From Microbotryomycetes sp. JL201 (taxonomy: Eukaryota > Basidiomycota > Microbotryomycetes), in NCBI GenBank assembly GCA_033819885.1, contig JAQYUZ010000027.1, forward strand, positions 124,001-188,000: a DNA stretch of 64,000 bases, written 5' to 3'. The stretch's first letter is position 1; the number at the start of each line of letters is the position of its first letter. The position numbers were made by a program, and so were the translations under genes. This document shows, piece by piece, positions 1 through 64,000 of the stretch. The notes under the pieces were generated by a model. That model was not told the origin of the DNA. It made no database searches and worked only from the letters and a program-made list of their open reading frames with translations.

Positions 1-30
1 CTTCCACTCGAGCTTTCCGCAGCTGGAATC

Positions 31-2130
31 ATGATCACGCATGCTCTCATCGTCTTCGCTACCCTCAGTGGGATGATCACAGACTCACATGCAAGCCCAA
101 CGGGGCAGCGCTCACATCTCGACGTGACTGCTCGCTCCATCGCGCTCGAAAAGCGCACATTCGACTTTGGATGGCTCAACAGAGCTCAGCAGAAGATATG
201 TCTGGCTCAGCCCGCTTTGCAAGACTGTAGGTGCCTTTTTCACGGTTCATGCTGTTCTGGTCACCGGCTTATTCTATTCACATGCGAATAGCCATCGTTT
301 GCGTGCCGTGCAAGACTTTCGACCGTGACGCGTCGGTTGCGCAGGCTTTCTCAATACCCAAGTGGCTGCGTGCAAGACACTTTCGCTTTACCAGAACCGT
401 TGCTCAAAGTCGTGCCCTAAGGGCTACTACAGCAACTCGTCTGAGAAAAGTGAGTTCTTACCGATAGATGTCTTGGAACTCGACCAGGCCTGATCACCTT
501 GCCGCATCCTTTTTCAGACGGCAGGGTATGTACGGTCACCCCGACATGTTCAAAAACACAATATTTGACCGCCGACTGTGAGACGACATGTCTACTCATG
601 ACATGACTAGCCCGCTGACTGGCAGCTGCCGCAGAATCTGCCTGCGTCGACTGCGCGGCAACGTACGCCAACTCGGACCAGTGCACTGCAACTTCTGTCA
701 CGGCGTGCAAACCGACATTCACTCAATCCGGCAATACTTGCGCGTGCACGTCATCTGAGCTGCTGTCTGCCAATGGTGAGCCGGAAAGCGTGTCTGCTAT
801 CCTCTCGCCTCACTCATGATGTGTACACGAGCTCAGGTGCCACATGTCAGACGTGTCCATCGAATGCGTCATGCAATGGCGGAGCCGAGTTCACTTGCAA
901 GACGGGCTTCTGGTTCAATTCAAAGACCACAGCATGCGACATGGTTGTGAAATGCGACGCCACTAGCTCGACTCCTGCATACAATGACGCGAGTGAGTCG
1001 GGGCGGCGCTAAAAATGGAGTTTGAAAACGCTGCCTGACCCTGAATTCTCCGACCTGCGTAGCCAATACTTGCGGATCTTGCACTGACAGCTCAGGCAAC
1101 CCTTCCTTGTTCTATGGTGGCGCCTGCATTCCTTGCCCGGCAAATGGATTGTGCGATGGCTCTGCTACGCTCAAGTGCGACTCGAACTACTTGTCCAACT
1201 CGAACACAAATGCTTGTGACCCGGTTGCGACGTGTGACTCCACCAGCTCGTCGCCGTTTTACGACAGTGCCAGTGAGTCTTCACGAGGCCCTGCTTGCGA
1301 GCTCCAGCTGACTGTTGGGAACGTGCGTAGCCAATACTTGCGGCCCATGCACTGACAGCTCAGGCAACCCTTCGTTGTTCTCTGGTGGCGCCTGCATCGC
1401 GTGCCCAACTAATGCGGAGTGTGATGGTTCCGCCGCAGTCGCATGCAACTCGGACACGATTGGTCCCACGATCTCTGGCCTTTGCGTATCACCGTATGGC
1501 AACCGAGTGGCGATCCGCAACGGCGTTCTTGGCGACCAGACCCGGTTCGGTCCGTCGCTTGATCCAGATTCGCCTTTGTACATTGCCACCCTCATCCTTG
1601 GCGGCGATCTCTATGTACCCGGCTCCTTGAGTGATTCGATCAGCTCCGGTTCGGCCGAGGCACCCTATGGCGGGGCCCGACAAACTTCCGTGCGTCGCAA
1701 ACTGGCAATCGTACCTCGACGTGATGCTAAACATTCTGCTTGAAAATCAGAACAACTTTGATCTTCTCCCGTTCACAAGCGACATGAGATGGGTCGATGC
1801 CACCCGTGGACAGGTGAGCGACTCTTGCAGTGGAGCCTGGATGCCAATAACCATTCTTGCGGCCCGTCAGACGCCAGCAGGCTGCATTCCCGTCGTTGGC
1901 GGGCAAGAAGGCTACGACGTTGTTTATCATGGCCGCAAGATCTACGACAACCGAGTCACGCTCGGAAAATGCGGCGCATACCTCGTGAGCTAGGTGTAAG
2001 AAGATAAGGCTTGATTGCATTGCTGACTTGACGTGAGCAGACGCAATATGGCGGCGCATTCTTTTCTCCAGGCTCGGATGAGATTGCCGCTGGCGACGAC
2101 TATCAGATGTTGTGCTGGAACTTGCGCTGA
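31..2130 (+). CDS. Secreted Cys-rich modular protein (copy A), about nine exons
   Basis: The ATG at 31 opens a hydrophobic start (MITHALIVFATLSGM) typical of a signal peptide. Exons inferred by eye: 31-226, 345-449, 518-589, 626-775, 837-992, 1063-1272, 1331-1690, 1750-1984 and 2041-2130. Most are joined by phase 1 GT-AG introns of about 36-118 bases. The middle holds repeated Cys modules of the type C..C....CNG...TC....F......ACD, resembling EGF or growth-factor-receptor-like repeats. A C-terminal domain without such repeats starts near VAIRNGVLGDQ and ends in MLCWNLR. Compared with its relative at 29853-30865, the stretch 1691-1749 is out of frame here; it can be read as a 59-base intron (GTGCGT...CAG) or as a frameshift. 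A cell-surface or secreted role is inferred; I recognise no characterised family. Confidence 0.65.
1051..1420 (+). repeat. Tandem exon duplication inside the Cys-rich gene
   Basis: Exons 6 and 7 of the Cys-rich gene begin with almost the same sequence (CCAATACTTGCGG, then CTGACAGCTCAGGCAACCCTTC). Their preceding introns also end alike (TGCGTAG). Both follow a phase 1 intron, so the module can be added or lost without disturbing frame. The relative near 30 kb has only one copy of this module. Confidence 0.7.
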
Positions 2131-3010
2131 GGCAGTGTATCAAGATCTCGTTGGAAATCTGAAGTGTCTTATTCGTTTCTGGCCCTGGTTTGCTCGCTGA
2201 ACAGTGGAATTGAGTGTGATTGAGAGATTCTAGCTGGCGCGGCCCTCCGCTTGCAGTTTGACACATTGCAAAGCGTAGCGGCTGCTGAAGAGTGAGTTAC
2301 AAAACAGAAGATCGCTATTTGCGGCAAGGGAAACAAGCTGGTAAGTTTGGTCCTGGGCCATCCATTTCCGAATTGTATGTACAGGTTAGTTCGTAGGCGT
2401 GGACTTCAGCCACTGCAGCGCGAGCTTCACTACGCGATCGTTTCCTCCGCGTACGCAAATTCCTCTAAGCCTCCAAGCCTGGCGTGTGCATGATTCACCT
2501 TCCATGAGGCTATCAGCAGACTTGCAAGACTTAATGCCACAAAGAATTCAGGGCCGTACCTGAAACCGACTGCCGGCGACTGCGTGCTTCTCAACGTTAG
2601 ATCCCGTTTCCTTGTACAAAAGCTAGCTGGTCGGGGCGACCGAGATCGCAGTAGCATGGCGCCCGAAAGCACACCGAGAGGTACCTTAAGATCATGGCGG
2701 CTCTGCTTAGAAACTCCAACAGGTTGCCTAGTGACAGTTGTCATGAGCAGGGGCCTGCTCAAAGTAATGAAGAAGCGCCTGGGGAAAAGCGAAGAGGACA
2801 GCGGCGCACAACAAGCGGATCTGATTGTTGAGTTGACATCCCTTTGCCGGAGCTCGGCGCTGTCGCAGTTGCGCTGCGTTCACCGCAGACAACGGACGCA
2901 CGCGGATGCCGGTTAACGCCACCATGCTTCGTCCATGGGTGAGGTTGGCACAAGCAATTCGTCATACTTCAGGCAACATTTCCGCAGAATCAAAGCAGGC
3001 AAGAAGACGT
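2131..3010. other. Stretch with no recognised gene
   Basis: No supported gene. The minus strand between 2430 and about 2600 has a hydrophobic run (FFVALSLASLLIASWKV) that could be the worn end of a membrane-protein gene, but nothing identifies it. Confidence 0.3.
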
Positions 3011-3250
3011 CTACATCGCAGTCTTGTAATAGAGCAAGCCAGCAGTGGCGAGTGCGAAACCACAACCTTGGAGCCAAGGCATTTGTTCACCGAGCAGTAT
3101 GGCTGAACCAGACACCAACAGAATGTCCTTGCTGTATGACAGAACGAATTGCGTAGCAGTGATTTGGATCCGAGAAGGAAGAGCTTCAGCGAGAGTAGAC
3201 TTGATCAAAGAGTTCGAGCGTGGGAGAAAACGTACACAACTTGTACACAA
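3011..3250 (-). pseudogene. C-terminal fragment of a TPT-family sugar/phosphate transporter
   Basis: The minus strand encodes SKDILLVSGSAILLGEQ followed by a glycine-rich helix and LLYYKTAM, then a stop. This matches the last two membrane helices of triose-phosphate-translocator-type (SLC35C/E-like) transporters, where KDILLV and a final YK are characteristic. The intact gene at 52825-54548 has the matching KDILLVVGAVLLFG and LVVFKTPP. No upstream exons are present: the DNA on that side is an LTR-like repeat starting within about 70 bases. I read it as a truncated gene remnant of a paralog. Confidence 0.55.
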
Positions 3251-3315
3251 CTTTAGTTAAGCTCAGTACCATGGTTGATAAGCTGATCAAATAGACTCCG
3301 CTGAGGTTGAGTAGG

Positions 3316-3550
3316 AACGATAATGTTTCGTTGGCACAGAAAGTGGAGCACGGGTGGAAGGTCATCCGGCCACAATATTCTAGAACAAAAGGAGAGAGGT
3401 CTGCGCAGTGTGACCGGCCGACTAAGCAGTGGAACGGAATAGAACATGATGACTAAGAGCCAGATAGAAGACTGTAGAACCAGAACGAAGTCTTATGAAC
3501 AAATGCCTGAATAGCAAACCAGTGTTGCAGATGCCTCAAGCGACAAATCG
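3316..3550. mobile_element. LTR-like repeat 1 (copia-type, fossil)
   Basis: This stretch resembles 15106-15360 and 28482-28740. They share a core that reads GATGACTAAGA near 3450, then a CAGAAGA/TAGAAGA motif, GAACGAAGTC, ATGCCTGA.TGGCAAACCA and ATGCCTCA. The copy at 15106 abuts a copia gag region, so I read all three as long terminal repeats of one family. This one is solo and diverged. It lies against the truncated transporter fragment at 3011-3250. Confidence 0.5.
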
Positions 3551-4495
3551 ATCCGACCGTGGCAATCGTGCTTCGAATCGCTGTGTGTACCGGAACCCAT
3601 ACGGAATCGATCCAACACAGACACATGCGTGACAGAAAATGCCAGACTTTTTAATTCAAAATTTTCTAATTCTGCCTTGGCGCTCTGCAGGTCTGGAAGC
3701 ATCTGTTCGAAGCGGCCTACAATGCTGCCGTATCCGCCAAACCGAATGTGTCAGTGTCTACACATTCTTCAATCTCATCTCCCATGAGTTCGATGTTTCA
3801 GGTCCCACGCGTGACTTGCTTTCGGCAGGGGGCTTTCTCCGATAAAGAGCTTGTGAATACTGAGCGAACGGCAAGTCGCTGCAACAACATGAGCGTACCT
3901 TTGAACGCTCTCGACACCGGCCTACGATGCTTCATTCTTGAATAGCAATGCTCGCGTGAGCATCGTTTGCGTCCACATTCCTAGGTGCGACCGCGAGACA
4001 ACATAGCTTTTTCTTCAACTGACAGCCGTTGCTGTTAACGAGCTTGGTGGCAATTGCGATTGCTTGGAAGACGTTGCAAAGACTTTGGGCCACCTTTCGC
4101 TAGGAATCAGGACACTTCATCAAGGATCTCGCCGGAAAAATGCCAGTCTCAGCCCTTTTGCGGTTCCGTTTCCCCGCAAGTCCGCTACGCGGGAGGAAAG
4201 AGATCGCCGGCGTGGGGGAACCCTGAAGTTGACGAGCAGGGCACTTCGATCAACGACTATAACAAGGCGACTTCACGCAAGCTAAGATTATGGCCACATT
4301 CAGCAGACTGTGACATTGTGAAAACACCTGAACTGCACGGATGTCCAAGAAACGGTTAGAAGCGGACCACCAAAGCTGAAACATCTGCCGATGACAACAC
4401 CACAACATCTGCGCTAGAAAATAAAATTTCTTTCTGAGCAGGACCGGGCCACAAACAATGGCCAAATTGTGTGAATCGGCGTCGATCACCCAGGT
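3551..4495. other. Gene-free stretch
   Basis: No supported gene on either strand; only short open frames without family resemblance or signal peptide. It is the 3' side of the pyruvyl transferase gene. Confidence 0.4.
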
Positions 4496-5575
4496 CTAAT
4501 TGGCGAACAACTCTTTCGGGAATGCGTCCAGTAGCGGTCGATCATCCCAGTGAAGAGGATCCTCCGGTCCAAGGAAGATTGCCTCGCTTATGGAATTCGC
4601 GCGTCTGTAATTTGGGCGACCGGTACCTTCATAGTAATCATGAAACTCGAATTCGGGATCCCAATGTCGAACCATAAAGCTGCGTGACGGTACTCCGTAA
4701 GCATCTGCCAAAATCAGGCCGTGCAACGACGAAGAAACGACGAAAGTCGAATTGCGTATTTCGCGCACGATGTCCTTCCAATCACTGCCTCGCGTGGACA
4801 CAATGCGCCATTCTCCTGAAAAAGCGTCGACTTCGCCGCTAGTCCCCGGATCTCCCATGTGTAGCAAAACAATGGGACGTCCCATCAAGTCGTTGGGAAT
4901 GTCGGCAGGTGCTTCGATCTCGCGGAAAAAATGGGGCACTAGTAAAGCCGGGTCTCCGTAGATTTCTGGGACGTAGAGATCCGGGAAGCGCTGCAAGATG
5001 GCCTTCCGAGTCAGTGGGCCCCGAGTAGCCCTGACGGAAATCTCGTCTGATTCGGGAGCATCTGTATGCGATTTAGCGGCTGTTCCCCAAAGTACGCTAC
5101 ATCTAGCAGCTTGTCGAGCGTGCGAGCCGCTGGTGAGCAGGCGAGGGTGTTCCAATCCTTTGAGAACACGTTGTTCGCCGACCATGCGCTCGACTAGACC
5201 TGGTCCGATCTCGTCTCCTAAGTCCTGCGTGAGGGTGTTCCCGCGGCTGGGATGAAACACACTAAAAGCTTGACCGGCGTAGAGAGGTCCGCACACATTG
5301 TCAAATTGCTGTCGATTGTCCGACTGCAGCTGCTTTGCTGCTGCCGACTGCTCAAAGCTGACGCCAAACGATTGCACGTTGTCGCGCAGGGTGTTGGCGA
5401 CGTGCGTTGGAGTACCGCCACTTGCGATCAGCACCCCAACTACCAACGTGGCGCCCAATACGATCCATATGTGACGGGAGGATAATCCCCTCGTGCCGAG
5501 TGCTTGTGTTGGCATTGCGGACGGCGAAAAAAACGCGGGCGCAGGCTGTCGATGTACGGTCAGCGATTGAGACAT
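4496..5575 (-). CDS. Polysaccharide pyruvyl transferase family protein 1 (type II membrane)
   Basis: Single exon, 359 residues, ATG at 5573-5575. The N-terminus is a short cytosolic tail, then a membrane anchor at residues about 34-52 (HIWIVLGATLVVGVLIASGG) and a stem. The lumenal domain carries hallmarks of the polysaccharide pyruvyl transferase family (PF04230): GDEIG, RATRGPLTRKA, YGDPALL and SSSLHGLILADAYGVP. Family members move pyruvate from phosphoenolpyruvate onto a sugar as a ketal, giving an acidic terminus; the fission yeast relative Pvg1 acts on galactose in the Golgi. The acceptor here is unknown. The first 102 codons and about 195 upstream bases look identical to those of the paralog at 31519-32601. 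Loss of the repeat match at residue 103 coincides with the start of the catalytic domain. Confidence 0.88.
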   Translation of the reverse strand: MSQSLTVHRQPAPAFFSPSAMPTQALGTRGLSSRHIWIVLGATLVVGVLIASGGTPTHVANTLRDNVQSFGVSFEQSAAAKQLQSDNRQQFDNVCGPLYAGQAFSVFHPSRGNTLTQDLGDEIGPGLVERMVGEQRVLKGLEHPRLLTSGSHARQAARCSVLWGTAAKSHTDAPESDEISVRATRGPLTRKAILQRFPDLYVPEIYGDPALLVPHFFREIEAPADIPNDLMGRPIVLLHMGDPGTSGEVDAFSGEWRIVSTRGSDWKDIVREIRNSTFVVSSSLHGLILADAYGVPSRSFMVRHWDPEFEFHDYYEGTGRPNYRRANSISEAIFLGPEDPLHWDDRPLLDAFPKELFAN

Positions 5576-5770
5576 CCTTCATCAAGTACAAACTACGCGG
5601 CAGCACACCCAAAATGCCGTGGCCCTGGCTCTGCAAAGCCAGGAGAACGAAGGCGGGAGGACGAGCAAAGCGGGAAGGCTCAATGCGCAGCAGGCAGGGC
5701 GAGGCGGGTAAGAAACCTGGGGCGTCCGCCACTTCAAGCCGCGTCGATGACTCGAGGTCAAAGACCTCTG
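5270..5770. repeat. 501-base duplicated 5' cassette, copy 1
   Basis: I find no difference between 5270-5770 and 32296-32796 when reading base by base. The block covers codons 1-102 of each pyruvyl transferase plus roughly 195 bases upstream of the start codon. Outside it the sequence changes abruptly on both sides. The copies are in direct orientation with an offset of 27,026 bases. Identity extends through third codon positions and non-coding bases, so it reflects recent copying and not protein selection. Confidence 0.92.
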
Positions 5771-6366
5771 TGCCTTGAGTCAATCATCAGCATTGACCTG
5801 GACATGAACTTGCTCTATGGTAGTGTAGACGGAATTGTGCTTGAGCCTTCACAAGGCCAGAAACGCCCAAGTTCTCCGACTGACGCATTCAAAGCTTGAA
5901 GCACTTCCAGTACAACCCGGAGACCGTTTGAGAAGACGCCTTATGTGAGCTCCAGGCCAAAATTTGCTCACCGGCCACCCATGTGCCAGATTGCGCACCT
6001 ACGCAAAAGTGAGCTGGTGAGCCGGACTAGGGTGTGCGCATACCTTCAAAAATTTTGTTTCTCAGAACACGTCAGCTGGTGATTCCAAGCCTGTCCACAC
6101 TGTGCAGTCCGAGCGGCAGCGCCACAGAAGTAGATTGATGCGTAAGTTCTAACCATCAAAATTTCCTCGCCCATATAATACACGCAGAGGAAGATCCACT
6201 AAGAACCAGACTTGCGCAAGAGAGGTATCATATGTAGCTCGTCAGGCATTCACGGACTGAGTTGCCGGTCAGTTTGAGAACGTGCGAGCAGCGAAGCAGT
6301 CAAGGCTGGACAGACTCGTCAAGACGCTTCTTATTTACGGAGAAATTTCAACACGAGAAAATCTAC
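5771..6366. other. Intergenic stretch
   Basis: Lies between the start of pyruvyl transferase 1 and the 3' end of the GT8-GT64 gene. No gene or structured RNA seen. Confidence 0.4.
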
Positions 6367-8815
6367 TCATGCTAATTGGGAACATCTTCGCCCATTGGAC
6401 GCTCCTTGTCCTGTCGAGATGGTTATTGAGCTGTCGGCAAACTGACAGCCTTCCCAGCTTACCATGATATCGTCAAAATCGAGCCAATCAATTTTTCTGA
6501 AATTATTTTTGATGAACGGGTGCACCATTTCGCGGTTCATGACCAAAGTGTCGCGGCCAAAAAGATCAATTAAGTCGGCCGTGCATTGATCGCGCCTCAC
6601 CGTGAATGCTGAGGAAATGGAAATGCCTTTTGTGGTGCCGAAATCGATGGCCATTGTATTCACACATACGGGAGCTTGTCCGGTCATTCCCGACACCATC
6701 ATATTCATGGCGATGTCTTCGCAGTTCATGCCTTTATCTACGAAGCGATGGATCTCCGGTGCAAGCACGCAAGTGTACGCATGAAGGCTGAAACCGGACC
6801 TGAGCTTGAGTGCGAATCACGTCCGCAATGTAAACTCACTAGTTGGCATTGAGAAACATTGCCTTTGTGAGAATGACTGCATTGTGGCTGAATCAAAATG
6901 TGTGCAACCGAAGAACGAAGATGGCATCTCACTCGAATATCTCCGATATACACCTGCCATTTCGTAAAAGGTGGAGCCGTCCTTCTTCTTGCCATGAACG
7001 CGAGGGAAGAAGCCGACGATCGAATCTTGCCGGTTCCGCCACACTGTATTCAGGTAAACGAGTAAAGGTTAGGAGATAATTCAGTCTCGTCAGCTAAAGC
7101 GTCGCACCGTCGAAAGCAAAATCCAGGTCGTCTACGGGGATGTAAATGTCATCGTCGCAGACGAAGACGGCTTGCGTTCTCAACCCAGATATGGGGTTAA
7201 AGCGGTTGTTCAGCGAATCAAAATTCTGGCGCAGAATCACAACCTTCTTCGCCGATGCAAGGTCCTCGAGCTCGGGCGGGATCGGCACATTTGGAGCATG
7301 CCAAGTGACATAGACCATTTGTACTCTGCATACATTCAGCTTTCTGTCTTTCGCCAGGAGCAGACGACTCACGATGCACTGAGCCAGTAGTGGGCAATGA
7401 GTTTCGACAGAAACTCCAATCTTTCGGAATTATAGAAGGAGATCGCAACCGAGTACTTGTCCTGGATGGGAAATCTCCCGCTCGACTCGTACTTCGCATC
7501 GTAATCTTGACAGATCTCCTCTCTCCGGCGTAGGTTTGGCCAGTCGTAAGCTTGGAGTCCACGACGGAGCTCACTTTCCATGCGCGGCAGCGCATATTCA
7601 GCGCGAAGAGGTGAATGATTCATGCTCAAATCATACTCCAGCCCGCGCCAGAACGAAAACATAGCGGGATGATAGTTGATACGCCAATCGACGTGGTAAA
7701 AGTGGTGGAAAGACCACCTAAAACACAAGCAAAACAGTCAGAATCTTCCTGAAATTTGAACGCACGAGCTTACGGCTTCGTCTCGGCCGTGTAATGGTAA
7801 ATGAAGGCGTCCTGAATCAGTTGTTTCCCGATGGCAAAACCCTGGTATCGGCAGCCGATATCAGACGGGTGAATCACGCATACTGGTCTGGAACAGACGA
7901 ACTTTGAGCTTTGCAGGTACATTGTAGGCGGACGGCAGACTGGAAACGCCCATCGAGCTGTGATTGGCGAAAAACCAGTTGAGGAAGCCTTGGTCGCCGC
8001 GATTGTAGCTTGGCGCGGTCAGGTATAATTCCATCATCTCTCGGTGGGTGTCCGTGGAGGGCTTGATGACGAGCACTGTACCAAAAAATTAGCCAAAATC
8101 CGTTTAGATGGTCTCGCGACACACCTCCCGTATTGATCACATTTCCAAGGTCTCTGACACCGGCAAATCGTGTGTCAAAATTGAACAAATGATCGATATT
8201 CTATGGGCACAAAAATGAGCAAAGCCTCTGCGCACTTGCTGGGATTGCAGTCGAACCTTTCTCACAACCGTGTCGACGTCCAAATAGATCAGGCGTTCGA
8301 ATGGCAAGTCCCATAAATGCAGCTTCGAGTATCTGCATTGCTTATTGATGCCCTGTTCGAACTTCACGAGGCCCTCGTATGGGTATTGCAGCTGCTGAAC
8401 GGGTCGCACCTCCGAAGCAAGGGCCGCGATCTTGCTGCGCGCACCCTGGCTGACACTTGGTAATGTCAAGACCACAGTCGGATGGTTCGTGCCCGTCTTT
8501 TGGATACTGTGTAACAGAACGAGCAGCGCCGGCAGCTAAAGAAATGAGCCAGTTCAAGAGACCGCATCAGCCCTGCGACCTTTATCTACGAGCAGGCCGA
8601 CAGACAAGCTCATCATCACACAGGAGTGCCGCAAAGACACAAGCTCCCGGTCGCTGCTGGCAAGTGTTGATTTGCTCTTGGGCGAAAAGCGAGTCGTCTG
8701 ACGCTTGAGATGATGGCGTGTATGCGAATCGAACGAGAGGGGCGGGGTCCATCAGCAGATATATGGCGATGAGAATCGCAGCCAGTGCAAGCCGAGACCG
8801 CGCCATGGCAGACAT
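6367..8815 (-). CDS. GT8-GT64 fusion glycosyltransferase, about ten exons
   Basis: One reading frame can be followed from the ATG at 8815 to the stop at 6367. Exons begin 8815-8606, 8535-8257, 8200-8125, 8075-7903, 7841-7774, 7717-7373 and 7325-7108, then smaller exons. The start is a type II anchor (LALAAILIAIYLLM). A GT8 domain follows: LLPALLVLLHSIQKTG, the YLDVDTVV metal-binding DxD, NTGVLVIKPS, GDQGFLNWFF and HYTAETKPW. A linker leads to a GT64 domain (EXT C-terminal type): KYSVAISFYNSERLEFL, SLNNRFNP, FVCDDDIYIP, GFFPRVHG, ILTKAMFLNANYL and MNCEDIAMN. Splice phases agree across the GT8-to-GT64 boundary, so this is one protein and not two genes. Likely a Golgi enzyme with two sugar-transfer sites. 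Known analogies are LARGE (GT8-GT49) and EXT1/2 (GT47-GT64); sugar specificity cannot be read from sequence. Confidence 0.85.
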
Positions 8816-10971
8816 GCGAATCGATTGGCAGCTTGCGAGACGGGAAGCTGCGGGAACGTGCAGAAGACGCTTTCGTCCTGCCCAAAAAACGAAAACAGGC
8901 AGCAATACTCAGGATCGTCGACCCCCAAAAGGACATTTGACTATTCCACTGCTGAACATGAGAGATTGCTTGAACAATAATCTGACCCCTGAAACCAGCC
9001 GACGACGGTCTGAGCGGTGCGCTGCAGCTTGTCGTCACATTGACACAGTCAACTTCTTCAGTCAATTTCTTCATACCTGTGATTCGGCAGCGCTCGCATC
9101 ACGCCGGCGATCACAATGCAGCGAGTCCGGGGAAGTTGGCATCAAGAAGGTTGAATGGCAGCACTGTGCCTTGTAATACCTTCTTACAGGTCTACCAGAA
9201 TGTTCCCTGTATACATCTTGACCTGACCATTACAAGCAAATCAGCGAACACCCTGGCTGAAGAAAAAAGTAATTCCATGATCCTCTCCGCTACTTGTTGG
9301 TAAAAAGCCGCCAACATCATCGCAACGCCTGTGACACCGGTAAATTTGCCTTATTACAATGCTTCGCCGCTCGCATAGGCTGAGTAGTCATGCCTACTCG
9401 CTGGCCTCTACGATAGGTAAAAATAGGTAAATTATGCGATGGGACGGATGCTGCGTGTGCTGTGCAGCTGAGCAAGAACTTGAGCGTGCCTCAAAGGGAT
9501 TTGAGTAGGCAAGTTCCAAGTGCGACAGGATTCTTTGGACTCGAGGCTGCTCAGTCTGCTCTCTGGCAGACGAGCAGGGGCGGAAATCACACGTCAGTGT
9601 GTCCGAGTCAACAGAATTCCTGCTGGTCACCTCCCAAAGTCCTCCCTGATTGGTCGTGCGGAAATGCACCATCCTCGCTTCATAGAATGTGCTTGAGCCG
9701 GAGCAGCTTCGATTACAGACAAGGCGGTACAAGCATATCGTGGTCTGGGCGAGTTTGTACGAGGAAATAACTTTCTCTCGCATACGGATCATAAGCATTC
9801 CCTGAGGCTGGACCACGAAGCTGACAGCACGAAATTGCATGCTTTGTGGGATACGAATGTCTCCCACGTGCTGGACCAGGGCCAAAGCAGGGAGGGTGAG
9901 CTTCAAGCTTGTGCGCTCGTGTAGGCCTTCTAGGTCAGTGCTTACATTGATGGGCTATGATTTTTTCATACAAAACATTCACGTCTGATCTCTAGCTGTG
10001 ACTTTATCGACTGAAACACTAACGTTGTCTCAAACAATGATCCTCTCCCCTATTCGTTGATAAACCGTCTGAAATGTTGACGACTTTCCTTGACGTTCGT
10101 GTATTTCTACATTACGTTGGTCCTTCGAGGGCTTCAGAGCAGAGGAACTCAGAGAAGGGCACCATCTCACAAAAAGAAAGCTAGAACACTGAATCACATC
10201 TGCTATGCAAGAGCGTTGGGCGCAATCAATTTGAACTGGGCACAAAGCAGATTCACGGGGTTGCTGATTGCGAAGGGAAGAACGCGGCGCGACCAGACCG
10301 TATAATTAGCCGGAGAGCCTTTTGCGAAGATCCGCGGGAGGCTTATCACGAAATGTCCGGGGACCGGCGGCCACTGGTCATGACGAGACTGCATCCGCCC
10401 AGAGGCGGTGCTGACGTGAGCGTATTCACGTTCAGCTGCCAGAGGCCGCGCTCGGACGCGTTGCGGCAAATCATGGGTAGGGTGACGAATGCGTATGAAG
10501 ACGATCGAGCGCAAACTATTTGTGTTGCCGCGTCACCTGTTTTAACTTGATTTGCTGGAACCAAACGACGAAGGTCCCGTGCAAGAAGGTGGCATCTTCT
10601 CAGTATCGATAACCCACGCCGTCAATATTGCCTGAGTTCACCAAGTTCGTCAATTTGCTCAGGCGCAATAAGCAGGGAAATATGATGAACACCTTTTCAC
10701 ACATGGCGGCGGCTAATGTAAGGAGTGTGCGCGTCTCCGATCTGACTGCGCTGTAGAACGCAGTGTGGGCCTGCTCCATTGAGGCACAGCGCTGCTAATT
10801 TTCCAGCAATTCTTGATAGGGCGAGCTCTGAAAACACTGAGAACAGTTTACGCCTGAGATATGTACATTCTTGTGAGATATGTACAAGCGAGTTCATCAT
10901 GCGTACCAGAATGTTCATTCACTTTGAAATACGGCTCGATCTGACACTTCTATCCATCGCCGGATACCAGC
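8816..10971. other. Long stretch without a recognised gene
   Basis: No supported gene. A minus-strand frame at 9394-9906 is open but unlike any family I know. A short related motif (ATGATCCTCTCC, C/CTA..TTGTTG.TAAA) occurs near 9277 and again near 10038, suggesting decayed repeat DNA. Confidence 0.3.
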
Positions 10972-12213
10972 TTACTTCCAGGTATTGGACGACAAGCTTG
11001 ACGGTTTTTGCTGAAGGGAGCAAAGAGCAGAAAGAAGGAGCATTAGGCACAATGCTGCACACGTTCGAATGGCGGTGGGTCGCAATCGCGACGTAAGGTT
11101 GGTTGTCGTATGAACGGGAGCGGACTGCACAGAATTGTTTTCTCGGCGTCCTGCAACATCTGCATCATTGTCTTGCCAAGCGGGGTGGACCAGAGCCTGA
11201 TTACTCCTGGTGACAGCCCAGCCATAATGCCAGGTGGCCAGTATAATGATGCCGCTGCCGTTGACAAAGGTTGGGGAAAGAGTCGTGTTGTCCATGGAGG
11301 GGAAAACGGCTGCAGTTGTGACCGCAATCATGACTAGGGTCAAGGCGTTGCCAACGAGCTTCCAAATTGTATCCAAGTGTCGGAGGATGCTCCCTGCAGC
11401 CAGACCAGAGGAAGCGGCAAGCGATGCGCAAATTAAGGTAGAGACTAGGATTGGCCTTGTAATCGTTGACTTAGCGTGCGGCACGCTCGCCACGTTCCCG
11501 GACCACACAGTGGCGTTAAGGCCGGCAAAGGTTAGACCCCAACAGTATAACCAAAACTGTGAGGTCCAGAAGGGCGTCAGGCTGTCCTTTAGTAGTCGTT
11601 CAGTGAGAACTGATGCGAAGGCGGAGATCGAGGCGATCGTGAGACCGATTGAGGAACCAAGCAGCTGCTTTGTCGTCTCCTCTTGCCCGCCAGTACGAGG
11701 TGCGTTCACTGTTGACTGTCCAAATTCCGAAATGGCGAGGCCAGCCACGAGGGCAATAAGGGATATCCATGCGCGCCATAATGTTTGCTTCTTGACGGTG
11801 AAGTGATGGAGTACTGCCGTGAGCGGTAACCTTGCCATCATAGCTACGTGAAGGGGGCCGGGCGCCGTAAGCTGAAGGCCGATGAAATACAGAATATTAT
11901 TGCCGAGATACAGTGTTGCGGGCACAGCGTACGTGGCACATTTGAATGCGATTTGTTGGCGCTCCGAAGACGGCGCCAAGTGGTCCTCGCGTTCATCATC
12001 GTTGGTGACCTTCGCCGGCGAGGGAACGGGCGGAAGAAGTGACGTGCAATGCCTTTTCAGCATGAAAGCACTCACGACGACTTTGATCGCCTCCGACAGA
12101 CATATGATGCCGGTGCTCGAAGGCGGGGTTCCGCTTCGTAGGAAACCAAATGTAACAACGGCCCTGGTGGTCTCAAGGACGAGAAATATGCCGAAACGGC
12201 TGAAAGTGCTCAT
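10972..12213 (-). CDS. UDP-sugar transporter (SLC35A-type nucleotide-sugar transporter)
   Basis: Single exon, 413 residues from the ATG at 12213; a longer frame upstream has no ATG. The order of segments fits the nucleotide-sugar transporter family PF04142: an N-terminal helix, LSEAIKVVVSAFML, the helix pair NNILYFIGLQLTAPGPLHV, LPLTAVLHHFTVKKQ, LISLIALVAGLAISEFG, and later helices including LTLVMIAVTTAAVF. About ten membrane segments are visible, with an extra hydrophobic run near the C-terminus (CAALCLMLLLSALC). Proteins of this kind exchange UDP-galactose, UDP-GlcNAc or CMP-sialate for the nucleoside monophosphate across the Golgi membrane. UDP-galactose is a reasonable guess given the pyruvyl transferases nearby, but the substrate is not encoded in any motif I can read. 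Confidence 0.82.
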   Translation of the reverse strand: MSTFSRFGIFLVLETTRAVVTFGFLRSGTPPSSTGIICLSEAIKVVVSAFMLKRHCTSLLPPVPSPAKVTNDDEREDHLAPSSERQQIAFKCATYAVPATLYLGNNILYFIGLQLTAPGPLHVAMMARLPLTAVLHHFTVKKQTLWRAWISLIALVAGLAISEFGQSTVNAPRTGGQEETTKQLLGSSIGLTIASISAFASVLTERLLKDSLTPFWTSQFWLYCWGLTFAGLNATVWSGNVASVPHAKSTITRPILVSTLICASLAASSGLAAGSILRHLDTIWKLVGNALTLVMIAVTTAAVFPSMDNTTLSPTFVNGSGIIILATWHYGWAVTRSNQALVHPAWQDNDADVAGRRENNSVQSAPVHTTTNLTSRLRPTAIRTCAALCLMLLLSALCSLQQKPSSLSSNTWK

Positions 12214-13829
12214 CGCCGAAAGCAAGGATGGCTTGGACGCTTCGAGGACCCGCTTGAGGATGTTTTGGCCGTGCGAAGCCTCGTTCGGAGCCCACTAAGA
12301 ACACCTTGCGTGATTGCAAAAGCGCGATTCTGCTGAATGGCGATCAGCCTGATGCGATGCGCACGTTGCGACGACGGCTTTGCATACGTCCAGCTGTGGA
12401 CACGGCGTTCGCCCAGTACACGAGGTCTGGCTCACTAAAACTCAAGTTCTGAAAAACAGGACTCCACGAACACGACTGTGCGGAACACAGCAGTGTGGCG
12501 GTGAACGAAGAATGCTTCGCGGGCGCTCCAAACGTCGTTCCCGCTGTCCGCCTCTCGCTCACCATCATTTGCCAAGTAATCCGATTCTGAAAAGGTTGTG
12601 TAAATTATGTGCCTGATAGAGGCAGCGTCAGCGTAGTGAAACTTCGAAGGACGTCAATGGTGTACTCATGTCTCCGTTCATTATTGGTGTTCAAGGATGC
12701 CACCTTTTCAATTCAGGTAGTGAAGCACGTGCCTTTCAACTAGCACTAGGAACTCACATGCAACGATCACCGCGCACCGAATACGCACGAATTCCGAGGA
12801 GCTTCAAGATCAGGGCAGAATAGAGTTTTCACCGGTTGGTAGTAGGCGGCCTGAACTCGAAGTTTTCACCCACACTGTAAAGATCAGTCTCCCGAGGGTT
12901 CTGCAAATTACTGAGTAGAACGTCAAATGGGTAGAATGTCGATAGGAGAACTCGTAAGCGCCAAGAGAGGATCTGTAAAGCCAGCGTAATGCAAGAATCA
13001 GCCTGCCATGAAGCCTCAATGTCTACCTAGAGATCATCACCACTGTCTAGCCCTTACCCAACGCGTGTCCGGCGCGTCCGCCGCCGCGCAGATTTGTTTT
13101 TATGATCGCGCTACCCCGAGCGATTGTCCAGTGTTCTCTCGCTTCTGAGCAATCGCATACTATCAGTCCCCGTAATGCTGCTGCTGCTGCTGAAAAGACC
13201 TGAGTTGTATTTGCACATCGGGGACGCGGCCGAAAGCGACGTATTGCTGGAGGAGCTCGACAACTTTGCCAAGAGACGTTCAGCAGAAGCGACCCAAAAG
13301 CAGAATAGAGAGCGAAATCAATTGCAATAGACGCATACCCCGGTTGATCGCTATGAAAGATCCTGACGGAGACACGCTCATCGGACAACTCCCTATGAGA
13401 CTCTTCCCAGCCTGGGGCTACGCTGGTGTCTGACGCGTCTCTTCGACCCCGCGGTCAGTTTCCAAGTCTCCCGGTCGCCCTTACTCTAGGAGAGCAAGAT
13501 CTCGAGGCGGCAAAGGCTCAAGAAAACTCGGCTTGAAGGCAATCGCTTTGCCTTGCTCTCCTCTGGCCTCCTAGAGCACAGTGCGATCTACGGTCCAATG
13601 GTGTTGTCAGCAAGACTTAGGAGGCGGCGGCGGTGGCAAATGAAGGGTTCGAGCTTGGTCTTGCGCATTGGAGCCGCGGTTAGTTTGAGGGATTTTCATA
13701 GACGTGTTCCGAGGAAGTACGTTCCGAAGATACGCTCGGGAGTTTGCACTTTTTTTATTTTGTGGTGCAGCAACCAGTCCCTCCTTCCCTCAATTCGTTT
13801 CATATTCTCTCACGAGATTGAAGAGGGGT
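12214..13829. other. Gene-free stretch upstream of the transporter
   Basis: Nothing identifiable. A CTG/TGC microsatellite-like run (CTGCTGCTGCTGCTG) lies near 13181. Open frames on both strands are short and compositionally ordinary. Confidence 0.3.
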
Positions 13830-15085
13830 GGTTGCTGCAGATGTCTACTCCGGACTTCTCATTATCCACCTCCATCAACCCTTTGTTTGTCGTAAAGACC
13901 GTTCCTCCAGCTCGCCCGATCTCCCACCGCTTATTGATCCGCTTATTGATCCGCTCAGTCGAGGACCCGTTCGCCTCCAGATTGCCAACCAAGACCAAGC
14001 CGACTGTGGCACCTGGAAGCAGGTACACCTTCTTCAATTCGAAATTCTGGCCCTTGGCAGACACGAATCCGACTGGTCCGTAGCCGGGACCGTTACTTGT
14101 GCGCGACCTTGACGTTGGTTGGCGATTCGACAAACTTTTGAGATGAGATCGATTTCCGGTAGATTGTCGACTAGCGCCCGGATCGATGATCCATTTCGAC
14201 GTCTGAGCTTGACTCATGAATGCAATCTCTGATGCGCTGTCGGTGATCTCCTCGATGACCGCCAAACTGATAACTTCTTCAGTCAATTTTGCGCCGTCCT
14301 TCTTGGGTGCTCGACATTCTGATCTCCAGTGTCCCGTTTTGCCGCAATTGTGGCAATTTCCCTTGGCCTTGCACCTATTGCCGTTTCTATTGCTCTTTTG
14401 TTTGTCCGCCGTGGCCGTCAGGGCTCCCGCCGACGATCCTTTGCGATCATCGCTCTGCCCTGAGCCGTTTTGGGTCATACTACGTCGGTCTGCCTCGCGA
14501 ACGACAATTTGGATGAATTATTCGGAGCTCGGGTACTCGTCCTTAGTGCCGAGTGGCCCAATCATAATCTTGACGACGTCTCAAGATTTTGGCAACGATA
14601 CGAGCATGAATACGACAAGTTGCTGGTCCGAGATGGGCTACTTGATCTTGAAGAGCTCTCGAGCGATGTTCTCCATCTTTTGTAGGTGCATTTTGACGTC
14701 TTTCGACCCTGAGAATTTCATCGAGACGAGTTCCGTGAGCAATTAGTAAGATCCTGACGCCCCGCTCTTCCTGTTGCGGCGTTCAAGGGCGTCCCACATC
14801 TCTTTCGCCGTCTCCAACTGCTCGAGGACGTCTTCCTGGTGTCCTTGGACAATCGAACCTATCGCCCGTTGGGTCGACTTGTCTTTCTTGTCCCTATTTG
14901 TCGTCTCGTCGGTGGTTGCACGTGCAGCCGGTTTGGCTTGGGATACATCGATGACACCCCAGCACTCGATCCACTCGAGGTAGGGTCGAACCTTCCGTGA
15001 ACGGCGTAGGTAATCGCTTTCCTGATCAAGCTTTGCGATCCCAAGTGCGGACGTGAAGTAGAGTGGCGCAGCAGGGTTCATAACC
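13830..15085 (-). mobile_element. Ty1/copia retrotransposon remnant (gag and start of protease region)
   Basis: A fossil copia-type element on the minus strand. Visible parts are a gag region near 15081-14480, a CCHC zinc knuckle (CHNCGKTGHWRSEC), and a protease-type region starting WIIDPGAS. I see no integrase, reverse transcriptase or RNase H, so most of the element is missing. It is broken, with several breaks. One LTR-like repeat sits directly beyond its gag end (15106-15360). Confidence 0.8.
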
Positions 15086-15105
15086 TGTTACAAGTCGTCA
15101 ATGGC

Positions 15106-15360
15106 GAGTGGCGCTGACGATGTTGTCAAAATCAAAGATAGAATTGTTGTTGAAAGAAGCAGCTACCAACTCGCCGGACTTATACACTCATTGGGAATAT
15201 TTAGAAAGAAGGGCAAGTCACAGCAGGCTGACTCTGCAGATAGAACAGAGCTGAAAAAGATGACTAAGAGCCAAACAGAAGATTTTCGAACCAGGACGAA
15301 GTCATATGACCGAATGCCTGAGTGGCAAACCACCGTGGCAAATGCCTCAGCCCATTTGAA
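15106..15360. mobile_element. LTR-like repeat 2, next to the copia remnant
   Basis: Begins with TGGCGCTGACGATGTT, as does the copy at 28482, and shares the GACTAAGAGCC, GAACCAGGACGAAGTC and ATGCCTGAGTGGCAAACCA blocks with copies 1 and 3. Its position beside the gag region, about 20-30 bases away, suits the upstream terminal repeat of that element. Diverged from the other copies, so old. Confidence 0.6.
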
Positions 15361-15885
15361 TCGCTGCGCCCCCGAAGATGCACACCGTCTAACAGTAGAG
15401 CAAGATTAGATCGTCAACTTCATCACTTGGACAAGGAAAGAGCTCTGGAGTCTAGGTCCGTTCTTACTTTCTAGCTCTCGATGAATTGTATCTGATCCAG
15501 AGCCACAGGCCAGTGGTTACATCAGCGGGCCCGACTTATGCATAATACAATGTAAGAGATCGAGGCGGTAGTCTCGGCTTTCATGGAACCGAAGAACATG
15601 AACCAAGCAGAAGGAGTCAAGTGAGAGACTTGAGACATGCTCTCAAGCCGCTGTGACAAGTGGCAACAGGATCAGAAGGATTTTTTTTTGACACGACCAG
15701 CCTTCGAAGGAGTTCCAAGTCGGTACTCACAGACGAAACTACGTGGACACCCTTCCAGCTGTGGCAGACTGTGATCATGTGTGAGTTGCAGTAAATTATG
15801 CTCAGTAGGTGTGCTGTCTATCAGTTACACTCCTTGTCTGAAACAAGTGCAGGCGGGAAGGAGATCTGACTGAGGCGGCTCGGGC
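15361..15885. other. Gene-free stretch beyond the LTR-like repeat
   Basis: No gene recognised. A run of nine T residues lies near 15682. Confidence 0.3.
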
Positions 15886-15886
15886 G

Positions 15887-16875
15887 GTGTCGAAGAGAGT
15901 CGTTCTGATGGATTACGTCTGTGCTTTCGAGATGGCGCTAGGTATCGCGGTCAAAGATGGATCCAAACTAAGTTCGACTGCTTCAATTACGGCAAGCTCC
16001 GAATTTACAGCACGAGTCGGAGCTCGGGGCCGCCAGTGTGAAGAAGCTTTCGGTGGCAAAACTAATTGAATGGGATAAGTACGGTCAACCTGGAAGAGGC
16101 GAGTCTCTTGTCTGTATGGATCCGAATAGCATTTTTGACTCCTCGATTGCAGCTGATTCAGCTCGCATGCATGTCGCCCGTAGTCAGAAAGCCAGACAGT
16201 GTTCGCGGAAAACAGCTCTGGGGGACGTACGCCATCTCGCAAAACGCTTGGATGCTCCCGTGTATACGATGGAAGAGGTGAGTGCTGTTTTTCAAATGTC
16301 GTGAATGCTGGCTGAGATTACGGTCAATTTGCAAAGGCAACAAGTTTGATCTCAGAGCACGGTTTCGACATCCTTCACATAGGACGGAATGTGCAAAAAC
16401 GGGCTACGCTCGCAACAAGCAAAGTCTCTCAGGCCGTTAAAGCTGTATGCCCTAGCCACGAAGAAAGAAACAGACTCCGCGTCGACATCTGTGAGTCTGC
16501 TTCCTGGAGTTTCGAGTCTGCGCTGATATCCGTTCTGCGTAGGCGCTTTGACACTTGGCTCGACCGTGAGATGAAAATTCGCCATCGAGCAATGCAAGAA
16601 GCCAAGAAGGGTCGCTTTGTGCCATCCGCCGACCCGGTGATTAATCCCTCAAAGAGCATTGTCAAAGTTGACGAGACTCGAAGTCTGCCTTCCTCCGGCT
16701 TCAGCTGCGACCAGTGCGAAGCTGGCCAGATCAACCTTCCGATCATTTCCTTGTCAAGCATAACAGACGATTCCGTGAGTCTTGCTTTCGCTTTCAGCTG
16801 CTGGATTCTTGAAGCTTTGGCGTCTTTGTCTTCGATGAGCGCTCTGATTGCCGAAGAGGTGATTTGCAGCTAAAG
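15887..16875 (+). CDS. Unassigned coding-like block, plus strand
   Basis: Two charged, helix-rich frames can be joined across a plausible intron (GAG|GTGAGTGC ... TTGCAAAG|GCA near 16278-16336). They give a continuous segment containing KKLSVAKLIEWDKYG, ALGDVRHLAKRL and RRFDTWLDREMKIRHRAM. I do not recognise the family and no start codon is convincing. The opposite strand also shows open frames here, so strand is not certain. It could be a decayed gene. Confidence 0.25.
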
Positions 16876-16979
16876 AGCGGGAATGCGGCAGTACTTACTT
16901 TCTGTTCTGCACGAAAAGCCATGCAATGAGGAAGCGAGTTGCTCAGGTTAACGGCCGTAGCATTGGTTGAGCCGATCGC

Positions 16980-17755
16980 TGATTACTTCGGACTCGTCGA
17001 TGGGACAATCCTGTTGCGCGAGCACAACGCCGGCAGCAACAGAATCAGGATGAGTTGCCCAGAGCTTGAAATTCTCCACTCCGTACGCCTGAGCTTGTCA
17101 AGGCAATAACGACATGAATCAAAAGTTTTGATACGCCACTCGGAGGCGACATGTAGAACCCGGGTTCGCCCGCTTTTGCCAAAATTCCTGCGTATTTTGC
17201 TCGATGTGAATGAACGATTACAGCGAAGCTTGGCCAGCACCTTCGCCCCGCTAGGAGTTGCTTCTTGAGCGAGTGTAGCAAGACTATCCATCCTCTGCTG
17301 GAAGAACGCAGCAACGGCATTCTCATACACCTACCGCCCCGCAGACGTGAGTTCCTTACCTTGCTCACGGGCGAGCCTGTCGTAAGGCCCGAAAACAAGC
17401 CCCTGCTGGGCGCTTCGCCATTGCGATAACTGTCGTGGAGATGCACTGATGCTCGGCCAAGATCCTGCTTTGGCACAGCCGAGTCGTCGTGACCTACCGC
17501 GAAGCGTCTTCCTCTAAAGGCCATTCAGACTTCCACAAGTCCAAGCCGCTGCTCTTGCGGCGTCACGGCTCCTACGAGCTCCCCAATATTCACACAGAGG
17601 CCGAAATCTTCTGCAGCAGACTTAGCGAGGGCAAAGATCTGCTGTGCTAACCCATCAAGACGTGTCTTTACTGCTCTGCGCTTGTGTAGGCGCGGGAGCT
17701 GCAATTGACCCGTCGGAGTCATCGTCAAAGCCGAACATGTTGATGAGAAAGACAA
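16980..17755 (-). CDS. Unassigned multi-exon coding-like block, minus strand
   Basis: Several minus-strand frames look protein-like: a possible acidic start MFGFDDDSDGSIAAP near 17740, then KSSGLDLWKSEWPLEEDASR, AVAAFFQQRMDSLATLAQEA, and AYGVENFKLWATHPDS near 17090. Some are separated by intron-like GT...AG stretches, but I could not build one consistent chain. Family unknown; may be a real gene with several short exons or a remnant. Confidence 0.25.
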
Positions 17756-18394
17756 GAGACGCGTCTGCTGGAGAGATGCGCCACGAATGTGGACGGCTGA
17801 AGGGAAGAGCAGCTTGCGCGTAGCCGCACTCCGGCTTGAGGCAAGTTTACCTTTACCGGGGAAGCCTCGCCCGGTTCGATGAGCACGTTGAATTCAGAGA
17901 ACAATCAAGTGGGTGCAGTGTTTTTTATGACTTCAAGGACGAGCGGAACCCTTGTACGAGCTAACCAAAAAAGAGGGGCATGTAGGCGAAATAAATGCCT
18001 TGGCTCAGGCTCGAATCTATTGGACCGAGGAAAAATCCGGCAAGCCAACTATTACTCGCGTGGGTTCTGATCTATAGGTGTAGGGCCGGCGGACATGCTT
18101 GACTCCTTTCTGAACGCTCAACGTCGTTTGCCAGCATCCAAAGACAACGGGTCTCTTCTGGTCCTCACCGGGTAAAGTTCTAGTCCACCGAGGGCGACAA
18201 TGGCGAGACGGATCAAACATAATTTCACCACGCGCTTAGTGGTCCTTGCTGGCGAAGTGTCGGTTGCGTCTGCGCACAACTGCGGAAACGCGCACGCGAA
18301 ACTAGGCGGAAAAAAGCGCAGCCCAGCGGCAACGGGAGTGGCCAGCCGCAGGATTCCCTCTTCTCAACGCCTGTTGAGGTGACGACGTCGCGAC

Positions 18395-20023
18395 ATGACA
18401 CCGAAGAAGCACGTCGCCGCTTTTTCGGTCACAGCGGGCCTGCTTCTTGCCTTGCTCACCTTGCATAAGTCCCCAATGTCTCTTTACAGAGAGACTGTCC
18501 GCGCGGCCCCTCAGGTCTGCACCGCGCCGGAGATCATCCAGCATCCCGGACTCCCAGCGCAAACATTGGTGGTCCAGTGCGGCAGCATGGTTGGCAACGT
18601 CACCGTGTTCAGAGACCTCTGCATCGAGGCGACGGGGCCTTATGACGCAGAACGGCCCTTCAACTTGCGATACGTTCTGCTTACCGATGAAGAGCGGACT
18701 GCACGCGTGAATCTTCGGTCTTTAGTTGCGGGAATGCTGGCGTCTCTCACCGTGAAGTCAAGGGCTGAAGCAGACGTGGTCGACTACATTACCGGAAACA
18801 CCTACGGCTTTGTGAAAGACGAGCTGGGGAATCATCCAGCGTCTTGGGCCCGTGCATGGGCGACATATGTGTCTGCAACATTATCGATGGGTCCAACCTT
18901 GGCCGAAATCCTGGGCAGCACCGATTTTGATCAGGTTCAAGTACGCTGCTCCGAAGATTCCTCCGATCAGCGATGTTTTGACACGTGGCTTTGCCTGCTC
19001 GCATGCAGCTTGTGAGGCAGAATGTCATGCTTAACGGCTGGACCCAGTTCATCATGCAATCCAGTGAAGCTTTGGGTCGTTTGGCCCTTCAGGGCTTGCT
19101 TCCCGGCGACGTGCGCAATGCTATCTCCTCATACACATCCGCTCCGGCAAATGGACAACGCGCTCCGAAATTCCAAGACTCTCGATTCTTGAGCGACTTT
19201 AAAGTCGGGCAAATGCGATGTTTTGAACGCTTCGTTACGGCAAGTCCGAGGGATGTTTATTTCTGGAGCTCAGAACACGCTCGTGAATTTCGTCAGCTGG
19301 TAAGAGATGATCGCCTGCTGCTGAGAAGCTTGCGCTGATCTGGTGCTTGTCAGGCGCCATCTCTTCTGGGAATCCCAGCTCGTCCGGCGCCGTGCAGGGC
19401 ACAAGACATGTCGGTTGTCGTACTCATCAGAGGCGTGAAGTCGAGGCCGCTGTACAATCAAGACGACATCGTTGGCGAGCTCCGCGAGCGAGGGATTAAC
19501 GACATCCGAATCGTGACGATCGAAGAGTGGGTCCCCTATACTGATCAAGTGGAGAATTTTGCCGCAGCCGATCTCGTCGTGTCGGTGCACGGATCGCATC
19601 TGAATAATCAGGTTTTCATGCCGGAGCACGGGACGTTGATTGAAGTTTTTCCCGTCTTTTACTATCACGGGGAACAAAGAATCATCAGCAAATCCACTGG
19701 CGTCGGGCACATTGAACTGCGCAATAACGAGTACCCTCCAGTGGAATATGTCAAGGATCCCTATCATCTCCGTCTGCTTCAAACGTGCAAGGACGCCGCT
19801 GCAGACTTTCCAACACCTGAGTTGTGCTGGCAAGAAAATGGATGCCGGTGAGTTCCTCTACCCTCCGTTTCCGTATGGCAGGAGGGGCCGTCTGACCGGA
19901 TACTTGTTTCGCGCCAGGCTGCCTCATCGCAATTTGGGAGCTTTCGCGAATATGCTAGAATTCAAAAGCGCAGTAGATACCAGTATTGAGCGGGCCACCG
20001 GCTTCTGTAGAAATCGTGTGTAG
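18395..20023 (+). CDS. GT61-family glycosyltransferase 1 (DUF563), type II membrane, four exons
   Basis: Exons 18395-18934, 19009-19299, 19354-19847 and 19918-20023 join in frame to give about 476 residues. The start has a short tail and anchor (VAAFSVTAGLLLALLTL). The C-terminal half has the GT61 pattern: SVVVLIRGVKSRPLYN, DIVGELRERGI, then an acidic/aromatic segment, AAADLVVSVHGSHLNNQVFM, GTLIEVFPVFYYHG and a Cys-containing tail (CWQENGC). GT61 enzymes include plant beta-1,2-xylosyltransferases and the animal EOGT/POMGNT2 group; they act in the secretory pathway. Sugar and acceptor cannot be assigned. A decayed tandem relative follows at about 20280-20620. Confidence 0.82.
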
Positions 20024-20279
20024 TCTTGAGCGATGTGACCTTTCGAAGCATGAAGGCTCTTTCAATTCAGGCCTTGATCGCCAATGTCGAGAGCGCTTCA
20101 GCCATTAAGCGCAATTGCATTCTCCGGAGAAGTAACAGACAGGTTGATCCGCTTTGCAACAAATTGTGCCGCAAAAAGCTCAGAATTTGACGTTGCCGAA
20201 TCATTCAACGCCACCACCATCCTATACAAATGACGGCAGTTGTCCTGCTCAGAAAAAGTCCGCTAGAAAAGACCAATTG

Positions 20280-20625
20280 ATGGACGGAATGCATGTACAA
20301 GCAGTCAGCGGTATTGAGGTTGGTACAATCTCCGGGTGAGCTCTATGCGAATCAAGTGGAGAACATGGCTGCAGCCGACCCCGTCATCTTTGTTCATGCA
20401 TAGCGCCTCTATAATCGAGTCTTATTGTCCAGCCCAAACTTGCCACTCTATTTGAGGTATTTCCGTATCATTAGATCACTAGGACCAAAAACACACCGCT
20501 CAGTCGATAGGCGTTGGCCACGTCGAGAAGCTAGCGCATGGTTATATCGCCGAGGGTGTCTTGGATGCCTCGCAACTGGAGGTTTCACGGAAATTTGAGC
20601 CCTTCGAGGAAGGTGAAGTATTCTA
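20280..20625 (+). pseudogene. Degenerate GT61 relic, tandem to GT61 number 1
   Basis: Translated by eye, the DNA near 20340-20480 reads YANQVENMAAADPVIFVHA, then a stop, then LYNRVLLSS, and further on a GVGHVEKL-like segment. These line up with DQVENFAAADLVVSVHGS, LNNQVFM and GVGHIEL of the intact GT61 gene immediately upstream. It has at least one in-frame stop and loses frame afterwards. It looks like an old tandem duplicate reduced to its last exons. Confidence 0.6.
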
Positions 20626-20639
20626 GTTATCGCGTGTGC

Positions 20640-22206
20640 TTCTATGATCGATATGCCGGTCAGTCTCGCACATTTTCCGTTTTTCGATGCGATGACTGAT
20701 CACGTGAAGGATCCCAGTTTTGTCCCCCGTGTACAGCATCACTGAACGGAGCCTTCCAGCATTTGCGGATCTGCATGACTTCTAAGTCGCACTCAGAAGC
20801 AGAATCGAACGCGCGGCAGGGTTTTAGAGGAATCGTTCCTGAAACAGGTTTGCAATGCCTCGAACGATCAGCGCTGAGGCAATCGTGTACCGAACGAACC
20901 AATCCTTGACGATCTCGTGACGAAGGGCATCATTACGAGTTTACTGTCTCTGACGAAATGGCCTCTATTTTGCACAAATTCACCTTTCCACTCTCTTAAT
21001 TAGCTCGTTTCCGGTAAATTATGGATTGATCGGGTACAATCTGATGTGGCATAAGCTCGCATGCGAGATTCAGTTATTGGGGGCCCAAAAAAACGGCGAA
21101 GGCCATCAATAAATATTTGGCACGAGCGACCCGGCCAATCAACAGTTCGAAATTTACAATGGGCAGATGCATGGTGAGGGCCAAACGCGAAACTTCTGAG
21201 ACGAGATCGGTCCGGCTCTGGTTGCGAGCATGATTGATCATGAGGTACTTGCAGCGAAACCAAACCACACAAACCCTCGAGTTCTAGCAAGTGGTCCATC
21301 GCAGGCGCTGCTCGAAAGTGCGATGTTGTCTGGGGAATACGGGCGAGAGCCTACCGAAGTGCTCCCGGTTCTGCAGAGGTTCGAGATAGAGCCGTGCGAG
21401 GGCCGCCATGACGGTCAGCGTTTTGCTCCCCATATACTACCCAGAGCTCCGGCGGCACGAGTCCTTTGAAATCTCGAATTGTAATAGTCCCACACAACAA
21501 CGATCTCGGCCTGGTTGTTGAAAGCAGCTGGTACAAGAGGGTTCCGCCAGTCGCGATAGATCTAACCCTAACGCTCAAGACCTGATCGACGCATTCCCAT
21601 TTGATCTTTTCAAAGACACAGAATATTAAATTTGTCCAAAAATCAGTACGGTCCATGTGCTTCGAGGCACAATGATGACAATTCATGTTAACATGGTGAG
21701 GGAAAAGAATAGGGAAGATCACTGCGAACTAGAAGCTTGTCCGAATCTAACTCGTGGCGCGAGTTCTGTATATACCAAGGTATTTTGCGCAGTCTAAGGC
21801 ACTTGGATTTGATCATTTGAAGGTAATGCAGCTGCAAGTACCCTCAGAACTCACAGAAGCACCGAGGCAACGTATTGTGAAAGTGAAACTTACTCGCTGC
21901 TTTGGCGCTCTGGACGTGGAAAGACGTTTCTGAAGGTGCACAGGCTTCCCCAACCTAGAATAGGGTTTTCAAGACAAAAGGTCCGACTGTTGCTTGCGAT
22001 CGTGCCGTGGATACTCAAAGCTAGCATTGCCGAGCTACTCAGATTGGGACGAGACTCGAAAACAGCAGCCTGCAGCAGAAGTCCGAGAAGAACAACACGC
22101 AAAATGGAAAGTCTCCACCCGAACAATGGATCCGACCGCCCAGAAAGCAGACAGGAAAGCAACGCGGTCCAGTCTGATGACGCGAGCATCCACCGGTGTT
22201 GAGATC
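20640..22206. other. Long gene-poor stretch
   Basis: No gene supported. The minus-strand segment at 21074-21268 (WFRCKYLMINHARNQSRTDLV) looks protein-like but unassigned. A single TAACCCTAAC near 21565 is isolated and not a telomere array. Confidence 0.3.
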
Positions 22207-24605
22207 TCAATCACAGAACACTCCGTCAGCACTGATGGCGGTGGGGCTCGAGCAAAATTGAATGTTGCCGTTTGAACAAGCGGCAAGGTCCGGGCATGTC
22301 TTGCAGAATAGAGCTACAGATAGACTGAATTCCACCGCGAGCCCGATCCCTCGGGCTGAACACCTCACTTACTGGATTTGAAGAAGAGTTGCGTTTCTGT
22401 GCATGCCGTGTTGATGATGCAGCCGTCGCCGGCCGCATTCTTGACACAATCCTGCTCGCACGTGAACGAGATGCCGTTTTATGTGGAGTTGGAGGGGCAC
22501 GTACGACAAGCTACAGGAGGAGCATACTTGTTATCTGTGAGCGGCGACTTTGTTGGAGCTGTCACTTGCAAGAAGTGAGCTAACCGTCATCGTAGCTTGA
22601 CGAAATGCAGCCATAAAAGTATCGCTTCGACTGGTCGCTGAAACCAATCAGGTGCTTCTTTTTGCAGTTCGTGACTGTGTTCGCGTCTTCGCAGGTGTTG
22701 GCCCGGGCCCCGAGAGTTGCGCAACTGGTACAAGTGCAACTGTTTACGACAGCGTCAGAGAGGCTTGCAGAGACCCCAAAGTGCTTTCAGCTCGCCCTTG
22801 TCGTACTCAGAAGCCTGACAACCGTGTAACTGGTCATCGTCCGCTTTGTACCGGTGAGCGTGTACGAGGCTTTTCAGGATCTGATACCCTGGTTCAGAGA
22901 GCACGTGTCGATGTTGTCGATCCGGACTTGTCCTTGCATGAAACGCATTGACCATCAGAGCCAGGATCTTGGAAACCCTCGCCACATGTGAGATCGCGCA
23001 CGCAGCCAGGCTGCGTTTGGTCGTCGGCCGGCTTCCAAAAATCTTCGCAGGTCGTGACTGCCGACTTGGAGCATACTGTTGCTTGCGGGAACGAATCGCC
23101 GCAAGACTTGCACTTATCACCTGGAGAAGAGTGGTTCGATTCGTTCCTCTGCTCTGGCGGAAAGAACGCACCATCGACGTATTGGTCTGATTGCAGGCAG
23201 CCGCAGATCTTCTTGCCGCCGGGACCCATGACGGGTTTTAAAGAGCCTGGACACTCTGTTGCGCCGTTAACGTCGCATTTTGTCGCGCGCGAGTCGAAAG
23301 TCGAGCAAGATTGACACTCAGGGGCACCTACGCGGAAGAGCTGGTCAATTCTTCACGAGAATGGCGTGACAATAGACCGCGCTTCACCAGTGCCAGCATT
23401 GCTTGACAAGAGGGCTTGCCCCGGGCTCAAGCAGACCGCATCGCGATAGATTGAACTCTTGACGAAGGTCGGAATGCAGGCGTAAATGCCCCAGACATTG
23501 CTGATTGCGACGCAGTTTCCGTATTCTTGGTTGCACGGAAGACAGGTGGGACCGCTGCCATTGTCGAATTCGGAGTATCCGCATTGAACACTGCGATCGC
23601 ACGTGTTGCCGTTTGGTCTCCAGCCAGGACTGCATTTGGTAACAGTGTTGAGAGTAAACTTGGTGGCTTGCGGTTGCTTGGAGCTGCATGGTGGGCAGGA
23701 AGTGGCTGCGAGCGATTTTGTTAGAGCGACGGAAGCTGCAATGAGCAGGTATCTCCAACTCACCGAGCATGTTGTCGAACTGTCCATCACCACAGGTGAA
23801 TGATCGCGCGCATTGTCCTCCTTGGGCCGTCCATCCACCGTTCTCGCACGTTCTCGCGCCGTTCGCGTCGCACGTCGCCGAATGTGCGTACTTGGCGATG
23901 CAGCTCTCGCACTCCATGGAGACCGGTTGGCATATTCGGACGCTGGGCAGACACAAGATATCTTGTCGCTCGCGATATTGAAGGAATCGGCGCGCCCCGT
24001 AACTTCGTTCGCCGAACACGCTGTTACGTAGTCGCCAAACTGGCAATAACTGCATGCGGTTCCTGGTCGTGCGCAAAGGTCAGTCTCGCGCACAGAGCTG
24101 TGCCGAGAGTAGCCAGTTTACCAGATCCAGGATCGTACTTGTTACCGCCGCAAGTCAAGTCGCGAACACATGTCTTGGCCTTGTCGCCCGAACCCGGCTT
24201 CCATGCAGGATCGCAGGAAAAAACGGCGTCTTTGTTGCAACTCACGGCGTTCGAATCCATCGTTCTACATTTGACACACTCTGTGCCAGTGTCGTAACGT
24301 CCCGGCCAGCAACCGCAGAAGTACTTTTTCGCCGAGTCGTCGAAACGCAGACTGTAAGGACGAGGGCAACATTTGACTTTGCCATCGTAACACGCGGTGG
24401 CGTGCTTTCCGAGTAGTATGTTTTCGTAGGACATCTTGAATAGCATATCCCGTTCCAAAGATAAGGCTTGGCTTCTGGCAAGTCACTGGCTGACGACCAA
24501 GAACGCGGAAGGTGTAGCGTCGACTGTGTGGGGGAGGATTGCAAGAGAGCAAAGCAAGCAGGCCAAATTGAGCCATCGGCTCAAGTTATCCACGGAGACG
24601 GGCAT
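22207..24605 (-). pseudogene. Cys-rich modular secreted protein (copy B), damaged
   Basis: The ATG at 24605 begins a signal peptide (WLNLACLLCSLAILP). Downstream exons on the minus strand encode many modules with CxxC pairs: CCPRPYSL...YFCGC, CRTMDSNAVSC, CPPCSSK, CKSCGDSFPQATVC, CATLGARANTC and CKTCPDLAACSNGN. The last exon ends VFCD and a stop at 22207. Introns again mostly sit in phase 1 (DG|, MLG|, TG|). Apparent lesions are a one-base loss after YYSEST near 24395, another near 23930 between EYAN and VSMECESC, and an in-frame TAA after CPSNST near 22480. Several independent lesions point to a pseudogene more than to sequencing error. It is longer than copy A and a distant relative. Confidence 0.65.
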
Positions 24606-25840
24606 AGCCCTTGTTGCGGTGTAACTTTGTGTACGTCTCATAAGAGAGAAAAGAGACTCAAACGACGAGGCCAGTGGCACCCCTTGGATTCAAGCCCACG
24701 TTCACGGGGCACTCGGAGGTTCGGGAAGGCACGAGCTTCAGGCACAGGTTTCAAGTGCAAATGTGAAGGCTCGCCACAACATTCCAGGCCCCGGCTCGAC
24801 TTTGCTTCCCGCTCCGACGAATCGCGATCGAACCGTCGCTTGTACTCGCTGCGGCCCAGCGTGACCCTTCTGATACTGCATAGAGTCTCTGCGTGCGTTG
24901 ACTTTTTGATTTTTTATTTTTTAATTTTTATTTTGTTATGACCGAGGCTTTTGCACACAGAGACAGACGCTAAATGTCGCAAAAACGTAAATGCCTCGCC
25001 ATGCTAATTTGCAAGGCAGATATCGACAAACATGACTCCCAGCCTGACCCTTACCTCCGACTGACTCATGCAATCACTTTCCCCCCAGTTCTTCTTTCAT
25101 CAGAGTCAATCGGGGAAAAAGGTCGGCATAGGGTATTGTGCTGCGAGCCGAGCCGCTTCCCGTCAGTCCTGTCGGAGTCTGGAAGCAAACCCGTCCGCTG
25201 AGATCAGCCCGGATCAACATTTGCCATTTCAGATCCCACCAAAGCTCTACATATATACACTCATGAGTCAGCGCGGTTATAATATGGTAGATGCAGTGAA
25301 GCTGGGTCTCGAATTATCTTAGCCGGTTTGTCATGAAAGGTTTGCCATCAATCAGCCTCCCTGCGTGGGGGCAAGGTGCATGAACTTTCGTGGGAATTCT
25401 GCCTGCGAATATATTACGCGGAGCCAGAACTTGAAAACGCGAAGAAGATGCTCCTGTGCCTGTTCCGAATCCCGCCTGTCGCGCCAGAGGGTCATGGCAT
25501 TCTTGTCGTGCCCCTCCTCAAATGCGGGCCAGGACTAAGTCTTTCAATAGTCTCCCGGATCGACGAGCAAGTGTTGCCGAGGCAATGAGAAAAACTGACT
25601 ACCATGCAATTATGTCTCAGATACAGCATTGCCTGACTGAGAAGCTATATATCGATGTCAGGTCTCTGAAAGAACCAATCGTCACATTGCTGGTGCGGAG
25701 CATTGAACGGGGCGAAGCAGGGTGGCGTCAACTGCCATCCGCGCGCGTCCCTTCTTCTCAAATCCCAAACACACCTGCAACAAGGTCGGGGCGGGTCAGA
25801 ATAACGTTTTCAGGGACCAGATCACGGTAGCTAAGGTCGC
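24606..25840. other. Gene-free stretch with a T-rich tract
   Basis: No gene recognised. A strongly T-rich run lies at about 24900-24940 (TTTTTGATTTTTTATTTT and on). It lies just upstream of the Cys-rich pseudogene's start. Confidence 0.35.
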
Positions 25841-26035
25841 TCACCACGCGCCGCACTGATACTTGGCGCTGTCGATCAATGGCTGCTTTGGAGATTTGTC
25901 GCATGTATCATACTCGACGATAGAGTCTATCCACTCTGACATAGCAGGGTGCGTTTCTGGACAATATTGTTGCAACGCCCGACCGAGACCTGTCCTCAGT
26001 TTCGCGGCCGTTGGTCTGCAGAAGGCGCACATCAA
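25841..26035 (-). CDS. Unassigned short exon, relative of the 33.8 kb membrane protein
   Basis: The minus strand reads CPETHPAMSEWIDSI, a second Cys, then LIDSAKYQCGAW, directly followed by GTGAGC, a splice-donor-like sequence. The gene at 33828-34293 has the parallel CGEDSDLVTQWLDAF, a Cys, LLAAAQHQCSAW and GTGAAT. The spacing of W, C and the closing QC.AW suggests a shared small family or a shared exon of a larger one. Upstream exons were not found. It lies just downstream of the GT64 gene on the same strand. Confidence 0.35.
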   Translation of the reverse strand: MMCAFCRPTAAKLRTGLGRALQQYCPETHPAMSEWIDSIVEYDTCDKSPKQPLIDSAKYQCGAW

Positions 26036-26379
26036 CGTTCGCGCCGCATAAAATTGCGGGACTGTAAAATCTTACGCGAGCTCGGGGCAGAGATCAAAAG
26101 CAGTCATTTTTGTCATGCTGCGCCAAAGCTCAAGTGAAGCACCATCGCTCACACCATAACTCGCTCCATCGTCAGAGCCTGCGAAACATCTATCAGCCGA
26201 GAAAACACCCTTGCGAGGGAAAGAGGCATACAGATGGCAACCTCATGCGTTCTGGATTCGGGGCGGTCCGAACCAACCAACTCTCGCAGACAATCACTGC
26301 GCAACATCCATCGCGAATCTTGATCCGCCAAGCCGGACGTCTGCGAGCGATCGAGAGGTCTGTGTATATCAGCAATCAG

Positions 26380-27307
26380 TCAAGATGGAAGTTCGTCCCT
26401 TGATAAGTGTGCGACAGACCCGCAGATTGTTGCGTAGTCGATGAGCGAACCAGGTGGCAGAACGACCCTGAGCGGGGCAAGGCCGGTCGCGTTGCTCGCA
26501 ACGCTATTTAGCAGCAGGTCGTCACAATGAGCTTCCTGCTTGTCGACGTATGTTGTTCGCGTTTCGAGATCCGGCTTTGCATACACCTCGAGATGTCGTC
26601 GGTCCACGAGCATCACACGAGGCAGAACGAAAGAATACTCTGAGCCCTTGACAGTAACGAGCTCATCGATATCGTATCTTGCACCATTTCTGCGTCGCGC
26701 AAATGGCCCGACGAGTCGTTTCGAGTGATCTCGCCACACGGAGTGAAGACAAGTCACGCCAGCCTGATGAAACGTCGTCAGGAAGACTCACCACCGGCTT
26801 CGGATGCAGCAAACTTACCTTCGTTACTTGCACGTCATCATCAAGCACAAGGACAGCCCTTGTCTTGATGAATGGCAGGGTCGCAATCCATCTGGTTCGC
26901 AACGAGGTCAGTGATCGCCTCTGATACGACAGAAGCTTGACCCGCCTGTTGTTGAGACTATTGACGCCGTTTGACACGACCGTGACTCCTGCTGGCACAA
27001 GAAATGGCGGCTCTCGGGTCGGTTCGTTCCACACGAGCAGTACATCTTCGACGACGTCCCCGTACTCTGCCGAAGCATAGCGCTCGAGACTTTGCTTGAG
27101 CCAAACAGGCCTGAGACCTGTCGTATGGTATCCAGTAATGATGACGGTCAGTTTGTTGGACGATGTCGAGTCGGCGTGTTCGACGAAGTGCGGGGCGGCG
27201 ACAGCAGGCGCTAGGTTCCACGTGTAGGCCAAGTAAACAAGCACGAGCAGGACGATCGTAACTGGCACCAGCTTGCGCGACCAACTACCGCGCCCCAAAG
27301 CGCGCAT
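26380..27307 (-). CDS. GT64-family glycosyltransferase 2 (EXTL-like), type II membrane, two exons
   Basis: Exons 27307-26819 and 26763-26380 join in phase 0 to give 290 residues. The N-terminus has a short basic tail and one anchor (LVPVTIVLLVLVYLAYTW). The catalytic domain shows the GT64 order: KLTVIITGYH, LKQSLERYAS, VEDVLLVWNEP, SNGVNSLNNR, the metal-binding AVLVLDDDVQV, then VWRDHSKRLVGPFARR, SEYSFVLPRVMLVDRRHLEVY and CDDLLLNSVASNATG, matching the CEDI..N.L.S block. Animal GT64 proteins add GlcNAc or GalNAc in the Golgi; the fungal donor is unknown. A 21-base in-frame stretch after SLNNR could be a tiny intron or simply an insert. Confidence 0.8.
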
Positions 27308-27984
27308 CCATTCGGAAGCTTGCGGTTTGAGAATCGTGCCGGAGCTCGATACCCGAGAAAGCCTGGCTTCCCTTGTGCTTAGATCGTCGCCACGATCGTC
27401 TTGTCACAGCTGTTTAAAAGTGCTATCCTCTGCCCGTACTCCTATTCTTTTCTTCAGAGAACATGGAAGCCCTTCCCTGCCGGCCTCGCCACGGAGTGTG
27501 GGGAAGGGAGAAGAAGAAGTCCTCAAAGCAAGTTAGAGACGGACGTATAAATGCAGAAGTCACTGTGTCTTTTCGGACGAGCATCCAGCGACGCCGCGCG
27601 CCAGCTTCTTCTTTTCGCGCGCGCGCTGGATGGCGTTCAACGCCGTGATGACCCTGAAGCCGCTCGGGAGCTTGAGCATGTCAAGAATACGATTGGGTAC
27701 CGCGGCATTGCAAGAAGATAAAATCAAACATGATTGACCGTATGCGTCACACAGCTATTCGGATTTGCTTGTCAAATTCCTAGTGCTGGCCTCAACTGGA
27801 GTATATAGCCGATCCTGCTTGACCCTCTTGCCACGCTGCAAAGATCGGACAGGCGAGATTGTGCGATGAAAGGATGACCGACACGCTCTCGGCCAAAGCG
27901 CTTTGTGATGCATCAAAAAAAAATCAAGCAAAGTCGGCGCCGCGAGAGTCTCAAGACCAGTCATAATGGCCGGACCAGCAAGAC
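27308..27984. other. Intergenic stretch
   Basis: No gene. Upstream of GT64 number 2; near 27510 an A/G-rich tract (GGGAGAAGAAGAAGTCC), near 27907 a nine-A run. Confidence 0.35.
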
Positions 27985-28445
27985 CTTTGAGAATGGGTAT
28001 ATGTAGCCAGTCGAATCAAAACCTCCAGATTCGTGCACGTTCTTGACACGTTCAGAGTAGTCAGCGGGGAACTTGTCAGAACTAACGGGATCTGCACCGG
28101 GGGTAAGAGGTTAGCGTTACTCCTGGCAATGCTCGACGCCGCCGAGAGACCTTGAATGTAAAATGTGTCTTGGAGCTCACGGGCGGGATGCTGTTGGAGA
28201 ACAATGAGCGAGCCGAAATTCCAGAAGCCAGACTCGAGGAAGCGGTTGGTCGGCATCTCGGTGAAACTGCATTGAGGAGCAATGTGTCATTAAACATCAA
28301 AATATAGCGTGCCCCATTTCGAAAAAGATATTTCGGAAGTCTTCCCGTACTTTCATCAGCGGATGCAAAGCGCCACCGTTAGTCGGAGCGCCTTCCGCGG
28401 CAAAGTTGTACTTTTTGAACGAGGCATTCTGCCACGTTCCACTAC
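27985..28445 (-). pseudogene. Fragment of the cytosolic phenylalanyl-tRNA synthetase alpha gene
   Basis: Three consecutive exon-like pieces on the minus strand encode FKKYNFAAEG, GALHPLMKVREDFRNIFFEMG, FTEMPTNRFLESGFWNFGSL, QQHPARELQDTFYIQ, and DPVSSDKFPADYSERVKNVHESGGF then GYIYPFSK. This is the central part of the PheRS alpha subunit (FRS2/FARSA type). Introns are still present between the pieces, so it came from genomic DNA and not from reverse-transcribed mRNA. The N-terminal domain and the rest of the catalytic core (motifs 2 and 3) are absent. An LTR-like repeat starts about 37 bases upstream. Not a functional synthetase. Confidence 0.8.
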
Positions 28446-28481
28446 CCGTGCAAAGTGTCACAAGTCACTTATGGGTATGTG

Positions 28482-28740
28482 GCGCTGACGATGTTTTGTT
28501 GGAATAACTGATCTTATTCTCAGAGAAAGTCGCTACCAACCAGCTGGGCTTATATACCCACATAGAACATTCTAGAAGAGATGAAGAAAGGCTGCGCAGC
28601 ACTGTATGCTGACTCAGCCATGGAACCAAATAGAACACGATGACTAATATCAAACAGAAGATCGTAGAACCTGAACGAAGTCATATGACCTCATGCCTGA
28701 GTGGCAAACCAGTGTGGCAAATGTCTCAGGCGACACAAAG
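28482..28740. mobile_element. LTR-like repeat 3 (copia-type, fossil)
   Basis: Starts TGGCGCTGACGATGTT as in copy 2, contains GGGCTTATATACCCA near 28547, and shares the GATGACTAA, GAACGAAGTCATATGACC and ATGCCTGAGTGGCAAACCA blocks. The TATA-like element fits a terminal-repeat promoter. Solo copy, next to the PheRS alpha fragment. Confidence 0.6.
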
Positions 28741-29322
28741 GTCAACGCGTATAGCTACAACCCTATCAGGTTTCTAAGAGATTACTCACGAATTGAGAAG
28801 CTCGACAGTGAGGTCAGTCTCGAGCTTTTCGATAGTCGTAGCAAAGTTTGCCTTTGAGTCAAGTCCCAACTTTTGTTCTTAGTGACAAAGAGGTGGCCGC
28901 ACGTCTGGCCTGATGAGGTCTGCTCTTGCAGCCGAAACAGACATCGATTCCTTTCGCCGGTAGACGCCTCCCTGCACCTGCAGAACTCAAACGCCATACA
29001 ATTTACCGTTCACACTTAATATAACCCTAACCGCTTGTTCCGGCCGCCCGTTTCCGCTCCACGACAGCCTGCACGCCAACTCGCCCTTGAGGCATATCAA
29101 AATCCTCAGGTAGACTCAACAAGCACTACCTGATTCAAAGGTACGGTCGGTCAGGCTGAACAGTACTGTTCAGCCTGTGGGCCAACGGAAACATTTTTCG
29201 GCTCATCTGCCCTCTCCGGACCGGCTGACCGCCTTACCGCTCCACAGAAGCGACCATTTATAGCTGCACATTCGTCGCAGTACGGCTATACTTTCGACTT
29301 CGACTTCGACAATCAACATACC

Positions 29323-29610
29323 ATGCCTGCCTCTGAGTCCGCCGTGTCGTCATCGACGTACTCGACGGGTTTGACCGTTAGTGCGCCCCGATTGACCACA
29401 GCGACTACGGAGTCAGGTATTGCCCTTGACCAGTGAAAAGCCGAAACCGCTATATCCCGTGAATAATACAACCTGTCGAGACGCTGCTCGATCGACTCCG
29501 AGCAACAAATCTTTCATTACGTACTTCGCTTATTGAAGGAAATTCACTCGACTTCGAACGATGGCGAGTCCGATTAAGGGACAAGTTCATGTCAAGTGAT
29601 AATTGAGTGC
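29323..29610 (+). mobile_element. Possible gag-like fragment of a retroelement (fossil)
   Basis: The plus strand has a Ser/Thr-rich start (MPASESAVSSSTYSTG) near 29323 and, about 200 bases on, a segment reading SLIEGNSLDFERWRVRL. The second piece resembles the opening of copia-type gag proteins. Broken and short; family assignment is weak. Confidence 0.3.
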
Positions 29611-29852
29611 GGCATGACCTGATGACATGAAATGGACAAAGCGCATGGGATCTGGACATAGCAGCGAGGTCTCTGTCCACGCAGGCCATACATTCTTTCG
29701 TTCTTCGTTGGCCCAAACTCATATCTGCGAACGAGCCCAATGAAACCATTTTGAAGTGCACTGAGCAAAAGCCTGAAAATATGTCGGAAGAAAGAAAGTC
29801 TGACGTCGAATGCAGAACGGAGAAGCAGAAGCTGAAAGCTCCGCCTCGACCC

Positions 29853-30865
29853 TCACCGCAAGTTCCAGCACGACATTTGATAACCGCTACTGGCACCTCC
29901 CTCTTGTGCGCCCGGAGCAAAGAATTCTCCGCCGAATTGAGCCTGCTCCAGCTCATCAGTCGTGCTCGTTGGGCAGATTTGAAGTCGCGTCTGGCTCACC
30001 AGATAACCGCCACATTTACCAAGCGTGACTGCACCATTGTAGATCGCACGCCCATGGTAGATCGTGTTATCAGTCTCAACTCCTCCTACGATCGGAGTGC
30101 AGCCTGCTGGCGTCTGGCGGCGCAACAAGACGTAGTCAGCGACTGTGGTCCTCACGGAGGCTTGATTGCTCACTTGTCCACCGCTTGCATCAACCCAACT
30201 CATGTCCTCCGTGAACGGCAAAAGGTTAAAGTTGTTCTGAATCACGGCGTCCGTCAGTCGATGTATCAGCTCAACGGCAAGACGAGCACGCACAGAAGTT
30301 TTTCGATCTCCACCGAGCGGTGCCTGGGCTGAGCCCGAGCTAATAAAGTCGCTCAAAGAGCCTGGAACCACGTAATCATCTTGGACCAGGACAGTCGCAA
30401 TGTACAAAGGCGAGTTTGGGTCGAGTGAAGGACCAAATCTTGTCTGGTCACCGAGATCGCCATCGCGGATGATCACTTTTTTGGCTTCTGGAGGCACGCA
30501 GCGTCCAGAAACTGTGGACCAATCGAGCCCGAGGCGCATGTGAAGGTGGCCGAACCGTCGCACACTCCGTTGATTGGGCAGGCGGTACAAGCGCCATCGT
30601 AGAACAATGAAGGATTGCCTAAGCTGTCTACGCAGGGTCCGCACGTGTTGGCTACACAAAAGACAGAGCTTCAGCGCATTGTCTTTGCCGAAGCTTTGAG
30701 ACTAACTCGCGCTGTTGTACGCAGGCGACGTGCTTGTCGGGTCGCAAGTTGGAACCGGGTCGCAAGCATTCGTCGTAGAAATGTACCAGAAGCCTGTGTT
30801 GCACGTGAGCTCGGATCGACCATTGCATGACGTATTAGCTGGACAGGACTGGCACGAGTCACCTT
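29853..30865 (-). pseudogene. Cys-rich modular protein (copy C), 5'-truncated
   Basis: Two Cys-module exons and the C-terminal domain match copy A (31-2130) closely: SCQSCPANTSCNGRSEL...TGFWY...NACDPV, then TCGPCVDSLGNPSLFY.GACTACPINGVCDG, then DLGDQTRFGPSLDPNSPLYIA and the ending YQMSCWNLR. The last intron (YL|GTGAGCC...GAGCAG) is conserved. There is no signal-peptide exon upstream; the first recognisable exon starts near 30865. The frame shifts by one base near 30510, after CASGSIGP. Only one copy of the exon 6/7 module is present. Truncation plus frameshift make this a pseudogene, though a paralog of the only apparently whole copy. Confidence 0.7.
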
Positions 30866-30869
30866 TTCA

Positions 30870-31518
30870 CATACACAAGTCCTAAGCGAATGGTTACGAA
30901 AGAATCGGCAGGTTGTTGAGGCAGAATCAACCCTCTTGGACGAACGTCCGACCGGCATCAGCCGCTCTGCAACAGACACATGCCAAACCTTTTTCGTCAG
31001 GTATCAGAGCCTCGACGTTAGCAAAGCTGCCCTGCACCTCCCAAACACGCAGCGAGGCGGCCAGACTGACTGTACGTTTCTGGACGGTTGCTGCGTCTCT
31101 TTAAGCGCCCCCAATCTCGTTGCGCTGGTGAAGAACTTGAACTGCCACCTGCGGTGGGGATAGGCCCGGAAAATGTTCGCGAGGTCGATAACTCTCGCAA
31201 GCGGGTTTCAGTGAAATTGTCGCGCGATCGACGGGGACTTCGATCAATTGAACGAAGCGGTGTGATTCCCCCACCTTACAACTCGCTCTTGCTCCACGGA
31301 ACGTGATCCGGGTTCTCCGGAATGTGACTCTGTTACCAGAAAATCGCAGAGACGCGATCGTCCGTGCAAGTTTTTGGAGAGGTCGAGACTGGACAACTAA
31401 TCTGAAAGCATTTGATGATGACAGAATCGCTACTTTGGGGCTTGATAAGAGCCAACTGGACCAAACTAGTTTTCGGCAAGAGGCCAGACCGTAGGAATTG
31501 CTGGCACTCACTTGACAG
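30870..31518. other. Stretch without a recognised gene
   Basis: Lies between the truncated Cys-rich gene and pyruvyl transferase 2. No similarity to copy A's first exons found here. Confidence 0.4.
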
Positions 31519-32601
31519 CTAATTGGCAAACAACTCTCGCGGAAACGCGTCTAGTAGTGGTCGATAATCCCATTGAAGAGGATCCTCTGGTCCAAGGAAG
31601 ACTGCCTCGCTGATGGAGTTTGCGCGTCTGTAGTTTGGGCGTCCAGTGCCCTCGTAATAGTCATGAAATTTGAATTCGGGCTCGAAATGTCTCAGCATGA
31701 CACCGCGCGAAGGAACACCGTAAGCATCGGCCAGAATGAGGCCATGCATAGATGACGAAATGACGAAAGTTGAGTTGCGAATCTCTCGGACGACGTCTCT
31801 CCAGTCGGCGGCTAGCGCTGACACGATCCGCCAGTCTGACGGAAGCTTTTCCACGACGTCGTCATTAGAACCTAAATCACCCATATGCAGCAGAACGACG
31901 ACACGTCCCATCAAGTCGTCGGGAACGTCATCGGGCCTTTCGATCTCTGGAAAAAACTTTGGGACCAGTAAAGCCGGATCACCATAGATCTCGGGCACAT
32001 ATAAATTCGGATACCGCTGCATGATGGCTTTCCGCGTCAGAGGGCCTCTTGTCGCTCGAACCTGAACGATTTCTGTCGGAGGAGGATACGGATGGGATCT
32101 CGAGCCCGTGCCCCACAGAATGGTGCAGCGAGCAGCGAAGTGAGCGTACGAGCCGATTGTGAGCAGACGAGGGTGCTCCGGTCCCCTCAGCACTCGTTGG
32201 CCTCCAAGAATACGCTCGACGAGATCTGGCCCAATCTCGTCTCCGAAATTCTGCGTCGAGTAGTTTCCGCGTGACCAACGATGAATATGGTACGGTTGAC
32301 CGGCGTAGAGAGGTCCGCACACATTGTCAAATTGCTGTCGATTGTCCGACTGCAGCTGCTTTGCTGCTGCCGACTGCTCAAAGCTGACGCCAAACGATTG
32401 CACGTTGTCGCGCAGGGTGTTGGCGACGTGCGTTGGAGTACCGCCACTTGCGATCAGCACCCCAACTACCAACGTGGCGCCCAATACGATCCATATGTGA
32501 CGGGAGGATAATCCCCTCGTGCCGAGTGCTTGTGTTGGCATTGCGGACGGCGAAAAAAACGCGGGCGCAGGCTGTCGATGTACGGTCAGCGATTGAGACA
32601 T
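31519..32601 (-). CDS. Polysaccharide pyruvyl transferase family protein 2 (type II membrane)
   Basis: Single exon, 360 residues. Tail, anchor and stem (codons 1-102) are the same DNA as in paralog 1 at 4496-5575. The catalytic part has the same motif set: FGDEIGPDLVERI, RATRGPLTRKAIMQRYP, YGDPALLVPKFF, the changed loop GDLGSNDDVVEKL, and SSSMHGLILADAYGVP. It differs from paralog 1 at many positions scattered through the domain, including the segment just after the stem (PYHIHRWSRGNY versus AFSVFHPSRGNT). Both keep the residues expected for the fold, so both may work, possibly with different acceptors. The shared promoter block suggests shared regulation. Confidence 0.88.
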   Translation of the reverse strand: MSQSLTVHRQPAPAFFSPSAMPTQALGTRGLSSRHIWIVLGATLVVGVLIASGGTPTHVANTLRDNVQSFGVSFEQSAAAKQLQSDNRQQFDNVCGPLYAGQPYHIHRWSRGNYSTQNFGDEIGPDLVERILGGQRVLRGPEHPRLLTIGSYAHFAARCTILWGTGSRSHPYPPPTEIVQVRATRGPLTRKAIMQRYPNLYVPEIYGDPALLVPKFFPEIERPDDVPDDLMGRVVVLLHMGDLGSNDDVVEKLPSDWRIVSALAADWRDVVREIRNSTFVISSSMHGLILADAYGVPSRGVMLRHFEPEFKFHDYYEGTGRPNYRRANSISEAVFLGPEDPLQWDYRPLLDAFPRELFAN

Positions 32602-32796
32602 CCTTCATCAAGTACAAACTACGCGGCAGCACACCCAAAATGCCGTGGCCCTGGCTCTGCAAAGCCAGGAGAACGAAGGCGGGAGGACGAGCAAAGCGGG
32701 AAGGCTCAATGCGCAGCAGGCAGGGCGAGGCGGGTAAGAAACCTGGGGCGTCCGCCACTTCAAGCCGCGTCGATGACTCGAGGTCAAAGACCTCTG
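32296..32796. repeat. 501-base duplicated 5' cassette, copy 2
   Basis: Matches 5270-5770 base for base as far as I can read, in the same orientation. It ends at codon 102 of the gene on one side and about 195 bases upstream of the ATG on the other. Beyond CCTCTG on the upstream side the two loci have nothing in common. Confidence 0.92.
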
Positions 32797-33827
32797 CGTC
32801 TGACATCCAATTTGCGTACAAATCCAGTCTCAGGTCCACAGTAGATCACGCCCTGCACGATCTGCGATAGCTCTACTGATGCCGAATTTTGGTCGTACAA
32901 GCTCTGGACCATGACGTAGCAAGAATGATCCGCACATAGTTTTGCCCGCCTACTCTTGCCCTTTTCTGCCGTGTCAGCCTCCAGCTCCACTGAATGAGTG
33001 GGGTCTCGCTCCCAGGCTCAGCTCACGGCGCTCAGCCTCCAATTCACTGAGATGTCCGTACCTCGTCTTCGACTCTCTTCGTGTCGGGTGGCATTCGTGA
33101 GTGCTATCTCTCCGCATTTCAGCCTGTCTCGCGAGAGCAAACCATGTGTCTGAGCTTGACCATTCCTAGGTTTCGGCCGTCTCTTGCATTGTAGCATGCT
33201 TGGAATAACATAAGACCAGCCCTCGCGGAGAAAAGATTGAGCACGCAATTCTTTCCTACCCATGCCAGGATCTTGAAGACATTCCACTAGTTGGCGAGAC
33301 AATCATTTGTAGCCTACGATATCAGGAATCCGCAATTGTTCTCGAGGAAAAGGCACAATTTGGAGGCAGAGACGGTCAGCGCACTGTCCAAATGTCCGAA
33401 CCTCAACGAAGGGTGCGATCAAAAGCAATGATCAAGAAGAGGAGGAGAACCTGAAAGGCTGGGTTCCGTCGCGCCCCAGGCATTCTTGAGCTCCGGCTTT
33501 AAATCATACTGTGATAGTAACACTTTCCGGCTGTGCAACTGCTTGTCATTCGGTCCCTCTCTCTACCCTTCCCAGTGTGCCCTGCGGGCCGCAATGACTG
33601 CTCACGACTACTTAACTTTGCAACACGGTGGCCGCATCTGCATTACGGCAAATTCACAAATTCCGGTCTTAACTCAAAGAATTCGTCACAGCTTGGGAAA
33701 GGTGAGGAAAACCTTTTAAAGCAGCCTTCAGCGAGGTGCCATCCGGTCGGCGCTGACGTTGTGAGGTCCCAGATGCACCTAGAAGAAGGGAATGTCAACC
33801 CTTCTGCGAAGTTGAGAAATGCCCGAT
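32797..33827. other. Intergenic stretch
   Basis: No gene supported upstream of pyruvyl transferase 2. If the small membrane protein that ends at 33828 has further exons they would lie here, but none is convincing. Confidence 0.35.
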
Positions 33828-34293
33828 TCACCAAGCAGAGCATTGATGCTGAGCTGCTGCAAGCAGCTCGTGCCCCTCTCCCGCCGTCAAGTCAACACAG
33901 TCGTCCATGCTCGGCCTCCCTTGGGCACTGGCATCGAAAGCATCTAACCACTGTGTGACCAAGTCTGAATCCTCGCCGCATGCCTGCTGCATCTGCCAGC
34001 TGTACGGTGACGCTGTGCGTGATCGTGCTTTGCCGACGAGCTGTCGCACGCGGCTGCGCAGTTGAAAGAGTTGGTCAGTAAGGCACGTCTTGATCGCAGC
34101 GACGCGTTGTACCGACGCACCCGGTCAAGTGAGATGTGCTAGCAGTTGAACGATCACTTTCAGTCCGCGTGAGTAAGTTTGTGAGCGAGACGACCATGAC
34201 AATCAAAATTATGCCGACTAAGGCATGAGACAGTCGCCTGAGCATCCGGAGCATGTCAAGCAGAGCGGTGTCATCCAGCAGGTCGAAAACCAC
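33828..34293 (-). CDS. Small single-pass membrane protein of unknown family
   Basis: The ATG at 34293 gives MVFDLLDDTALLDML, then a membrane segment LVGIILIVMVVSLTNLL and a lumenal part. A 79-base intron (ACCGG|GTGCGTC ... TGCGCAG|C) joins to SWQMQQACGEDSDLVTQWL, DDCVDL and the ending QHQCSAW. The frame stops at 33828, but the stop lies within GTGAATC, which could be a donor, so a further exon is possible. About 130 residues as built. The type II layout matches the glycosyltransferases around it; a short relative lies at 25841-26035. Function unknown. Confidence 0.45.
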
Positions 34294-34554
34294 CCCGATC
34301 TGTTCAGAACGTGGTCAATAATCTCTCATGATCAGTGCTGTGAGCTCCTGCTGAAGCCCATTCATAAGGAGATGACGTGCTCGTGTGGTGCAGTAGAGTT
34401 GTATGAATTTGGCCGTCGGCCTGTTGCGCGCAGCAGCATGCCGCTGTCGGCGGATCTTCGTGACAAGTCGTTTGGACGGCCTCAGATGCTCACTTGGTGT
34501 CTGCACTCAGCCCGCAGCGTTTTGTAGGACTCGTCCCCTAGATCGAGACCTTAC

Positions 34555-37500
34555 ATGGACGACAATGTCCACTCGGGAAGCGGCTCGGATGCGATGAGCC
34601 TGACGGATAAGCGCCTCGGGCCTCGCTCGACGCTCACTCGCAGCTCAGTAGCGCCTCCGAGTCTGTCAATATCAACGTTGACGACGCGTTCAAGCAGCAC
34701 GACGCGTCTGGCCCAGCTCGCGACCCAGAACGCGCGCGATGACGCGGGTGAAGCTTATCGGCGCCCGTGGCCTTCGCGCACTCATTCACACGACAGGCAA
34801 CCCAGCTACACATGCGGTGACAAGGCGCCTCTACTTATCGAATCCAACCACAGCACTGCTCCACGAGGCCGAAGCGGGCGAAAAGCCGTGGCATTCGAGC
34901 TCGGCAGGCATGCGCCATCCTCTGCCGAGCAGGACAATGATCTTGGCGCTCAAGGCCGACAAATCGCATACAGTTCCAAAGGCGACTCGCCGTTCGAAAG
35001 TTCTGGTTTCTTCTCGTGGCCCTCGATTGACGACATCATCGATGCTCAGGTAGGTTATACCAGCACCGAGCTCGAGAAGGCACGCTGATCGTGTTTCAAC
35101 GCAGGTCCATCAACGTGTTGTCACGATCAAATCGCGCAACCCGGACCCTCTTCTGCGCTACGGAATCAGCGATTATTCCTTTGTGCTTGGACGCGAACAC
35201 ACACGAGGTGCGTCAAGCTCTGTGCGGTCGGAGGACAACGTCAGCAGCAGCAGCACTCCTGCCGCTGGCGAGAAGGACAGCGAGCCTCCGCCGCATCCTG
35301 ATCGGGTCAGCCTCGGAAAGGGCAAATTCAGTGAAGTGCTGCTGGTGCGAAAGGGAATCACAGATGTGCGTATGGTGCATCGCGGTCGCGATCTGTCGGC
35401 AAATGCTAATTTTGCCCGAACAGTATGCGCTCAAGCACACTCCGTTACATTCACATCACCCGCTGATCGCGACGCGGCTGTTACGAGAGCCAACCATCCT
35501 TGCTCAACTTTTGCCACATCCAAATCTAGTCAAGGCAAGCAAGATACACTAACCTGCTCGCGATGCTGTCCTGAACTTGCTTTGCCAGGTGTATGAGACT
35601 ATTCGGACACCAGGCCATTTTTACCTCGTAGAAGAGAGCTTGCGCAGCTCCGTCACATTGGAGGCCTTTGTGACTTCGTTCGAGAACCACAGAGTCCCTC
35701 TCAACCAAGCCTGGTCTATCCTCGAGCAGCTTGCGAGCGTGGTTCGCAGTCTCCACGAACCTCTGCGTGTGTGCCACAGAGACATCAAGGTGCGTGGCAT
35801 GCCTCAAGCTGAGATAGCACTTCTGACGTTAGGCCGCTGCAGCCGGAGAACATACTCGTCAAGGTCGAGTGGAAAACAGCAGCGTCCGATAAATCGCCGA
35901 CGGTATCTCTCAAGTTGCTTGACTTTGGGCTTGCCACACACTTCTCCGCCAGCGAGCCAAAGTTGACGACTTGCTGCGGCAGTCCGGCCTACCACGCTCC
36001 TGAATTATGGCGAAGTCTGAGAGAGCCGAGCGGTACAGTCAAGTATTGGGTATGTGCATTTTCCCGCTCAAGCATGGCTCTCTTCTGACCCTTTGCGTGA
36101 GAAGGGCCCCGAAGTCGACGTTTGGTGTGTGGGCTTGACGTTGCTGCGGTGTCTCACGCCAAACACATATCCGCTGGGGATTGCGCATTCATCTTTGAAG
36201 GCACTCGGCGACAAAGTCATTGACTCACTGCTCGGCATCGAAGACGACACTATGCGGCAAACACTCGCCGGCTTCCTACACATGGACGGCGCGACAAGGA
36301 TGGAAGCTTTCAAGGCATACTGTGAGACGGATGCAGTCAGGCGTCGGTCCAGCTTTGGTGACAGCGGTTTCGGCAGCGACATCGAGCCGATTAGCCCGAA
36401 TGCGTACACGTCGAGAAGCCCTTCCAGCGGCGCAAAGAAGCATTTCAAGTCTACCACTTTCATTCCTACCAAGCCCGCATTTGTGCTTGAGCTGCCCATA
36501 GCTTCGTCGTCCGACCTTCCTCCTGGGCCGCCTCCTCTTGAAGTTTGTCCCGAAAAAGAGACGCCAATCGTTTTATCTCGCTCCTCAAGTCGAGCACGAC
36601 TCGCATCAAGCTCCGTCGAGGACATAGCCAAGGCGTCATGCGACGCGTCGCCAGAATCACCGGCTCCGGACTTGACGTCCGACATGTGCTCTCCCGAAGC
36701 GCTGAACTCGGCTCCGACTACGCCTTCGACGCCGTTCTACGATCCGTTTTACTCGTCGTTGCCGCCACCGATCCAGATCGTACTTAGTAATCCTGCAGAC
36801 GAAACGATCGAACGTGCCACCAGTTTTATCAAATACGCTTTACGGTGCGCCGGTATATTGTATCACGTGCGGGCTCGTGATCTCCGCTCGGCAAATGGTT
36901 CCCACGCGTCGTTGCCTTCGCTCGCTCGTGGGCCAGATTTCGAAAATTGCGTGACATACCTCGAATGCGTCCTGACGCTTCCACACGAGCAAGACGAGTC
37001 GATGGCGTCAAGCGCGCTGAAGGCCGCGCTCCGGCCGCCTCTGCTGCGCGCGCACACCATGGGAAGTGTCACCCGTTCGAGCTCGACGCCACCGGAGCGG
37101 AACAAGGCGAGTGTCGAGACTGCAAGCAGCAAGGACGTTGGCGTGCGCGCCACGACTTTTTTCATGCGAGTATCCAAAGGGCAGTACGTCGCAGGTGCGC
37201 TTCAATCAAATCACGCTTCTCCCCATGCGGGCGGAAACACGAACCGTCGCTCGAAGCGCAGAAGCGAACGCGACGTATTCATTACGCTGTCGGACGAGAG
37301 AGCCCTACAGACCGTGAAAAACGCGTTGTCTTTCGACTATGAGAGCTGTCGGCACTCGAACGACACAACAACACCGCATCCCGAAACGGATCAGCGTGGC
37401 AGACATGTCCGAACCATCGGCAACGGGAGGATTGGTCTTGAGCAGAGTCGTGACAGGTCTCAACCTCGAATCGCGAGACCGGCCTCGCTATCGCGACGCT

Positions 37501-37559
37501 CGACGCGCACGGGCCCCGGTGTCATTGGCGTTTCCGGCGAGAATTACTGGATCCCGTGA
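34555..37559 (+). CDS. Serine/threonine protein kinase, multi-exon
   Basis: Exon 1 (34555-35049) is a low-complexity Ser/Thr-rich tail. The kinase domain is then built over several short exons: LGKGKFSEVLLVRKG (glycine loop), YALKHTPLH (catalytic Lys), REPTILAQLLPHPN, VCHRDIK then PENILVKVE, LKLLDFGLATHF, TCCGSPAYHAPEL, and GPEVDVWCVGLTLLRCLT. All catalytic residues are present. A large C-terminal region follows, with Ser-rich segments and a folded-looking part (IERATSFIKYALRCAGI, FENCVTYLECVLTLP). One intron starts AAG|GCAAGC (near 35535), a GC-AG type. The main frame ends at 37559; a further acidic segment to 37816 (GLFDYFGELGSRLGNL) may be a last exon. The specific kinase group is not clear to me. 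Confidence 0.8.
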
Positions 37560-37816
37560 GGGGTCTCGCAATGGCGATGGGCCCATTGCAAGCGGACGAG
37601 ACTCGCTCTGCTGCCGAGGAAACAGCAGCTGGAGCTGTTTCCACCGCGAAAGGTCTTTTCGACTATTTCGGAGAATTGGGAAGTCGTCTTGGCAATCTAG
37701 TGAATCCGCAAGACAAGGCCAAGAATTCGCCCGGGCTGACGAGAGACGACGGGGACGATGATCATGCTCATCAAACCAATGAGGATTTTGTCGTTGGCAG
37801 TGTGACACCCATGTAA
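37560..37816 (+). CDS. Possible last exon of the kinase gene
   Basis: An open frame with ETAAGAVSTAKGLFDYFGELG and an acidic, Asp-rich end, stopping with SVTPM. It starts directly after the kinase frame's stop and within a GTGAGG...GCAAG stretch that resembles a short intron, but the splice phase I tried did not match exactly. It may instead be a separate small gene. Confidence 0.35.
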
Positions 37817-38770
37817 CTAGTAAATGACCGCTTGTTGATTGTATATAGCTCGGGACAGTCGGGATTGCCGTTGTGTCAAAACAGTCATCAGTGCTTGATT
37901 GAGCCATGGACGCAAACGTTTCTCGGTCCTATGTGCATCTGCATACCTACGTTAAAGGCTATGTAATCGACGAACCTGAGGTACGAGATCGAAAGAATGG
38001 CTTCAGCGCGAAGGCTTCTTCAACTAGGACGCTGAAACAGATGTCACGGTGTCCAACCGTCCTCACCCGGGGACTGCCCTTACTACTGCGTCTATGCTAG
38101 CAGAGACCAAATGGGTCTTTGCTTCCGAGTACTTTTCCGTTCCTTTCGCTTGGATCTGTGCTGGACACGCACAAAACAAGCAGGATTTGCAAATGCCGGA
38201 GTAAGCAGATCGGCTGCTGCTATATCCGCGACTCAATCGATGTTCAACTGCACCGCCTTACGCCAATCTGACGATTAGGCGTGTTTCTCTGGATATTACA
38301 CCTATTTTGTGCCGGCGCCTGGACGATTAACGCGATCAGGCCGCTGGATAGTATCATACTCGCCGCGTAGAAAGGAAGCTGTTGGCCGTTCATATAATAT
38401 AGATGACTTGAGCCCGTGTGGCGTATGCGCAACCTAACGAAAGAATACTTGGGTGCTCCTCGAAGGACGTAAGACGTCGGCAGCGAGAGACACGAGCACA
38501 TGCTATTGCACGAATCCAATTGTAGATGTCTGCAGAGCTCCCAGGTAAGTTCAAAGGTATGTGCTGGTGGCTTTGCGCATGATTTGTGAAGACAACTGCT
38601 GACTACAAGACCAGGCAATGGACGTGCATTGACGTTTTGATCTATAATGCGTAGGGTACGCCTTAATTTAAGCTGTGTAACCATAGTCGCGCCGTGTTCC
38701 AACTTCCTGTCGGTTCCCGCGTGGTATCCATGGGCTCGTGAGCGAGCCGTCCACCTGTACGAGCGCACGA
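37817..38770. other. Intergenic stretch
   Basis: No gene recognised; promoter side of GT61 number 2. Confidence 0.4.
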
Positions 38771-40351
38771 ATGGCCATTGGACGCCGAGGATGGACTCGA
38801 ACGGCGTTGTGCTGTGTCCTTGGCGTTGTCGTGCTCGCATCTTGGCGTAAGCACAAGCAGATCGGACGAGTTTCCGTCGGCACACGAGCTAAACGACTTG
38901 TCTTCGCGCAGATGCTCTACTGCACGAGAACAGTTCTGTGCACATGCGCGGTTGGCTTCTACAGGCGTCGGACAACCGGTGGTCCCGTTTCAGAGCCGGC
39001 GGCTCCGCAGTTGTGCCAGGAGAGGACCTGCAAGCTGTCATTCGCAAAGGCACAGGCAACGTGTATTCAAGCGTCGACTGCCATGGCACCGAAGGCACAG
39101 CAAACCCTCTCGAGACTAAATGTCGGTTCCGCAATGTTTGCCTTGAACTGCTCGACCTGCCGGAGCACAGAGCCATGCTCGATGCGGATGTCAAAAACAA
39201 CCCAGAGTATGTGCGATTGTCCTATTACAGGCCGGACTGGCTTGCAGAAGCTCCACTGTACTGGTAAGCTCGCACGCAAGCACAGTGGCGTTGAGGGAAC
39301 AGCCTGAACTGAAAAGTTCTCGCCCAACACAGGTTCAAGGGCTATGCGAAGGACGGACCTTGGTCACGCGTCGACTGGGCCGGAACTCTCAAGCCCACAC
39401 TTGTGAGCGGCACTGTGCCTCCAGACAGCCTTTGGTCGCCGGCAGAGACGACAATCCTGACGGAAGCATGGTGGCCGGAAAATTTTGGTCATGCACTCGG
39501 AGACGATTACCTACCCGTGTACAGACTGGCGCAATATTTTGATCGTTTCGACTCCGCCCGTCTTAGCGTGATTTTCCATCCGTCATGCCAAGATCGCGGT
39601 AGTCCAGGAGAGGAGCGCGATAGAGGATGCTCTCACCACCTAGAAATATCCAACCTGCTCCTCGATACCCCGATCATCGATGCCAACTCGAGTGCGCTGT
39701 TCAGAAAAAAAGGGCCTGTGTGCTTCAAGGAGCTGTTAGTCGGCACCGGCGGCGTTCGAATGGGATTCCCCGCGGAAGGTCATGTTTGGGTCAGTACAGC
39801 ATTTGCCAAGATCGTATGGTTTGCTCAGAAGCCTTGCCTTGTGCCAGTCCGACTTTGCGTCGACGATCAAGAAGAGGTCCGGAATTGATCCAAGCTATCT
39901 GCCGGGGAAGCAGCGGATCACAATCATGTATAAAGCGCGAAAACGGTATGTTCTATGTCCCGAGAGTTTTGCACCACGCTCAAGATTTCGTTACAGCACC
40001 TTCACAAACTACGACGAGCTGGTTCAAAGTCTGCGCGACCGTTTCAACGTCGAAGTTGAGCTACTTGACCCGAACGAGCTCAGTTTGACGGATCAGCTGG
40101 CAGTGTTAAGTCGGACAACAGTGCTCGTGTCTCCGTGCGGAGGTATATCGTTCTCCGCCGCATTTCTTCCGCCAGGGGCCAGCGCAGTCTTTTCCGATTA
40201 TTGGGATACGAGGGCCAATCGCAGTTTCTCGATGGAGAAATACATCTTTACTCAAATGAGTGACTTGACTTCGTTCTACTATACAGTCGACAAGAAGGAC
40301 GTCTCGGTCGACATTGAGAACGTCAGTCTGTTAAGAAGCATATCATTTTGA
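38771..40351 (+). CDS. GT61-family glycosyltransferase 2 (DUF563), type II membrane, about five exons
   Basis: The ATG at 38771 gives a basic tail and anchor (RTALCCVLGVVVLASW). The exons that follow (from about 38912, 39333, 39846 and 40010) join in frame. Features are the N-terminal pattern VDCHGTEGTANPLETKCRF then RNVCLEL, common in fungal DUF563 proteins; WWPENFGHALGDDYLPVYRL; KQRITIMYKARKR then TFTNYDELVQSLRDRF; and the GT61 core LSLTDQLAVLSRTTVLVSPCGGISFSAAFLPPGA. The HG-containing loop of GT61 number 1 (VSVHGSHLNN) is VSPCGGISFS here, so the two are distant relatives. An intron of only about 35 bases (ATC|GTATGG...GTGCCAG) is needed near 39810. Sugar unknown. Confidence 0.78.
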
Positions 40352-41215
40352 ATCTGACGAATGAAAGGCTCAGGTTTGGTCTGGTGATCGAGACAACGAA
40401 TGGATTGTTTACAGGAACTAGTCAGTCGACCCCTGATGCGCTGCAAATAGCTTTGGGCTCCTCCTGAAATCCGCCACAGCGCCGACGTCACGATCGACCT
40501 TGAGAGGATGGAACTCTATGTCCTAGCAGGTGAGTTGGAAGCGCCTGGTCGATCAAATTAGGCACTGATTCTACTCTGGGCAAGCTCTATCGCATGCAGA
40601 AGTTGCATTCGAGTTCTCAGCTAGCTTTCAACGAGACTAGAAGGCACGAGTGACGTCCAATGATATCCTGTGATGCAGCATAGACGCTCAGCGGGGGGAC
40701 TATGTGTTTGTCAGTTGCCGAGGTAGGCCAGGATCGGTGGCGCGACCTCCTTGGCGCTCCACTCCGGAGCCACAGGAGGAAAAAGGATCAACGAAACTCT
40801 GGTATTGAAAGAAGATGTTATGGCACAGGAGCAGAAAGCCATCAAAAATACAATGCTACGAAGTTCACGCCGATCCGTGAACAGTAAGTTTCGGGCTCGC
40901 GAGCGACGAGGACAATACGCATGCGCTTGGCTTTCATAGCAAGCGCGCAAGCCTCAATGCTTCAGCTGCTGAGAGAAATGCGGACGGCGCGCAAAAAGAG
41001 GGACGAGGCTGAATGACTGTCCGAGTCTCGCCGTCCGAGACGGTGGCTATCGACCATCTTCTATGTAATTGTTAAAGGAGCGTTGATAATTGGATACATA
41101 TGGCCGAGTCGGCGTCGAAAAGCAGAGTCCATGCGTGCGAAGTAGCGAACTGGGTGAAACCAAAACCACGAAGGAAAACCACGAAGGAAAGGAGAATGAG
41201 GGCGCGGACTGTGAC
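40352..41215. other. Intergenic stretch
   Basis: Lies between the 3' ends of GT61 number 2 and priA-like 1. No gene seen. Confidence 0.4.
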
Positions 41216-42245
41216 TTATGCCAGCATGCAGTATTTTTGGCCGGTGGACAAAGTGCCGCGGCGATATCCACTTGGACAAGTGATGCCGCAGCGGTAGTCC
41301 CCTGATTGAAGAAGCCGCTCAGCTTTGCTGACTGGAAAAAGACGCCTGTGCAAGGCGAGCGACGTACAGCAGTAGTTCGTTCCGATGCCATTATACGGAT
41401 CGGGGCAGGGCTTGCCGCCGCAGTAATTCGCGTCGAACTTCGTATCTCTGCACTGGCCATCGATAGCGGTTCGTCCGTACAGGCAGACTATTTTCAACCA
41501 ATGTCAGCGACACGTCAGAGGTTCTCTTGACAATTGTACTTACACAGCGTGCACGGCTTGTTGTAGGGGCAAGTCCAAACGCCGTTTCGAGGTCTGGGTC
41601 CACACGTGGCGAGAACGTCCTTCGGGCAGTTGCCGACATTGCGAACGCAGACGCCGCGCGAGTAGGTAACTGTTAGGCGCAGAAGACGGTAAGTGTGTCA
41701 GCATGCATCGCTAGGCATCGCTAGGCTTGGTGAAGCCGCGAAAGGATAGGCTCAACCTGCTGATCGGGTCTCGCGCAGACTCACAGTAGTTGGGACATTT
41801 CAATCGACAGAAACCAGTGTTTTGATTGCAGTTGGGATAAGCGTTTTCCGGCAGCTGGACGTTGTTGTTGGCCACGTAATCACGGCAAATTTGGCTGCGC
41901 GCCCTTGGGCCCAGGCCGCAAGATTGAGATTCAAGTTGGCGTTTAGCAAGTCGTCGTGTCTCGATGTCACGCTTGGTGAGGCCTTCCGCACGCTGTGCCT
42001 CGGCGATCTGACGCTCGACGATTGCGAGCGACTCTTGGTAAGCCGGGTCGCGTTTGGCCATGAGCACGGCATTTGGTTCACTGCCGCCTGCATCAGGAAG
42101 CATTGCAAGAAGATTAGCAGAATTCACTCGCGTCGGAGGAGGCAGGTTACAAATCTTGCGATCAGTGAGTGACTGGCTCACCAGAACTGGCTGATACGAC
42201 CGAAGCCGTCAAAAGCGCGATCGCAGTAAGAAGGAAAGACCGCAT
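41216..42245 (-). CDS. priA-like secreted Cys-rich protein 1
   Basis: ATG at 42243-42245; signal peptide MRSFLLTAIALLTASVVSAS. A charged helix follows (AIVERQIAEAQRAEGLTKRD), probably a propeptide with KR processing sites (TKRD, AKRQ). The Cys-rich domain then reads CGLGPRARSQICRDYV, NAYPNCNQNTGFCRLKC, GVCVRNVGNCP, RPRNGVWTCPYNKPCTL, CLYGRTAIDGQC, NYCGGKPCPDPYNGIGTNYC, CGITCPSGYRRGT and a last Cys before the stop. This is the pattern of the priA proteins known from Lentinula and other basidiomycetes, of unknown function. Five or so introns in phases that match the gene at 51016-52178, its closest relative here. Confidence 0.8.
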
Positions 42246-43061
42246 TGCTGTGCAGCTCGCGGCAAAAGGAATGTGTTGATGGTCGCAAGGAAGACTCAAG
42301 AGAGAGAGGAGGGGGAAAGAGATCGTTGTGATTTCAATTGCTCGCTTCCCGAGTCTCGGCTCCAGAAAGATTTTGCTTGGGCGCACATGCGGCCCAACCG
42401 TAAACCCCAGATTGTGATCGCCTTCCCGTCTCCAGCCGCGAGGAGAGGCCTGGGTCGAATCACGGCGTAACTTCGTGATCACGCGGCAGCTTTGTCTCAC
42501 TTATGTCTCAGAAGTGACTCAGGAGAAGTTTACTGTCACGATGAGGCACTCTCAGTTAACAGCAGTTTCTACTATTCAGCACGGTGTTTGTCGGCAAAGA
42601 ATAGGTAAAAATGTTGTTGTCATCGATTCGACTTTGCCTTTCCGAAGCTGTTCGAGTGGCCAGGGGTGGCGCGGGCCCAGGGGAAGTGTGCCCACGGGTT
42701 CTGATGAATCGAGTTCACGGGAGACCTCGACTGCTGCGTCCTTGGCGACGCGACACGAGGGGAAAAGACCGTTGATGACCCGCAGACAAAAGCAGCCATG
42801 GAAATCCGATACGGCCCCCGCTGAACAGCCGGCCGCGGGCTGACTGAAACTCGCTCAAATACATCAAGCCTATGAGCGGTTCACCTAGACTCTGAGCGGG
42901 TCACAAAATCTTCAAAGTGCTAACTTTTTTTTGGCTCAGTTACACATATGGCGGGATTTCAAACGATCCTCATTCAACGTTGTCACCAACTAAAACGTAG
43001 GAATGCTGCGGAATCATTGTCAGATAAAAGCTAGTGTCGCAAAATCTGCTGTGAAAACTGA
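42246..43061. other. Intergenic stretch
   Basis: Promoter side of priA-like 1 and 3' side of VMA6. Nothing recognised; a CT/GA-rich run lies near 42295-42320. Confidence 0.4.
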
Positions 43062-44476
43062 CTAATCGCTGCAAAGTGTGAGCGCGGTTAGACACTGCTC
43101 ATCAGATCGTTTGACGGTGAAGACCGAAGACCGACTTACTTGATCCTGTCCTTGGCGTTCTGAGCAATGCACTCGGCAATCCACGTCAAACTCCGGATCT
43201 CTTGCTCCTTGAGCTTGAAAAAGGCATAGAAAACGCCATACTGAAACTGTTGAAGGAAAGCAAGCTTGTTTAAACCGACCTCGTACTGGAAGAAGTGGTC
43301 CTCGAGGCTCGCTGCGCCGCCGTTGGCTCCCGCACTGTCACCACCCGAGGGTGCGCTGCCTTGGCTCTCCAAGAAGCCGCGATACTCGACGACGTTGTCG
43401 ACAACAGCCTTGACCTGGTCGATGTCGTCTGCTCGCGCCAAAGCAGAGTTGCCTTCGGGATACAGGCGACCAAGGGAGGGAAAAAGCTTTGCTCGTTGGT
43501 CTTTCGAGAGCGATGTTCCGAATGAATTGACAGTGATATTGAGCGACCGTCTATCAGCCTCGAAGCCCAGGATCGGACCCATCACGTCTTTTGTTGGAGA
43601 ACCCAGTGATTCGCAAAATCTATGGAAATCTTCGAGGTACGCTTTGTACAGCTGCTCGAAGGAGTGTGTCAGGGACTAAACGACGAGATCCGCTGCAAGT
43701 CTCACGGTGTTGCGGATGATCTCAATATTGAGTTCATCCAAGTCTTGCGCAGAGAGGCAGTCTCGGAAATATGGGGCTGAACAGATGAATCGTGTGAGTG
43801 ACAAGTCTCGCCGGTTTGCCCGTACTCACCCAGCGGCGTCTCGACGAGGACGGTCGAGTAGAGTTCTTCGATGTTGGTGGCAACACACAAAGCTGGCATT
43901 GTCTCGAACCAGCCGAGCGGGTGACATCTGTCCAGCAATTCGTGCGTGTCGCGCTCGTGTAGTGTGCCCGAGATCAACAAAACGACCTGGTAGACAACCG
44001 GGTTAGAGCAAATTCCACGCAGAACACCTCGGCATACGTTGTCAATCATGTACGCGTAGCTGCGGACGCAAGCCCTCAGCTCCTCATTGTCCTTGCAGCG
44101 AAGACGCTGTCTCGCTTACGTCATATAGTCCATGAATCTTGTCAGAGGCTGCACAGAGTTGCTCTTGATGTAGTTGAACTCGTCGACGAGCCTTTGCGTC
44201 GCCTTTTCGGCGATTGTGCTAGTCGAGACCGGTGGCGTCTCGTTGGCCAGAAAGTTGCCGTAGTCAGTTGCAGAAAGCTGCATCCGAAAGTCTGGAGAGT
44301 GACCTATCAGACTCGGGTCTTGACGGCTGGTTCATTGCCGACCGCCAGGACTGACCGTCGAGCGTTTCGCACTGCGTCAAGTTCGAGTACTGAGCTTGCG
44401 AAATCAGGCCGGCTTTGAAACCGCGCAGGATGCCCTCCAAAAAACCGGAGTGGGCATTGAAGAATAAAGCCTCCAT
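43062..44476 (-). CDS. VMA6: V-type H+-ATPase subunit d (VMA6)
   Basis: ATG at 44476. Exons encode [19 protein letters not shown] then [109 protein letters not shown], and the conserved end [37 protein letters not shown]. Subunit d caps the membrane rotor of the vacuolar proton pump and couples it to the central stalk. The frame runs to DRIK and a stop at 43136. Reading the following GTAAGT...TTTGCAG as an intron gives DRIND and a stop at 43062, closer to the usual RINDYIPIF but still lacking the last residues. Confidence 0.9.
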
Positions 44477-45150
44477 GGCGAGGTTGCAGGATCGAGGGTC
44501 CTGAGACCGAAAGTGACCAGGCGTCAGCGAGCAATCAAGACTGGTCAATATCAGCTCGGATAGCGTTAATGTCCACCTTTAGCAAAGGTGTGATCCGCGC
44601 CATTTAAAGCGGAGGGGATGCCGCGGGCCGTAGCAGCATGGCGCAGTGCCCGAGATCACACAGCACAGATGATCAGAAGCGAGCAACTAATCACTCGCAT
44701 GGGGATCATAGCGAGTGTGTGGCTTTGCAACTGGGCCTCGAGTGCGTCACACGTCGCCGAGAGACCCGACTGCCATGATGCACAGGCCAAGTACGGAATC
44801 AAGTGATGCTCACAATGTCTCGTGTTTATTGTGTTGCAGTTGACAGGCGCGCAATGCGGCTGTACGCGGGCGGAGGGTCGAGGTGCCTACTGCGCACGTG
44901 CCCCGTCTGTTCGAGGCAACGCTCTGGCAGTGCTTTGCAGCAGACCGGGTGCCCCTTGTCTACGAGATGGGAGTGCGGCCGGTGGGTGTAAGCGGAGTCG
45001 CCGCGCGCGTGAACGGAGCGAGAGGTGCGAGTGGCGCCAACGACCCAACATACAAACGAGACAATTCACAGGCAGAAGGAGGAACAACAAGCTATCTTCT
45101 GGAGAAACAACCATAACGAACAAGTCAAAGTATTGGAACTTGAAGCTGAT
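44477..45150. other. Intergenic stretch
   Basis: Lies between the 3' end of PI31 and the start of VMA6. No gene seen. Confidence 0.4.
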
Positions 45151-46582
45151 CTAGCCAAACATTGCATCGTAGTCGTTGCCACTCGAGCCAGGCATGCGCT
45201 GCAGGTACGTGCGTCAGCACGCGCCGAAGGATTCATTTGAACTGCCAGCTCACGTCTCCATCCCAATCTGGCTCTCCCGAATGTCCAGGACCTTGCGGAC
45301 CTCGTTGCCCTTGTCCTCGGTTACCACCCAGATTGCCTCCCATGATCTGTCCAGAAGGAGGAGCATTCTGAATTGCGGCTCAGTGAGGATCCGCCCGACA
45401 TCCAAAACGAAGCGGACTCACGCCGGGCACAATAGGGTCGAAGCGAGCGCCCGGTGGAACTGCGTCAGCAGGCAGGTATCCGTCACCACCCCAGAGCCGG
45501 TTGCCGCCTCCAGCTCCACCTCCGACCGCCCCGTTACCGTCCGAAAATCTGTCCCTGAACAAAGGGTGGTCTCGTCCAACGTACATCCCGCCGCCTGATC
45601 CGCTGCCACCGCCGAGTGATCCTGGTGGGCCGAAAGTGCCGCCCATTCCGCCAAGAGGAAGCAAATCCGACCTTCCGACGTCGAATAAATGTCCTCTTCC
45701 TACACCATCTCTTCGTGGGTCACCTGGACCTTCACCGCCGCCATTGCCCCCGAGAGGGAAAGGTTGGCCCGCAGACGGACCGCGGCGACCCGGATCAGAT
45801 GTAGGAGATCCAAGCAAAGGACCGCCAGAGTCAGGGTAATATGGGCCCTGGGGATTGCCGACGGGGCGCCCTGCGTTCGCTTCTTGACCTGCGTTGGACG
45901 ACACTCGCCCCGTTTGCGCAAGCTCGGTGTACCCCTCTTTCCTCAAGCCTGGAACCATTGGCTGCAGGACGTTGATCCTATACAACACAATGAGATCTTG
46001 TAAGCGAGATGGGCTGGCAAACAAGGTCGCGAGTGCGTCAGGGTAGATGTTGCCACTCGCTTGGAGCGGGAAAGCCGAATTGGAGAAATAATCGCTCGTC
46101 ACAAGGTCGAATGAGTGCGAGCGGTTGTTCTTATGAATGGCCCTAGGCATCAGTTTGATAGGTATGACTCGATCGACTGAACTCGCCTGCACAGCCGTCG
46201 CCGCGACCATGAGGCGGTCACCCAGTTCGACGACAGACACAACAAACTCTAGGCTTGACTGGTCATGCTTGTATTGGAATTTGATGCTGCCACGACTGGT
46301 GTTCCAGTGATCAGGCAGGTGGCCAGTGTCGTCATCGCTCGCCTGCACGTTCTCCGAGTCAATCTTGACCAGCCGAAACCCGAGAATGGAGTGAACAGAG
46401 TGAATGACGGCTGCGAGAGCATCGGTGGGGTTGTTGATTGCAGTGCGCGGCGAGCCGGCGTTGGATGTGGGGAGCACTTTGGCGGCTTCGGCTAAGACAG
46501 CGGAGCGGTCGAGCGACACTGTGCACGTTGGAACATGTCCCTTCAGTTGCAGCAAGACCGGCACGCCTCATTATCTGCCGTG
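45151..46582 (-). CDS. Proteasome regulator PI31 (PSMF1) homolog
   Basis: The N-terminal domain contains NPTDALAAVIHSVHSILGFRL, KFQYKHDQSSLEFVVSVVELGD and a helical end, as in the FP domain of PI31. A long Gly/Pro-rich tail holds GRDHPLFRDRF, GGDGYLPADAVPPGARFDPIVP, GEPDWDGD and ends GSSGNDYDAMFG, the typical PI31 C-terminus. PI31 binds 20S proteasome and F-box-type partners and tunes proteasome assembly and transport. Two introns near the 3' end fit. The first exon is uncertain: the long frame has no ATG, and an ATG near 46582 works only through an intron of about 70 bases (GGC|GTGCCG ... CTTAG|CC). Confidence 0.8.
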
Positions 46583-46709
46583 CTGACCGTGACTCACTGT
46601 GGCCCTCCGAGAGTGAAGGAGCGGGATCGACAACGCCAGCAAGCTGGTTTCCATAATTACAACAGAAATTCAAGCAATATCGATAGCGCAAACGCCGAAA
46701 AGCGCCAAA

Positions 46710-49097
46710 TCAGGCAGTCTTTTGCTTCTTCTTGGCCGGCTTGTCACTGTCTGCCTCGCTTGCATCGCCACCGTCTTCATCTTCAGAATCAGAGGTAGCA
46801 CTACCGCCATCGCTCGAACTGGCCTGGAAGTCTTCGTCGACTGCGAGCTCTCGGGCGTTAGCGCGCCCAGAACGGTGGCACACGAGAGACTCTTACCTTC
46901 CGAGTCCTCATCTTCGTCCATCAGGCCCGTCTTGGCCTTCGAGTCTTCATCGACACTCATGTCGTCGTCGTCGTCATCATCATCATCATCATCGCCAAGC
47001 ACAGCGGCTTCTACTGCGGCAAGTTCCTCCATTTCGTTTTTGACCCGAAGCTTTTTGGCCGTCAAAAACCCTTCAATCGCTCGCAGCTCTTCCTTGTTGA
47101 GCGCCGAAAAGACGATTGAGCTCGAATCGGCCTTTGTGCGCACGGCCAAGTCGAAAGTGCGGGCTGAGGGAAGAGCGCCGCCAACACTACGCGAAAGCCG
47201 TCAGCATAAGCCTATCAGCCAAGCGAATTCAACGCACCGTGCAAAGATGACCGAGTGGATGTCTGAAAACGGCACCAACGTCGGTTGCTTTGATATGAAA
47301 AGCAGCTGTTTCTCCAACAGGTACAAGTGGCCTTCGTTCGCCTTGAGATTGCACTTGACCGCGCTCTGACCGTCATGCCTGTAAATGGAGCAAAGGTCAG
47401 GATGACCACGGATAGCAACACTGGCTAACACTGACGATTGGAAGCTGCCTGGCGTCACAATCTTCTTCTCTGTCAGCACGCGGAACAAGATTGACACGAC
47501 TTCGAACGCCGGGTCGTCGTATCGAAGTTGCAGGTTGCCAGAGTATTTTTCGCGAATAGTTTCCCTGCGACCGGAGTGAGAATTGGAAGTGACGTGCGAG
47601 TTTCGTACTCACTCGTCAAGGTTCATGTCGAGCTCCATGATCTCGTCTTTGACAAATTGCATGACAAGGTACGGATACCTCGTTTGACCTTGTCGAATCG
47701 GCGGATCGATGTTGACCTGCGAGGCCATGTCAGCATAATCGCGGAATGCGCTTGAGCGTGGGCCAGCACGCACGATGAATTGACAGTGAATGTCGTCAGG
47801 CTTGGGCAAGAGGAAGAGCTTCTGAACTTGATTGTACGAGATGCGGTAGTCGTATGTTTTGCCTCGCAAACGCAGAAAATCGGCATGCAGGTCGATGTCT
47901 GCGAGTGATCTCGCCATTAGCCCTAGTCGCTCATCGATTCGCGCAGACTTACCAAATCGACCACGAGGCGTGAGGCAGAGAATGTCAGGTATCGTGCACA
48001 TGCCTTCGCTCGTGATCTGGCCAATGTCTGCCTTCTCCTTGACTGCATCATGGAATACCTGAGCGGCAGTCTCTCCTTCGTCGTCTGCGCCGTCTTCTTC
48101 ATCGCCATCTTCGCTCAGAGTCTCGCCGTTCTCGCCCTTGACTTGGTCTCCGCCGGCAGCATTGAGTTTGGCTTGGTCTCCCTTCTTCTTCATTCCCTTC
48201 GCCGAGCCCGGAATGTACAATCTCAACTCGGCAATCTCGTCAGGCAACGCCCTCAATCGCCTTTTGCGCGTTTGCGCGTCTTCGTTTAAGTCTTCTTGTG
48301 CCTGCACAGCTGGCGAAAACTCGAGCGCGACTTCTGACTTGGCGATGGTCGTGTTCAAGACGCGATCTAGTGGTATGGTGAACGCTGGCTTGCCAGCAAC
48401 GAGGAAAGCCATGTCTTGCGCTGCAGTCGCTCGCTGTCAATTCCTGCTTTTTTTACGTTGAGCGATGATGCATACCTTGGACTTCTGCGATACCCCAATT
48501 CCAGCCACGCACGCTGATGTCTTTGGACTCAATCGTCGTGTTGTAGTACTGTGACGGCGTAGATTTTGTTTCAGCGCGCGTCCAGGCTGAGTTTTCAGAC
48601 GGCCGGTGAGGGGCACACCTGCTTGCACAAGTTTTGCAGTCGTTCGAAATCGTCTTTCAGAAAGCCGTCGAATGTAATGCGTGACTTTGATGTACCAATG
48701 CGCAGCTGGTGATTGCGCGCGACGCTATGTGATAGAGCAAAGGTCGCGGCCAAGGGGGCAGTCAGAGTTCAGTGTACGCTATGACACGATAGCTAGGCTC
48801 GTCTTGCAGCCTCTACAACCAGGCCGCGCGTCGCAGCAGAAGAGATGGCGAAGCAAGGCGACCTACCGAGTCCATGAGATCCACTTGATGTCCGAGCTTG
48901 GCACTGTCGTCACGCTCTCTTTCTCATCTGAACTCTTCCAGCCAAGACCGCTCTGCGCGATTCGGAGCTCTACAGGGCGTAACGAGGGCACGCGTCAGGA
49001 CGCGTCGCCTCGCGCGATCCGGCAGCGCGCTGTAGGACTCACTGCCAGGAGTGGGATTGAGACCAAGATATATGTTTTCGAACTGCGCGGTGCTCAT
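46710..49097 (-). CDS. POB3: FACT histone chaperone subunit POB3/SSRP1
   Basis: ATG at 49097: MSTAQFENIYLGLNPTPG, then across introns LRIAQSGLGWKSSDEK, SSDIKWISWTRVARNHQLRIGT, SKSRITFDGFLKDDF, ESKDISVRGWNWGIAEVQ, AFLVAGKPAFTIPLDRVLN, ELRLYIPGSAKG, ADIDLHADFLRLRGKTYDYRI, VQKLFLLPKPDD, and the middle domain GHLYLLEKQLLFISKQP. The C-terminus is an acidic tail with eleven Asp in a row, then EDEDGGDASEADSDKPAKKK. FACT loosens nucleosomes in transcription and replication. As usual for fungal POB3 there is no HMG box. At least seven introns. Confidence 0.92.
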
Positions 49098-49523
49098 TGT
49101 CGATGGAGGAGAGCGACGGTCGAGAACATCCGCTCCACTGCAAAGTTAGGGGATGTATGCGGATCTCGCAGATTGACATGAGGGAAACATCGTCACGCGT
49201 CGCGCAACGAAAGCTGTTTCATTCCAAATGTATACAGATAACCGCTTCCAGCATTTCGTTTAGATTTGGTTCACGAAATGACTGCGTCTGGTGCCGTTAT
49301 CAAGAGAATCCGTCTACTGAGCGACGGTACAGCTTTCGAGCCCGCAATGATATCCTTTATCGGCGCAATGTTCTCGCCAGACTATGGCACGATATGATTG
49401 GTCGGCTTTATAGTTATCAGCGCACTTGCTGAGTGGCGCGACTGCACAGGAATGAGGGGTCTGCAGCAGGCCTGAGGCCACAGCATTCGAGGAAGGCAGA
49501 AGAAGGCAGAAAATGTTGCCGCG

Positions 49524-50401
49524 TTAGGGCTGATCGTCTCCCGGCGCCGCATGTTTTGCCTCCAGCACTCCGAGTCTCTTTGTCCTGGCCAGCACGAGTC
49601 TCCGAGCCCTCGCGAGGTCCAGATTGCTGTAGTCAGGAGCCAATGATGGAGCTTTATCTTTCAGGAGCGCGTGGATCTTGTCGTCAAGTGCTTCGATTTG
49701 TTTGACAAGCTCTTTGATCTCGATGGCCTGTTGCAGTCTTGTGATGGCTTGCTCGGCTACATTCTGGATGTGAGCAAACCGGTCTTGGCCGAGAAGAATG
49801 CCTGCTCGACTACGGGATGAGCCCTTTGGTGCATTGAAAGCGCGAGTGGCCTGAGCTTACCCCCGTAGTACCGCGAGACGACCACGCAGATGTCGACGGC
49901 TACAGTGCGCTCGAGCACTTTCTTGATCGCGTTGCTGCCACCTTTCTCGCCGTCGTCCTCCCCAGTGATCTTGACTGTCCAATCGTTCTGGTCTGTACCC
50001 TCTTTGCCCGGCCTCAGCGACAGGAATCTGGCGGCGTATATCTCGTGCTCGGCCTCGCGCGGGTGTGTACGGTCTGCCCTCAGGTGTCGAACATGGTTTT
50101 GGAACTGGATCGCGCCGACTGGTGTCGTCACAGGTGCCGCATGCGCCACAAACGTTGAGCGCCGGTCTGTTATCGGATCGGACGCGCAAATCGGCGAGGG
50201 CACGCGCGGCACATGCGTAACAGGAAAGTGATCAAGCAAAGTTGGTGACGGTCCCAGCTTGGACGCAGCCTGACGCTTGGCCGCAGGCGTCGCTTCCGCC
50301 GGTTCCGATCGCGCGTCCGCGGCGCGCTTCATCGCGTTCGTCCAAGAACGAGCTTGTTCAAATCCCCCGACCTCTGCCATGTGCAAAACTATCTCTGACA
50401 T
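49524..50401 (-). CDS. IMPACT/YIH1-type (UPF0029) protein
   Basis: The ATG at 50401 (or an in-frame ATG at 50380) leads to a low-complexity part, then the Impact domain: RSTFVAHAAPVTTPVGAIQF, EHEIYAARFL, WTVKITGEDDGEKGGSNAI, ERTVAVDICVVVSRYYGG, and across a 64-base intron ILLGQDRFAHIQNVAEQA. A C-terminal coiled coil follows (EIKELVKQIEALDDKIHALL) and the chain ends GDDQP. EDDGE and RYYGG are the family signatures. There is no RWD domain in front, so this is not a YIH1/IMPACT of the usual RWD-Impact layout but resembles the shorter fungal members. Regulation of Gcn2 is known for YIH1; here it is only possible. Confidence 0.82.
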
Positions 50402-51015
50402 CTACCTTTTCCAAGTCTCGCGATATTTGTAGTATAGAGTTTTAAGAAACTGCCACTTGCCCGATCGGTGATAGTCGAGCTCTAACAAATAGTACCGGAC
50501 GCAAACGGATTTCGAATGGCGGACGGATGACGTACGACATCGAACGTCGCAAATTGATGGCAAGGCATCCCAGAAACTGGTATCGGCCGCAGCTCTGGCT
50601 GCACGAGAAAGGAGCATGCGCAAAGGATATCGGTGCTCGATTGTCAGGTTCTCGATCAATGAATCTTGATGCAGTGAGGCAAGCGCCCACGACCCAGCCA
50701 TCTGAACGACTTGGAGACCACTTAGCCTTTCAGAGGAGCCCTGAATGGACATTGTCGCCGCGTGTCCTGAGCGACTAGTTCCCAGAGTACACGGAGACCA
50801 TGCTGGCAGCTCCTCAAATCAAGAAAAGGCAGCTTTTCATTGACCATCACAATCTCGCGGGCGTCACAGTCAAGAGCCTCGCTGGCCGCGTCATCACCCG
50901 TCAGGAGTGTTGAAGTAGACGCAACCAGGGTCTGTTTCTGCTTCTTCTCTCACCTTTTCCTGTTCCCTCGCTTGCCTCTCCTGTTCCCTCAGCTCAGCTT
51001 TGCCTGACCTCAGAA
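50402..51015. other. Divergent promoter region
   Basis: Separates the IMPACT-like gene (minus) and priA-like 2 (plus). A CT-rich stretch at about 50930-50995 precedes the priA-like start, as is common in strongly expressed fungal promoters. Confidence 0.4.
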
Positions 51016-52178
51016 ATGCGATCGGTCCTTCTCTCCGCGGCTTTCCTAGCCGTTGCAGCGGTTGCTTCACCCCTCAAAGGTGCTTCTTCTTTTGGGTGGC
51101 AGGGCGGACAGAAACTCATCACATGCCTGTCCCTCAGCTTCGGTCTTGGAGAACGACAACGCTCTTCTTGGACGTGACTATCCCTTGCTTCAGGACCGAT
51201 CTGCTGTCAAGCCGGGTCGCATCATCTCGGCACGCTCAGACAAGGCAGAGCGCGACAGCCTTTATAACTCTCAGCTTGACCTTGTCGAGCGCGCCATTGC
51301 CGACATTCATCGCGCTGAAGGATTATCGAAGCGGGATGTCGAGAAGCGAGAGCTGTTCAGGCGCCAATTGAACACTGTTCCTTGCGGTCTCGGACCTCGA
51401 GCAAACTGTGAGTGGTCAGATAACTCTCACCACTATGGAGCTCGCCCTCCTAATCTCAACTCTCATCAGCTTCGATCTGCCGTGAGGCCGTCACGACGCA
51501 GGGCTTCACGCTGCCACGCGACGGCTACGCAAACTGCAACCAGAACATTGGCTCGTGCCAGGTCAAGTGCCGCAATGGATGTAAGTATTGCAGTGCGGAG
51601 AACGAGGACAAGGCTTGCGGTGAGATTCTTCAGTAAGCTTGACGCATCCTTCCGGGCAGTCACCTTGCGCAATGGCGTCTGCATTCAGAATGTTGGCAAC
51701 TGTGCTCCTGGTGTAAGTCTCGTTTCAGTGAACGGAACTTCAGGGCCTAATTGCCCAATGTTGTCGCAGCTCTGCCCCCCAAATCCTCGCAACGGCATCT
51801 TCACGTGCCCATTCGGTCGCTCGTGCAACCTTGTCTGCTTGTACGGTCAGACACCTTCTGAGGATGGACTCTCCTGCATCAACACTAAATTTGATGCCAA
51901 CAATTGCGGTGGCGTGAGCCTACTTTCTTTATCCGGTTGCGCCGTCATTGAGCTCATGAGTGTCATTGCCGCCTCTTATAGGAAGGAATCGTTTGCCCAC
52001 CATCGTACAACAACGTCGGCACCGTCAGCTGTGAGTCGCTTGTGCCTTCTTCTTCTCCCCTTCAAGAATTGAATAATGAGACCGCTGTGGTGCAGGCTTC
52101 AACAATCGCTGCTCTATCCGCTGCCCGGCCGGAACCCGAACTCGCTATTCATCCACGGGTGTGTACTTCTGCGCCTGA
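51016..52178 (+). CDS. priA-like secreted Cys-rich protein 2
   Basis: ATG at 51016; signal peptide MRSVLLSAAFLAVAAVAS. The propeptide-like helix LDLVERAIADIHRAEGLSKRD is the counterpart of that in priA-like 1. The Cys domain then reads TVPCGLGPRAN, SICREAVTTQGFTLP, GYANCNQNIGSCQVKCRNG, NGVCIQNVGNCAPG, CPPNPRNGIFTCPFGRSCNLVC, DANNCGGEGIVCPPSYNN, FNNRCSIRCPAGTRT and a final FCA. Six or seven short introns. Secreted, likely wall or surface associated; function of the family is unknown. Confidence 0.82.
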
Positions 52179-52824
52179 AAGGATTGTCCTGGTGGGCTTA
52201 GGCACCGAGAAGGACTGTACCGCATACACGAGAGCATGTATCCATGGACCCTTATCTGGCAAACTTCGCCGCACTCGTCACTCATTCTCGCCTGTAAATA
52301 CGCTTCATACGCTTCTCGTACAACTGATCGTGCTCGCGCTCGCCATTCCTTTCCGAGTATGCTCGGTCATGAATCGCTCGAACGCTGCGAGACGCAAATT
52401 CAAAAAGCAGTATCATCCTGTAGCTTGTCACTGGCATCCATGCAATACAGCAGACACTATATCCAAGCAAGCACTTATCTCCTGTCGAGTGACTTCGAGC
52501 GCGAACTTCCTATTCAGTCTACGTTCACAGCGATCGTGGACAAGGCGTCATCAACAACAAGAAAGTCATCTACCGGTTGTCTTCAAGACGCCTTTTCGGA
52601 AATCACGCTAGGAGGCTGATCAGCGTTCATCTGTTCAATAGCAGGGATCGTTGGAAGTGCTGCATCGTGAGACGTATTCTCGCAGATCTACGAGAGCATG
52701 AATTGACCAAAGATAGTTGCCACGTGATCTTGAGAGCAGATATGTGATAAAACGCCGCTGTGTTTTGAGCTCCGCGCTGAGCGCCCAATTCATTTACCAT
52801 CCACAACGACTCGTCGCCACCAAT
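52179..52824. other. Intergenic stretch
   Basis: Between priA-like 2 and the TPT transporter. No gene recognised. Confidence 0.4.
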
Positions 52825-54548
52825 ATGGCTCCCGATCGAGTTGCGCTACAGGACTTGAGCGCCGAGCAAGAAGCTGACGCGCTGCTGGCCGAGGAGGACG
52901 CGCGGAGCAGTGCGCAACACAGCGGGGCAGTCAACACCAAGGCGGACGCGTTCAATGGTGATTTGGAGGATCTTGAGCGGAGCGAGAGCCTGCCAGCGCC
53001 GGTACAAGCAGTCACTCCTGTGCGTCACCCATCGCGATGACATGGCAAAGCTGCCGGCTCGTTGCTGCGCGCGTGCGGTACCGCACACGCCGCTCCCAGA
53101 CATCCTTCGACAAAAAATGCTGATGCTCGGGACCTGTAGGTCAAGCGCATTCACCCTGCACCCATCATTGCAATTTGGATTGCGCTCAGCTCGAGCGTCA
53201 TCTTGATGAACGCCTGGATTCTGTAAGCCTATCCAGCTTGCTGTCTACGCAGAGTCCGGCTCACAGCTCAACAAACACACAGAGGCAAAGATGAGGGTGA
53301 TCTGAACTTTCCCTTGTGCGTGTCTCGGCATCGCGTGATCCTCGCCCAGTCTGAACCGATTTTTTTGCCAGCCCAATCTTTTTGACGACTGTCCACCTCG
53401 TCTATGCTACTATTGGAACTCGTTTCATGCGGCAATTCACACACCTGATCGACGGCGTCGACAAGATTGAAATGAGCTGGGATAGGTGCGTGCAAACTCG
53501 AGAAAGAATAACCGATCGCGAAGGCTAAACGTATTGTTCTCGGCCAGATGGTACCGAAATGCACGTCTCAAGCTGTCTGCTTGACATTCTCGTCTGACCG
53601 TATCCGTTCCGCAGATTGTGCCGATTGGTGCTCTGTTCTCAGCCTCGCTCATCTTTTCCAACCTAGCCTACCTCACGCTCTCTGTATCATTCATTCAGAT
53701 GCTCAAAGCATTCACGTCCGTCGCGGTCCTGACAATGTCGGTCTTGATGGGCCTTGACCAATTTAACAAACGAACCGCAACAACTGTTATTGGCATATCG
53801 CTCGGCGTCGCGATCGCTTCATATGGCGAAATCAATTTGTGCGGGGACTCTGACAGACTGAATTCGAATCACTGATGAGTGTCATTTGCAGCGTGCTAGG
53901 CGGATTCCTTTTCCAGAGCTTCGGCATCCTGTTCGAAGCGACTCGACTGGTGCAGGTCGCTTCTCGTATTCACGCACATGCTCCTACTAATGAGCTCCGT
54001 TCGCTGCAGTGCCATTCAGAAGTTGTTACAAGGCTTGCGCATGGATCCGCTCGTGTCGCTGTACTATTACGCGCCGGCGAGTACACCTTCTTGAACTCCA
54101 GTGGGAGACTTGGCTGACTCTTTGCATTGACAGGTGTGTGCTTGCCTCAACGCTTTGCTCGTACCCATATTCGAAGGATGGGCTCCTGTTGACCTCGTCC
54201 TCGAGCGCGTCGGCGCTTTCACTCTATTCATCAATTGCAATGTCGCTTTGCTTCTCAATATTTCGGTCGTATTCCTGATTGGTTGCGCCAGCTCGCTCGT
54301 ACTCACGCTGTCTGGCGTGCTCAAGGACATTTTGCTCGTCGTCGGCGCTGTTCTGCTGTTTGGAGCGACAGTGAGCGCGTGCGCCATCATATCTTCGACA
54401 AAGTCTTACCTGCGCTCTATCACAGGTCACATGGACGCAGATGGTCGGTTACGGCATTGCTTTGGCGGGTTTGGTCGTGTTCAAGACTCCCCCAGAGGTC
54501 ATGGCTGGTTATGTTGCTTCATTCAAAGCAGCAGTGGGTCTCCGATAA
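52825..54548 (+). CDS. TPT-family (SLC35C/E-like) transporter, multi-exon
   Basis: The ATG at 52825 starts an acidic N-tail. Membrane exons encode RIHPAPIIAIWIALSSSVILM, FLTTVHLVYATIGTRFM, IVPIGALFSASLIFSNLAY, VSFIQMLKAFTSVAVLTMS, TVIGISLGVAIASYGEINL, VLGGFLFQSFGILFEATRLV, QGLRMDPLVSLYYYAP, CACLNALLVPIFEGW, VLTLSGVLKDILLVVGAVLLFG, and TQMVGYGIALAGLVVFK. This is the triose-phosphate-translocator type of the drug/metabolite superfamily; fungal members sit in the ER or Golgi and substrates are mostly unknown. The intron at 54077-54133 begins GCGAGT and ends ACAG, a GC-AG intron. The loop between the first two helices is unusually short as I joined it, so one small exon may be missing. Confidence 0.82.
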
Positions 54549-54600
54549 CTTTTGAGACAGCTCAGATTTATGGCGCAATCACAATCTTGACTTTTGGCCA

Positions 54601-56630
54601 ATGGTGCCTGCACCTGCGAGCGAAAATGCGACAGTATCCGTCCCGTTGCTCGCTCCTGATATGAATGCGACCGGTGTTCCCTCCTCTGGCAAGCAAAATA
54701 GCGACAGATGGTCATGCGCGACGGGTCCTCAGCGTCGAGCGTCACTGTATCATCGATGGAAGCTGGACTATGCGTCCACCGGCTTAGTGATGGCATTTAC
54801 TGTTCTGTGGATGTCAGGAGTGGTCCGCTGCAGCTCGGCACGGACAGGACAGGGCGCATATCTTCGGTCCGGCGTTGAGGTTCAGCGCATTGGCTACGAA
54901 GGACCTACACCAAGTATGTATCGCGATGGATTTGGCTTGTGCCAACAACTTGATTCATGACGACTTTCCAGCCGGATCAGAAGCTCTGGCAGCCGCCACT
55001 GCATATCCGAGCTATCGCGATACTTCGCCCTTGCATCCGCCGCATACAGCTGAATCTGTACAATGGTGCACTTTGCTCTGTTCGATGGCACTGACACATC
55101 CCTTTGGCAGTTTGACGTTCTCAGTCATCTTGGCAATTTGAGTCCGTGGCGCTCAGTCAATCATGGCTTAGCTGCAACACCAGAGGTGCCCGCAGACTGT
55201 AAAATCGAGCAGGCGAGTGCACAAACCATCAAGTCCATCCTATGAACTCATATTGGCTTTGCAGGTTCAGCTACTGCACCGGTGAGCGCCGAACAAGCGG
55301 GACGAGAATCTGAGAGGCTGACGCAATCGGTCAGTCACGGTGCGCGTTATCCGACAACTGGTTCAGGTCCCGCCGAGCTCGCCGTCAAGCTCAAATCTGC
55401 CGTGCAACCTTCTGGAAACCTGTCTTTCTTGGCAGATTGGACATACAAGCTCGGCTCCGAGATACTCACGCCGTTCGGTCGAGGACAACTGTTCAATCTC
55501 GGCACGTCGTTCAGAGTCAAGTACGGTGCACTGCTTGATGAGGAGATGCCGGGCGCCAGTGCTCGGCGCAAACCCCTCTTCCGAACGGAAACCCAGGACC
55601 GCATGTACAAATCGGCATTGAACTTTGCCGCCGGGTTTTTCGGCATCCCGTACGAGGACCAATACGAGCAGCTCGTCACTATAGAGTGGCCTGACTTCAA
55701 TAATACTCTGAGCCCGTACATGACGTGCCATAACGCTGACAGACGCGACCTGACACTCGGACCAGCGAAGATGGCCGAGTGGATGTCAATTTACCTTACA
55801 GATGCGCGCAAACGTCTCAACACCCAGCTGCACGGCGTCGAGCTCACCTTAAGAGACGTGTTCAACATGCAGCTGATGTGCGCGTATGAGATGGTGGCTT
55901 TGGGAGGCTCCAGTTTTTGCAAGTTGTTCACGGAAGACGAGTGGCGCGGATTTGAATACGCCATTGACCTTCAATTCTACTACGAGTTCTCGTTCGGCCA
56001 GCCTGCACAAGCTGCTCTCGGAAAGGGATGGGTGCAAGAGTGGCTGGCTCGAGTGATGCATCAACCCATCTCCGAATTCAATTCGACGACCAACGCGACG
56101 TAACATACCAGTGACGCATTTCCTCTTGATCAAGCGCTATACGTCGATGCAACGCACGACACGATCATCTCGGCCGTCATTACAACGCTCCGGTTCTCGT
56201 CGTTCGGCGCGTCGGGACCACTGCCTTCGGATCACATTCCGGCTAATCTTTCCTTTATCACATCAAAGATATCGCCTTTTGCCGCCAACCTCCATTCGCA
56301 GATCGTGTCGTGTCCGATTTCAAGGTCAGGTCAGACTCGAAGACGTGTCCGGTGGATCCTCAACGATGGTATCGTGCCACTCGACCATTTAGAAGGTTGC
56401 GAATCGTCAGCGGAAGGTTGGTGTGACCTACATGCTTTCGTTTCCTCAACAAGCGATTTCTTGCAAGGAATCGACTGGGCTTACGACTGTCGTGAGTGTC
56501 AATCCCCTCGTGATAGTGTCCACTGCAGAGTCCCTTTAAACACTTTTCGCTCGCAGTACATCCGTACGAACTCGGTTCGGATCCCATCACCGATGGTCGT
56601 CCGTCGCGATCGCATCGATCGAGCTACTAA
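54601..56630 (+). CDS. Phytase-like histidine acid phosphatase, membrane anchored, with an in-frame stop
   Basis: ATG at 54601. A tail and one membrane segment (TGLVMAFTVLWMSGVV) precede the catalytic part: FDVLSHLGNLSPW, VQLLHRHGARYPTTG (active-site RHGxRxP), TPFGRGQLFNLGTSF, FRTETQDRMYKSALNF, and AFPLDQALYVDATHDTIIS (the HD proton donor). It ends CLHPYELGSDP and a stop at 56630. The RHG motif spans a 17-base exon (55265-55281) and the next exon. The intron before it starts GCGAGT. At 56101-56103 a TAA interrupts an otherwise unbroken frame between NSTTNAT and DAFPLD. Removing GTAACATACCAG would skip it in frame, but 12 bases is far below normal intron size. Fungal phytases release phosphate from organic esters. 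It may be a working gene, a recoded one, or a recent null allele. Confidence 0.75.
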
Positions 56631-57754
56631 AAACAAGCTTCTTCAGCTTGGAGAGGCAAAGTGTGTAGCAGACTATCATCGGGTCATATTGCCGAACATA
56701 CTCAATCGGCGCGCGCCTGGTTGTGACTCGAAGTAGTTCCGTGTGCTCCTGTCCCTGCCGTATCAGAGCGGTCCTTGTGTTTCACCATTGTTCATAGTCT
56801 ACAAATTGACGATTCTGCATTCTGCTGTCTTGTGCATGTGACGATTCTGCATTCTGCAATGAACGCGATGCATACCGCACGGGAGCGCAATTAGGTCCAG
56901 ACGTGCCTTGTTAGAGGCCTTGGACGGTATCTCAAAACGCCCTAAGGTCTATAGACGACAGTGAATTCGTGGAAAAACGCGTCCACATAGCGCGCCGCTC
57001 TGTTGCATCTAAGCTAAAGTGTGAGCTGCATCTCATGGCAATTCATTTTTCACTGTTGTTTCTCGTTTCTAAATTGAACGTGGTTGGCTTTGACGCGACT
57101 GATGATCGGTCCGGACCCACAGTATGCTCAAACTACGCGTGTATGCCACATTTCCCACGAGCCAAGGCGCGCGCGCGCGCGCGGGTTTGAGGCCGCCGGC
57201 GCGCCCGATGAATACGTGCGGAGGCAACCAAGCCAATTTGCGGAATTACAACGCGTGGCACGCATGACAGAAATGCTGAGGACAGTCTTCAGAATAAGAG
57301 CAATGTACAAGCCTGTATGAAACAAATTATTTTGAGATCCTGGGATGTCTGCTTGTGAATCAGACCAGCAAGATCGAAGCACAGTAGCCAGGGCCATCCA
57401 GAATGGGCATACGAGTTATGTTGGAACATGCCAGGCGTGCACACGGGCTGGCCGGAAACTCGGCTGGATGTTGATTGATCGAGGCACGTGGCCACGAATC
57501 CGGAGCTGTTAGCCCACAAATGCATATCGACTGCGCGCGCCACGCGCCGGCTTTGCGATGTTTTTTTTTCTGAGTGATCCCGCTCCCAGCTCCACGAGAG
57601 ATCGCTCGTTGCCCCTTGCTCTTTTTCCTCTCTGTGCCTCTGTCCGTCCTTGCTCGACCCAGTCCAACTCTAGTCCTCCGCACGAGACCCACACTCGTTT
57701 ACAACTCCCGTCGACTTGCTCTCGTATTCCCTCTCACCCAACCAATACCAAAAC
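56631..57754. other. Intergenic stretch
   Basis: No gene. It contains an alternating GC run (about 14 bases near 57169) and a duplicated GACGATTCTGCATTCTGC motif at about 56808 and 56840. A CT-rich stretch at 57600-57740 leads into the priA-like 3 start. Confidence 0.4.
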
Positions 57755-58673
57755 ATGCGCTCATTTGTCGCCTCGATCGCGCTCTTTGTCGCCGCCGGAT
57801 TCGTCGCTGCTTCTGCTGAAGGTGAGTGGGCATCGACGAGTACGAGTGCCTACGAGATGGCAACAGCCTGTTGCTTTTCGCGCGCGCGTGGCTTGCCGTG
57901 GTCGCGGACTGGTTTTCCGCGCGCAGCAAAAAACAAACGCGTGACGGCCGCAGCAGGACGCGTCGGCGCGCACGCGTTCAGTCTTCAGGCATTGTCGCTG
58001 ACTTTGGCACGTTGTTCCTGATGCACTACAGTTGACGCCAGTGATGCGTTGATCGCCAAGCGTATGGCCGCAGAGGCCAGCCGCGTGTCTGAGCACAAGC
58101 GCCGAGAGGCTCGCTTCTCCGAGGCCGACTCGCTCATCACGGGCGAGCTCATGGCTCGCGACGAGACGGCGATGCACACGTTCGAGAAACGTGCCACCTG
58201 CCCCAAAGGCCGTGAGTCTGAAATTGCTGATATTCATGCCTGTGCCCAGCTCACACGTTTCGAATACGCAGAGGTCTTCGTCTACTCGAAGCGCAAGTGC
58301 TACAAGTCAAAGTTCAACTGCGCAACCAAGAAGTGCCCCATCAACCCCAAGAACGGCTACTGGTACTGCCCAGCCGGTCCCAAGTGCGCTCTTGAATGCC
58401 AGTACGGTTTGACCCCTAGTCCGAGCCGCAACGTCTGCTACCACCCAAGTAATGACCGCAACAACTGCGGTGGTGCCGGAAAGAGCTGCCCGTTCTCATA
58501 CAATGGCATCGGTACCCGCTCGTGCTACGGTGGCAAGTGCAAGATCACTTGCCCTGACGGTTACAAGCTCGTGTCAACTCCTGTGAGTATCGGTGCAGCG
58601 AGGTCAAGCACGTACGCTGATGTGCCGTTTGCTCGTGCAGTCGGGCAAGCGCCAATACTGCAAGCGCCGTTGA
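57755..58673 (+). CDS. priA-like secreted Cys-rich protein 3
   Basis: ATG at 57755; signal peptide MRSFVASIALFVAAGFVAAS. A charged, probably cleaved segment ends FEKR. Cys part: CPKG, KRKCYKSKFNCATKKCPIN, NGYWYCPAGPKCALECQYG, RNVCYHPSNDRNNCGG, CPFSYNGIGTRSCYGGKC, ITCPDGYKL, and across a last intron SGKRQYCKRR. Shorter than the other two priA-like genes. A 60-base stretch after CPKG (58213-58272) has GTGAGT and ACGCAG ends and is in frame, so it could be spliced (giving CPKGQVFVYS) or retained. Confidence 0.82.
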
Positions 58674-59336
58674 AGCGCTGGCCATGGCCTACACTCTCTC
58701 TGCTGCGGCATCGACCGCCGATTGTGGTCTTTCGGCTGTCGGTTTCACGCAAAAGGGCTCGACTTGATTTTGGATATTGCTTGCGGCCCTGCTTGGTTGT
58801 GCTTCATATAGTCTCGTTCATCCCTTCTTCTCCTGCGCCGAATTCCTCGCTATATTCCCACTCACGGACACTGCCGGATCTGCTATGTATCTAGCAGATC
58901 TGCCCTGATCAGACTCTGTCTTATGTTGCTCTTATAGACGGATAATGGATTTCGTTTCAGCTTTTGCCGTCACAGAGCATTTCGGGCCGCAGCGAGATAG
59001 CACTAGCACGTCTCCCCCCTTTAGGTGTTGCATGGCATATGCAGCCGCCGTTACGTAGAATGCAAGTGCTGCTCAGACATCGAAATTTGACATCATGCCA
59101 AATCAGTTCAAATGTCAGGTCGCGAACATGGCGAGATTGCGGTTCAAGCCGAGAGCCTCCGTAGACGCGAGTGTAGCAATGACAACATGTGCACAATCAC
59201 TACAAATACATTTTAAGGCAGATTCGTCGCTTCTATCGCAAGATTCAAAAGATGGTTTGGGAAACGCCTGGACGGCAGTAGCAAATCCACGCTGGGCGGT
59301 GCCCGACGCAGAACAGACAGCCATGCAGGCCACGTC
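58674..59336. other. Intergenic stretch
   Basis: 3' sides of priA-like 3 and the mitochondrial carrier gene (convergent). Nothing recognised. Confidence 0.4.
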
Positions 59337-60950
59337 TTATGCCGCAGGCGGAGGTCTCGGCGCCCGTGACATCGCGCACAGTTTGCGCATCAAAACTTCA
59401 TATCTGTTTCGAGCGGACTCAATCAGATGCTGCGAGAATGTCTCCTTTGCTCAAAACGACTCACGTCAATATCGTCATCGCGCTTGACGGCACAGTCCTC
59501 AGCAAATTCACGCCCATGCCTCTGTAGAAGCCGGTCCAGCCTTCTTCTGCGACAATCTTGCGAAACATGGAGATTATGCCGTGCCGTCGTGCCGGGAAAT
59601 CCAGCGGGTGAACACCTGTTACCGATCCACTTTGCTGTATCTGCAAGCGGGTGCGCAAGACCTCATGTGGATAAGTAGCAACGGATGCTACCATTTTGGA
59701 GGCAGAAGAGCAAAACAAGATGGTCGTGGATGGGATATCCGAACCGTCCCTTGGTCCTGTGTCGATATCAAGTTCAGTCACAAAGGCAAACCATTACAGC
59801 TGCAACGTACTGTAGTACACCTTGAGCTGTTCATATAGCGGAAATTGGACGGCAATGTGTGACACGCCGACCAGCGAGGGCAGAAGGCCACGGTAAAAGG
59901 TCCCGATGCCTTCGAGCCTGTATATTCTGGCGATTGCATCGAACGTGTGTCTGTACTTGACGTCGTTCGGGCCTATCCGTTGAGTCTAAAGGAAATCGTC
60001 AGCACCGCCAAGAAGCCGAGTCGCAGACTAACTCACCATGAAACGTGTTTTGACGACCCAGAGTGGGTTTGTAACGATCGTGCCGGTCGCGCCCGCCGTC
60101 ATGGCGGCCACCAGGTGGCTTACGGGATCATCATTGCCTGAGCGGTCGAGCAGAGTCGCTTGTCAGTCATTGTCTGTGCAAGCCAGCATTCTGAGCAGCC
60201 CATTGCACGACATGACAGGCCTGAGATCAGACACCCTTTCGGGATTTTGTCGAATTCATGGTAATCTACCGTCCAACTCGCCCCGAGGGGCAGCCGGAGC
60301 GATGGAAGGTTCGTCAGAGGTCTAAGGAGTAAATGAATGTGTATCATCATGTCCTCGACCTGTCATTTCGTATGCGCTCGCTCGATGGCGAGAAAAGAAA
60401 AAAGAAGCTGAATGGCGGCGACAGTCTCACCTCTGATACTGCCCATGTGCGACTTGACGGCATCATAGACAGTAAAGTAGATGGCCCAAGTTGGCAGATA
60501 GCCGATGATGGTCGGTCCGAGGCCGCGATAGAGGCCGCGAAAACCGTCGTAGCGCCAGATGGACGAGAACGTATCTAAACGTCACGGTTGCAGGCGGAGA
60601 GAGAGACCATCAGCGACCATTCCATGCTGCGCGGGCTCCGCGGCATGGTTGAAGACGGAAGGAAGAGCAGAAGAATCTCGGAACGAAATGCCGAGTAGAA
60701 AGGGGTAGTCCCTTGCCGCCAGGGGCGCTGAAGGGATCCGTGGACATTTGACGAGAAGAGTAAACTCACCAACGAGTCCAGTAGGTCCGTTGTGCGCTCC
60801 TGAGGCTTGCAGCCTCGTCTTGATTACGTCGAGCGGACAGGTGACGACGGACGAGACGAGACCTGCGCCAGCGCCGGCCAGCATCGACTCTGCGCCGTGG
60901 AACCATGGTGTTGAACCTTGAGGGTTCCTATCGGTCAGCGTGATGCGCAT
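59337..60950 (-). CDS. Mitochondrial carrier, NAD+/folate-transporter-like
   Basis: ATG at 60950. Three carrier repeats are visible over several exons: AGAGAGLVSSVVTCPLDVIKTRLQA, WRYDGFRGLYRGLGPTIIGYLPTWAIYFTVYD; AGATGTIVTNPLWVVKTRFM with TFDAIARIYRLEGIGTFYRG then LLPSLVGVSHIAVQFPLYE; and MVASVATYPHEVLRTRLQ, GIISMFRKIVAEEGWTGFYRG and LLRTVPSSAMTILTYEVL. Each has the PxD/ExxxxR signature (PLDVIKTR, PLWVVKTR, PHEVLRTR). The PLW and PHE variants in repeats 2 and 3 and the WAIYF segment are typical of the inner-membrane NAD+ (YIA6) and folate/FAD carriers. The exact substrate is not settled. Confidence 0.85.
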
Positions 60951-61319
60951 TGCGCCGGTGCTGAAGCGCTCAAACGCCGGGGCACGCTGCCACCGGGCCC
61001 GAGGACGTTGCGCTCGCGTGTAGCACTTGTTTAGGTCTCTGACTGTCGCAAGCTGATGGAGAGAACTCTGTTGTCTTCGCGAAGAGAGTCCGGGACAGGC
61101 ACTGGAAGCGATCGAGGCAAACCGGATCGGTAGGGACACCTGCGTGGTGTGCCCTCTTACCTCATTGCTCTCCGTCACAGTCTTCCGAATGCAGTTCGAC
61201 AAGCTGGTTTGATTTGATCGGAAAGGCCTGGCTGATCCAAGTTTGATCCGCACTTGGTCCGCATCACACCCTCAAAGGCGCAGTTGACTGAACGGTGGCA
61301 CAAGACGGGCGCCGGAGCG

Positions 61320-63924
61320 ATGCACGCGCCGCACGACCGCGTAGTCAACATTTCGGCCCAATCAACCACGTCCAAACAGCACAGGCATGCCTCTCAGCTG
61401 GCACGAGGGCAGTCCGGCGGGAGTAATCCACCACCGCCGTACGCGTCGACAACTGGCAAAGTGAATGACTGGCAGCTGCAACAGCAAGCTGGGTGCCATA
61501 CTACAGGCGACACAGCTCATACTATGCCGCGACAGCGCCTGAGCACAACCAAGTCGCGCAAGTCGGCCACCTCGACGGCAGCATCTCTCCGTGACTGGCG
61601 CGGCGACCACCTTCGGCCACATACAATCAATGCGCAAAGGACGTCGCCCTCAGATCGAAGACACGCGCATACGACGGACGGAGGAGCCTCAGAAAGCGGA
61701 ATGTCGCTCGTCAGCCATTTCAATCATGCTGCGGCGAGGAGCGCGGCGCACTCGAGCTCGTCGGCAGCACGCAAGCAAGCTCGTCAACAGACTGACTCCC
61801 CATTGCGAACTTGGGCAACTTGGCTAGAGCGTCTGCATCGGCATCGTCAAGACAACAATATACTTTCGACAAAGCGAGTCTTGCTTGCCACAGCAGTCGC
61901 TACCGCAGTCGTTGTCAAGTACGCGGCGGGCACGGGCAGCCACTCCGGTACGCAGTCTCCGAAGCTTGTAACGCTCCCGTCATGACCCCGTTACTTCGTG
62001 ATCTCATAGGCTTCTTGAACCCGCCGATGAGAGGCGACTTCGAAGCTCAAAGGCACTGGATAGCATTGACTTCATCAGGTTTCAACTCACGATTCCTACA
62101 CGCGGGTGCCACGAATATCTCTGTGCCTGTCAGACACTGGTACTTCCACGACTTGCAGTACTGGGGCCTCGACTATCCACCCTTGACGGCTTACCACTCG
62201 ATGCTGCTCGGACTGTTTGCGCGCGTCTCTCGAGGAACAGCTGCCTTCACTACGCTGCGTCCGACGTTGAGCGTCTCTTCGTCAGACGAAGACGCACAAT
62301 GGCACCAGCAGATGTCTTGGCTAGAATCACAAGGCGGCCTAAGACATTTCATGAAATCAAGCGTCATCGTCAGTGACCTCATCGTGTATGTTACCGCGGT
62401 TTTGTGGTACTGTTGGGTGAATCAGAGAGGAGAAAAGCCCTCAAAGTCAGGCTCGCGAATGCGGAGAAACGCGCATGCGGTCGGTTGTTCTTCCAGGAGC
62501 GCTATTCTCTGCGGCTTACACCTCGATTTTCAGCTTGTCGCGATCTTGACGATCCTGCTTCAACCGGCTCTAATCCTCATCGACAATGGTCACTTTCAGT
62601 GCGTACTGGCGTCTGTGGCAACGCGCTCGCTCATGGTCTCCGGTTGCAGATTCAATTCTGTCATGCTTGGCTTGACGTTGTGGTCCGTGAATTTGCTTCA
62701 ATCAGGGCATGATCTTCTCGGAAGCATTGCCTTCGTTTGCGCCATTTGTTACAAGCAAATGGCGCTTTATTATAGCCCAGCAGTGTGCGCTTCATTCTTC
62801 GTTCGAGACGTCTTCAGGAAGCTGATCGCCTTCTTTCCAGATTTGCATATTTACTTGGAAAATGCCTGTACAGAGGCCGCCGAGACGGGTGGGTCTCCGG
62901 CAGCCGCTGCACCGCTCAGAAATGCCTTGACATACCACATCCACAGATTGACGCTGTTCGTCAAGCTCGGTGCAGTCACACTCAGCACATTCGCCGTTAT
63001 CTTGTCGCCTTTCCTGGATTCCACCGCATCGTGGCTTCAAGTCGCCCGCCGCGTATTCCCTTTTTCACGCGGTCTGTTCGAGGACAAGGTCGCCAACGTG
63101 TGGTGCGCACTCAACGTCATCGTCAAATTAAAACAGATTGGCACGATCTCCAGTCTGGCAAGATTGGCATTGTGCGCAACGGCAATCGCAGTATTGCCAA
63201 GCGTCCTTGGCGTTCTCTGGATCAGCAATACCGCCGGGCAGCAGCAGAAGCATTCGGCTCAGATGCGAGATGCTCCAGTCGCCGGCGAGGAGCCAAATAT
63301 ACCTCCAACCTCAGTGCTACTCCCACACGCGCTGTTCTTATCTTCAATGGCATTTTTCCTCTTTTCGTTTCAAGTTCACGAGAAGAGCATTCTGTTGCCG
63401 TTGATGCCTTTGACGCTACTGATGGGTGGCAGAGAAGCCGGCATCGGCCGTTTGGATTGGGAGTGGGGGGCTCTCATCAACAACATTGGCGTTTTCAGGT
63501 CAGTCTTATTGCGTCTGCTGCAAATTGACACGTCAACTCACGCGCAGGTCCGCATCTAGCATGTGGCCGCTCCTCAAGCGCGACGGCCTCGCCGTGCAGT
63601 ATGTCGCACTGCTGATTCTATGGAACTTTGCCATTGGATATAATCCTTTGCGACTACGTTCTTCGTTTGTGAAAGTGCTCAGTTTAGTAAGTGCTCAACC
63701 CTAGCTATTTTTTCGAGAAATTGCCGTTTGACCAAATCTGAATGCAGGTCGCTTACGCTTCCATGGCGATCATTCACGCGATTGAATACATCTCGGACCC
63801 GCCGGCACACTTGCCTGATCTTTTCGTTGTAGCCAATGTCGGATTGAGTGTGTCCGTGTTTGGTCTGTCCTTCTTGTGGGCATCAAAGAGACTGGTGCAG
63901 GAAGGCTGGGTAGTTGCATTCTAG
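61320..63924 (+). CDS. ALG6: Dolichyl-P-Glc:Man9GlcNAc2-PP-dolichol alpha-1,3-glucosyltransferase (ALG6)
   Basis: ATG at 61320 (earlier codons in the frame are not ATG). A long basic, Ser-rich N-tail of about 190 residues precedes the first membrane helix (RVLLATAVATAVVVKYAAG). Then come the family landmarks: PPMRGDFEAQRHW, WYFHDLQYWGLDYPPLTAYHS, ALILIDNGHFQ|FNSVMLGLTLW (intron 62599-62649), GSIAFVCAICYKQMALYYSP, FPFSRGLFEDKVANVWCALNV, FLFSFQVHEKSILLPLMPL, SMWPLLKRDGL and further helices. ALG6 adds the first glucose to the lipid-linked N-glycan precursor in the ER. The tail is far longer than usual, so a later start cannot be excluded. Five or so exons, last codon at 63924. Confidence 0.9.
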
Positions 63925-64000
63925 TGACTCTCTATCAAGCTGAAAGCATTCGTTCATGTTTTGCAATCATGAAGCTTACTCGTCCGGCTTGTTACCGGCA

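Follow-up and report, generated by a model that had tools for sequence, protein, structure and literature searches.

An identical upstream and membrane-anchor block on two old pyruvyl transferase paralogs of Microbotryomycetes sp. JL201

How can two genes share every base of their front parts when their catalytic domains have long diverged? The question is raised by two pyruvyl transferase genes (PT-a and PT-b) of the basidiomycete Microbotryomycetes sp. JL201, which share an orientation and lie 27 kb from each other on one 224-kb contig (JAQYUZ010000027.1, here C20). We analyzed 64,000 nucleotides of this contig (positions 124,001 to 188,000), referred to as the window, within an assembly of 17.15 Mb and 92 contigs. 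Both genes are open frames, and their products match the PF04230 family with 39.4 and 41.8 bits, above the Pfam cut-off of 25.3. A sequence-only reading of this DNA had noticed by eye a base-for-base match at the front of both genes, described it as an upstream region with the tail, membrane anchor and stem, and set its boundary where the catalytic domain begins. All of these observations held when the two loci were aligned and the protein was modeled.

Pairwise alignment gives identity at 501 of 501 positions (Table 1), and the match is maximal, with not one further base agreeing on either side. The block consists of 195 bases upstream of the assumed ATG and codons 1-102; in the protein database, both proteins are predicted to start at residue 21 instead of at this ATG. 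All 102 codons agree, at their silent sites as well. Given a background identity of 70%, which is about that of the catalytic part, a run of 501 identities would occur by chance with a probability of ~10^-78, and the 95% upper bound on divergence within the block is 0.6%. As a feature of the JL201 assembly the block is exact, and an event of a known kind explains it best.

Table 1. Positions of the two genes and their parts (window coordinates)
Feature	Position	Strand	Remark
Pyruvyl transferase copy a (PT-a), 359 aa, open frame	4496..5575	(-)	PF04230, Pfam E 8.4e-10
Diverged catalytic part + stop, copy a	4496..5269	(-)	nucleotide identity by stretch (see text)
Identical block, copy a	5270..5770	(-)	501/501, maximal exact match; 2 copies in genome
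Predicted membrane helix, residues 33-51, copy a (same in b)	5423..5479	(-)	AlphaFold2 (copy b model)
Block upstream part, copy a (putative 5' UTR and/or promoter)	5576..5770	(-)	similarity stops at 5770/32796
Pyruvyl transferase copy b (PT-b), 360 aa, open frame	31519..32601	(-)	PF04230, Pfam E 1.6e-10
Diverged catalytic part + stop, copy b	31519..32295	(-)	nucleotide identity by stretch (see text)
Identical block, copy b	32296..32796	(-)	501/501, maximal exact match; 2 copies in genome
Predicted membrane helix, residues 33-51, copy b	32449..32505	(-)	AlphaFold2
Block upstream part, copy b	32602..32796	(-)	similarity stops at 5770/32796

The catalytic domains, as had also been noticed, differ at many scattered positions. 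Nucleotide identity by stretch, from the block to the C-terminus, is 63, 67, 70, 73 and 87%, and the codons after 102 have a dS of 1.1-1.4 and a dN of 0.19-0.21 by three methods (dN/dS 0.14-0.19). Only 88 of the 175 codons that specify the same amino acid in both genes (Met and Trp left out) are identical, and the longest run of identical bases in the codon alignment of the catalytic part is 17. Judged by their sequences, the catalytic parts are old paralogs. An older conversion tract at the C-terminus was considered and rejected, the higher identity there being not significant (permutation p 0.18, same-amino-acid codons). Substitutions in the catalytic part comprise 110 transversions and 109 transitions; since transversions are as common as transitions, the diverged part did not originate in C-to-T mutation, and repeat-induced point mutation or another C-to-T mutator is ruled out.

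The 3 kb upstream of each block show no similarity between the loci (best E 1.1) and find only themselves in genome searches, and the 1195 and 718 bases downstream of the stops contain no match between the loci beyond chance (best E 0.10). Recent duplication of the whole segment is thus ruled out, because the adjoining flanks have no match better than E 0.10. Farther downstream, both loci have DM9-like genes and copies of a short repeat, at different spacings. Purifying selection on the protein alone is likewise ruled out by the identity of silent and upstream sites: perfect silent and non-coding identity beside a dS of 1.1-1.4 argues against it.

To place the downstream edge of the block on the protein, copy b was modeled with AlphaFold2 (42-row alignment, mean pLDDT 84.8, pTM 0.78). 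In this model, residues 1-28 have low confidence, a membrane-type helix spans residues 33-51, further helices occupy 56-69 and 78-99, and the first strand is at 105-106; hydropathy peaks at residues 36-54. Occupancy among 40 homologs, chosen from 120 listed of 1613 matches, is 97% for columns 100-110, 60-78% for columns 91-97 and at most 12% for columns 60-87. Column occupancy and the model together put the block edge (codon 102/103) after the final stem helix of the prediction and ahead of the first strand, where the catalytic fold begins.

The predicted N-terminal membrane helix, following a short tail, is a feature of type II membrane proteins. The pair would share this architecture with Pvg1p, the Golgi pyruvyltransferase of Schizosaccharomyces pombe, as described in PMC4872226 and PMC6801904, and a Golgi location is suggested solely by analogy to Pvg1p (PMC6801904). 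The Pvg1p structure (5ax7) is a weak fold match, at Foldseek rank 3 (probability 1.00, TMq 0.41, E 3.3e-3), and no Foldseek match passes 0.001. The pair differs from Pvg1p in having no convincing sequence match to any PDB chain, the one match of a PDB sequence search being an antibody fragment (E 0.65) that we took as chance, and in that the named sequences among the closest relatives listed are bacterial.

The best reading of these data is one recent, non-reciprocal copying of the front part, by conversion or by a homology-poor variant of it; the variant is included because the sequence next to the block is 63% identical at one edge and has no similarity at the other. We consider it somewhat probable that the event was ectopic gene conversion, in which the 5' part of one paralog lately overwrote the corresponding part of the other. 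A recent event of gene conversion or segmental exchange had been proposed from the sequence alone, and the 501/501 identity beside a dS of 1.1-1.4 supports this proposal. A near-identical tract that includes silent sites is indeed found inside old paralogs. Clear homology on both sides of the tract is not: the downstream side has 63% identity, no upstream similarity is found today, and the edges of the block show no mosaic zone.

Published tract lengths agree with conversion. According to PMC3924818, yeast tracts averaged a minimum of ~500 bp in one study and 200-300 bp in most follow-ups, and likelihood estimates range from ~50 to several hundred bp; 501 bases are of the order of these yeast lengths and fit classical conversion, as does the location of both genes in one orientation on one contig. 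The same source (section 2.1) states that conversion occurs mainly above 80% identity, with a low rate below. Ordinary conversion is therefore unlikely here, unless the front parts were far more alike before the event. One way out, by analogy to rice duplicates ~100 million years old that were reportedly converted in portions only (PMC8214281), is that earlier conversions may have kept the front parts alike.

The proposed course would begin with the two old paralogs, 27 kb apart and in the same orientation, and a break in or near the putative promoter of one of them. Breaks are frequent in yeast promoters and could bias conversion toward 5' parts. Ectopic repair synthesis would then have copied the 195 upstream bases with the tail, anchor and stem from the paralog. 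The tract may have run upstream to the end of older shared sequence and halted downstream where the catalytic domains had diverged, which would leave an identical upstream region and membrane anchor on two different catalytic domains. Similar expression and location would be expected for both enzymes.

Interlocus conversion, as treated in PMC3924818, resembles this case in the short identical tract within old paralogs on one contig and in its length; the difference is that there is almost no homology at either edge here today. The recursive ectopic conversion of Aspergillus (PMC12844118) also involves fungal paralogs within one region, but it is repeated and accompanied by gene splitting, whereas here we see one event with intact frames.

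The sparse homology at the edges is also what illegitimate copying would leave, in which template switching or end joining, needing scant homology or none, would have patched a break with the paralog's 501-base piece and so made a chimeric gene at a single stroke. We regard this as possible, though unlikely. No similarity between the loci is seen past the upstream edge, the stretch next to the downstream edge is the most diverged one (63%), and the surroundings are a patchwork that includes an inverted copy at 29443-30914 (88%) and a copy on another contig, C12 (90-95%). Partial and chimeric duplicates account for 56-86% of duplicates in Caenorhabditis elegans and Drosophila melanogaster and for 11% in yeast, by the figures of Katju (PMC3449122). 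As in the duplicates described there, near-identity ends within the reading frame and each copy keeps its own remainder; the remainders here differ from theirs in being paralogous and in register. However, an in-frame swap at the matching codon is hard to obtain without homology guiding at least one end, and no diagnostic joint sequence is visible by eye.

Abrupt edges on 501 identical bases in a draft of 92 contigs could also mean that one front part was wrongly doubled in the contig. Such an assembly artefact is improbable in our estimation, given that each reading frame continues unbroken across its joint, in phase with the paralog, and that the 224-kb contig containing both joints has no N.

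Searches for further copies bear on the broader proposals. Across the whole assembly, a DNA search with the block and a protein search with residues 1-102 each found two places only. In a set of 5.8 billion proteins, where the search finds only relatives sharing exact words, words from residues 1-102 gave no third protein up to E 10 (85 candidates scored). Exact repeats of at least 40 bases number three on the 224-kb contig: the block, a pair of 48-base copies 64 bases apart, and an inverted repeat of 139 bases. As background, candidate-limited genome searches with six stretches of the window (~53 kb, all before position 55798) gave a top identity of 95% over 112 bases (contig C12), self matches and an exact inverted match of 26 bases within C20 excluded. 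A mobile element is ruled out, the block having just two copies, in the same place of paralogous genes, where an element would be expected in unrelated contexts with terminal repeats or target duplication; no flanking duplication is seen by eye.

In one broader reading, a homology-poor route would have transferred an exact regulatory-plus-anchor module to a paralog at its domain boundary, and transfers of this sort would recur in fungal glycan clusters and repeatedly give enzymes with drifting catalytic domains one promoter and address; we hold this to be very unlikely. Still less credence goes to a recurring exchange that would place one front on several catalytic variants and diversify surface glycans. 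The sequence-only reading had raised it as what recurrence at other loci would imply, and neither recurrence nor such a system was borne out. In its favor, a single contig has four PF04230 places and, close by, further frames that are glycosyltransferase-like, but the block and the anchor-stem each have two copies in the assembly where three or more donors or recipients would be expected, no third anchor protein was found among the 85 candidates scored as exact-word relatives, and the remaining two PF04230 genes carry different anchors (by eye). Equally slight is the chance that an mRNA 5' end (195-base leader and 306 coding bases) was written into the other gene as cDNA: this would account for the homology-free upstream edge if 5770/32796 were the transcript start, but reverse transcripts usually retain the 3' end, which is missing here.

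If front-part copying by conversion or its homology-poor variant is accepted, the direction of transfer can be considered. The best 12-base inverted match across the upstream edge is 10/12 for copy a and 8/12 for copy b, but 13 of 300 random places reach the copy a score, and this hint on the donor was therefore not used. Family-like residues of copy b beside the downstream edge weakly suggest the opposite direction.

The two catalytic domains are unequal in their departure from the family. Besides each other, their closest proteins among the matches listed are two unnamed ones, 51 and 45% identical. Among the 40 homologs, 73 columns are conserved in 85% or more; copy a departs at 16 of them and copy b at 10. 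Four columns invariant in 40/40 homologs are altered in copy a (N118D, F119L, G166A, K311E) and one in copy b (L285M), and copy b is the nearer relative for 37 of the 40. Against a joint outgroup of P0003 and P0004, 19 changes are unique to copy a and 5 to copy b (binomial p 0.007); the excess in copy a persists with either as single outgroup (p 0.006 for P0003, 0.014 for P0004) and is not significant with three more distant outgroups (p 0.09, 0.26, 0.12). The four altered invariant residues, together with the 19 versus 5 unique changes, suggest that PT-a and PT-b may not be equivalent enzymes. Copy a may have acquired a new specificity or be losing activity, despite its open frame and the dN/dS of 0.14-0.19 for the pair.

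The locus offers a clean case in which an upstream region and membrane anchor make up the copied unit, which ends where the catalytic fold starts. It suggests a way for conversion to keep enzymes matched in expression and location as they diverge, and it carries a warning that trees built from such N-termini would mislead. Should the low flanking homology prove true in relatives, the pair would provide a basidiomycete test case for copying with very little homology.

The surroundings look like a glycan gene neighborhood, with a nucleotide-sugar transporter, GT64-like, GT61-like and DM9-like frames and ALG6/ALG8 in the window; Rfam and tRNA scans of the window gave no matches. PF04230 occurs in at least four places in the assembly, all on this contig (4/4 candidates scored), the other two being C20:188714-189175 and C20:200730-201272, outside the window. 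They mark a second, inverted PF04230 pair (C20:188199-189342 and C20:200262-201458) with probable introns (by eye). In a tblastx self-comparison of the contig, most of whose matches were noise, its pieces are 61-70% identical in protein among the matches listed, and its translations open with their own, different hydrophobic anchors (by eye).

Other copied pieces were observed nearby, all more diverged than the identical block. The DM9-like gene region has inverted copies at window 29443-30914 and C20:121639-123112, which are 88% identical over 1476 columns with fairly even identity (0.72-0.96 in 50-base bins), and a third copy at window 70-2132. Window 27984-28848 is 90-95% identical to C12:28596-29188, indicating copying between contigs. 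At window ~28460-28735, judged against the uninterrupted site on contig C12 near 29080, there is an insertion of ~265-275 bases that looks like a solo LTR; its ends read TG...CA, and a 5-base target duplication, CAAAG, is likely (both by eye). Similar pieces are present at window 3374-3545 and 15086-15350 and on contigs C8, C37 and C57. The exact 139-base inverted repeat lies outside the window near the contig start (C20:1174-1312 and C20:1760-1898). Finally, a frame at window 13810-14478, with a zinc knuckle and a Pol_BBD match just under the cut-off, is probably a Copia-like retrotransposon remnant.
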